A DNA stretch of 35,441 nt, taken from positions 1 through 35,441 of the forward strand of contig NZ_JACSNQ010000021.1 of assembly GCF_016900315.1 (NCBI RefSeq), written 5' to 3'. This DNA comes from Olsenella profusa (lineage in GTDB: Bacteria > Actinomycetota > Coriobacteriia > Coriobacteriales > Atopobiaceae). The translations under genes were made by a program, and so were the position numbers. The number at the start of each line of letters is the position of its first letter. The stretch's first letter is position 1. The notes below the pieces were generated by a model. It searched no databases and was not told the DNA's origin. It saw nothing but the letters and a program-made list of their open reading frames with translations. Of this stretch, positions 1 through 35,441 are shown one piece after another.

Positions 1-48
1 CCCAGCCCCCCACAACAGTGCGCCCCGCCACCTCCCCAAGCGCGCCAC

Positions 49-90
49 AAAAAACGGCCCGCAACTGCCACGAAGGCGGCTGCGGGCCGT
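49..90 (-). terminator. Rho-independent terminator of the pta-buk-AEC operon
   Basis: On the minus strand a 10-bp G/C-rich stem (arms at 81-90 and 54-63, core CGGCCCGCA/TGCGGGCCG) is followed by six T residues. It lies about 30 bp past the carrier gene's stop codon and is a textbook intrinsic terminator for the leftward operon. The rest of 1-122 shows no gene. Confidence 0.9.
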
Positions 91-122
91 CGTCAACGCC
101 GCGTGGCGAGGATGAAGCCCCG

Positions 123-1058
123 CTACATCGCGACGAGCATCGCCACAAGCGGAATCGTGAGGATCGAGCCTATGATCGAGAGGAACGTGCCCTGCGTCAT
201 GGGCTTGGCGTCCACGCCGTACATGAGGCAGTAGAGGATGCCGTTGGTGGCCACGGGCATGGCCTGCCCAAGCACTACGAGCGAGAGCAGGTACTGGTCG
301 GTCACAAAGCCGCGCAGCACGAGCAGCAGCACCACGGGTACGCCCACCAGGCGCAGCGCCACGGCCACGTAGCTGCGCCAGTTGGAGACCATCTCGCGCA
401 GCGGGTAGTTGGCGAGCGACGAGCCCGAGATGAGCAGCGCCGCGGGGGTGGTGAAGTTGCCGCAGGTGGTGAGGCCGTCGCCGAGGATGCCGAGGTCGTT
501 GATGCCCAGCAGCGCCAGCACGAGCACCGCCACGCTCACGATCAGCACGGGGCTCACGAGCTTCTTGGCGCAGGTGCGCACCACCTCGCCGGCGCCGCCC
601 TCCGGCATGCCCGAGATCATGAGCATGCCGGCGCTGAACACGAAGATGTTCCACGGGATGTTGGCAATCGCGGCCAGCAGTACTGCGTCGGGGCCGAGCA
701 CCGCGGAGAGCACGGGGAAGCCGATCAGGCCCACGTTGCCGTAGGCGGTGATGAAGCTGTAGGAGCCCCGCTCGCCGGCGGGCGCCCCCATGATGCGCGG
801 CGCTACGACGGCGATGACGGTGGCGATCACGTAGCCCACCGCGGAGAGGGCCAGCAGCGTGAGCACCTCGCTGGGGGAGGGGAGCTCACGGGCCGTGATG
901 GAGGCCAAGATCATGCACGGCAGCGTCACGTTGACCACGAGCCCCGAGAGCTTGCTGTCGAACTCGCCGCCCATGAGGCCCAGCTTGTGGGCCACGTACC
1001 CGATGAGGATGGGGATGGCGAGAACCACCATCTGCAGGGCCGTGTCGAGAAAGCTCAT
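123..1058 (-). CDS. AEC (auxin efflux carrier) family transporter
   Basis: A 311-residue, almost entirely hydrophobic protein with about ten predicted membrane segments in the usual two five-helix halves of the AEC family (bacterial members export or exchange organic acids such as malate). The start is the ATG giving MSFLDTALQMVVLAIPI, only 2 nt after the buk stop codon. An in-frame extension further upstream is possible but would run inside buk. Seen: the membrane pattern, a Gly-rich central part (ITAYGNVGLIGFPV) and tight coupling to buk and pta. Inferred: it moves a short-chain organic acid, either the substrate or the product of the Pta/Buk pathway. The true substrate cannot be read from sequence. 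Confidence 0.85.
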   Translation of the reverse strand: MSFLDTALQMVVLAIPILIGYVAHKLGLMGGEFDSKLSGLVVNVTLPCMILASITARELPSPSEVLTLLALSAVGYVIATVIAVVAPRIMGAPAGERGSYSFITAYGNVGLIGFPVLSAVLGPDAVLLAAIANIPWNIFVFSAGMLMISGMPEGGAGEVVRTCAKKLVSPVLIVSVAVLVLALLGINDLGILGDGLTTCGNFTTPAALLISGSSLANYPLREMVSNWRSYVAVALRLVGVPVVLLLVLRGFVTDQYLLSLVVLGQAMPVATNGILYCLMYGVDAKPMTQGTFLSIIGSILTIPLVAMLVAM

Positions 1059-1060
1059 GC

Positions 1061-2188
1061 TTAGGCCTCCACGTCGGCGAAGGCGCCATTCATCGTGAAG
1101 CCGGTCCAGGAGGGCTCGCCGGTGTAGGTCATGACCTCCTCGGTGCCGTCGAGGGCGCGCACGGCGCCGGCGGCCAGGGCCTCCATCTCGAAGTCGCCGC
1201 CGTAGGCCTTGACCGGGGCGATCCAGCCCACGCGCTCCTCGATGTAGGCCACGAACTTGGGGTCGTTGGAGACGCCGCCGGTGAGGACGATGCCGTCCAC
1301 CTTGCCCTTGAGGGCGCACGCGAAGCCGCCGATGTACTTGGCCGTCTGGTAGGCCATGGCCTCGTAGACGAGCTTGGCCCACGCGTCGCCGGCGTCGATG
1401 CGGCGCTCGACCTCCATCGTGTCGTCGGTGCCGAGAAGCCCCTTGAGGCCGCCCGTCTTGCCGATCACGCCGTCGATCTCCTTCTTGTCGTGCTCGCCGG
1501 AGAACGCGAGCGCCACCACGGGCTTGAGGGGCACGTCGCCGGAGCGGTTCGGCGCGAAGGGGCCGGCGCCCTCGAGGACGTCGTTGGTGTCGATCATGCG
1601 GCCGTGCTCGTGGGCCGCCACGGAGAGGCCGCCGCCCACGTGGGCCACCACGACGTTGACCTCGTCGTAGCGCTTGCCGATGGTGGCGGCGTAGCGGATC
1701 GCCACCTCCTTCTGGTTGAGGCAGTGCACGTGGCTCTTGCGATAGACGCCGGGGTAGCCGGTGATGCGGGAGACGTCGGCCAGCTCGTCGGTGTCAGGCT
1801 GGTTGACGGCAAAGGCGGGCTTGCCGGTCTCCTGGGCAAACTGGAACAGGATCGGCGCGCCGAGAATCGCGGGGTGGTTGAAGCCGCTCTTGTAGAGCAC
1901 GTGGTCGCAGACCGTCTCGTCGATGCGGAAGATGCCGCCGACGGTGGGGCCCATGCCGCCGCAGTAGCCGGAGAAGGCGTCGATCGTGTCAAGGGAGACG
2001 CCGGCGGACTCCAGCTCCCGGCGGACGGTGTCGATGCGGTACTGGAGCTGGTCGGCGGCCTGGTCGAACTGCGTGAGCTCGGCCGGGTCGTGGCGGACGT
2101 TGGCCTTCATGACCACGTCGTCGCCCTCGAAGACGGCCACCTTGGTGGAGGTGGAGCCGGGGGAGAGCGTGAGGATGCGGTATGCCAT
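1061..2188 (-). CDS. buk: Butyrate kinase (acyl kinase of the acetate/butyrate kinase superfamily)
   Basis: A 375-residue ASKHA-fold kinase that converts an acyl phosphate plus ADP to the acid plus ATP. The N-terminal phosphate-binding stretch LSPGSTSTKVAVFE, the central VVAHVGGGLSVAAHEHGR followed by EGAGPFAPNRSG, and the late TGGVSNDP and PVKAYGGDFEMEALA blocks are characteristic of butyrate/branched-chain acid kinases; AckA proteins are longer (about 400 residues) and read differently at these places. The start ATG (MAYRILTLSPG) follows GAAAGGAAGT. It lies 145 bp downstream of pta and 2 bp upstream of the carrier gene. The partner gene looks like phosphotransacetylase rather than Ptb, so the physiological acyl group (acetyl, propionyl, butyryl or branched) is open. 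Confidence 0.88.
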   Translation of the reverse strand: MAYRILTLSPGSTSTKVAVFEGDDVVMKANVRHDPAELTQFDQAADQLQYRIDTVRRELESAGVSLDTIDAFSGYCGGMGPTVGGIFRIDETVCDHVLYKSGFNHPAILGAPILFQFAQETGKPAFAVNQPDTDELADVSRITGYPGVYRKSHVHCLNQKEVAIRYAATIGKRYDEVNVVVAHVGGGLSVAAHEHGRMIDTNDVLEGAGPFAPNRSGDVPLKPVVALAFSGEHDKKEIDGVIGKTGGLKGLLGTDDTMEVERRIDAGDAWAKLVYEAMAYQTAKYIGGFACALKGKVDGIVLTGGVSNDPKFVAYIEERVGWIAPVKAYGGDFEMEALAAGAVRALDGTEEVMTYTGEPSWTGFTMNGAFADVEA

Positions 2189-2333
2189 GTGACTTCCTTT
2201 CAACTGGGTTTGCTGGGACTTGGCTGACAACAGGTCAGGGGCCGCGCGACGGGGTAGGGTGCCCGCTGCGCGGCCCCGCGGGGAGCGGCAGGGCGCCGGC
2301 CGGCCAAGGCGCGGCGCCCCGCCAGGAAGAGGG

Positions 2334-3329
2334 CTAGTTGGCGCGGACGAGCAGCATGAGGATGTTGCCCATCATCTCGGAGACCGGCGCCGAGCGGGAG
2401 AAGTCGCAGACCGGCTTGGCGAAGCCCTGGATCACGGGGCCGTAGGCGTCGGCGTGGCCGAAGGTCTGGATGAGCTTGACGCCGATGTTGGCGGCGTGGA
2501 GGTTTGGGAAGATGAGGACGTTGGCGTTGCCGGCAACGTCGCTCTCGCGCTTGACCTTGCGCGCGGCCACCTTGGGGTTGATGGCGGCGTCAAGCTGGAA
2601 CTCGCCGTCGATCTTGAGCTCGGGGCGCTTGCTCCGGGCGATCTCGATGCCCTTGCGGATGACGTCGATCGAGTCGTCCTCGGAGCTGCCGTCGGTGGAG
2701 AAGGAGAGCATCGCCACGCGCGGCTCCCAGCTCAGAAGCGAGCTCACGGTGTCGGCCGAGGCGATGGCGATGTCGGCCAGGGTCTCGGAGTCGGGCAGCA
2801 CGTTGATCGCGCAGTCGCCGATGGCGAGCATCGAGCCCTCGGGGCCTTCGTAGCCGGGGATGTCGGCGATGCCGAGCGAGCTCACCGCGGCGGTGCCGGG
2901 GGCAAAGCCCACGATGGACTGCGCGGCGATGATGACGTCGGCGGTGGTGAGGACGCGGCCGGCGGCGCAGCAGTCGGCCTGGCCGGTCAGCAGCAGGAAC
3001 ATGGCGGCGTTCTCGGCCTTCTTGGCCTTGCGTTGGATGGCCTTCTCGCTGAACTGGTCGGTCACGGCCATGACGGGCTCCACGAGCGAGGCGCGGGCGG
3101 CCTCGTCGGTGTTGTCGAAGTAGGTGGCGCCGGTCAGGTCGATGCCCTCAGAGGCGGCCAGCTCGCCCACCGTCTGCTCGTTGCCGATGATGGTCACGTC
3201 GGCGATGTCGCCCTTGAGCAGGTTCTCGGCGCAGCGCAGGATGTCGGGGCAGTCGCCCTCGGGGAACACGATGTGCTTGTGGGCGGCCTTGGCGCGTGCG
3301 GTCAGGTCGTCGATGAATGCCTGGTTCAT
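2334..3329 (-). CDS. pta: Phosphate acetyltransferase (phosphate acyltransferase)
   Basis: A 331-residue single-domain phosphotransacetylase making acyl phosphate and CoA from acyl-CoA and phosphate. Family blocks include the N-terminal HIVFPEGDCPDILRCA, the RVAMLSFSTDGSS segment, the IDGEFQLDAAI segment, and NVLIFPNLHAANIGVKLI near the C-terminus. The length equals that of short Pta enzymes without the DRTGG regulatory domain. The start is MNQAFIDDLTARAK, preceded by a GGAAAGGAAG-rich ribosome site; an upstream extension through low-complexity KREERKRK residues is rejected because it translates that site. Next in the operon is buk. Substrate preference within the PTA/PTB family cannot be fixed by reading, but the motif set is closer to Pta. 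Confidence 0.88.
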   Translation of the reverse strand: MNQAFIDDLTARAKAAHKHIVFPEGDCPDILRCAENLLKGDIADVTIIGNEQTVGELAASEGIDLTGATYFDNTDEAARASLVEPVMAVTDQFSEKAIQRKAKKAENAAMFLLLTGQADCCAAGRVLTTADVIIAAQSIVGFAPGTAAVSSLGIADIPGYEGPEGSMLAIGDCAINVLPDSETLADIAIASADTVSSLLSWEPRVAMLSFSTDGSSEDDSIDVIRKGIEIARSKRPELKIDGEFQLDAAINPKVAARKVKRESDVAGNANVLIFPNLHAANIGVKLIQTFGHADAYGPVIQGFAKPVCDFSRSAPVSEMMGNILMLLVRAN

Positions 3330-3389
3330 ACTCTTCCTCTTCCTTTCCTCTCTCTTGCCGTGCAAAGGACATCCCCGTTACGGGGCTAC

Positions 3390-4349
3390 CTACATGAAGT
3401 CGGGCTCCTCCGTCGCCTGCGTGCCGAGAAGAACCTCCAGCCCGCCCACGATGACCTCGCGAGCCCGCGCGGCAGCCTCCGCGGGCCGCGCCGCGATCGC
3501 CTCCTCGGTGTTCATCTCCCGGTAGACACGCTCGTTGGCGAAGTCCTCCACGTAGCCGTGGTAGGCGCCCTCGACGTCGGACACGCTCACGTCGACACCC
3601 TCGGCGCGCATGCGGTCGGCGAGCTGGTGGGCCTCGGCGTACATCGCGTCCCCGACGACGGGGTACATGAGGGTGCGCGGCAGGCGCGCAAGCTGGGCGT
3701 CCGTGGCGTAGAGCGGGGAGATCAGCGGGTCACGTACGTCCGCGGTGCCGACGTACCACTCATTGAAGGCGCGCATGAGGTCAAGGGGCAGGTCAATCTC
3801 GCGCCCGCCCTTCTCGGCAGGCTCGGTGGCTGCGTCGAAAAACGGGTAGTGCAGCAAAAGGCCCGCGGGGACCTCCCGCCCCTCGTCTCCCAGCGCGAGC
3901 GCCGAGGCGACGGCGAGCGTGGCCCCGGCGGAGTACCCCATGACGAAGACCGGGCCTGCGCCCATGCCCACCGAGCCCGGGTCGCCGAGCGTGGCGAGAA
4001 GAACGGCGCGCACGTCGTCGAGGGCGGCGGGGAAGGGGTCGTCCGGCGCGAGGCGGTAGTTCACGGAGACGACGCCGATCCCGAACGCCCTTCTCGCCCA
4101 GGCGCAGAGCGCGTCGAGCTTGCGGGCGTCGCCGAGGGCGAAGCCGCCTCCGTGGAGCTCTATGAGGGTGGGGGAGCCGGGCCGGGGCGCGTCGTGCACG
4201 AAGCACTCGACTGCTCCACCGTCTGCCCGGGGAACCTCGAGGCGCCTGCCGCTCACACCTCCCTCGAGGATGACCTCGAGCGTCTCGTCCCTGATGGACT
4301 CGACGAGACGGAGCATCGGGGCTTTGTGCGAACGTGCCAAAAGCACCAC
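3390..4349 (-). CDS. Alpha/beta hydrolase of the HSL / Abhydrolase_3 type
   Basis: About 319 residues, cytoplasmic, no signal peptide. The oxyanion-hole motif HGGGF near residue 68, nucleophile elbow GYSAG near residue 139, a late GDAMYAE acid region and YHGY histidine form the complete hormone-sensitive-lipase-type esterase set. Such enzymes cleave short-chain acyl esters. The start is one of two adjacent GTG codons after AGAGGGG; an internal ATG (MLRLVESI) 11 codons later is the alternative. It precedes pta by 60 bp in the same direction, so it could release an acid feeding the downstream pathway, but this is inference. Its 5' region is shared with the divergent PucR gene. Two copies of the GGCGAGAAG oligomer lie inside it (3993 and 4090). 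Confidence 0.83.
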   Translation of the reverse strand: MVLLARSHKAPMLRLVESIRDETLEVILEGGVSGRRLEVPRADGGAVECFVHDAPRPGSPTLIELHGGGFALGDARKLDALCAWARRAFGIGVVSVNYRLAPDDPFPAALDDVRAVLLATLGDPGSVGMGAGPVFVMGYSAGATLAVASALALGDEGREVPAGLLLHYPFFDAATEPAEKGGREIDLPLDLMRAFNEWYVGTADVRDPLISPLYATDAQLARLPRTLMYPVVGDAMYAEAHQLADRMRAEGVDVSVSDVEGAYHGYVEDFANERVYREMNTEEAIAARPAEAAARAREVIVGGLEVLLGTQATEEPDFM

Positions 4350-4466
4350 ATCCCCTCTGGCGTGTGAAAAGGGCGCGACCGCGCGGCTCGTGTGACAAGA
4401 CCGCCCCCTGAGGGCCCTCGTGGTGAGTGGACGGCACCTTCCGAAGGCCTCTCGGGGCGGAAATGC

Positions 4467-4484
4467 ACAGCTTGAACTAGCTGT
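4467..4484. promoter_or_regulatory. Palindrome in the divergent hydrolase/PucR intergenic region
   Basis: ACAGCT-tgaact-AGCTGT is a perfect 6-bp inverted repeat with a 6-nt spacer, located between two divergent genes and upstream of the candidate PucR promoter. It has the shape of a dimeric regulator's operator; which protein binds is unknown. Confidence 0.4.
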
Positions 4485-4527
4485 CTCTACTTTACGAACC
4501 GCCCGCTGAGCCGCCTATGGCAGCGGA

Positions 4528-4556
4528 TTCAAATAAGGGACGCCCTGGGGTAGGAT
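4528..4556 (+). promoter_or_regulatory. Candidate sigma70-type promoter of the PucR-family gene
   Basis: TTCAAA (4528-4533), a 17-nt spacer and TAGGAT (4551-4556), in an AT-richer patch 36 nt before the start codon. Each hexamer matches four of six consensus bases and the spacing is ideal. A strong ribosome site (AGAGGAGGGG) follows. Confidence 0.5.
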
Positions 4557-4591
4557 ATTTGTGCTGATGCACAAAAGAGGAGGGGAGCCTC

Positions 4592-6166
4592 ATGAGGGTA
4601 CGCACGGTCATTGCCGAGCTGGGCTGCACGGACGCGCGGGCGAAGCACCAGTCCCTGTTTGACGCCGACGTGCTGCTGAGCTCGGGGAGCCGCATGGGCG
4701 GCGGCGAGGGGCTGCCGCGGGTGGCCCTCTGCCCGCTCGCCGAGGCCCGCGTCCTCACGGCCTCGCTCGGGGACCGCGCGGTGGTTCTCGCCTATGCCGG
4801 GACCAAGATCGCGCCCACCCAGTCCTGTCCGGACGACCTCGTGGTGGTGGTCGCCGCCGACTCCCTCGAGGCCATGCGCGCCCGCCTCGAGCGGCTCCCG
4901 CAGCGCGCCGAGCTGTTGAGCGCCCAGTGCCTGTGCGTCTACCGGGCCTTCCAGGAGTCGCGCGACCTACGGGGCTTTGCGAGCCGGGTCCACCGTCTCA
5001 TCGGCAACCCCTTCGTGGTGGTCAACACGGACCGGCGCGTGCTCACCCATGCCGGGCGCTTCCCCGACGACGCCGGGGACGTCAACGAGACCATCGCGAG
5101 CGGGTACCTCGGCCCGGCGGTGGAGCAGCAGCTTGTGAGCGACGGCGTCCTCGACGAGGCGCGCCGCCAGCGCCACGCGGTGGTCACGGAGAACACGCGC
5201 GAGGGGCGGCGCTGGGTCACCTCGATCATGTACTACAAGGGACTCGAGATGGGCCGCCTCGACGTGCTCGAGTGCGAGCGGCAGATCGGCCCGTCAGACG
5301 TCGAGCTCATCGACTACGCAGGCAGCTTCGCGGGGCTCATCGTGGCCCAGTCGGGCTCGGCGGGCGGGCGAGCCGGCGCCGGCTCGTCGGTGCTCTCGGG
5401 GCTGCTCTCCAAGCGCATCACCACCGAGGAGACCATGCGCTCCCAGCTCGCCGCCACCAACATGCCGCTCGACGTGACCTACGTGCTCGTCCTGTGCAAG
5501 GGGCGCCCGGGGCTTGCCGCCGACGACTACCGCTCGCACTTCTCGGAGATGGTCGAGCGCACCCTCAAGGGCGCGCTCTGGGCCGTCCACGAGGGCGAGT
5601 TCGTGGTGATGGTCTCCATCGGGCGCTCGCGTCACCCCGGCTACGACGACTACGCGCGCACGGAGTCCTTCTTCGGGGAAAACCGGCGCCTCTGCGAGAT
5701 GATGCGCAACAACGACGTGCACTTCTTCGTGTCCGAGCCCTTCTCGCAGCTCACCTACGTGCAGGCGCGCTTCATGCAGTGCTCGGAGCTCGCCGACGCG
5801 CTCTCGGATGAGGAGACCCCGCGCGTGGTGCTGTTCTGGCGCTACCGCTACCGCGTGATCGCCAACTCGGTCCAGACGCTCGGCCAGGTGGACATGATGC
5901 TCGACAAGCGCGTGGTGGCCATGTACGAGTACGACCGCGCGCACGGGACCTCCTACTTCGAGACCTCCGTGGTCTCGGTGCTGTTCCCCGGCTCGCCGGG
6001 GCGCGCGGCCGAGGAGCTCTGCGTGCACCGCAACACCTACTTCTACCGCACCTCCAAGGTCAAGGAGCTCTTTGACCTCGACCTCAAGGACGGCGAGGAC
6101 CGGCTGGCGGTGTCGTTTACCGAGCACGTGATGAAGGGCATGACCGGCTTCGTGGACGTCTACTGA
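4592..6166 (+). CDS. PucR/CdaR-type helix-turn-helix transcriptional regulator
   Basis: 524 residues. The C-terminal ~60 residues (FETSVVSVLF... AAEELCVHRNTYFYRTSKVKELFDLDL) are a PucR-family HTH_30 domain: the segment between the helices has the family's hallmark hydrophilic xHRNTxxYR pattern. The middle (about 120-400) is a long sensory region of GGDEF-like/PAS-like character, as in CdaR and PucR proteins. No membrane segment is seen, so the sensor should be cytoplasmic. Start: ATG after AGAGGAGGGG. It stands immediately upstream of, and in the same orientation as, the five-gene redox operon but has its own terminator, so it is the obvious candidate local regulator of that operon. The ligand is unknown, but would logically be the operon's substrate. 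Confidence 0.85.
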   Translation: MRVRTVIAELGCTDARAKHQSLFDADVLLSSGSRMGGGEGLPRVALCPLAEARVLTASLGDRAVVLAYAGTKIAPTQSCPDDLVVVVAADSLEAMRARLERLPQRAELLSAQCLCVYRAFQESRDLRGFASRVHRLIGNPFVVVNTDRRVLTHAGRFPDDAGDVNETIASGYLGPAVEQQLVSDGVLDEARRQRHAVVTENTREGRRWVTSIMYYKGLEMGRLDVLECERQIGPSDVELIDYAGSFAGLIVAQSGSAGGRAGAGSSVLSGLLSKRITTEETMRSQLAATNMPLDVTYVLVLCKGRPGLAADDYRSHFSEMVERTLKGALWAVHEGEFVVMVSIGRSRHPGYDDYARTESFFGENRRLCEMMRNNDVHFFVSEPFSQLTYVQARFMQCSELADALSDEETPRVVLFWRYRYRVIANSVQTLGQVDMMLDKRVVAMYEYDRAHGTSYFETSVVSVLFPGSPGRAAEELCVHRNTYFYRTSKVKELFDLDLKDGEDRLAVSFTEHVMKGMTGFVDVY

Positions 6167-6172
6167 CGTTGC

Positions 6173-6196
6173 GGCCGGCCGCGCGCCGGCCCTTTT
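6173..6196 (+). terminator. Terminator of the PucR-family gene
   Basis: GGCCGG (6173-6178) and CCGGCC (6186-6191) form a short stem followed by CTTTT. It begins 6 nt after the stop codon. A GGCGAGAAG oligomer follows at 6206. Confidence 0.7.
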
Positions 6197-6226
6197 CGAC
6201 CGCTCGGCGAGAAGGACCGGCGTTGC

Positions 6227-6254
6227 TTGACTGAATTCGCGAAACGTCCAAAAT
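6227..6254 (+). promoter_or_regulatory. Candidate promoter of the redox operon
   Basis: TTGACT (6227-6232), a 16-nt spacer, then CAAAAT (6249-6254), within the only AT-rich patch of this intergenic region. It would give a leader RNA of about 190 nt before the first gene, which fits the structured elements downstream. Confidence 0.5.
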
Positions 6255-6289
6255 AGACAGGCAGTGGACAAGGGTCACAGAGCCCGTCG

Positions 6290-6339
6290 TGCGTCTCGTG
6301 GACGCATGGCGGCTTTGCTGTGCCGGGGTCCACTTTTTT
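6290..6339 (+). promoter_or_regulatory. Attenuator-like leader: intrinsic terminator with a competing hairpin
   Basis: GTGGAC (6298-6303) pairs with GTCCAC (6328-6333) and is followed by six T residues (6334-6339), a complete terminator located after the promoter and about 110 nt before the first gene. A second perfect hairpin, TGCGTC (6290-6295) with GACGCA (6301-6306), overlaps the terminator's 5' arm, so the two cannot form together. An additional GTGGAC copy sits at 6264-6269. This is the geometry of transcription attenuation. I recognise no known riboswitch class and no leader peptide. Confidence 0.55.
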
Positions 6340-6368
6340 GTTGCCTCCTCAGCCTGACGCTTGTCCCC

Positions 6369-6420
6369 GCGCCCGAGAGGGCGCACGGAAAGGACCCGTG
6401 GCCGCGGACAAGCCGCGGCC
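6369..6420 (+). promoter_or_regulatory. Two further stem-loops in the redox operon leader
   Basis: GCGCCC-gaga-GGGCGC (6369-6384) is a perfect 6-bp stem capped by a GNRA-type GAGA loop. GGCCGCGG (6400-6407) pairs perfectly with CCGCGGCC (6413-6420). Both lie between the leader terminator and the ribosome site (AGGAGAGGGG) of the first gene. They may stabilise the 5' end or help regulation. Confidence 0.5.
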
Positions 6421-6452
6421 CCAAGACATGAGCCCAGGAGAGGGGACAGGTC

Positions 6453-7409
6453 ATGACAAAGATCGTAGGCGTCTCGTTCGGCACCAAGAACGGCAACAAC
6501 GACACCATCTGCAAGGAGGTGCTGCGCGCCTGCCAGGAGGAGGGCTGCGAGATCGAGTTCATCCGCGCCATGGACCTCAACATCAAGCACTGCACCGGCT
6601 GCATCACCTGCGTCAAGATGCTCATGAGCGGCCGTGGCAACATGTGCATCCACAAGGACGACTTTGACTGGCTGGCCTTTGAGATGTTCCACGCCGACGG
6701 CGTCATCATGGTCGACCCGATCTTCGAGACCGGCGCCTCGGGCCTCTTCCACACGATCATGGACCGCTTCGGGCCCCGCATGGACACCGGCAACAACTTC
6801 ATCTCCACCAAGATCGCCGAGGGCAACATCGCCCAGGGCAAGCCCGGCAAGGTGCCCGACCCCGCGATCATGAGCCCGAAGGTCGTCTCCTACATTGGCA
6901 TCGGCGGCTCCGACTGGGGCACGCACGTCCAGTCCGAGCACCAGATCCAGTCCATGACGCCCGCCTGGAAGGTCATCGACAACGAGTGGGTGCCCTGGTC
7001 CAAGACCGCCCTCATGGATGATAAGCTCATCGAGCGCGCCCACCAGATCGGCGTCAACCTCGCCAACGCCGCCAAGGACATCGAGCACGCCACCTACCAG
7101 GGCGAGCCCGGCGTCTGCCCGCACTGCAACTGCAACGACTTCTACCTGGTCCCCGGCGAGAACCGCGCCATCTGCTGCGTGTGCGGCCTCGAGGGCACCG
7201 TCTCCGTCGAGGACGGCGTCGTGAAGGTCACCTACAAGGACGAGGACCTGCACAAGGCCCACGACACCATCACCGGCAAGGAGATCCACGGCAAGGATAT
7301 CAACGAGAACGAGGGCAAGCTCGCCGAGATGCAGAAGACCGACGCCTATAAGAACCGCGTCGCCTTCTACCGCGACCTCATCCAGCCCACGATGCCCCCG
7401 CGCGACTAG
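6453..7409 (+). CDS. Iron-sulfur flavoprotein (Isf)-like NADPH-dependent FMN reductase family protein with C-terminal zinc ribbon
   Basis: 318 residues. The N-terminal ~200 residues are a flavodoxin-like FMN_red domain (KIVGVSFGTKNGNN phosphate loop). C47, C50, C53 and C65 form a compact C-x2-C-x2-C-x11-C motif like the cluster motif of iron-sulfur flavoproteins, though with a longer last gap than archaeal Isf. Residues 222-245 hold a second Cys-rich knuckle (C222, C225, C227 and C241, C242, C244), best read as a zinc ribbon or rubredoxin-like site. Expected role: cytosolic electron transfer by FMN plus a 4Fe-4S cluster. First gene of the operon, behind AGGAGAGGGG. Whether it delivers electrons to the flavoprotein two genes downstream is inference from context. 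Confidence 0.78.
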   Translation: MTKIVGVSFGTKNGNNDTICKEVLRACQEEGCEIEFIRAMDLNIKHCTGCITCVKMLMSGRGNMCIHKDDFDWLAFEMFHADGVIMVDPIFETGASGLFHTIMDRFGPRMDTGNNFISTKIAEGNIAQGKPGKVPDPAIMSPKVVSYIGIGGSDWGTHVQSEHQIQSMTPAWKVIDNEWVPWSKTALMDDKLIERAHQIGVNLANAAKDIEHATYQGEPGVCPHCNCNDFYLVPGENRAICCVCGLEGTVSVEDGVVKVTYKDEDLHKAHDTITGKEIHGKDINENEGKLAEMQKTDAYKNRVAFYRDLIQPTMPPRD

Positions 7410-7423
7410 CACCGCGACCTTAA

Positions 7424-7449
7424 GGCGCGCGTCCCTCGGGGCGCGCGCC
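7424..7449 (+). other. Intercistronic stem-loop
   Basis: GGCGCGCG (7424-7431) and CGCGCGCC (7442-7449) form a perfect 8-bp stem between the first and second genes of the operon. No T tract follows, so it is more likely an mRNA-stabilising or partial-attenuation hairpin than a full terminator. Confidence 0.5.
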
Positions 7450-7504
7450 GTCTTACGACACGCCCCGCGCGCCCGGCGGCGCGCCCCCAGGAAGGAGTGA
7501 ACAC

Positions 7505-8002
7505 ATGTCCACCGACAAGTACGACGGCCCGCAGCACAAGCCGGGCGTCAAGTTCCTCGTTGTCTTCAACCTCACCGAGAACACGCCCCTCGCCGTCGTC
7601 ATGTCCCTCGCCGCGCCGCTGCTCTCCGGGCAGCCCATCGTGCCGCAGAGCTTCATCCTCAACGTGGTTGTGGCCTTCATCATCGCCACGATCCTGAACC
7701 TCGTCATCCCCGTGCAGAAGCTCTCCCAGGCCGTACCGGCCGCCCTGCATCTCGACCCGCACGGCCTTCCGGGCGTGCTCGTTGGCAACGTCATCCCGGC
7801 GCTGATCTTCGTCATCGTGATCGGCGTGTCGCTCACCGCCATGAACGTAATCCCGCACCTGCCGCCCGAGGCCCCCGCCGCCGCGGCCGTCTTCGGCGAG
7901 TTCATGGCAACGGCGCTGCCGCTCTACGTCCTGTGCTACATCATTTCGCTTATCATGACGCCGATTGCCCTCAAGGCGGGCATGTCGGCCGACCGTCACT
8001 AA
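7505..8002 (+). CDS. Small four-helix membrane protein of the redox operon (unknown function)
   Basis: 165 residues with four hydrophobic segments at about 27-41, 49-69, 91-115 and 134-155, and short polar ends. ATG follows AGGAAGGAGTG. I do not recognise the family with confidence; there are no conserved His pairs that would mark heme ligation and no Cys cluster. It is only 24 nt upstream of the flavoprotein gene, so the two are almost certainly co-translated. It could be a substrate permease, a membrane anchor for the otherwise soluble enzyme, or a quinone-site protein; sequence alone does not decide. Confidence 0.7.
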   Translation: MSTDKYDGPQHKPGVKFLVVFNLTENTPLAVVMSLAAPLLSGQPIVPQSFILNVVVAFIIATILNLVIPVQKLSQAVPAALHLDPHGLPGVLVGNVIPALIFVIVIGVSLTAMNVIPHLPPEAPAAAAVFGEFMATALPLYVLCYIISLIMTPIALKAGMSADRH

Positions 8003-8026
8003 GGCCCCTACAGAAGGAGGTTTCAC

Positions 8027-9511
8027 ATGCAGAAGCTTGAGACCGACGTCGTCGTCGTCGCGGCGGGCCTCTCCGGCCTCGCCGCGGCCAACGCGGCCGC
8101 CGAGAGCGGCGCGCGCGTCATCTGCGTCGAGAAGGCCGCCAACACCGGCGGCGCCGCCAACATGGGCATGGGCCCGTGTGCGGCCGGCTCGCCCGTCCAG
8201 CGTGCCAGCATGATCGAGGTCACCCCCGGCGAGCTCTTCCGCCGCCACATGTTCTACACCCACTACCAGGTGGACGCCCGCCTCGTGCGCGACTACTACT
8301 TCAAGAGCGGCGACACCATCCAGTGGCTCATGGACATGGGCGTCCAGTTCAACAGCGTGCGCCCGGCCTTCCGCGCCCGCGAGCGCACCCGCGCCTACTC
8401 CGACGGCGAGTACACCTGGCACGTCGTCCAGCCTGAGGACGGCTCCGAGCCCGGCCCGCGCGCTGCCACCACGATGACCAAGCGCATGACCGAGCACGCC
8501 CAGGACCTCGGCGTCGAGTTCATGCTCGAGACCCCGGCCACCGGCCTCGTCACCAACGACGAGGGCGCCGTGGTGGGCGTCACCGCCAAGGACAAGAACG
8601 GCGAGGAGTACGAGATCTCCTGCAGCTCCGTCATCGTGGCCACCGGCGGCTTCGGCAACAACCCCAAGATGATCAAGGACGAGATCGGCCTCGACTGGGG
8701 CAAGAACCTCTTCTCCTTCGCCGTGCCCGGCATGGACGGCGACGGTATCAACATGTGCCACGCCGTGGGCGCCGGCCACACCCCGGTCACCATGGAGATG
8801 ATGTACCAGCTCCCCGACAACATGAACCACTTCTACGTCGAGGGCGCCTTCCGCCAGCCCTGCTACTGGTGCAACAACAAGGGCGAGCGCTTCATGCCCG
8901 AGGACGAGGTCTACAACACCACCTTCGTCGGCAACGCGATCAACCACCTGCCCGGCAAGGTCGCCTTCTCCATCTTTGACTCCAAGATGCTCAAGCACTG
9001 GAAGAAGGACGGCCCGGACATCGTCTCCCACGTCCACCCCAAGGACCTCTACGAGGGCTTCGACGAGCAGTGGGAGCGCGACCTCGCCGACGGCTACGAG
9101 CCCATCTGCCAGGCCGACACCCTCGAGGAGCTCGCCGAGAAGGCCGGCATCGACAAGGAGGGCCTGCTCGCCAACGTCGAGGAGTACAACGAGATGTGCG
9201 AGAAGGGCTGGGACGAGATCTTCGAGAAGGAGCACGAGTTCATGGTGCCCCTGGAGAAGGGTCCGTTCTACTGCTGCAAGCAGTACATCGGCGCCTACGG
9301 CACCCTGGGCGGCGTGCTGATCAACCACAACATGGAGGTCATGACCGACGACTACAAGGTCATCCCGGGTCTCTACTGCGTGGGCACCGACGCCTGCACC
9401 ATCTACGGCGACTCCTACAACTACTGCATCCCGGGCAACACGATGGGCTTCTGCCTGAACTCCGGGCGCATCGCCGGCGAGAACGCCGCCGCGAAGCTGT
9501 TCGAGTACTAG
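8027..9511 (+). CDS. FAD-binding oxidoreductase of the fumarate reductase / 3-ketosteroid dehydrogenase-like flavoprotein family
   Basis: 494 residues. An N-terminal FAD Rossmann motif begins at about residue 8 but reads AAGLSG where the family has GAGxxG (first Gly replaced by Ala at 12). The GG-AANMGMG segment, the VATGGFGNNP second FAD block near residue 205 and the C-terminal GTLGGVLIN, PGLYCVGTDA and GRIAGENAA blocks place it in the FAD_binding_2 family. There is no Tat or Sec signal and no heme-binding motif, so it acts in the cytoplasm, unlike Shewanella-type periplasmic enzymes. The substrate-binding Arg of fumarate reductases (in a GANRLGGN-like stretch) is absent; the equivalent segment, about 461-474, reads GDSYNYCIPGNTMG. 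It likely reduces a C=C bond of a non-fumarate substrate. Start ATG after GAAGGAGG. Confidence 0.85.
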   Translation: MQKLETDVVVVAAGLSGLAAANAAAESGARVICVEKAANTGGAANMGMGPCAAGSPVQRASMIEVTPGELFRRHMFYTHYQVDARLVRDYYFKSGDTIQWLMDMGVQFNSVRPAFRARERTRAYSDGEYTWHVVQPEDGSEPGPRAATTMTKRMTEHAQDLGVEFMLETPATGLVTNDEGAVVGVTAKDKNGEEYEISCSSVIVATGGFGNNPKMIKDEIGLDWGKNLFSFAVPGMDGDGINMCHAVGAGHTPVTMEMMYQLPDNMNHFYVEGAFRQPCYWCNNKGERFMPEDEVYNTTFVGNAINHLPGKVAFSIFDSKMLKHWKKDGPDIVSHVHPKDLYEGFDEQWERDLADGYEPICQADTLEELAEKAGIDKEGLLANVEEYNEMCEKGWDEIFEKEHEFMVPLEKGPFYCCKQYIGAYGTLGGVLINHNMEVMTDDYKVIPGLYCVGTDACTIYGDSYNYCIPGNTMGFCLNSGRIAGENAAAKLFEY

Positions 9512-9536
9512 CGTCACAGCGTTTCGGTATCTGAGC

Positions 9537-9562
9537 GCGGCCACCCCCTCCGGGGTGGCCGC
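9537..9562 (+). other. Strong intercistronic stem-loop
   Basis: An 11-bp perfect stem (GCGGCCACCCC at 9537-9547, GGGGTGGCCGC at 9552-9562) with a 4-nt loop lies 25 nt after the flavoprotein stop. There is no T tract. It separates the catalytic flavoprotein from the electron-supply genes and may uncouple their expression levels. Confidence 0.55.
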
Positions 9563-9634
9563 GTACGCCCGTATGACGGGCATGGGCGGAGAGGCGTCTT
9601 TCGACGTGGCCCACGGCACTTTCAAGGAGGCAAC

Positions 9635-11761
9635 TTGAGACTCACAATCAACGGACAGGAGGTCGAGGCGCGCGAGGGGGCGTCGGTTCTCGACGCGGCG
9701 CTCGAGGCGGGCATCTTCATCCCGCACCTCTGCTCCCACCCGGACCTCGAGGCGGCGGGTGGCTGCCGGCTCTGCATGGTCGAGGTCGAGGGGCAGGACG
9801 GCCCCGTCCCCGCGTGCCGCACGCAGGCGCGCGAGGGCATGGTCGTGAGCTCCACCGGCGAGCGCGCCGAGCACGTGCGCCGCATGGCCATGGAGCTCAT
9901 CCTGGCGACCCACCCCACCGACTGCACCGGCTGCCCCAAGTACGGCACCTGCGAGCTGCAGTCCATGTACCAGTACATGGGCGTCTCGCCGCAGCGCTGG
10001 TACGTGAAGAGCCGCCCGGTGGCCACCGACGACTCCAACCCGCTCATCACCCACATGTTCACCCGCTGCATCCGCTGCGGCCGCTGCGTGCGCGCCTGCC
10101 GCGAGGTCCGTGGCGTGGGCGTGCTCGACTACCAGCGCACCGAGAGCGGCATCCGCATCGGGATCGACGGGTCCGTCTCGCTTGAGGAGGCCGGCTGCCG
10201 CTTCTGCGGCGCCTGCGTCGAGGTCTGCCCCACCGGCTCGATCGTCGACGTCGTGGGCCTCAACCGCGACGACCGCTCCCGCGAGGGCAACGTCGTGCCG
10301 TGTCGCGACACCTGCCCCGCCCACGTGGACATCCCGCGCTACCTGCGCTACGTCAAGGAGGGCGAGTGGGAGGAGGCCACCGCGGTCGTCCGCGAGAAGG
10401 TTCCGTTCCCCGAGAGCCTCGGCTGCATCTGCACCCACAACTGCGAGGGCGAGTGCAAGCGCAACCACCTGAGCGGCCCGCTCTCCATCTGCCGCCTCAA
10501 GCGCGCCGCAGCGGTGCGCGACACCGGCGAGTGGAAGAGCCGCGTGCGCCACGAGCCCCTCACGGGCAAGCGCGCCGCCGTGGTGGGCGCCGGCCCGGCC
10601 GGCCTCACCGCCGCGCTCTACCTCGCCGAGAAGGGCCACAAGGTCACGGTCTTCGAGGCCAACGAGCGCCTCGGCGGCCAGCTGCGCTACGGCATCCCCG
10701 CCTACCGCCTGCCCGACGCCACCCTCGACGGCGAGATCGACACGATCCTCGAGATCGCCAACGGCTCCGACGACGAGCCCCGCGTGGAGGTGCGCGCCGG
10801 CGAGCGCGTCACCGACCCGGTGGGCCTGCTCGACCAGGGCTATGACGCCGTCCTCGTGAGCGTGGGCACCCACGCCGGCACCCGCCTGCCGATGAAGGGC
10901 TCCGAGCTCGAGGGCGTCTACCTCAACACCGACTTCCTCAAGGCCGCGCGCGAGGGGCACCCGCTCGACGTCTCCGGCCGCGTGATGGTGCTCGGCGGCG
11001 GCAACGTCGCCTACGACTGCGCTCGCACCGCGGTGCGCCTGGGCGCCACCTCGGTTGACGTCGCCTGCCTGGAGGCGGAGGAGAAGATGACCTCCACCCC
11101 CGAGGAGCGCACCGAGGCCGCGGAGGAGGGCGTGGTCCTGCACGACGCCTACGCCTTCAACTCGATCGACGAGACCGAGGAGGGCTCCGGCCGCGTGGGC
11201 GGCGTGACGATCCAGAAGATCTCACGCTTCTACTTCGACGAGAACCACCGCGCCGTCACCGAGCTCGTCGAGGGCGGCGAGCTGACGATCCCGGCCGACT
11301 ACGTCATCTTTGCCGTGGGCCAGAAGCCCGAGGACACCATGGGCATGGGTCTCGAGCTCACGCACGGCCCCTACCTGGTGGCCGACGCGAACCTCCAGAC
11401 GAGCCACGAGGGCGTCTTCGCGGCCGGCGACGTGGTCACCGGCACCAAGTCCGTGATCGGCGCCATCGCCCAGGGCCGCACCGCGGCCGAGGCCATGGAC
11501 CGCTACCTCGGCGGCGACGGCGACATCACCGCCGAGCTTCTCGACTACGAGAAGGCGAGCCCGCGCCTGGGCCGCGCCCCCGAGACGTTCTACGAGGGCC
11601 GCGTGGAGCCCGAGTTCGTGCCCGCCGAGCAGCGCGAGCACAACTTCGAGGTCTTCGAGTGCCCCTTCAGCGAGGCCGAGGCCAAGGAGGAGGCGAGCCG
11701 CTGCCTGCAGTGCGACCTCAGGCTCCAGCTCACCACGCCGCGCCTGTGGAACGAGTACTAG
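9635..11761 (+). CDS. NuoG-like Fe-S protein fused to a GltD-like NAD(P)H oxidoreductase
   Basis: 708 residues in one frame from a TTG start (AAGGAGG ends 4 nt upstream). Residues 1-75: 2Fe-2S ferredoxin domain (C33, C44, C47, C61). 80-115: complex-I-type His-Cys3 cluster site (H93, C97, C100, C106). 140-205: two 4Fe-4S motifs (C145/148/151/155 and C188/191/194/198). From ~220: GltD / dihydropyrimidine-dehydrogenase-like part with its own cysteines (C223, C227, C264, C266, C270, C274), FAD motif at 318-323 and a pyridine-nucleotide Rossmann motif (GGGNVA) at 454-459. The fusion offers a complete path from NAD(P)H through FAD to a chain of Fe-S clusters. The final catalytic molybdopterin domain of NuoG is missing. 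Its likely role is to feed the reductase encoded upstream. Confidence 0.88.
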   Translation: MRLTINGQEVEAREGASVLDAALEAGIFIPHLCSHPDLEAAGGCRLCMVEVEGQDGPVPACRTQAREGMVVSSTGERAEHVRRMAMELILATHPTDCTGCPKYGTCELQSMYQYMGVSPQRWYVKSRPVATDDSNPLITHMFTRCIRCGRCVRACREVRGVGVLDYQRTESGIRIGIDGSVSLEEAGCRFCGACVEVCPTGSIVDVVGLNRDDRSREGNVVPCRDTCPAHVDIPRYLRYVKEGEWEEATAVVREKVPFPESLGCICTHNCEGECKRNHLSGPLSICRLKRAAAVRDTGEWKSRVRHEPLTGKRAAVVGAGPAGLTAALYLAEKGHKVTVFEANERLGGQLRYGIPAYRLPDATLDGEIDTILEIANGSDDEPRVEVRAGERVTDPVGLLDQGYDAVLVSVGTHAGTRLPMKGSELEGVYLNTDFLKAAREGHPLDVSGRVMVLGGGNVAYDCARTAVRLGATSVDVACLEAEEKMTSTPEERTEAAEEGVVLHDAYAFNSIDETEEGSGRVGGVTIQKISRFYFDENHRAVTELVEGGELTIPADYVIFAVGQKPEDTMGMGLELTHGPYLVADANLQTSHEGVFAAGDVVTGTKSVIGAIAQGRTAAEAMDRYLGGDGDITAELLDYEKASPRLGRAPETFYEGRVEPEFVPAEQREHNFEVFECPFSEAEAKEEASRCLQCDLRLQLTTPRLWNEY

Positions 11762-11779
11762 GAAGGGGGACGAGAGAAC

Positions 11780-12865
11780 ATGACCATCATCAACTTCATG
11801 CCGGCCTACGCCGAGGCGCCCGTGTCCCTTCACCTTCTGAAGGCCAACGTCGAGGCGGGCCTGGCCAAGATCTCCGAGCTCGCCGCCGCGGGCGAGGTGG
11901 CCGTGGTGCTGCCCGCCAACGAGACCGAGCTTCTCGCCAAGGTGGCGGAGACCGGGGCGAAGGCCTGCCCCACAGACGGCTCGTTCGGCTTCGTCTACAG
12001 CAACGCCACGGCGCTCGAGCGCGTGGTCGCCGGCGAGAAGCCCGTGCCGCAGGGCACGAGCGAGCGCGCCGAGGCCACCGTCGTCTCGGGCGAGGCGCTG
12101 CTCTCCGGCGACGACGCGACCAAGCTCGTCTGGGCCGCCGGCGCCGAGGCGCCCGTGAGCGTGCCCGCCCACACGACCGGCGAGGCCCTTCTCGCCGCGC
12201 TCGGTGTGGAGGCGTCCGAGGCCAAGGCCGTCTACCTGGGCTTCCCGCAGGGTGCCTTCGTCGACGCCGCGCACCTTGCCGACGAGCTTGACGTGGCGAG
12301 CGACTACGTGCGCGTCTACACGCAGAAGAACTGCATGGCCAACGCCCTGTTCGAGATCTGCGACCGCTACCGCAAGGAGACCTGCGGCCACTGCGTCTTC
12401 GGTCACGAGGGTTCCTACCAGCTCGACGTGATCGCGAGCGACATCTGCCACAAGAAGGGCCGCCCGGCCCAGGTCGACCTCGTGCGCGACCTCACCCCCG
12501 TGATGGCCGAGCAGTCCCTGTGCGAGGTCGGCCAGACCATGGCCCGCACCGTGGCCGCGGCGTTCGACCTCTTTGGCGACGAGATTGAGCAGCACTTCAC
12601 CAAGAAGGTCTGCCCGGCGGGCGAGTGCCAGGCCTACATGACCTACCACATCCTGCCCACCAAGTGCATCGGCTGCGGCGAGTGCGTGGACGCCTGCGAG
12701 GAGGAGGCCATCCTCGGCAAGCCTCGCTTCATCCACGTGATCGACCAGAAGGCCTGCACCAAGTGCGGCGCGTGCCTCTCCGCCTGCGAGGAGGGCGCCA
12801 TCATCATGGCCGGTGCCGACAAGCCGCGCACTCCGCCGCGCCCGATCCCGATCCGCAAGCGCTAG
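11780..12865 (+). CDS. Degenerate NuoF-like Fe-S protein with C-terminal 2[4Fe-4S] ferredoxin domain
   Basis: 361 residues. Residues ~195-255 resemble the NuoF C-terminal iron-sulfur region (ETCGHC at C202 and C205, later SLCEVGQT with C248). The third cysteine of the canonical CGxCxPC motif is replaced by Gly at 208. The N-terminal ~190 residues lack the Gly-rich FMN/NADH site of NuoF. A bacterial 2[4Fe-4S] ferredoxin domain closes the protein (C296/299/302/306 and C326/329/332/336), followed by a basic tail. It therefore probably does not oxidise NADH itself but hands electrons between the GltD-type fusion and an acceptor. It begins 18 nt after the fusion gene and is followed by a strong terminator, so it ends the operon. 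Confidence 0.82.
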   Translation: MTIINFMPAYAEAPVSLHLLKANVEAGLAKISELAAAGEVAVVLPANETELLAKVAETGAKACPTDGSFGFVYSNATALERVVAGEKPVPQGTSERAEATVVSGEALLSGDDATKLVWAAGAEAPVSVPAHTTGEALLAALGVEASEAKAVYLGFPQGAFVDAAHLADELDVASDYVRVYTQKNCMANALFEICDRYRKETCGHCVFGHEGSYQLDVIASDICHKKGRPAQVDLVRDLTPVMAEQSLCEVGQTMARTVAAAFDLFGDEIEQHFTKKVCPAGECQAYMTYHILPTKCIGCGECVDACEEEAILGKPRFIHVIDQKACTKCGACLSACEEGAIIMAGADKPRTPPRPIPIRKR

Positions 12866-12871
12866 CTGGGC

Positions 12872-12897
12872 ACCTGCCGACGGTGCGCTTGTCGGCA
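12872..12897 (+). other. Inverted repeat downstream of the redox operon
   Basis: CTGCCGAC and GTCGGCAG form a perfect 8-bp stem with a roughly 10-nt loop directly after the last stop codon of the operon and before the main terminator. No T tract. It may protect the 3' end. Confidence 0.4.
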
Positions 12898-12940
12898 GCG
12901 TTCCTACTGGCAGCACGCTCGCCGACAGCGTGATGTCCTG

Positions 12941-12973
12941 AAAGGGCCGCTCCTCCCCGGGGCGGCCCTTTTT
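12941..12973 (+). terminator. Terminator of the redox operon
   Basis: AAAGGGCCGC (12941-12950) pairs perfectly with GCGGCCCTTT (12962-12971) and ends in a T run. It is a very strong intrinsic terminator 75 bp after the operon's last stop codon, and symmetrical enough to act in both directions. Confidence 0.92.
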
Positions 12974-12974
12974 C

Positions 12975-13008
12975 GGCGAGAAGCACTTCTCGCCACGTGC
13001 TTCTCGCC
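12975..13008. repeat. Three copies of the GGCGAGAAG oligomer, two in inverted orientation
   Basis: GGCGAGAAG (12975-12983) and CTTCTCGCC (12986-12994) form a perfect 9-bp inverted pair with a 2-nt loop, immediately after the operon terminator. A third copy (CTTCTCGCC) is at 13000-13008 and coincides with the outer border of the left inverted repeat of the next element. Confidence 0.85.
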
Positions 13009-13196
13009 AAGCGATTCTTGCCGTGCGCTGCGCCGGAATCGCCGGGTTTGCGCGCTGCGCGGAAATTGCGGGGTGTGTGCGTGTCCGCCGCGGAAATCGG
13101 CCCTGCTGTGCGCAGCGCCGCACACAGACCCTGGGATTTTCGCGCAGCAAACGCACAGACCCCCGGAATCGCGCGCGGCGCACAAGCCCCGAGAAA
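13009..13196. repeat. Left copy of a ~180-bp quasi-palindromic repeat bracketing a nuclease-like gene
   Basis: The stretch is built from degenerate ~30-bp units of the kind GGAATYGCGGGGTTTGTGCG followed by a CGC-rich spacer: about three in forward orientation, a centre near 13090-13105 (CCGCCGCGGAAATCGGCC), then about three in reverse. The whole therefore folds back on itself. Its reverse complement matches 14480-14670 at an estimated 80-85% identity by eye, including whole blocks such as CGGCCCT.CTGTGCGC and GCAGCAAACGCACA. It contains no credible gene of its own; frames through it give Cys/Arg-rich nonsense in every direction. Confidence 0.85.
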
Positions 13197-13416
13197 ACCG
13201 CACCGCAATAGAAGTCAAACCAAATCGACCGCCTGCCGGGCTTGGCGCCCGCAAGCGGCCGAGACAGCTTTGGCGATTTATATGTCCCGAGCAGGCCAAT
13301 CAAGGGCGCTGCCTGCGTCTTTCGCAAGGCTCGCGAGAGCCTCGGAAGAAAACGGTAAGGTTTGCGTCGAGCTTTCTCAGATTCTCGCTGCCGACCCTCG
13401 AGCCCGGGGATAGCGT
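13197..13416. other. Upstream region of the repeat-bracketed gene
   Basis: About 220 bp with noticeably lower GC than the surroundings (runs such as AATAGAAGTCAAACCAAATC and GATTTATATG). No gene is seen. It presumably carries the promoter of the gene that follows; GATAGC just before the start is a weak -10 candidate. No clear ribosome site is visible, so translation may begin on a nearly leaderless message. Confidence 0.4.
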
Positions 13417-14544
13417 GTGGACATGGACATCGTGCTCTCACATACCACGGCGCTCGAGGTGATGCGGCGTCCCTACTACCCGGGTCGCCTTGCACAGGCC
13501 ATGACGTGCCCCGTCGAGCTGCCTGCCCGCATGCCCGCCCGCGCCGACCTTCTCGATGCCTGCGAGAGGTGCCCGCAGCTCGACGGCGCCTCGCTGCCCG
13601 TGCACGTGCTCATCTCCGACGCAGGCCATCGCCACCGCTTCTCGATGGTCGCGCCGCACGCCTGCCGACTCTCACTGCCGCCCGGTTCGCTCGTGCCGCT
13701 TGCGCCGGGCGTTCGCTGCGTCTCCCCGCCGCTGCTTGCGGTTCAGATGGCCCCGCGCATAGACGAGCTTGAGCTCGTGGTCCTTCTCGCCGAGCTGCTG
13801 GGGACCTATGCGCTCAGCCCTGCCTCCCCGCTGGGGCTCGAGCAGCGCCGCGCCCCGCTTGTCACGCGCGACCAGCTGCTTGCCTTCCTGGACGCCTGCG
13901 GCCCCGTTCCGGGTACCGCGCAGGTGAGGGCCGCGCTCTCGCAGACCCCGGTGGGCGCCGCCTCGCCGATGGAGTCGAAGCTCTTCGTGCGCGGCGTCCG
14001 TCGCTTCGCAAGCGGGGGATACCGTCTGGGGGAGGTCGCGCTCAACGACCCCGTGCTTCTTGAGTCGCTTTCCCGCAGCGTGCCGGAGCTTCGCGTTCGC
14101 AAACCGGACCTCCTCCTGCTGGCCTCTGGGGAGGGCGCATGCCCCGAGGGGCGGATGCCCTTCTCGGGCGTGGCGCTTGACTATCACGGGGAGTGGCACG
14201 CAGACCCCGTACAGGTGCGGAGGGACACGGAGCGGGCCAACGAGCTCATGGCCCATGGCATCAAGGACTATGTGATCTGGAAGGAGAGCTACGACGACAT
14301 CGACTACATGGACGCGCTCATGGACAACGTGAGGCGTGACCTGGGGCTGCCTCCGCGCAAGCTCTCCCGTGAGCGGGCCCGTGGCGAGCGTGCCGCGCGC
14401 GTCGCCCTCTGGGCCGAGCTCGAGCGGATCGACGGGCTTCACTGGAGCGGGCTCGCGGAGTCGCCGACCGGCCTGCTGGTGCCGGAATCGCCGGGATTGC
14501 GTGCTGCGCGCGATTCCGGGGGCTTGTGCGTTTGCTGCGCGTGA
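13417..14544 (+). CDS. Putative PD-(D/E)xK-fold endonuclease-like protein (AbiEi / DUF559-like C-terminal half)
   Basis: 375 residues from GTG 13417; ATG 13423 (MDIVLSHTTALEVMRR) is equally possible. The C-terminal half carries the layout of Vsr/DUF559-like and Coriobacterial AbiEi-like proteins: SPMESKLFVRG, then GGYRLGEVALN, RKPDLLLL (P230-D231), GVALDYHGEWH (D255, H261) and a VRRDTERANELMAHG helix. That resembles PDxx... (D/E)xx motifs followed by the conserved Asp-x3-Arg-x3-Leu segment of the fold. The usual Lys of the motif is not obvious, so activity is uncertain. The N-terminal ~180 residues are not recognised. The last ~20 codons and the stop lie inside the right-hand repeat. The flanking repeats suggest a mobile or horizontally spread cassette. 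Family call moderate, function inferred. Confidence 0.6.
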   Translation: MDMDIVLSHTTALEVMRRPYYPGRLAQAMTCPVELPARMPARADLLDACERCPQLDGASLPVHVLISDAGHRHRFSMVAPHACRLSLPPGSLVPLAPGVRCVSPPLLAVQMAPRIDELELVVLLAELLGTYALSPASPLGLEQRRAPLVTRDQLLAFLDACGPVPGTAQVRAALSQTPVGAASPMESKLFVRGVRRFASGGYRLGEVALNDPVLLESLSRSVPELRVRKPDLLLLASGEGACPEGRMPFSGVALDYHGEWHADPVQVRRDTERANELMAHGIKDYVIWKESYDDIDYMDALMDNVRRDLGLPPRKLSRERARGERAARVALWAELERIDGLHWSGLAESPTGLLVPESPGLRAARDSGGLCVCCA

Positions 14545-14670
14545 TTCGCGGGGTTTGTGTGCGACGCCGCGCACAGGAGGGCCGATTCCCGCGGCGGACG
14601 CACACAGACCCCGGGATTTTCGCGCAACGCACAACCCCGGCGATTCCGGCACCGCGCACGGCACACGGCT
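14480..14670. repeat. Right copy of the quasi-palindromic repeat, inverted relative to the left copy
   Basis: Same ~30-bp unit architecture as the left copy, with units beginning near 14482, 14511 and 14542, a centre near 14575-14600 and reverse units ending near 14668. The outer edge again meets a GGCGAGAAG oligomer (14671-14679), mirroring the left border at 13000. The bracketed gene's stop codon is inside the repeat. The two copies plus their border oligomers thus define a symmetrical unit of about 1.68 kb. Confidence 0.85.
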
Positions 14671-14791
14671 GGCGAGAAGAACGTGTCGGCAGCTGGTCTG
14701 ATGCACAAACGCGAGCTCCCGCGACGGGCGAACTCTGGGCCGAAGAACATGTCACGGACGCCGGGGTCGTACGATACTAGAGAGCATCGAG

Positions 14792-14833
14792 CCCCGTCCC
14801 CCTGCTTGCCATGCCAGGGAGGCGGGGTTTCCC
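14792..14833 (+). terminator. Candidate terminator downstream of the nuclease-like element
   Basis: CCCCG...CGGGG outer pairs with an inner CCCTG/CAGGG pair, then TTTCCCGTTTT. It is imperfect but correctly placed for rightward transcripts. The remaining part of 14545-14966 outside the repeat and the two terminators holds no gene. Confidence 0.5.
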
Positions 14834-14875
14834 GTTTTGGGACAATCCGCACGGACCCCTTGTGCGCTCAGCACA

Positions 14876-14904
14876 AAGAGGCGGGCCGGGAACCCCGACC
14901 CGCC
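14876..14904 (-). terminator. Terminator of pfkA
   Basis: On the minus strand GGCGGG (14899-14904) pairs with CCCGCC (14880-14885), with further inner pairing, followed by TCTTTG. It lies about 60 bp past the pfkA stop codon. A GGCGAGAAG oligomer (14920-14928) sits between gene and terminator. Confidence 0.65.
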
Positions 14905-14966
14905 CTGCTGACGCGCGTTCTTCTCGCCGTGCGGGGCGCCGCGAAAAGACGCCGCGCCCCTGGCCG

Positions 14967-16046
14967 CTACTCGTCGCCGAAGCTGATGCCGAGCGCCTTG
15001 GCCTCCTTGACGAGGTCGCTCTTGGGGTCGACGTACTTGAGCTTGCCGGCGACCTCCTCGAGCGGCACGCGGCACATCTTGCCGTTCACCTGCGCGATCA
15101 TGACGCCGAACTTGCCCTTGAGGCAGGCGAGCGCCGCCTCCACGCCGCACTGCGTGGCGAAGATGCGGTCCTGGGCGTCGGGCTGGCCGCCGCGCTGGGT
15201 GTGGCCCGGGATGGCCACGCGGATCTCGCGCCCGGTGCGCTTGTCGATCTCGGCCGCGATGTCGTAGGCAATCGACGGCGTGGTGCGCGCCGCCACGAGC
15301 TTCTTGTACTCCTTCTTGGAGAGGGCCGCCTCCTCCTTGGAGATGGCGCCCTCGGCCACCACGATGATCGTGAAGCGGGCGCCGCTGCGGTCGCGCTCCT
15401 CGATGACGCGGACCACGTTGTCCATGTCGTAGGGGATCTCGGGGATGAGTATGACGTCCGCGCCACCGGCCACGCCCGCGTACAGCGGGATCCAGCCGAC
15501 TTTGTGGCCCATGATCTCGATCACGAAGACGCGGCCGTGGGAGTTGGCCGTGGTGTGGATCTCGTCGATGCAGCGGGTGGCCACCTCGACCGAGCTCGTG
15601 AAGCCGAAGGTCATGTCGGTGCCGTAGGTGTCGTTGTCGATGGTCTTGGGCAGCGCGATGACGTTCAGGCCCTCCTGCGAGAGGCGGTTGGCCGTCTTGG
15701 TGGAGCCGTTGCCGCCGAGCATGAACAGGCAGTCGAGCTTGAGCTTGGCGTAGGTGTGCTTCATGGCCTCGACCTTGTTGACGCCGTCGGCCTCGGGCGT
15801 GTCGAGCAGCTTGAAGGGGGTGCGGCTCGTGCCGAGGATGGTGCCGCCCACGGTGAGCAGGCCGGAGAAGTCGCGGTTGTCCATCAGGCGGAAGCGCTCG
15901 TAGATGAGGCCCTGGTAGCCGTCCTCGAAGCCGTAGACCTCCACGGGCTCGTCGGCGTTGCGGTAGATGGTCTTGACGATGCCACGCATGGTGGCGTTGA
16001 GCGCCTGGCAGTCGCCGCCGCTCGTGAGCAGTCCAATCCTGAGCAT
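14967..16046 (-). CDS. pfkA: 6-phosphofructokinase, mixed-substrate type
   Basis: 359 residues. Phosphorylates fructose 6-phosphate at C1 in glycolysis. Seen: the nucleotide/phosphate loop LTSGGDCQALNATMRG (G10-D12), GGNGST at 111-116, PKTIDND at 133-139, and the C-terminal GHTQRGGQPDAQDR. Gly at 114 is the signature of ATP-dependent enzymes (PPi enzymes have Asp), while Lys at 134 before TIDND is typical of the PPi and mixed groups (E. coli PfkA has Gly). Asn113 replaces the usual metal-site Asp of GGDGS. This mosaic is typical of the long, mixed-clade PFKs (TIGR02483-like) of Gram-positive anaerobes. Start: ATG after GGAAGGACC. It stands alone, divergent from the next gene. Phosphoryl donor not provable from sequence. 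Confidence 0.9.
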   Translation of the reverse strand: MLRIGLLTSGGDCQALNATMRGIVKTIYRNADEPVEVYGFEDGYQGLIYERFRLMDNRDFSGLLTVGGTILGTSRTPFKLLDTPEADGVNKVEAMKHTYAKLKLDCLFMLGGNGSTKTANRLSQEGLNVIALPKTIDNDTYGTDMTFGFTSSVEVATRCIDEIHTTANSHGRVFVIEIMGHKVGWIPLYAGVAGGADVILIPEIPYDMDNVVRVIEERDRSGARFTIIVVAEGAISKEEAALSKKEYKKLVAARTTPSIAYDIAAEIDKRTGREIRVAIPGHTQRGGQPDAQDRIFATQCGVEAALACLKGKFGVMIAQVNGKMCRVPLEEVAGKLKYVDPKSDLVKEAKALGISFGDE

Positions 16047-16298
16047 GGGTGGTCCTTCCTTCGAGGTCGCAGATACGTTTCAGTATCGCACTCGCGCGGG
16101 CGCCCGGCGCCAACGCTTGGGTAAACGGTAGCTGAAAGGGGCGTGCAGCGTGCGTCCCGGCGAGAAGGGCCCCGCGCCCCGGCAGGGGCGGCACACGGCG
16201 AGAAGAACCTGCCGTCCGCCCGGCACGCGCCCACCGCGCACCGGGGCGCCGGGCGCTCTGATAGCATGGGGCGAGACGTCAACGGAGGGGAGGCGCGG
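16047..16298. other. Divergent intergenic region of pfkA and the small helical gene
   Basis: Contains a candidate pfkA -10 (GATACT on the minus strand, 16082-16087) and a candidate -10 for the rightward gene (TAGCAT near 16262-16267). Two GGCGAGAAG oligomers (16159 and 16197, same orientation) occupy the middle. No small gene is seen. Confidence 0.4.
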
Positions 16299-16715
16299 AT
16301 GACGCCTGAGCAGAGACGCGAGGTCAACGAGGCGATCCTTGCCGGGCGCCGGGCGCTCGCGAGCCTCGAGGAGGCAGAGGACGCGCTCGACAGCGCGAGC
16401 CGCTGGGGGCTCGTCGACATCCTGGCCGGCGGGCTGCTCACGAGCCTCGTCAAGCAGGCGCGCATCGGGGACGCGCGCGAGGCGCTCGCCGCGGCGCAGG
16501 CGGACCTGATGGCCTTCACGCGCGAGGCCTCCGACGTCCGCTCGATCGCCGAGCTGCGCGTGGACGTGGGCTCGCTCAACACGGTGATCGACGTCCTGCT
16601 GGACAACCCGCTCGTGGACCTCTACGTCCAGAAGAAGATCGACGACGCGCAGGACGTGGTCGAGGCGGCCCTCACGGCCACCCGCACGGTGCTCGCACGG
16701 CTCGAGGCGATGTAG
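16299..16715 (+). CDS. Hypothetical helical protein
   Basis: 138 residues from the ATG (MTPEQRREVNEAILAGRR) preceded by GGAGGGGAGG; a longer frame exists but would translate the ribosome site. The sequence is nearly all amphipathic helix, with Ala/Glu/Arg-rich heptad-like stretches in the first 30 and last 40 residues and a short apolar middle (LVDILAGGLLTSLVKQA, about 38-54) too short for a confident membrane helix. I do not recognise the family. A four-helix-bundle or coiled-coil fold is likely. It stands alone between pfkA (divergent) and paaK (195 bp downstream). Confidence 0.7.
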   Translation: MTPEQRREVNEAILAGRRALASLEEAEDALDSASRWGLVDILAGGLLTSLVKQARIGDAREALAAAQADLMAFTREASDVRSIAELRVDVGSLNTVIDVLLDNPLVDLYVQKKIDDAQDVVEAALTATRTVLARLEAM

Positions 16716-16868
16716 GGGCCGCCGCGCCCGGCGCACCGGCGGTCTGCCCGCACGACCGGCGGGCCACCGCGACCGCCGCGCCGGCGGCCACGCGCTCGCG
16801 CTCGTCACCCCCGCCGTCCTTCTCGCCCCGCCCGCCGACGCGAGGCTCTCCGCATCTGGCCGCGTTCC

Positions 16869-16874
16869 TACAAT
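16869..16874 (+). promoter_or_regulatory. Candidate -10 element of paaK
   Basis: TACAAT matches five of six consensus bases, 36 nt before the paaK start, in an otherwise very GC-rich region. No matching -35 is visible. A GGCGAGAAG oligomer (reverse, 16819-16827) lies just upstream. Confidence 0.35.
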
Positions 16875-16909
16875 CAGGGACGTCTGTGGGTATGACGGAA
16901 GGGTGCGAG

Positions 16910-18220
16910 ATGGCTAGGAAGCAGGAGATACTCCGCGCGCCCCACGAGCAGATCGAGCAGATCCAGCTCGAGGGCGTCAAGAAGACCGTGATCGCGTGCT
17001 ACGAGAACGTGCCGTTCTACCGCGAGAAGTTCGACGAGGCCGGGTTCGACCCGTACGCGGTGAAGAGCCTCGACGACCTGGAGCGCGCGCCGTTCACCAC
17101 CAAGCAGGACATGCGCGACAACTACCCCTACGGGATGTTCGCCACGCCGCTCTCCGAGGTGCGCGAGATTCACATGTCCTCCGGCACGACGGGCGTGGCC
17201 ACCGTGGGCGGCTACACCCAGCACGACCTCGAGATCTGGGGCGAGTGCTTTGCGCGCGGCATCGAGTATGCCCATGGCGACGAGAACGACATCGTGCACG
17301 TGTGCTACGGCTATGGCCTGTTCACGGGCGGCCTCGGCGCGCACTACGGCGGGCTCTGGTCCGGCGCCACGACCATCCCCATGAGCGCCGGCAACACCGA
17401 GCGGCAGATCCGCGTGCTCAAGGAGATGGGTTCCACGATCATCTGCTGCACGCCGAGCTATGCCATGCACATCGCCGACACGGCCCTCGAGATGGGCATC
17501 GACCCGGCGCGCGACTTCCACCTGCGCGCGGGCATCCACGGCGCCGAGCCGTTCAGCGACAACTTCCGTCGCGACCTAGAGCGCAAGCTCAACTACCACG
17601 TGCTCGACGTCTACGGCCTCACCGAGACCATGGGCCCGGGCGTGGCCATCGAGTGCTGGGAGCAGGACGGCCTGCACGTTGCCGAGGACCACTTCTACCC
17701 GGAGATCATCGACCCCAACACCGGCGAGGTCCTGCCCGACGGCGAGTGGGGCGAGCTCGTGCTCACCACTGTCGACCGCGAGGCGTCGCCCGTGGTGCGC
17801 TACCGCACGCGCGACATCACGCGCATCCTGCCGGGCGAGTGCGCCTGCGGCTGCACGCACCGGCGCATCGACCGCATCCACGGCCGCACCGACGACATGC
17901 TCATCATCCGCGGCGTTAACGTCTTCCCGAGCCAGATCGAGGACGTCATGAAGACGTTCGACCAGGTCTCCTCCTGGTACCAGATCGAGATCGACACCGA
18001 CCAGCGCTCGCTCGACATGGTCACGCTCAAGGCCGAGGTCAACCCCGACTTCGCGTTCGACTCGGTGGCGGCCGTCGAGCGGCTGCAGGCCGAGATTTCC
18101 GCGCGGCTCAAGACGGCGCTCTCCGTGGGCGTGCGCGTCAAGCTGGTGGAGCCCAAGACCATCGCGCGCAGCGAGGGCAAGGCAAAGCGCATCGTCGACC
18201 TGCGAAAGGGGATTAAGTGA
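16910..18220 (+). CDS. paaK: Phenylacetate-CoA ligase family acyl-CoA synthetase
   Basis: 436 residues. ATP + arylacetate + CoA give aryl-acyl-CoA, AMP and PPi. Adenylate-forming signatures are complete: MSSGTTGVATVGG (A3, about 89-101), YGLTETMGPG (A5), the GELVLTT...RYRTRDITR block and RTDDMLIIRGVNVFPSQIE (A8 hinge). A small CACGC cysteine cluster precedes A8, as in PaaK enzymes. The start used is MARKQEILR after GGAAGGG; an in-frame ATG 24 nt upstream is less likely. The stop overlaps the next start by one base, so the ACT-domain partner is translationally coupled. In anaerobes such ligases act on arylacetates released from aromatic amino acids. Exact substrate is unknown. Confidence 0.9.
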   Translation: MARKQEILRAPHEQIEQIQLEGVKKTVIACYENVPFYREKFDEAGFDPYAVKSLDDLERAPFTTKQDMRDNYPYGMFATPLSEVREIHMSSGTTGVATVGGYTQHDLEIWGECFARGIEYAHGDENDIVHVCYGYGLFTGGLGAHYGGLWSGATTIPMSAGNTERQIRVLKEMGSTIICCTPSYAMHIADTALEMGIDPARDFHLRAGIHGAEPFSDNFRRDLERKLNYHVLDVYGLTETMGPGVAIECWEQDGLHVAEDHFYPEIIDPNTGEVLPDGEWGELVLTTVDREASPVVRYRTRDITRILPGECACGCTHRRIDRIHGRTDDMLIIRGVNVFPSQIEDVMKTFDQVSSWYQIEIDTDQRSLDMVTLKAEVNPDFAFDSVAAVERLQAEISARLKTALSVGVRVKLVEPKTIARSEGKAKRIVDLRKGIK

Positions 18221-18648
18221 TGATCGACCAGATTACGGTGTTCCTCGAGAACAAGCGGGGCCGGATCGCCTCCCTGTGCCGCTGCCTCGGCGACGCCAAC
18301 ATCAACATGGCCGCGCTCTCCGTGGCCGACACCACCGAGTACGGCATCGTGCGCATCATCTGCAGCGACACGGCCGCGGCGCTGGCGGCGCTCGAGGCGG
18401 GCGGCTACCGCGCCATCAAGACGCCGGTCATGGCTATCGCCGTGCCGCACCACCCCGGCGGGGCGGCCGACCTCCTGGAGAAACTCGACGACCTGGACAT
18501 CAACATCGAGTACTTCTACTGCTTCTCCACGACCGACGACATGGCGGTCCTGGCGCTCAAGATCTCCGACCCGGCGAGCGCCGCGGAGGCGAGCTGGGCC
18601 ATCGAGCGCGCCGGCTTCCACGTGTTCGACCAGGGGGAGATCGAGTAG
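18220..18648 (+). CDS. Tandem ACT-domain protein coupled to the CoA ligase
   Basis: 142 residues made of two ACT domains (about 1-68 and 70-142). The first opens with MIDQITVFLENKRGRIASLCRCLGDANINM, the usual beta-alpha-beta ligand-binding start. Start ATG overlaps the ligase stop (TGATG), with GAAAGGGG upstream; a GTG one codon earlier is also possible. Free-standing ACT proteins beside paaK are common in anaerobes and are presumed to sense an amino acid and modulate the pathway. No catalytic domain is present. An operon terminator follows at 18704. Confidence 0.88.
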   Translation: MIDQITVFLENKRGRIASLCRCLGDANINMAALSVADTTEYGIVRIICSDTAAALAALEAGGYRAIKTPVMAIAVPHHPGGAADLLEKLDDLDINIEYFYCFSTTDDMAVLALKISDPASAAEASWAIERAGFHVFDQGEIE

Positions 18649-18703
18649 GGGCGGCGTCTCTGACCGGATGCCGCCGGTCTTCTCCGCTGCCTTTCGCCTG
18701 AGT

Positions 18704-18743
18704 GGGTCTGCCATACAAACCTTGTATGGCAGACCCTTTCTTT
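18704..18743 (+). terminator. Perfect 15-bp hairpin: terminator of paaK-ACT that also contains an operator-like site
   Basis: The arms 18704-18718 (GGGTCTGCCATACAA) and 18722-18736 are fully complementary, with a 3-nt loop, followed by TTTCTTT. This is a fine terminator 55 bp after the ACT gene. Its AT-containing core GCCATAC-N7-GTATGGC is unusual for a terminator here and recurs at the lysR promoter, so the site may be dual purpose. Confidence 0.75.
18710..18730 (+). promoter_or_regulatory. LysR-type operator candidate upstream of tatA (GCCATAC-N7-GTATGGC)
   Basis: GCCATAC (18710-18716) and GTATGGC (18724-18730), spacer 7, containing the T-N11-A core of LysR-family boxes. The same arms with the same spacing occur at 20148-20168. 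Read toward the downstream gene, both sites begin GCCATACAA. The distance to the tatA start is 88 nt. Confidence 0.6.
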
Positions 18744-18817
18744 ATGTATTTTACAGAGGGGTTGCATGCACCTAGGATGGACGTGTCAACTGGCGAGGGC
18801 GTTTGGAGGCGGCTCTC

Positions 18818-19057
18818 ATGATCTTTGGAATGGGTCCCCTGGAGATTGGTGTCATCCTGCTGGTGGTCCTGGTGATCTTCGGGCCGAAGAACCTGCCCAA
18901 GCTCGGCTCGGCCATCGGCAAGACGGTCAAGAACGTCCGCGAGGGCATGGAGGGCGACGACGAGCTCGACGCCGCGCCCGACGAGGTGCCCGTCGCAGAG
19001 CCCCAGGTTTCCCGGGCCGTCTCCGAGTCTGGCGAGAAGGACGACGAGACCGCCTAG
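18818..19057 (+). CDS. tatA: Twin-arginine translocase subunit TatA/TatE
   Basis: 79 residues. A short hydrophobic N-terminal helix (IGVILLVVLVIFG), the FGPKNLPKLGSAIGK hinge, then an amphipathic helix with the KNVREGM turn and an acidic tail: the complete TatA layout. TatA forms the Tat export pore together with TatC (not in this window). The start is the ATG giving MIFGMGPLEIG after GGAGGCGG; the upstream in-frame MEAAL extension would include the ribosome site. The tail reads SGEKDDETA because a GGCGAGAAG oligomer (19031-19039) lies in the last codons. Possibly controlled by the LysR-type operator upstream. Confidence 0.88.
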   Translation: MIFGMGPLEIGVILLVVLVIFGPKNLPKLGSAIGKTVKNVREGMEGDDELDAAPDEVPVAEPQVSRAVSESGEKDDETA

Positions 19058-19255
19058 CGCGGCGGGGCGTGCGACTCCGCCCCGCCCTGCGCGGCGCCCT
19101 GCCTGCCGGCACCCGCGTCGCCGCGCGCCCACAACCTGCTTTCCTCCCCGCGTCCCCGGAACCTTTCCCGCCGGGGGCGCCTTTGTGTCGCGAGGCCACG
19201 GGGTTGGGGGCGGGGCCTGGGTGGCGGGTTCTTCTCGCCGAGTCGGGGGCTGCGC

Positions 19256-20125
19256 CTACGAGAGCTCCCCGAGCAGCGTCACCGCTCGCTCGGCGAGCGG
19301 GGAGAGCGCCCGGTCGGCCTGCCAGATGACGGCCGCGCGCGACTCGAGGGCCTTCTCGGTGACGGTCTTGATGTAGCAGCCCCCGGTGTCGCAGACGGTG
19401 AGCAGCGAGTGCGGCACGAGCCCGACGCCGAGGCCGGCCGCCGCGCAGGAGCAGGTGGTCCGCTCGTCGGCGGTGAGCGCGAAGGGCGTGAGCTCCATCC
19501 CGTGCGAGCGGGCCTCGCCGGAGACGACCTCGAAGCGCCGCCGCTCGCAGACAAGCGGCCTGCCAACCAGCTCGCAGAGCATGACGCTGAGCTCGTCGCC
19601 CGTCTCGAGCTCGGGCGGCATCACGGCCACGAGCGGCTCGGAGGGCGCGTAGCGGCAGCGCAGGCCCTGGGTGGGAAACGGCGTGCGCACGACGCCGACC
19701 TCGGCGATCCCGCTGGCCACGAGCTCGATGACCTCGGGGACCGACCCCTCCCGCAGCTCGAGCGAGACCTCGGGCGCGCGCCTCGTCAGCTCCGCGAGCC
19801 GTACGCTCGGGACGAGGCCGGCCGCCGCGTCGACCACGGCCAAGCAGAGCGTCCCCGTGAGGCCCTTGCCCACGCTCGACACCTCGCGCGCGGTGGCGGT
19901 GGCCATGGCGAGGATGCGGCGTGCCCTGCCCAGCAGCAGCCGGCCCGCCTCGGTGAGCGTGACCCCGCGCGGCCCTCGCCGGACGAGCTGCGTGTCGAGC
20001 TCCTGCTCGAGCTGCGCCAGCTCGTAGGAGAGGGGAGGCTGGGAGATGTGGAGCCGCCGCGCCGCAGCGGTGATCTGGCCCTCCTCGGCAATGGCCACGA
20101 AGTACTCGAGCTGCTTGAGATTCAC
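19256..20125 (-). CDS. LysR-family transcriptional regulator
   Basis: 289 residues. Winged HTH at the N-terminus (MNLKQLEYFVAIAEEGQITAAARRLHISQPPLSYELAQLEQEL), then a periplasmic-binding-like effector domain (about 90-289). Start GTG after AGGAGG at 4 nt, which decides against the much longer open frame. It is divergent from the two-component remnant and convergent with tatA. A GCCATAC-N7-GTATGGC palindrome overlaps its candidate -10 and recurs before tatA, suggesting autorepression and control of that locus. Effector unknown. A GGCGAGAAG oligomer (19231) follows the gene; no clear terminator is seen in 19058-19255. Confidence 0.88.
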   Translation of the reverse strand: MNLKQLEYFVAIAEEGQITAAARRLHISQPPLSYELAQLEQELDTQLVRRGPRGVTLTEAGRLLLGRARRILAMATATAREVSSVGKGLTGTLCLAVVDAAAGLVPSVRLAELTRRAPEVSLELREGSVPEVIELVASGIAEVGVVRTPFPTQGLRCRYAPSEPLVAVMPPELETGDELSVMLCELVGRPLVCERRRFEVVSGEARSHGMELTPFALTADERTTCSCAAAGLGVGLVPHSLLTVCDTGGCYIKTVTEKALESRAAVIWQADRALSPLAERAVTLLGELS

Positions 20126-20147
20126 GGTTCCTCCTAAGAGGGTCTGT

Positions 20148-20168
20148 GCCATACGGGCATTGTATGGC
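20148..20168 (-). promoter_or_regulatory. LysR-type operator candidate overlapping the lysR promoter
   Basis: GCCATAC (20148-20154) and GTATGGC (20162-20168), spacer 7. On the minus strand the site contains TACAAT (20159-20164), a five-of-six -10 hexamer 34 nt before the GTG start, so occupancy would block or control lysR transcription. A GGCGAGAAG oligomer (20186-20194) adjoins it. Confidence 0.6.
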
Positions 20169-20205
20169 AGGGGCCGCCAGCGGCCCTTCTCGCCGGGGGC
20201 GAGTC

Positions 20206-20227
20206 TTAAGAAACCGTTAGCATTTCC
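20206..20227 (+). promoter_or_regulatory. OmpR/VanR-type direct repeat upstream of the two-component remnant
   Basis: TTAAG (20206) and TTAGC (20217) recur exactly 11 bp apart (TTAAGAAACCG, TTAGCATTTCC), as in binding sites of OmpR-family regulators. CATACT at 20243-20248 is a candidate -10. The original regulator likely controlled itself here. The following 140 bp up to the start codon show no gene. Confidence 0.4.
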
Positions 20228-20391
20228 CGTCGCCGGCTCACGCATACTGGGGGGCGACGGTCCGGGCCCGCGTGGCGCGGGCGGCGGTGGGCGGTTTGCG
20301 CGAGCGGGCGGTGCCTTCGGCGCGGGCGGTTGGCGCAGCCACCGCTTCCGGCGCGGTGCCGGGTGCTGGGAACGGGCGGACAGGGGGCGAC

Positions 20392-21158
20392 ATGCACGAG
20401 CGGGTGCTGGTGGTGGACGACGAGCCGGAGATCTGCGAGCTCGTCGCCGTCTACCTCGAGGCGGAGGGCTTCGTGGTCGAGTGCCTCCACGGCGGCGCCG
20501 CGGCGGTCGCGCGCGTGGAGGACGCGTCCGCCCCGGCGATCGACCTTGCGGTCCTCGACGTGATGCTGCCCGGCGCGAGCGGCTCGTGAACGAGTTCTTC
20601 GACATCACGCGCTACAGCCTCACGCACATCGAGCTCGAGCTCGCGCCCGTCGACCTGGCCGGCCTGCTCGTCCAGCTGGCCGACGAGTTCTACCCGGCGC
20701 TCGAGGCGCACCACAACGTGGCGCACGTGGTGGTGGCAGGCACCGAGCGTACGGTCGAGCGGCCCGGCGAGCCGCTCGTGGTCACGGCCGACGCGGCACG
20801 CCTGGCCCGCGTCTTCGGCAACCTCATCAAGAACGCGATCGCTTACAGCGACGAGGGCACGCCGATCGAGGTGTCGGCCGAGCTCGGGGAGGACGCCGAC
20901 CGCGTGGTGGTGTGCGTGAGCGACACCGGTGCCACGATTCCCAGCCACAAGCTGCGCTCGATCTTCGACAAGTTCTTCCGGCTCGACGAGTCCCGCGCGA
21001 GCGCCACGGGCGGGGCGGGCCTCGGCCTGGCCATCGCGCGCGAGATCGTGGGGCTCCACGGAGGGGAGATCTCCGCCACGAGCGCGTCCGGGCGGACCAC
21101 CTTCACCGTCGAGCTGCCGGTGGATGCCGCGGCGGCAGGTTCTTCTCGCCGGGGGTGA
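20392..21158 (+). pseudogene. Collapsed VanR/VanS-like two-component system (internal deletion)
   Basis: 20392-20589 encodes the first ~60 residues of an OmpR-family receiver domain (VLVVDDEPEICELV, phospho-acceptor D56 in AVLDVMLPG), then stops at once. In another frame, 20586-21158 gives only the end of a VanS-like histidine kinase: NEFFDITRYSL after the lost H-box, then complete N (FGNLIKNAIAYS), G1 (VSDTGATIP), F (FDKFFRLD) and G2 (GGAGLGLAIA) boxes. The rest of the receiver, the DNA-binding domain, the kinase sensor, its membrane helices and the H-box are gone, about 1.3 kb by comparison with the usual pair. At the junction GCGAGCGGC fits both sides (GASG of the receiver, ERL of the kinase), so recombination between short repeats is likely. 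A GTG at 20586 could still allow an ATPase-only fragment of ~190 residues. Confidence 0.85.
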
Positions 21159-21181
21159 CGCGTCCGTGACACGCGGCCGGC

Positions 21182-21910
21182 TCAGGCGGAGAGCGCCCAG
21201 AGGTTCGCGCACTGGTCGAGCACGCGGTCGAGGTCCCAGGTCTGCGCCGTGCGCTCGGCGCTGTTCGGGTCGCGCACGACGACGCGCCCGTCCGCGTCCA
21301 GCCTCGCCAGCACGATGAAGTGGCCGGTGGTGGTGAAGTCCCCGGGGCGCATGCTGCAGATCACGGGGCGGCCGTCCGCCAGCGCCGCGCGCACGCTGGC
21401 CTCGTCGGCGGGCAACTCCTCGGAGCTGAGGCCGAGCGCCGCGGCGCCCTCGGTCATGAGCGCCCAGGTGGTCATGCCGTCGGCCACGTAGCCGCCCCGC
21501 TCGGCAAAGGCCGCCACCTCAGCGGGCCCGCGGTCGGTGCGCCCGGTGAGCGCGACGTAGGCCATGGCCAGGCACGTGGGGCCGCAGCCGTTCTTGGCGA
21601 TGGTCCCGCCCGCGTAGGGGAGCTCGGCCCAGGCCGGGTCGGTCTGGTAGAGGCGCGGGACCTCGCCGGCCCGCCACGTTGGGCGTGGGTCGGAGGCGGC
21701 GGGCTCACCGGAGCCGGTGCTGCCCGCTCTGTCCGCCTCGCCCGTCAGGGAAAGGGCAGCCCAGGTGACCCAGGCCACTGTCAGCGCCATCGCGGCGGCG
21801 AGAAGCACCAGCGGGGCCCGCACGTGTCTCCGGCGACGACGGGCGTAGCGGGCGGGAGCGATGCGCATGCGGCTGGGGTCGGGGCGTGGCGTGCGTCTCA
21901 TGGGTCTCAT
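21182..21910 (-). CDS. Membrane-anchored C39-like (papain-fold) cysteine peptidase family protein
   Basis: 242 residues. A very Arg-rich N-terminus (20-30) precedes one membrane segment at about 32-54, then a linker and a C39-like domain outside the cell. The catalytic set is visible: Cys109 in NGCGPTCLAMAY, His197 in TTTGHFIVL and Asp214 in VVRDPNS. Such standalone C39-like proteins are common in Gram-positives as cell-surface peptidases or amidases of unknown target. Start: ATG (MRPMRRTPRP) after AGAAGGAGGA; a longer frame is rejected. Tail to tail with the two-component remnant, and its promoter region carries a similar 11-bp spaced repeat, suggesting it belonged to that system's regulon. 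Confidence 0.78.
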   Translation of the reverse strand: MRPMRRTPRPDPSRMRIAPARYARRRRRHVRAPLVLLAAAMALTVAWVTWAALSLTGEADRAGSTGSGEPAASDPRPTWRAGEVPRLYQTDPAWAELPYAGGTIAKNGCGPTCLAMAYVALTGRTDRGPAEVAAFAERGGYVADGMTTWALMTEGAAALGLSSEELPADEASVRAALADGRPVICSMRPGDFTTTGHFIVLARLDADGRVVVRDPNSAERTAQTWDLDRVLDQCANLWALSA

Positions 21911-21973
21911 GGGTCCTCCTTCTGTCCGGGACCCATGCTGGGGCGTGCGGCCATAAGGGGGCATGAGCCGATT

Positions 21974-21990
21974 CCTCAGCTTTTCCTAAC
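21974..21990 (-). promoter_or_regulatory. Possible VanR-type direct repeat upstream of the C39 gene
   Basis: On the minus strand TTAGG (ending at 21985) and TGAGG (ending at 21974) are 11 bp apart, resembling the TTAAG/TTAGC pair at 20206-20221. The match is short and degenerate, so this is a weak call. Confidence 0.25.
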
Positions 21991-22092
21991 GCAAGCTCAG
22001 GCTGGCGGCGGCTCAGGTAAGCCCATGTTTAAGCATGCGTTACAAGTTATAGCGGTTTTGTCAAGTACGTATCCGTGAGCGGTAGCAAAGGG

Positions 22093-22098
22093 TATAAC
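22093..22098 (+). promoter_or_regulatory. Candidate -10 of the small orphan gene
   Basis: TATAAC in an AT-rich patch 35 nt before the start codon. No convincing -35 at the right distance; TTGTCA at 22058 is too far. Confidence 0.35.
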
Positions 22099-22132
22099 GA
22101 ACGTGTCCCACAACACCGAAAGGAGGGAAGGC

Positions 22133-22360
22133 ATGACCAAGATCAAGGACATGAACAGGCGCCAGCGCAAGGTGCTCGACGCGTGCCACAACGGCTGGTT
22201 CATGGGCGGCGAGTACCGCGCGCTCATCGACGGCCACGAGCGTCGCTTCTGGGCCGACAGCAAGCAGCTCCTGTTCAACGACGTCGACCAGTGGTTCTCC
22301 TCCCACGAGCAGAACCACGCGGACTCGCCGCTGCTCGTCAAGTGCGTGCGTGCGGCGTAA
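22133..22360 (+). CDS. Small hypothetical protein
   Basis: 75 residues from the ATG (MTKIKDMNRRQRKVLDACHNGWFMGGEYRALIDGHERR) after AAGGAGGGAAG; upstream in-frame GTG codons would translate the ribosome site. Basic first 15 residues, then a mixed alpha/beta pattern with several Trp/Phe (WFMGGEYR, RRFWADSKQLLF, VDQWFSSHEQ). No Cys pair, no membrane segment. I do not recognise the family. Its own AT-rich promoter patch, excellent ribosome site and immediate terminator say it is a real, individually expressed gene. Confidence 0.75.
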   Translation: MTKIKDMNRRQRKVLDACHNGWFMGGEYRALIDGHERRFWADSKQLLFNDVDQWFSSHEQNHADSPLLVKCVRAA

Positions 22361-22387
22361 GCGTCCCACACATCCCATCCGGGAGGA

Positions 22388-22410
22388 GGAGCCTGCGGGC
22401 TCCTTTTTTA
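22388..22410 (+). terminator. Terminator of the small orphan gene
   Basis: GGAGCC (22388-22393), TGCG loop, GGCTCC (22398-22403), then a run of T residues to 22409. Classical intrinsic terminator 27 nt after the stop codon. Confidence 0.92.
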
Positions 22411-22476
22411 TGCCGCGAGCGAGGACGGGTGCCGCAGGGCGTTGTTGGGTGTTACTGGGACCTCGCCGCACCGCTT

Positions 22477-22656
22477 CCGGACGTTTTCCTATCCCAGACC
22501 GTCCAGAAACAGTACGTGCTCCGGCGGGGCACCGTAGCCGGACGTTTCCCCCTCCCGAACCGTCCGAAAACAGTGCGCCTTCTCAACGGGGTACCGCCAC
22601 CGGACGTTTTTCCACCCCAGACCGTCCGAAAACAGTGCGCCGCCCCGGCAGAGAGG
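22477..22656. repeat. Three tandem copies of a 61-62 bp repeat
   Basis: Copies begin at 22477, 22538 and 22600, each with CCGGACGTTT. In each copy CGGACGTTT is followed about 12 nt later by CCGTCCGAAAACAGTGCG (first copy CCAGAAACAGTACG), so the arms are partly complementary and can form a stem. The remaining ~21 nt vary but keep a GGGG.ACCG core in copies 1 and 2. The last copy runs into a GGCGAGAAG oligomer (22659-22667). No gene is seen here. The location is between the small orphan gene's terminator and the convergent M20 peptidase gene. Confidence 0.85.
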
Positions 22657-22694
22657 TTCTTCTCGCCGTGTGACGGTGGCCGTGTGACGGTGCC

Positions 22695-23855
22695 CTAGAG
22701 CGCGGTCGCGTGCTCGAGCATGAGGGCCAGGATGACGGCAAGCCCGCGACGCAGGCTGTCCTTCTCGACCCACTCCTCGCGTGTGTGAAGCAGGTCGCCG
22801 ACGACGGTCCCCACCGTGTGCGCGGGGATGCCCAGCGAGAAGGGGATGTTGGCGTCGGTCGAGGACTCGTGGTGCTCCGGCGTGACGCCGCCGAGCTCGC
22901 GGATCACCTCGTCGGTGCGGGCGATGAGCTCGTCCTGGCCGGCGGGCACCACCTCGCCGGAGGCCGGGCGGCGCCCGATGAGCTTGGCGTCGATGCGGGT
23001 GTGCTCCTTGAGGTGGCTCTCCACCAGCACCACGAACTTCCCGTACATCTCCTCGAGGCACTCCTCCGAGCTCGAGCGGTACTCCACGAGCACACTCGCC
23101 TCCTCGGCGATGGAGTTGACCGTCGTGCCGCCCACGAAGCGCCCCACGTTGACGGTGGTCTTGGCGCGGGTGGGCAGCTCGAGCGCGTAGAGGTCCTCGA
23201 TGAAGGAGCAGAGCGCCTCGATCGCGTTGTCGCGCCCGAAGTTCTCCCAGGAGTGGCCGCCCTCGGTGTGGCAGACCACGCGCCAGCGGTGGCTGCCCAC
23301 GGCGTGCGTGACGTGCGTGCCCAAGTAGAGGTCGAAGCTCGTGAACTCGGCCACGCGCCCGGCGTAGTGGCGGAAGAGCTCGCGCGTGCCGGCCAGGTTG
23401 CCGAGGCCCTCCTCGCAGGAGTTGGCCACCACGAGCAGCGGCCGGTCGAGAAGGACCTGGTTGTGCAGCAGATAGCGCGCAGCCAGGAGCAGGCCCACGA
23501 GGTTGGCGGTGTCGTCGCCGACGCCGGGGGCCAAGAGGCGCGTGGCGCTCTCGGCCAGGGGCAGGGGCTCGGTGTCCGGGAAGACTACGTCGGTGTGGGC
23601 GGCAAAGACCGCGATGCGGTCGTCTGCGGCCCCCGGCCCCGCCGGCAGGCTCAAGATTACGTTCTTGGCCTCGTCGATGCGCACGGCACCCACCGGCGCG
23701 CCCTGGGCGAGCAGCCAGTCCCGGACGAACTCGGCGCGCCGCTCCTCGTGGCCCGAGGGCGCCGGGATCTGCGCGAGCGTCCGCAGGAGCTCGAGCTCCT
23801 CCTCGTGGCACTCGTCTGCATAGGTGGTCGCGATGGCGCGGATCTTCTCGTTCAT
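22695..23855 (-). CDS. M20-family metallopeptidase
   Basis: 386 residues, no signal peptide. The di-zinc site is recognisable: AHTDVVF (H87, D89), GVGDDTANLVG (D114/D115), the catalytic SCEEGLG pair (E148, E149), the THVTH region after the dimerisation domain begins, and a late IPAHTVG histidine. Family members are aminoacyl-, di- or tripeptidases or amidohydrolases; the ANIPFSLG...AHTVG ending and HTEGGHSWENFG dimerisation segment resemble peptidase T-like/PepV relatives. Start: ATG (MNEKIRAIATTYADE) after CAGGAG. It faces the tandem repeat at its 3' end, where no terminator is obvious. Specific substrate unknown. Confidence 0.88.
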   Translation of the reverse strand: MNEKIRAIATTYADECHEEELELLRTLAQIPAPSGHEERRAEFVRDWLLAQGAPVGAVRIDEAKNVILSLPAGPGAADDRIAVFAAHTDVVFPDTEPLPLAESATRLLAPGVGDDTANLVGLLLAARYLLHNQVLLDRPLLVVANSCEEGLGNLAGTRELFRHYAGRVAEFTSFDLYLGTHVTHAVGSHRWRVVCHTEGGHSWENFGRDNAIEALCSFIEDLYALELPTRAKTTVNVGRFVGGTTVNSIAEEASVLVEYRSSSEECLEEMYGKFVVLVESHLKEHTRIDAKLIGRRPASGEVVPAGQDELIARTDEVIRELGGVTPEHHESSTDANIPFSLGIPAHTVGTVVGDLLHTREEWVEKDSLRRGLAVILALMLEHATAL

Positions 23856-24045
23856 GAGGGCTCCTGTCAGGCTGTTTGCAAAGCTAGGGTAGCGCACTCG
23901 TGCCGGGGCCGGCCATCAGGCGCGTGCGATTGCGGCGAGCGGCCGTATGGCGGGGGCGAGCCGTCAGCGTGGGATGGCCTGCGACTGCCTTGCGAGCACT
24001 GATGGCGCCGGCGGTATGGCGCTGCGTCGCTGCAGAATCCGGGTT

Positions 24046-24098
24046 CTTCTCGCCGTCCTTCTCGCCGTCCTTCTCGCCGCGTCGGTGCCCTTCTCGCC
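24046..24098 (-). repeat. Cluster of four GGCGAGAAG oligomers
   Basis: CTTCTCGCC occurs at 24046, 24058, 24070 and 24090, all on the same strand; the first three have a strict 12-bp period (CTTCTCGCCGTC). It is the densest occurrence in the window and intergenic. Confidence 0.9.
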
Positions 24099-24136
24099 GC
24101 GCATCATATTTTGGGACGCGTTCCCTCGGGCGGCCT

Positions 24137-24232
24137 GTTAGGAATCGTCGCATCTTTGGTGGTTTTGGGGTCTTTGGTTAAGAATGGGGGCATCTTAGGC
24201 CCTCGACACCCAAAGATGTGGCGATTCTTAAC
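24137..24232. repeat. Three-copy ~23-bp repeat with an inverted pair
   Basis: GTTAGGAATCGTCGCATCTT (from 24137) and GTTAAGAATGGGGGCATCTT (from 24177) are direct copies. The third, at 24210-24232, is inverted (CCAAAGATGTGGCGATTCTT). The outer two can pair over about 23 nt with three mismatches and would form a long hairpin presenting the middle copy in its loop. The region is AT-richer than its surroundings. No T tract follows. Confidence 0.75.
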
Positions 24233-24496
24233 GCCGTGGCTAACGCGGGGGCTCGAGGCCACGGGGCTCGGGGCGACACCGCCAGGGCCTGTCACGAGGG
24301 GGCGAGAAGGACCGTGGGAGACGGCCGGGGTCTCGGTGGAGGGGCAGGGCTCGGAAACGTGAGCCGTCCGCGGCCGTCCCTCGCCGACGCCTGCCTACCA
24401 CGTGCGGAAATCTCGTACCGTCTACGTCTCCATCTCGGGCATAGTTTCCCGCGGCGCGCGGTCGCACGTCAGCATCCTGAATGAGGAGGAAACCGC

Positions 24497-25660
24497 ATGG
24501 CAGTCAACCGCTTCGTGCTCAACAACATCTCCTACCACGGCTCCGGGGCCATCAAGGAGATCCCCGGCGAGCTCACCCGCCGCGGCTACCAGAAGGCGTT
24601 CGTCTGCTCCGACCCCGACCTCGTGAAGTTCGGCGTCACCGCCAAGGTGACCGACCTCCTGGACGAGGCCGGCATCGCCTGGAAGCTCTACTCCGAGATC
24701 AAGCCCAACCCTACGATCAAGAACGTGCAGGACGGCGTGGCCGCCTACCAGGCCTCCGGCGCCGACTGCATCGTGACCATCGGTGGCGGCTCCTCGATGG
24801 ACACCGCCAAGGCCATCGGCATCATCGCCGAGAACCCCGAGTTCGCCGACGTCACCTCGCTCGAGGGCGTGGCCCCCACCAAGAAGCACGCCGTCTTCAC
24901 CATCGCCGTGCCCACCACCGCCGGTACCGCGGCCGAGGTCACGATCAACTACGTGATCACCGACCCGGAGAAGGTCCGCAAGTTCGTCTGCGTCGACGTC
25001 AACGACATCCCCGACGTCGCCGTCGTGGACCCCGACATGATGGCCTCCATGCCGGCCGGCCTCACCGCCGCCACGGGCATGGACGCGCTCACGCACGCCA
25101 TCGAGGGCTACACCACCAAGGGCGCCTGGGAGCTCTCCGACATGTTCCACCTCAAGGCTATCGAGATCATCTCCCGCAGCCTGCGCGACGCCGTGGCCGA
25201 GGCCAGAAGCGGCCAGCCCGGCAGCGGCCGCGAGGGCATGGCGCTCGGCCAGTACATCGCCGGCATGGGCTTCTCCAACGTGGGACTCGGCATCGACCAC
25301 GCCATGGCGCACACGCTCTCCGCGCACTACGACACCCCGCACGGCGTGGCCTGCGCCATGCTGCTGCCGGTGGCGATGGAGTACAACAAGCCGGTCGTGG
25401 CCGAGCGCCTGGCCGACGTGGCGCGCGCGATGGGCGTGGACACCACGGGCATGACGGTCGACGAGGCCGCTGACGCTGCGATCGCCGCCGTGCGCCAGCT
25501 CTCCGCCGACGTTGACATCAAGCCCACCTGCGACGGCCTCGTGGAGGCCGACCTCGACCAGCTGGCCGAGGACGCGCTCGCCGACGCCTGCTTCCCGGGC
25601 AACCCGCGCGACGCCGACCACGCCGCCGTGGTGGAGCTCTTCTGCAAGGTGATGGCGTAG
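24497..25660 (+). CDS. fucO: Lactaldehyde reductase / 1,2-propanediol oxidoreductase (iron-containing alcohol dehydrogenase)
   Basis: 387 residues. Reduces lactaldehyde to 1,2-propanediol with NADH, the overflow step of anaerobic fucose and rhamnose fermentation. The match to FucO is strong throughout: RRGYQKAFVCSDP, GGGSSMDTAKAIGII, NPEFADVTSLEG, PTTAGTAAEVTINYVITD, and MALGQYIAGMGFSNVGLG. Iron ligands are present as D196, H200, H268 and H282 (two shifted by 5 through a small insertion near 236-245). Start ATG after TGAGGAGGA. It stands alone with a 641-bp upstream region and no fuc or rha genes nearby, so it may serve several aldehyde substrates. A 70-nt structured hairpin follows. Confidence 0.93.
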   Translation: MAVNRFVLNNISYHGSGAIKEIPGELTRRGYQKAFVCSDPDLVKFGVTAKVTDLLDEAGIAWKLYSEIKPNPTIKNVQDGVAAYQASGADCIVTIGGGSSMDTAKAIGIIAENPEFADVTSLEGVAPTKKHAVFTIAVPTTAGTAAEVTINYVITDPEKVRKFVCVDVNDIPDVAVVDPDMMASMPAGLTAATGMDALTHAIEGYTTKGAWELSDMFHLKAIEIISRSLRDAVAEARSGQPGSGREGMALGQYIAGMGFSNVGLGIDHAMAHTLSAHYDTPHGVACAMLLPVAMEYNKPVVAERLADVARAMGVDTTGMTVDEAADAAIAAVRQLSADVDIKPTCDGLVEADLDQLAEDALADACFPGNPRDADHAAVVELFCKVMA

Positions 25661-25680
25661 CGACCGGATCTACGGGAGGG

Positions 25681-25750
25681 GCCTCGCCCCTTGCACGCAA
25701 GCTGCTTCGCGCGGAAGCGCTCAGGAAGCTTGCTTAGCAAGGGGCGAGGC
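25681..25750. other. 70-nt long nested hairpin downstream of fucO
   Basis: The outer 14-bp arms 25681-25694 (GCCTCGCCCCTTGC) and 25737-25750 are perfectly complementary. Inside, GCAAGC (25697-25702) pairs with GCTTGC (25728-25733), and GCTTC/GAAGC (25704-25708, 25714-25718) forms an apical hairpin. The stop codon of fucO is 20 nt upstream. No T tract follows, so it is not a standard terminator; an mRNA 3' stabiliser, a bidirectional barrier or a small structured RNA are possible. Confidence 0.7.
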
Positions 25751-25839
25751 TCCGTCGCTTCGGGGCTTCTTGGCTGCGGGGTTGGGGCTGAGGGGTGTGC
25801 CTGGCTGAAGGGTTGGGGCTGGCGAGAAGGACGGTGTGA

Positions 25840-27078
25840 ATGGCCGACATCCGCGACTACCTCGAGCTGCGCGGCGACATCATGCTTGCCGAGCGGCCGT
25901 TCAACGACGTCGACAACCTCGTGCTGGCGACGCTCTCCTACCTCGACCTCACCGGCATCGTGGGCGGGCCGGGGGAGCGGGGCGTGCCGGCGGCCAACGC
26001 CTGCGAGCGGCTGATCGAGCTCGCAGGCGGAGAGGCGGCCTCCCGCGTCCGCTCGCTCGCCACGGTCGACGAGCGCTTCGTCCGCGCGCTCGCCGCCTCG
26101 GCGCGCTTCGGCGGCGCCACGCTCTCCGACTACGTGGACGTGCGCGACGGCGAGCGCGTGATGCAGTTTGCCGCGGTGACCGTGGAGCTCGCCGACGGCC
26201 ATAGCTACGTGGCCTTCCGCGGCACCGACGCCACGCTCGTGGGCTGGCGCGAGAACTTCATCCTGAGCTTTGCCGTAACCGAGGCACAGCGCGCCGCCGC
26301 GGCCTACCTCGTCCGCGAGCTCGAGCGCGCCGCGGCGTCGGGTCGGCGCGTGCTCGTGGGCGGCCACTCAAAGGGCGGCAACCTCGCGGCGTACGCGGCA
26401 GCGAGCTGCCCGGTCGCGCTCGCGGGCGCCCTCGAGCGCGTCTGGAGCAACGACGGCCCCGGCATGGACCGCTCCGTGATGCCCGTGAGCTGCCACGAGG
26501 TGATGGGGGAGCGCTACCGTCGCATCATCCCGGCCTACAGCGTGGTCGGCCGCCTCCTCGCCGAGGACGCTCCCGCCACGATCGTGCGGAGCTCGGCCGC
26601 GCGCACGCTCCAGCACGACCCGCTCACCTGGCAGGTGGGGCCGGCGGGCTTCGTCGAGGCGGACGGCCCTGACCCGGAGTGCCTCGTCGTGACGCGCGCC
26701 TTTGCCTCCTGGCTCGCGCGCCTCGCTCCGGAGGACCGCCGCCGGCTCACCGACGAGCTCTTCGACGCGCTCGCGGCCGGCGGGGCGGAGCGCTTCGACG
26801 ACCTGCTTTCAAGTCCCGCGGCCGCGCAGAAGGTCCTCGCGGCGCTCGGCGGGGTGGACGCGCGCACCCGCGACGCGGTGTTCGCGCTGGTGGGGGAGAT
26901 CGCGGGCGCGTCGGCGGCCGCCACCTGGGACGCGGTGGTGCGCGGCGCCCAGCAGGGGGCCTCCGAGCTCACCCGCGCCGTTGCCGGCAGGCTCGCGCCC
27001 GGCGAGAAGGACGGCGGCGAGGAGGACGACGTGCGGGGTAGCGCGCCCGACAGGCAGGGCGACGGCCCTGTCGCGTAG
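25840..27078 (+). CDS. DUF2974 (Mbeg1-like) alpha/beta hydrolase
   Basis: 412 residues, soluble. The N-terminal half is a class-3-lipase-like domain: AFRGTD near 126-131 and GGHSKGGNLAAYAA (nucleophile Ser177) are hallmark DUF2974 motifs (Gram-positive proteins annotated as lipases or Mbeg1-like). The C-terminal ~150 residues are Ala-rich helices and a disordered acidic tail. Start ATG (MADIRDYLELRGD); the ribosome site is supplied by a GGCGAGAAGGA oligomer at 25821-25831, 9 nt upstream. A second copy (27001-27009) encodes PGEKDGG in the tail. The gene stands alone, convergent with the next one. Natural substrate unknown. Confidence 0.85.
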   Translation: MADIRDYLELRGDIMLAERPFNDVDNLVLATLSYLDLTGIVGGPGERGVPAANACERLIELAGGEAASRVRSLATVDERFVRALAASARFGGATLSDYVDVRDGERVMQFAAVTVELADGHSYVAFRGTDATLVGWRENFILSFAVTEAQRAAAAYLVRELERAAASGRRVLVGGHSKGGNLAAYAAASCPVALAGALERVWSNDGPGMDRSVMPVSCHEVMGERYRRIIPAYSVVGRLLAEDAPATIVRSSAARTLQHDPLTWQVGPAGFVEADGPDPECLVVTRAFASWLARLAPEDRRRLTDELFDALAAGGAERFDDLLSSPAAAQKVLAALGGVDARTRDAVFALVGEIAGASAAATWDAVVRGAQQGASELTRAVAGRLAPGEKDGGEEDDVRGSAPDRQGDGPVA

Positions 27079-27118
27079 CCGAGCCGCTGGTTCGGGCCCG
27101 CCTCCCGCCGCGGCGTCG

Positions 27119-27484
27119 CTAGTCGTCGGCCCCGACGATGCCGCCGACGATCACGCTCACGATCGAGATGACGATCGACCCCAGGATCGCCGAGAAGAGC
27201 GAGTCGATGGCGATGCCGGCGTGGAAGATGTTGCGGGAGAGGTAGCTCGCGAGCTCGAGCACGAAGGCGTTGACCACCAGGTAGAAGATGCCCAGCGTGA
27301 GCACCGTGACGGGGATGGCCAGCACCTGCAGCAGCGGCTTGATGGTGGCGTTGAGCAGCGCGAGCACGAGCGCGCAGAAGAGCGGGCCCAGCCACGAGCC
27401 GCCCACCGGCACGATGCCGGGGACCAGCCACACGGCGACGGCGCAGGCAACGGTGAGGACGAGCCATCGGGCGATGAAGCGCAT
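27119..27484 (-). CDS. Phage-holin-superfamily-IV-like small membrane protein (DUF360-type)
   Basis: 121 residues with four hydrophobic helices (about 7-26, 30-50, 53-78 and 88-116) and short polar ends. The start ATG (MRFIARWLVLTVACAVAVWLVPGI) follows AAGGAGGT. The WLVPGI...LLNATIKPLLQVLAIPVTVLTLGIFYLVVNAFVL layout is that of the widespread mycobacterial-type 4-TMS family; despite the name these are chromosomal proteins and no phage gene is nearby. It lies 104 bp downstream of the HAD gene in the same direction, with one GGCGAGAAG oligomer between. Function unknown. Confidence 0.85.
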   Translation of the reverse strand: MRFIARWLVLTVACAVAVWLVPGIVPVGGSWLGPLFCALVLALLNATIKPLLQVLAIPVTVLTLGIFYLVVNAFVLELASYLSRNIFHAGIAIDSLFSAILGSIVISIVSVIVGGIVGADD

Positions 27485-27588
27485 GGGGACCTCCTTGGGT
27501 CGTAGGGGGTTGGGGCGTCCGTGGGACGGGGTGCAGGCCGAGGCGCGCCTCGAGGTGCGCGGGGCGGCCCCAGGGTTCTTCTCGCCTG

Positions 27589-28443
27589 CTAGCCGAGCTG
27601 CGCCCGGCGGGCCGCGAGGATGCGGTCTGTCACCACCGCCACGCCGCGGTCGTTGTTCGAGGGGGCGCGGAAGCGGGCGTGCGGCTCCATGCGCGCCTCG
27701 GCGTTGGCCATGAGGTAGCTGTGGCCGACGAGCTCGAGCATCTGGGCGTCGTTGTCGGTGTCGCCGAAGGCCGCCACGTCGGCGGCCGAGACGCCGAGGT
27801 GCTCGCAGAGCCGGGCAAGCCCCGCGCCCTTGTCGACGCCGTAGTTCATCACGTCCACCCACACGGGCCCGCCGCAGGTGACGGAGAGCCGCTCGCCGAA
27901 GGACGGCGCGAACTCCGTGGCGCACGCCTCGACGGCGTTGGCCTCGGGCAGGTAGACGGTGTACTTGTTGACCTCGACGCCGCGCGCGCAGAGCCCCTCG
28001 AGCTCGTCCAGGTAGACGATGTTTCGGTAGAAGGTGTGGAAGAACTCGTCGTAGGACCGGTCGCAGGTGCGCACGTAGCAGGCGTCGAGCCCACAGACCG
28101 TGGGGATGCCGAGCCCGCGGCCCAGCGTGAAGTCCAGAAGCTCGTCGACGGTCTCGGGCGCGATCAGGCTCTTGAAAACCACCTCGCCCCGGCAGACCAC
28201 CGCGGCCCCGTTGTCCGAGACGAAGCCCATCTCGTCGTCCAGGCCCTCGAACATGCCGCGCAGCGTGTAGAGCGGACGGCCGCTCGCGGCCACGAAGGTG
28301 ACGCCGGCGTCGTTGAGCGCGCGGATGCGCTCGGGCATGCCCGCGGGCATGGACTTGTCGTCGGCGAGCAGCGTGGCGTCCATGTCGCTCGCGACGACGC
28401 GGATGCCCGCAAGGTCGGTGTCGGCCTCGTATCCCAGCAGCAT
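27589..28443 (-). CDS. Cof-type HAD-superfamily phosphatase
   Basis: 284 residues. Motif I SDMDATLL (nucleophile D20, acid D22), motif II ASGR, the C2B cap with the conserved NKYTVYLPEA stretch, and motif IV AFGDTDNDAQMLE place it in the Cof/YbiV subfamily of sugar-phosphate and cofactor phosphatases. Start ATG (MLLGYEADTD) after AGGGAGGGC; the longer frame upstream has no family similarity. Substrate unknown. It is divergent from the TrpR-like gene. Confidence 0.88.
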   Translation of the reverse strand: MLLGYEADTDLAGIRVVASDMDATLLADDKSMPAGMPERIRALNDAGVTFVAASGRPLYTLRGMFEGLDDEMGFVSDNGAAVVCRGEVVFKSLIAPETVDELLDFTLGRGLGIPTVCGLDACYVRTCDRSYDEFFHTFYRNIVYLDELEGLCARGVEVNKYTVYLPEANAVEACATEFAPSFGERLSVTCGGPVWVDVMNYGVDKGAGLARLCEHLGVSAADVAAFGDTDNDAQMLELVGHSYLMANAEARMEPHARFRAPSNNDRGVAVVTDRILAARRAQLG

Positions 28444-28680
28444 GTGCCCTCCCTGGCGTGGGGGTTGTGACCGCACCATTCTAGCGTGCGGGCGGCGCGC
28501 GGTCGCCGGGGCGCCGCGGCGTGTGGCGGGGAGGTGATGGGGCTGGCGCGCGGGCGCGGGGTGCGGCGGCGCCCCCGTCCGGCCCACCTGCCCCGTGCGG
28601 CGACCGCCCGGCGGCGAGTCTGGCGCGCGGGCGCTCCAGTGCGCTAAAGTGGACGGCACGGACGGAACTAGGAGGTGCGC

Positions 28681-28974
28681 ATGACGGAGCCAGGCAGGGA
28701 GAGCGAGGACGAGGTCAGAAGGCTGCTCGAGGCGCTCTGTTCCCTTCGGACGCCCGAGGAGGCCCGCGCGCTTCTCGCCGACCTGTGCACCCCGCGCGAG
28801 GTCGAGGACCTCTCGCAGCGGCTCGAGGTGGCGCGCCTGCTCTCGGCCGGCACCTCCTACGTGGACGTCTCGCACGCGACGGGCGCCTCGTCGACCACGG
28901 TGAGCCGCGTCTCGAAGTGCCTGAACGGCGAGGCGGGCGGCTACCGGATGGTCCTGGCTCGCCTGGGGGAGTAG
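28681..28974 (+). CDS. YerC/YecD-type TrpR-related DNA-binding protein
   Basis: 97 residues. A TrpR-like fold: helical N-terminus, LADLCTPREVEDLSQRLEVARLLSAGTSYVDVSHATGASSTTVSRVSKCLN with the helix-turn-helix at the end. This is the TIGR02531 family often found beside purine and helicase genes in Gram-positives; it has no recognised tryptophan site. Start ATG (MTEPGRESEDEV) after AGGAGG at 5 nt. Divergent from the HAD gene and about 300 bp upstream of the AddB-like gene. One GGCGAGAAG oligomer (28771, reverse) is inside the coding region. Confidence 0.88.
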   Translation: MTEPGRESEDEVRRLLEALCSLRTPEEARALLADLCTPREVEDLSQRLEVARLLSAGTSYVDVSHATGASSTTVSRVSKCLNGEAGGYRMVLARLGE

Positions 28975-29278
28975 CGCCGCCGACGGGCTGCCCCGTTTCC
29001 GCTTTCCTTCCGTCATCCACCCCAGCCGAGGTAGATAATCGTCGTCATCTCAGACCGGTTGACCGCGCGACCTGCGGTTTCTTCAGCACTACAAAGATTT
29101 ATCACCCTGCGCCCAGGCATATGACCCGGGGGCGAGGGCCGATGGCCCGGGCGCAAAAGGCCCGCGCCGACGCGCCGCCCCGGCCGGAGGGAGTTGTTGT
29201 CCGGCCCGTGCGCTAGGATTGAGCGAGAAGAACGACCGGGCGCCCGCTCGCCCGGGGACCCCGAACGAAAGAGACCCC
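28975..29278. other. Intergenic region before the AddAB-like genes
   Basis: No gene seen. TAGATAAT at 29032-29039 contains a five-of-six -10 hexamer, with only a weak -35 (CCGTCA). The sequence then turns AT-rich around 29080-29105. An AGCGAGAAGAAC variant of the oligomer lies at 29221. A TTG at 29219 would extend the AddB-like frame by 20 codons, but ATG 29279 starts where family similarity begins. Confidence 0.35.
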
Positions 29279-32200
29279 ATGCCCCTGACCCTGGTGAGAA
29301 CGCCCGACGAGCGGCCCTGCGGCCCCGACACCCTGTGCCTGCTGCGCGCGGCGCTCGCCGCGGCCGGCCGCGTCGTGCTGCTGGTGCCGTCGTTTGCCCA
29401 GGCGCTCGACGCCCAGCGCGTGCTCGCCGCGGCCGGCGGCCTGGCGCTCGGCGTCACCGTGAGCACGCCGGGCGCCTGGGCCGAGGAGCGCTGGGGCGTC
29501 TGGGGCGACGGCCGCCGCCTGGTGGGCGATGTCGCGCGCGACGTGCTCGCGGCCCGCGTGCTCTCCCGCGCGGCGACGCGCCCGGGCACGGCGGTCGCGG
29601 ACACCCCCGGCACGGCGGCGCTCCTCGCCGACCTCGCGCGCCGCGGCCTCCCGTGGCTCGCGGGCGCCGAGGTGCCCGCCGGCGTCACGGATGCCGAGGC
29701 CGCCGTGGTGGCGCTGCTCCAAGACTACGCCGCGGAGCTTGCCGCCCGCGGCCTCGTGGAGCCCTGCGAGGTCCTGGCGTCGCTGCCGGAGGCCCTCGAC
29801 GCTGCCGATGCCGCCGTGCCCCCCGTGGTGCTCGCGGGCTTCTCCGAGCTGCGCCGCCCGGAGCGCGAGCTTGTCTGCGGGCTTGCCCGCGCGCACGAGG
29901 TGACGGTCATGGCACCGCGCTCCGGCGGCCCCGCCACGGCCCAGGCCGAGCGGGCGCTCGCCGCCCTCTGCGAGCTCGCCCGCTCCCGCGGCGTCCTCCT
30001 TGGCGAGAAGAACCTGCCTTCCGCGCAGGACGCCCCACAGGACGGCGCCCCGCGCGCCGCCGAGCTCGCCGCGCTCTCCGCGGCCCTCTTCCGTGCGGAC
30101 GCCCCTACCGTGGCCCCCGCCGGGGCGGTGCGCCTCTTGCTGCCGGCGGGCCCCTCCGCCCGCGCCGAGCTCGTGGCGCACGAGGTGGAGGCGCTCGTCG
30201 CGGACGGCGCGCGCGAGGTCGTCATAGCGGCGCCGGACGCGCCGTCTGCCTGGCGCGCGCTCGCGCCGCGCCTGGTCGCCCGCGGCGTTACGGCGCGCGC
30301 ACAGCTCAGCGTGCCCATGCCCCAGCTCGAGGCGGGCCGTGCTTTCCTCGAGCTCGCCCGCGGCATGGCGCGGCTCGCCGACCTCACGGCCACGTGGCCC
30401 GCCGCGCGCCCGGTCCCGGGCGCCCCGCGCGCCGGCACCGTGCGCGTGGAGCTCGAGGACATGTCCTGGTGGCCCCCGCGCGACCTCTCGGACTACCTCG
30501 TGTCGGACGTCTCCCACGTCCCGGCCGCCCGCGCGCGCCGGCTCGACGCGCAGTGGCGCGGCAACCGCCTGCTCACGCCGCAGGTTCTTCTCGACCAGCT
30601 CGCCTCAGAGCGGGAGACCTCGCCCGAGACGGCAGCCGCCGTGCGCGAGCTTCTGCGCGGCCGGATTGGCTCGGCGGCCTCCAAGCTGCTCGCGCCCTTC
30701 GCGCAGGGCGAGAAGCGCGGCGCGCCCGGCGCCGCGGAGGCCGTGGCCGCACTCACCGCAGTCCTTGACGTGGCGCGCTCGCTGAAGGAGCTCGGCCTCA
30801 CCGCGGACCCGGAGGCGCCCGGCCACGTGGCGCTCTCCGAGCTCGTGGAGCTTGCCGCCGCCGCGCTCGAACGGACCGTCTGCACGCTCAGGCCCGAGCG
30901 CACGGCCGCCGGCGCCCGCGCGGTGGTCACGGTCGAGGGCGTGCGCGCCGCGGCCCGCCGCGCGCCGGGCTCGGTCGACGCGCTCGTGCTGCTGGGCCAG
31001 ACCTCAACCGAATCCGCCCTCCCCGCCACCGACGACGTGCGCTCTGCGCTGCTCGCCGCCTACGGCGTCGAGGACGTCCCGCGCCCGATGGAGGCCGAGC
31101 GGGCGCGCTTTGCCGCGCTCGTGGGGGTGCCGCGGGGGGTCCTTCTCGCCGAGCGGCCGCTCTTCGGGGCGGACGGCAAGGAGTGCTACCCCTCCGTGAT
31201 GCTGACCGAGCTTCTGGCCTGCTACGGGATAGACGCGGCGGCGGGCGCGGACGAGCTCGCGGCCGCCCTCGGCGACGCTGCCTGCTCGCGCTCAGAGACG
31301 TGCGTGCGCGAGAACGCCTCCGCCGCCGGCCGCGCCCCGCGCCTCGAGGCGACCGAGCGGCCCGCGCCGGCCGGCAGAATCGGCGCCGAGGAGCGCGTGT
31401 GCGTCTCCCCGCCGCCCGAGGGCGTGGCCGCCGAGGACGCGCGCCCTGTGCTCTCCGCCTCGCAGATAGAGACCTACCTCGAGTGCCCCTACAAGTGGTT
31501 CAGCCTGCGCCGCCTGCGCCTGCGCGACGCCGACGCGGGCTTTACCGGCGCGGAGATGGGAACCTTTGCCCACCGCGTGCTCGAGCTCACCCACCGGGAG
31601 CTGCTGGCCCGCGCCGTGGAGCGTGCGGAGGGCACCCACGCCCTCGCCGACCTGCGCACCGCGCGGCCCCGCGCCCTGGAGGACCTGGAGTACCGCGAGC
31701 TTGTGGAGGAGCTCGCCGCCCGCGCGCAGCAGGTCCCGACGGTGCGCCTGCCGGGCCCGGCCGCCGACGGCCCTGAGGCGCTCGCCGAGGCGCGCGAGGT
31801 CCTCTCCGAGGAGTTCGACCTGCACCTCTCCCACCAGTACCAGCTCGTGGGGGGCCGCCGCCCGCTGCCGCAGGCGCTCGTGCCGCACAGCGCCCAGCAG
31901 GCGGGACAGCTCGAGCGGCTCCGGCGCGACCTGCTGTCGCTTCTGGACTTCGAGTCCGAGGCGCTCACGGGCTTCGAGCCGCGCCTCTTTGAGTGGGGCT
32001 TCGGCCGCGGCGGCGCCGAGGTGAGCTACGCGGGCGTGCGCCTCACGGGCACCGTGGACCGCGTGGACGTGGACGCGCACGGCCAGGCTGTGGTCATCGA
32101 CTACAAGCACAAGTCTGACGCCGGCTTTGCCGCCGAGTACGACGCCTTCGGCAAGGACGGTGCGCCGAGCGAGGGCTTCGTCCTGCCGCGGCGCGTGCAG

Positions 32201-32563
32201 TCGCTCATATACGGCCAGGTGGCGCGCCGGGCCTTCCCGGACCTCACGGTGCGCGCGGCCGTCTATCTCTGCACCAAGGGGGCCCATGCAATCGCCGGCG
32301 CCGTGGACGAGAACCTGGCCGACAACGTCTTCGGCGCGCGCCCGCTCACGTCCCAGCGCACGAGGCGCGTCTGCGTGCCGCGGGCGGCGTCCTTTGGGCG
32401 GGAGGGGCAGGGCGGCATGGAGGCCCTGCTCGACGCCTGCGAGGAGGCCATCGCCGCGCGCATCGAGCGGCTGCTCGCCGGAGACATCGAGGCCGCGCCG
32501 GTGGACGCCGACGCGTGTCAGTTCTGCCCGGTCCTCAACTGCGAGAGGAGGCTGCGCAAGTGA
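29279..32563 (+). CDS. addB: AddB-like helicase-nuclease subunit (PD-(D/E)XK nuclease with Fe-S staple)
   Basis: 1094 residues. Partner of AddA in end-processing of double-strand breaks for recombination. The N-terminal ~650 residues form the inactive helicase-like region (LVPSFAQALDAQRVL, no working Walker A). The C-terminal nuclease is intact: GTFAHRVLE (His), LTGTVDRVD (Asp), VVIDYKHK (D941, K943) and RRVQSLIYG. Four cysteines that staple the nuclease are present: C736 in YLECPYKWF and C1080, C1083, C1088 at the end. The start is MPLTLVRTPDE; the ribosome site is weak. The stop overlaps the AddA-like start by 4 bases (GTGA). Copies of the GGCGAGAAG oligomer inside the gene add LGEKNLP and QGEKRG loops. 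Confidence 0.85.
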   Translation: MPLTLVRTPDERPCGPDTLCLLRAALAAAGRVVLLVPSFAQALDAQRVLAAAGGLALGVTVSTPGAWAEERWGVWGDGRRLVGDVARDVLAARVLSRAATRPGTAVADTPGTAALLADLARRGLPWLAGAEVPAGVTDAEAAVVALLQDYAAELAARGLVEPCEVLASLPEALDAADAAVPPVVLAGFSELRRPERELVCGLARAHEVTVMAPRSGGPATAQAERALAALCELARSRGVLLGEKNLPSAQDAPQDGAPRAAELAALSAALFRADAPTVAPAGAVRLLLPAGPSARAELVAHEVEALVADGAREVVIAAPDAPSAWRALAPRLVARGVTARAQLSVPMPQLEAGRAFLELARGMARLADLTATWPAARPVPGAPRAGTVRVELEDMSWWPPRDLSDYLVSDVSHVPAARARRLDAQWRGNRLLTPQVLLDQLASERETSPETAAAVRELLRGRIGSAASKLLAPFAQGEKRGAPGAAEAVAALTAVLDVARSLKELGLTADPEAPGHVALSELVELAAAALERTVCTLRPERTAAGARAVVTVEGVRAAARRAPGSVDALVLLGQTSTESALPATDDVRSALLAAYGVEDVPRPMEAERARFAALVGVPRGVLLAERPLFGADGKECYPSVMLTELLACYGIDAAAGADELAAALGDAACSRSETCVRENASAAGRAPRLEATERPAPAGRIGAEERVCVSPPPEGVAAEDARPVLSASQIETYLECPYKWFSLRRLRLRDADAGFTGAEMGTFAHRVLELTHRELLARAVERAEGTHALADLRTARPRALEDLEYRELVEELAARAQQVPTVRLPGPAADGPEALAEAREVLSEEFDLHLSHQYQLVGGRRPLPQALVPHSAQQAGQLERLRRDLLSLLDFESEALTGFEPRLFEWGFGRGGAEVSYAGVRLTGTVDRVDVDAHGQAVVIDYKHKSDAGFAAEYDAFGKDGAPSEGFVLPRRVQSLIYGQVARRAFPDLTVRAAVYLCTKGAHAIAGAVDENLADNVFGARPLTSQRTRRVCVPRAASFGREGQGGMEALLDACEEAIAARIERLLAGDIEAAPVDADACQFCPVLNCERRLRK

Positions 32564-35441
32564 GCGAGAAGAACCTCGGGGGTGCGGCGGCCGGCGTCTC
32601 CGGCGCCGCGGCGGGAGGTCCCGGCGCGGACTCCGCCGCTGCGAGCGTTGCCACGACCCCCGCCATCGACCTCTCCAGCCTCAACGAGCGCCAGCTCAGG
32701 ATAGCCACGACGCTCGACCGGCCGCTCTTCGTGGAGGCCGGCGCCGGCTCCGGCAAGACCTTCACGCTCACCCAGCGCGTGGCCTGGGCGCTCTCGCCGG
32801 GCTCCGGGGAGGGGGGACGCCCCTACCTCGACGGGCTCGACCAGGTGCTCGTCATCACGTTCACCGAGGCCGCCGCGCGCGAGATCAAGGAGCGCGTGCG
32901 CGCCACGCTGCGCCGGGCGGGCATGGCCGAGGCGGCGCTCTCCGTCGACGACGCCTGGATCTCCACGATCCACGCCATGTGCCGGCGCATCCTCTCGCGC
33001 CACGCGCTCGACCTCGGGCTCGACCCGTCCTTCTCGGTGGTGTCCGACGCCCGCCAGGAGGCCCTCTTCGACCGCGCGATGGACGACGTCATGCGCGCCG
33101 CGCGCCGCGACGAGGCCTTCGCTCCCGTGCTCGCGGAGTACGAGCTCGGCGGCCGCACGCCGCAGGGCGCCTACACCGGCGCGATGGGCGTGGTCGCGCG
33201 CCTGGTGGCCGAGGCCGGCGGGCCGGGCGCGCTCTCGTGCGCGCCGGGCGCGGACGCGGGGCCGGCGCGGGCCGTCCACGAGCTCGCGATGCGCGTGGAG
33301 GAGCTTGCCGCGCTGCCGCTCACGCCCGCCGCGCAGCAGAAGGTGACGCCCGCGCTCGAGGCCCTGCGCGCCTTCGAGGATCTGGACCCTGTGGAGCGCA
33401 CGCCCGAGGCGGCCGCCCGGGCGCTCGCGGCCGTGAGCCTGCCGCAGGCCCGCGGGCAGATCAAGGAGGCCGTGGCGGCCGCCAAGTCGGCGCTTGCCCT
33501 GGCCCGCGCCGAGCTCGTCTTCAGCCGCGTGGCCCCGCTCGCGGACGCCCTGCTGGGGCTCGCGCGCCGCGTGGCGAGCCGCTACGACGAGGTCAAGCGC
33601 GCGGAGCGCTGCCTCGACAACGACGACCTCGTCCGCCTGGCCCTTCTCGCCGTGCGGGACGTGCCCGCGGTCCGGCGGGACTACGCCGGCCGCTTCCGCC
33701 TGGTGATGGTCGACGAGTTCCAGGACACCGACGAGGCGCAGCTCGAGCTCATCGAGCTTCTCTCCGGCGAGGGCGCGCGCCACCTCTGCACCGTGGGCGA
33801 CGCGCAGCAGTCCATCTACCGCTTCCGCGGCGCGGACGTGGGCGTGTTCGTGGGCCGCGGCCAGGGGGTGGGGGAGGACCTGCGCGTGCGGCTGGACACC
33901 AACTACCGCAGCCATGCCGACGTGCTCGCCTTGGTGGAGCGCGTCTGCACGGGCGGGGACGGGCCCGCATGCGGCACGATGTCCGGCTTCATGCACCTGG
34001 ACGCCAACCCCGGGCGCAAGGACCGCTACCGTGCCCGTGACCTGCCGCGCATTGACCTTGAGGTCTGTACGGGGCCGGCGCGCATGGGGCGTCCCGCCCG
34101 CCAGCAGACGGCCGCGACGGCGGCGCAGGTGGCCGACGCCCTCGCGCGCTACCGCGACGCGGGGGAGCGCCCGGGCGACATGGCGCTGCTGCTCGGCGTG
34201 ACCACCCACGCCGACCTCTATATAGATGCCATCCGCGCCCGCGGGATGGAGTGCGTGGTCACGGGCGGCTCCACCTTCACCGGCACCGACGAGGTCAAGG
34301 TGGTCCGTGCGCTGCTCCACGCGCTCGCCAACCCGGCAGACACGCAGTCCGGCCTCTTCCCGCTGCTCGCGAGCGAGATGTTCGGCCTGGACGCCAACGA
34401 CTTCTGCGAGCTCGGCACCCGCACGCAGGACAAGCTCGACGCGCCCACCAAGCGCGGGATCGACCGAGGCCTCGCGTCGATGGAATTCTTCGGCGGGCGC
34501 GAGCCCTCGGCGCGGCTCGCCCGTGCCCACGAGGTCATGACCCGCGCCCTCGAGGACGTGCGGCGCCTGCCGGTGGCCGACGTGGTGGAGCGGGCCGTGC
34601 GCGACTCCGGCTGGCTCGCTCGGCTCGAGGCGGGCGACGCGGAGGGCCTGGCCCGCGCGGCCAACGTGCTCGCCGCGATACGCTACGTGCGCGACCTCAC
34701 CTCCAGCCTCGGGCTCGGCGCGGCGCGGGCGGCCTTCGAGTTCGACGCCTGGCTCGCGGCGGCCAAGGTGCCGCCGGCCTCGCTTGCGGGCGGCGACGCA
34801 GGCGCGGGCGAGGGCACGGTGCGCGTCATGACGATCCACGCCTCCAAGGGCCTCGAGTTCGGCGTCTGCGCGGTGGCCGAGTGCTGGGGCAGCCGGCGTG
34901 GGAGCGGCTCCGTTGCGGTGGGCCCGGCCCCCGGCGGCCGCCGCGAGTTCGTCCTGCGCCCCGGCGAGAAGGACCTCCCCAAGTGGCTCTCTGCGGTGGA
35001 CCCCGAGGAGCTGGAGCCGAGCGCCGACCGCTCGGCGGTGCCGCCGCTTACGGCCCGCTACCTCGCGCTGCGCGCCGCAGATGACGAGGCCGACGCCGCC
35101 GAGCGCGCCCGCCTGCTCTACGTGGCCCTCACGCGTGCCCGCGAGGCGCTCGTGGTGGGCGTCTCGGCCGCCACCGGCAAGGAGGGCGTCTGCTTCGAGC
35201 TGGCCGCGCAGGCCCTCGAGGCGCTCGGGGTGGGGGAGTGCGAGCCCGGCGCGCGCCCCCTCGACTACGGCGGCAGTGCGCCGGCGCGCCTGCGCTGCGT
35301 GAGCCTGTCTCCGGACGGCGACGGCGGCTTCGTGGCTGACTCGGGGGGTACGCTCCCGGGCTTCGACGGGCCCGTCCCGGCGGACCCGGCCGCGCTCGTG
35401 CGCTGGGGCCTCGGCGAGAAGGACGGGGCGGCGGCTGAGGG
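32560..35441 (+). CDS. addA: AddA-like UvrD/RecB-family helicase-nuclease (3' end outside the window)
   Basis: 960 codons visible without a stop. GTG start overlapping the AddB stop, then a ~36-residue Ala/Gly/Ser-rich leader. Superfamily 1A motifs in order: Q motif (LNERQLRIA, ~41-49), Walker A GAGSGKT (61-67), motif Ia (VITFTEAAAREIKERV), Walker B VDEFQDTDEAQ, motif III GDAQQSIYRFRGAD, motif IV TNYRS, motif V MTIHASKGLEF and motif VI YVALTRARE. The C-terminal RecB-type nuclease, if present, is beyond the window edge. Together with AddB it would recognise a Chi-like sequence; whether the abundant oligomer of this window has that role is not shown. The first codons (MSEKNLGG) lie in a variant AGCGAGAAGAACC oligomer. 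Confidence 0.9.
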   Translation, partial: MSEKNLGGAAAGVSGAAAGGPGADSAAASVATTPAIDLSSLNERQLRIATTLDRPLFVEAGAGSGKTFTLTQRVAWALSPGSGEGGRPYLDGLDQVLVITFTEAAAREIKERVRATLRRAGMAEAALSVDDAWISTIHAMCRRILSRHALDLGLDPSFSVVSDARQEALFDRAMDDVMRAARRDEAFAPVLAEYELGGRTPQGAYTGAMGVVARLVAEAGGPGALSCAPGADAGPARAVHELAMRVEELAALPLTPAAQQKVTPALEALRAFEDLDPVERTPEAAARALAAVSLPQARGQIKEAVAAAKSALALARAELVFSRVAPLADALLGLARRVASRYDEVKRAERCLDNDDLVRLALLAVRDVPAVRRDYAGRFRLVMVDEFQDTDEAQLELIELLSGEGARHLCTVGDAQQSIYRFRGADVGVFVGRGQGVGEDLRVRLDTNYRSHADVLALVERVCTGGDGPACGTMSGFMHLDANPGRKDRYRARDLPRIDLEVCTGPARMGRPARQQTAATAAQVADALARYRDAGERPGDMALLLGVTTHADLYIDAIRARGMECVVTGGSTFTGTDEVKVVRALLHALANPADTQSGLFPLLASEMFGLDANDFCELGTRTQDKLDAPTKRGIDRGLASMEFFGGREPSARLARAHEVMTRALEDVRRLPVADVVERAVRDSGWLARLEAGDAEGLARAANVLAAIRYVRDLTSSLGLGAARAAFEFDAWLAAAKVPPASLAGGDAGAGEGTVRVMTIHASKGLEFGVCAVAECWGSRRGSGSVAVGPAPGGRREFVLRPGEKDLPKWLSAVDPEELEPSADRSAVPPLTARYLALRAADDEADAAERARLLYVALTRAREALVVGVSAATGKEGVCFELAAQALEALGVGECEPGARPLDYGGSAPARLRCVSLSPDGDGGFVADSGGTLPGFDGPVPADPAALVRWGLGEKDGAAAE

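Follow-up and report, generated by a model that had tools for sequence, protein, structure and literature searches.

The closest described systems are the uptake sequences of the Neisseriaceae and the Pasteurellaceae. In the Neisseriaceae, available excerpts describe an uptake sequence (DUS) of 10–12 bp with ~900–3,200 copies per genome, which forms dialects with the inner core CTG and is scarce in islands (PMC3630211, PMC7371117, PMC12616744). For the Pasteurellaceae, excerpts similarly report a 9-bp word (USS) with ~1,300 copies in H. influenzae (PMC5217627), two dialects with the core GCGG, AAGTGCGGT and ACAAGCGGT (PMC12616744), and frequent pairing in terminators (PMC1852404). Among Actinomycetota, the comG-less Micrococcus luteus encodes ComEA and ComEC and requires Flp pili for transformation, according to the available part of one report (PMC6370729).

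Here, we analyzed a word found in a 35,441-nt stretch of DNA (hereafter "the window") from an Olsenella-like genome of the Atopobiaceae. This word is similar to the DUS in being short, present at high copy number, and divided into dialects with a conserved core; however, it is unrelated to the DUS in sequence and phylum, is strongly biased toward intergenic regions, and is not enriched in inverted pairs, which in Neisseria occur at terminators. Its sequence is likewise unrelated to the USS, whose GCGG core it does not contain, and unlike the USS it is not paired in terminators. As in the naturally competent M. luteus, the gene set comprises ComEA (in the window's own genome), ComEC, and a Tad/Flp pilus without comG genes, whereas the available part of the M. 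luteus report mentions no uptake sequence (PMC6370729).

Abundance, form, and placement of the word

The 9-mer GGCGAGAAG is the most frequent 9-mer of the window when both strands are counted, and all 36 coordinates initially listed for it by a sequence-only reading were exact, with 16 forward and 20 reverse sites (Table 1). Most sites (22/36) extend to GGCGAGAAG-R-A-C, as had been proposed, and all 36 include a C at position 12. Based on new gene calls (29 genes, 85.6% coding, 5.1 kb intergenic), exactly half of the sites (18/36) are located in the 5.1 kb between genes, which upholds the intergenic bias but not the original estimate of "more than half". The reported absence from conserved operons was also borne out: the intervals 6206–11930 and 16819–19031 are free of further sites. 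Scanning the window for Rfam families and tRNA genes yielded no matches.

Table 1 Sites of the 9-mer in the window. Letters in brackets are the three bases after the 9-mer; "12-mer" denotes a consensus site. The last column gives the state in the sister L061 and other remarks.
Coordinates	Strand	Site	Context	Sister L061 and remarks
3993..4004	+	12-mer (AAC)	genic	same
4087..4098	-	9-mer (GGC)	genic	same
6206..6217	+	12-mer (GAC)	intergenic	same
11927..11938	-	9-mer (CTC)	genic	same
12032..12043	+	9-mer (CCC)	genic	same
12185..12196	-	9-mer (GGC)	genic	changed
12975..12986	+	9-mer (CAC)	intergenic, inverted pair arm 1	9-mer kept; no T-run after hairpin
12983..12994	-	9-mer (TGC)	intergenic, inverted pair arm 2	9-mer kept
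12997..13008	-	9-mer (CAC)	intergenic	same
13780..13791	-	12-mer (GAC)	genic	same
14671..14682	+	12-mer (AAC)	intergenic	same
14917..14928	-	12-mer (AAC)	intergenic	same
16159..16170	+	9-mer (GGC)	intergenic	no site, place poorly aligned
16197..16208	+	12-mer (AAC)	intergenic	no site, place poorly aligned
16816..16827	-	12-mer (GAC)	intergenic	site 27 bp off, same gap
19031..19042	+	12-mer (GAC)	genic	changed
19228..19239	-	12-mer (AAC)	intergenic	
20183..20194	-	9-mer (GGC)	genic	
21139..21150	-	12-mer (AAC)	genic	
21797..21808	+	9-mer (CAC)	genic	
22656..22667	-	12-mer (AAC)	intergenic	
24043..24054	-	12-mer (AAC)	intergenic, tandem array of abutting 12-mers	
24055..24066	-	12-mer (GAC)	intergenic, tandem array	
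24067..24078	-	12-mer (GAC)	intergenic, tandem array	
24087..24098	-	9-mer (GGC)	intergenic, adjoins array	
24301..24312	+	12-mer (GAC)	intergenic	
25821..25832	+	12-mer (GAC)	intergenic	
27001..27012	+	12-mer (GAC)	genic	
27575..27586	-	12-mer (AAC)	intergenic	
28768..28779	-	9-mer (CGC)	genic	
30002..30013	+	12-mer (AAC)	genic	
30707..30718	+	9-mer (CGC)	genic	
31139..31150	-	12-mer (GAC)	genic	
33640..33651	-	9-mer (GGC)	genic	
34963..34974	+	12-mer (GAC)	genic	
35413..35424	+	12-mer (GAC)	genic	

Across the 2.07 Mb genome, the 9-mer was detected 1,398 times (660 + 738 by orientation) against 71 (37 + 34) for its reversed control, and GGCGAGAAG-R-A-C 855 times against a single control occurrence. 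Markov, shuffling, strand, and neighbor statistics were obtained from 803 kb of this genome. A fourth-order Markov model predicted 94.8 copies of the 9-mer, 2.2 of GGCGAGAAGAAC, and 2.8 of GGCGAGAAGGAC, all far below the 603, 208, and 151 observed. The excess was thus confirmed, but not the earlier expectation of fewer than one copy in the window, which ignored coding bias. In a sequence logo of 602 sites, information drops to background outside of 12–15 bp and the edges are sharp: conservation ends with the motif, and no longer dispersed repeat family was found. Positions 3–9 and 12 are nearly invariant, while positions 2, 10, and 11 are variable. The true unit is the 12-bp GGCGAGAAG-R-A-C rather than the 9-mer.

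Word density is ~10-fold higher between genes than within genes. Intergenic regions included 219 12-mers, against 0 in 20 shuffles, and 278 9-mers, against 2.2 in shuffles, the latter an excess independent of coding bias. Within genes, 136 12-mers were observed and 54.5 after synonymous shuffling, and 142 of 320 9-mers remained after the same procedure. Divergent, convergent, and co-directional gaps showed no significant difference in density (p = 0.17), with sites oriented 68:56 in this gap analysis. In co-directional gaps, a slight excess was detected near the stop of the upstream gene (33/30/23/25/14 of 125 sites by fifths). The sequence-only reading had also pointed to an inverted pair at a terminator; the pair exists (GGCGAGAAG-CA-CTTCTCGCC, 12975/12986), but without a T-run on either strand, so that a terminator at this pair was not confirmed. 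Inverted pairing was not enriched in the 803 kb either (46 direct vs 39 inverted among 85 neighbors ≤60 bp apart), and terminator pairing was dropped as a feature of this word. Other local arrangements include abutting tandem 12-mers (24043–24078 of the window), sites within repeated operator-like islands, and small intergenic islands where a shared sequence is flanked by a pair of facing motifs spaced 33 bp apart.

Distribution, dialects, and turnover

The 9-mer is in excess in all 31 genomes of the genus, with 370–1,462 copies against 46–95 for reversed controls. One member, G027, encodes only 40 12-mers despite the same com and pilus genes. Out of 148 Actinomycetota genomes sampled, the 145 outside of the genus contain ≤24 12-mers each. 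A looser form of the word reaches 2–5× its control in many other Coriobacteriia, probably as a result of codon usage, and is also frequent in G062, G124, and G196 (whole-genome counts, outside of the dialect sample).

Several other genera, including one in a second family, share the scheme G-N-CGAGAAG-N-N-C. In these dialects, CGAGAAG and the final C are constant, and positions −1, 2, 10, 11, and 13 differ, a set that includes the variable positions 2, 10, and 11 of the word itself. For instance, the pattern of G039 is found 236 times in G039 and 21 times in the window's genome, while GGCGAGAAGRAC is found 10 and 855 times, respectively. Approximately 120 kb per genus was sufficient to identify dialects, and 20-kb stretches were too short. 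Dialects are clear in four groups and weak in g14 and g72; g29, g5, g12, and g17 displayed high whole-genome counts, most of them in coding sequence, and we do not count these genera as dialects. G058 similarly shows high counts mainly inside genes, with a weakened motif.

Between sister species, individual sites turn over, but an intergenic gap with a site in one genome tends to have one in the other as well. Across 71 gaps, 14 included a site in both genomes, 16 in the window's genome only, 3 in the sister only, and 38 in neither (p = 1.8e-4), an association that can be partly explained by plain homology. At 16 aligned intergenic sites, 45/192 core positions had changed, against 193/991 flanking positions; the corresponding values for 16 aligned genic sites were 22/192 and 193/1189. 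Since aligned cores were no better kept than flanks, site-by-site conservation was rejected as proof of selection. Likewise, six aligned intergenic 9-mers appear intact in L061 only if two poorly aligned sites are dropped, and this observation was not used.

Competence genes and a possible uptake route

Profile searches identified ComEC and T2SSE in 31/31 genomes of the genus and DprA in 30/31, along with a Tad-type pilus ATPase. In its own genome, the window's species encodes a ComEA–ComEC operon and a Tad locus, the ComEA identification coming from this genome only. No N_methyl match, the mark of a classical type IV pilin, was obtained in any of the 31 genomes, so ComP is not a likely reader. 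Regular expressions applied to the genes of 40 stretches and the window yielded one unconvincing match for the class III pilin signal and none for ComEA, pilus ATPase, or DprA, families that profile searches did find. Relatives that lack the motif carry com and pilus-ATPase genes just as often, and these genes were thus discarded as predictors of it. Among the papers listed in literature searches, none reported competence or transformation in any Coriobacteriia.

The excess over the Markov model, strand balance, lack of a longer repeat, genus-wide presence, dialects, and com and pilus genes all support the interpretation first suggested by the sequence-only reading, and GGCGAGAAG-R-A-C probably serves this Atopobiaceae genus as a DNA uptake sequence, a role predicted from genome data. 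By analogy, the dialect pattern resembles the tags of Neisseria and Haemophilus, and suggests that these bacteria may recognize and take up DNA from their own group. We infer competence, a receptor, its binding, an uptake bias, and spread by recombination, as follows. The motif in free double-stranded DNA would be bound by a surface receptor, for which a minor Tad pilin is the leading candidate and ComEA a weaker one; the pilus would draw the DNA to the cell, where ComEA would hold it, ComEC would pass one strand, and DprA/RecA would recombine this incoming strand. Motif-bearing fragments would be imported more often, so that motif-gaining alleles would spread by recombination and the word would accumulate where it is harmless, mostly in intergenic DNA. 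Coupled changes in receptor and word would yield dialects specific to each genus, with the CGAGAAG..C core unchanged.

The best reading is that of a third, independently evolved uptake sequence system, and the first outside of the Proteobacteria. On balance, we lean toward a wider version of this reading for the Coriobacteriales, in which the system would be the first in Gram-positives and the first with a Tad pilus as reader, and would be ancestral to at least two families, with genus-specific dialects limiting DNA exchange among gut bacteria. If true, a third origin in another phylum and with a different pilus would allow the causes of uptake-sequence evolution, whether molecular drive or selection acting on receptor bias, to be tested independently, together with the possible role of dialects as species barriers. 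DNA with the right 12-mer would also represent a ready genetics handle for these gut bacteria.

Alternative explanations and coupling-gene loci

The word could instead be a binding site for an architectural protein, a methyltransferase, or a global regulator, with a specificity that has diverged from genus to genus. This would be consistent with its strand symmetry, intergenic location, and fixed-core dialects, as well as with the slight excess near upstream stops and the sites in operator-like islands. However, the similar density across gap types and near-even orientation within gaps, the turnover of sites, the excess of genic copies over synonymous shuffles, and the absence of the 12-mer from 14 clear coupling-gene loci (see below) make this unlikely. 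Chi, KOPS, and AIMS are also short, abundant, and genus-specific signals, yet a recombination or chromosome-segregation signal of this type would be strand-directed relative to replication, and we detected no such skew when strands were compared contig by contig: across 13 contigs, sites were oriented 309:294 (heterogeneity p = 0.90), the most uneven contig was 36:22 (p = 0.09), and one 260-kb contig was even along its length. Chi or KOPS are, in addition, typically shorter than 12 bp, and the bias of the word is intergenic rather than genic, so that a signal of this kind seems very improbable.

An equally slim chance is given to a dispersed mobile or REP-like repeat family, for which the islands with facing motifs around shared sequence and the tandem array would speak, since no longer sequence is common to the sites overall and dialect changes fall inside the word. 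The base composition and codon usage of a 70% GC genome (Gly-Glu-Lys-Asn/Asp) may contribute within genes, where 79/136 12-mers are in frame 0 on the coding strand, nearly half of the 9-mers survive synonymous shuffling, and relatives such as G058 carry high counts. As a general explanation, however, this is scarcely credible: it is refuted for intergenic sites by the shuffles, and the 12-mer is rare in the 145 sampled Actinomycetota genomes outside of the genus. Finally, the word may be the relic of an ancestral uptake system, with competence lost in the window's species, as could be expected from the lack of documented competence in the family in our literature search and from the weakened motif of relatives such as G027 and G058. 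This appears improbable, since sites move but gaps keep them and the word itself is sharp, features that suggest it is still maintained or was until recently.

The 12-mer was further evaluated at conjugation coupling-gene loci of the genus, of which 14 out of 20 were counted after exclusion of three weak matches and of three second fragments of genes already included. No 12-mer was found in these 14 clear loci, against 10.5 expected from genome density, or only ~4.7 if coding density is used, and the 9-mer was found 7 times against 23.5 expected. Among the three weak matches left out, one locus does include a 12-mer.

Abundance and shape of the word

The 36 sites of the 9-mer GGCGAGAAG claimed for the window were all recovered, 16 forward and 20 reverse. 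Most had been said to extend to GGCGAGAAG-R-A-C (GGCGAGAAGRAC, the 12-mer), as 22 of the 36 do, and C is the twelfth base at every site. The claimed intergenic majority came out as exactly half by our own gene calls (18/36); coding sequence makes up 85.6% of the window. The genome to which the window belongs (as contig 13) spans 2.07 Mb and carries the 9-mer 1,398 times (660 + 738) against 71 (37 + 34) for the reversed word, and the 12-mer 413 + 442 times against 0 + 1. In 803 kb of this genome (40 stretches plus the window, ~39% of the total), a fourth-order Markov model predicted 94.8 copies of the 9-mer, for which 603 were observed, confirming the excess proposed in the sequence-only reading; GGCGAGAAGAAC (208 observed, 2.2 expected) and GGCGAGAAGGAC (151 observed, 2.8 expected) were likewise over-represented. 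Across 602 sites, the 9-mer is followed by R (82%), A (65%), and C (96%), then by a weak S and T, with little beyond except coding periodicity. Single changes are almost never tolerated at positions 3–9 and 12, slightly tolerated at position 1, and tolerated at positions 2, 10, and 11. One intergenic gap of the window holds a tandem of three abutting 12-mers with a fourth 9-mer nearby (see table).

Placement, strand, and turnover of sites

Genes were called with our own codon-model script (667 genes, 85% coding across the 803 kb). The 359 12-mers comprised 215 intergenic (111 kb) and 136 genic (685 kb) copies, along with 8 in edges without both neighbors, and the suggested intergenic enrichment was clear, with 1.93 copies per kb intergenic vs 0.20 genic. 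Dinucleotide shuffling of intergenic DNA yielded none in 20 replicates vs 219 observed (edge pieces included), and synonymous codon shuffling yielded 54.5 in genes vs 136 observed. Of these 136 genic copies, 79 are on the coding strand in frame 0, reading Gly-Glu-Lys-Asn/Asp.

Copies per kb were 1.60 in divergent, 2.37 in convergent, and 1.92 in co-directional gaps, a non-significant difference (p = 0.17), and co-directional gaps carried 68 sense and 56 antisense copies; both results argue against promoter or terminator elements. Sites of the 9-mer are spaced nearly at random (CV 1.07) and symmetrical between strands, as had been supposed (309:294; heterogeneity p = 0.90 across 13 contigs sampled, the largest departure being 36:22, p = 0.09). 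Inverted pairing at terminators, also claimed, did not hold up: 46 pairs of close neighbors were direct and 39 were inverted, so that the hairpin-terminator habit of DUS and USS, described in PMC1852404, is not seen here. Taken together, the symmetry, the intergenic excess, and the dialects described below are explained by no rival, and the features of GGCGAGAAG-R-A-C fit an uptake sequence.

One window protein is 99% identical to its counterpart in the uncultured Atopobiaceae MAG BRZ_HB bin53 (locus L061) and ~80% identical in Atopobium sp. UBA1382, Olsenella sp. An293, Ca. Olsenella pullicola, and other MAGs. We compared the window's genome with that MAG (sister G022) through 189 reciprocal best hits in the sampled stretches (median 90% amino-acid identity). 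Identical 12-mers were found at 5 of 16 aligned intergenic and 9 of 16 aligned genic sites, motif cores in intergenic DNA were not better kept than their flanks, and in some gaps one site was lost with another close by. Of 71 syntenic gaps ≥60 bp, 14 held 9-mers in both genomes, 16 in the window's genome only, 3 in the sister only, and 38 in neither (Fisher p = 1.8e-4); the 39 gaps of 100–400 bp gave 8, 6, 1, and 24 (p = 3.6e-4). Positions thus turn over while gaps tend to retain the motif, although homology alone can account for part of the association, given that some sites were inherited unchanged from a common ancestor and that site-bearing gaps are longer (median 274 vs 133 bp).

Range and dialects

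All 31 genomes of the genus showed a 9-mer excess (370–1,462 vs 46–95 for the reversed control), with 12-mer counts ranging from 40 in G027 (the next lowest being 227) to 855. Among 109 other family genomes, genus g30 reached 291–484, single genomes 144 and 129, genera g14, g16, and g29 45–93, and the remainder ≤54; a sample of 148 Actinomycetota genomes included 145 from beyond the genus, each with ≤24. By their matching counts, Olsenella sp. An293 is probably G010 of the window's genus, and Parafannyhessea umbonata probably G059 of g30. The looser word GNCGAGAAGNNC, surveyed across 296 genomes of the class, occurred 971–2,369 times in 23 genomes of the genus, and was strongly elevated in several further genera of the family and in a second family (f10; genus g72, 4/4 genomes, 1,079–1,351). 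Its two- to five-fold excess over control in many other Coriobacteriia was taken for codon usage, probably. G027, a single-contig genome, has its low 12-mer count despite ComEC, DprA, and pilus ATPase; its motif may be decaying or belong to another dialect.

Unbiased k-mer counts in ~120-kb samples of eight groups, each from a genus other than the window's, gave differing leading words around CGAGAAG in four. Intergenic GNCGAGAAGNNC exceeded its shuffled expectation in the window's genome, sister G022, and five further samples, with different letters at the variable positions in the four genomes tabulated, and was absent or weak in eight genomes (G037 0, G049 0, G101 1, G046 2, G034 3, G041 3, G027 5, and G058 7, with 0–0.6 expected). 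A cross-table of dialect patterns, derived from the very samples they were scored on, was diagonal for four groups, weak for g72, and without clear outcome for g14. Whole-genome counts of TGNCGAGAAGAYC were 236 in G039 vs 21 in the window's genome, and those of GGCGAGAAGRAC 10 vs 855. Within g10, the dialect was strong in G039 alone of three genomes (TGNCGAGAAGAYC: G100 10, G101 27).

Candidate uptake machinery, foreign DNA, and other repeated words

The com and pilus genes sought were present, with ComEC and the T2SSE pilus ATPase each in 137/140 family genomes, including 31/31 of the genus, and DprA in 30/31. Classical type IV pilins (N_methyl) were found in 0/31 genomes of the genus and 23/140 across the family. 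In the window's genome, ComEC is immediately preceded by a ComEA-type helix-hairpin-helix domain, and T2SSE belongs to a Tad-like locus that also encodes a CpaB/RcpC-like SAF protein and two T2SSF proteins. On our reading of N-termini, there are also putative TadE- and TadG-like minor pilins, for which Pfam gave no match. By analogy with ComP, a Tad minor pilin would be our first guess for the receptor, and ComEA the second. ComEA and ComEC are shared with Micrococcus luteus, another member of Actinomycetota, in which, according to PMC6370729, a comG cluster is absent and transformation requires Flp pili. Some Atopobiaceae genera (g26, g27, and others) carry N_methyl pilin genes and a long T2SSE ATPase, which indicates a family split in pilus type. 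Among the matches listed from the open-access literature (preprints not covered), there was no paper on Coriobacteriia competence or Actinomycetota uptake sequences; according to PMC12616744, such sequences are known from just two families, both proteobacterial.

Four stretches stand out as the longest without a 9-mer. The first is an 11.2-kb contig end (L034) that holds part of a conjugative element, its last 7.7 kb encoding HTH, IstB-like (ATPase), T4SS coupling, and TraC-like proteins; another is 7.3 kb of lower GC (0.597) in contig C2, and the remaining two look like housekeeping genes, judged from first residues. A coupling-protein search of the 31 genomes of the genus returned 20 loci in 13 genomes. 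Six were set aside, three as second fragments of an already counted gene and three as weak matches; one of the latter (L244) held one 12-mer. The remaining 14 (57 kb) contained 0 12-mers and 7 9-mers vs 10.5 and 23.5 predicted from genome density. Scaled to coding density, ~4.7 12-mers would be expected (chance of none 0.009), so these loci appear to be genuinely, though modestly, depleted.

Another word in excess, GGGTACGTACAC, occurs 42 times in the 803 kb, 39 of them between genes, and forms facing clusters with steps of ~21–32 bp that resemble repeated operator islands; in at least five stretches, a facing pair of GGCGAGAAG sites, separated by 33 bp, occupies the cluster center. All 30 copies of GTTAGGAAT in the 803 kb are intergenic, and the word forms arrays with 41-bp spacing.

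Coordinates of repeated-word features and per-genome values of the motif (L, sampled stretch; C, contig; G, genome; p and -1, positions along the word)
Feature	Location or genome	Detail
12-mer tandem plus fourth 9-mer	window 24043-24098	
9-mer-free end	C3:44157-55390	L034
GGGTACGTACAC clusters	L001:15645-15791, L006:12732-12877, L010:8616-8782, L013:502-734, L040:4278-4402, others	
GTTAGGAAT array	L003:5767-6027	three direct, then three inverted
GTTAGGAAT copy	window 24137	adjoins tandem 12-mer cluster
Intergenic GNCGAGAAGNNC, observed/shuffled	window's genome	307/1.7
Intergenic GNCGAGAAGNNC, observed/shuffled	sister G022	89/1.0
Intergenic GNCGAGAAGNNC, observed/shuffled	G045	32/0.2
Intergenic GNCGAGAAGNNC, observed/shuffled	G059	24/0
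Intergenic GNCGAGAAGNNC, observed/shuffled	G039	13/0.1
Intergenic GNCGAGAAGNNC, observed/shuffled	G043	11/0.5
Intergenic GNCGAGAAGNNC, observed/shuffled	G300+G338 (100 kb)	22/0.6
Variable positions	window's genome, 312 sites	p11 A 83%
Variable positions	G045, 31 sites	p11 G 65%, p13 G 65%
Variable positions	G059, 26 sites	-1 G 73%; p10, p11 mostly R
Variable positions	G039, 13 sites	-1 T 77%, p2 open, p11 C 77%
12-mer count	Olsenella sp. An293	378
12-mer count	Ca. O. pullicola	261
12-mer count	Parafannyhessea umbonata 105184	291
12-mer count	Tractidigestivibacter scatoligenes	75
12-mer count	Collinsella aerofaciens	3
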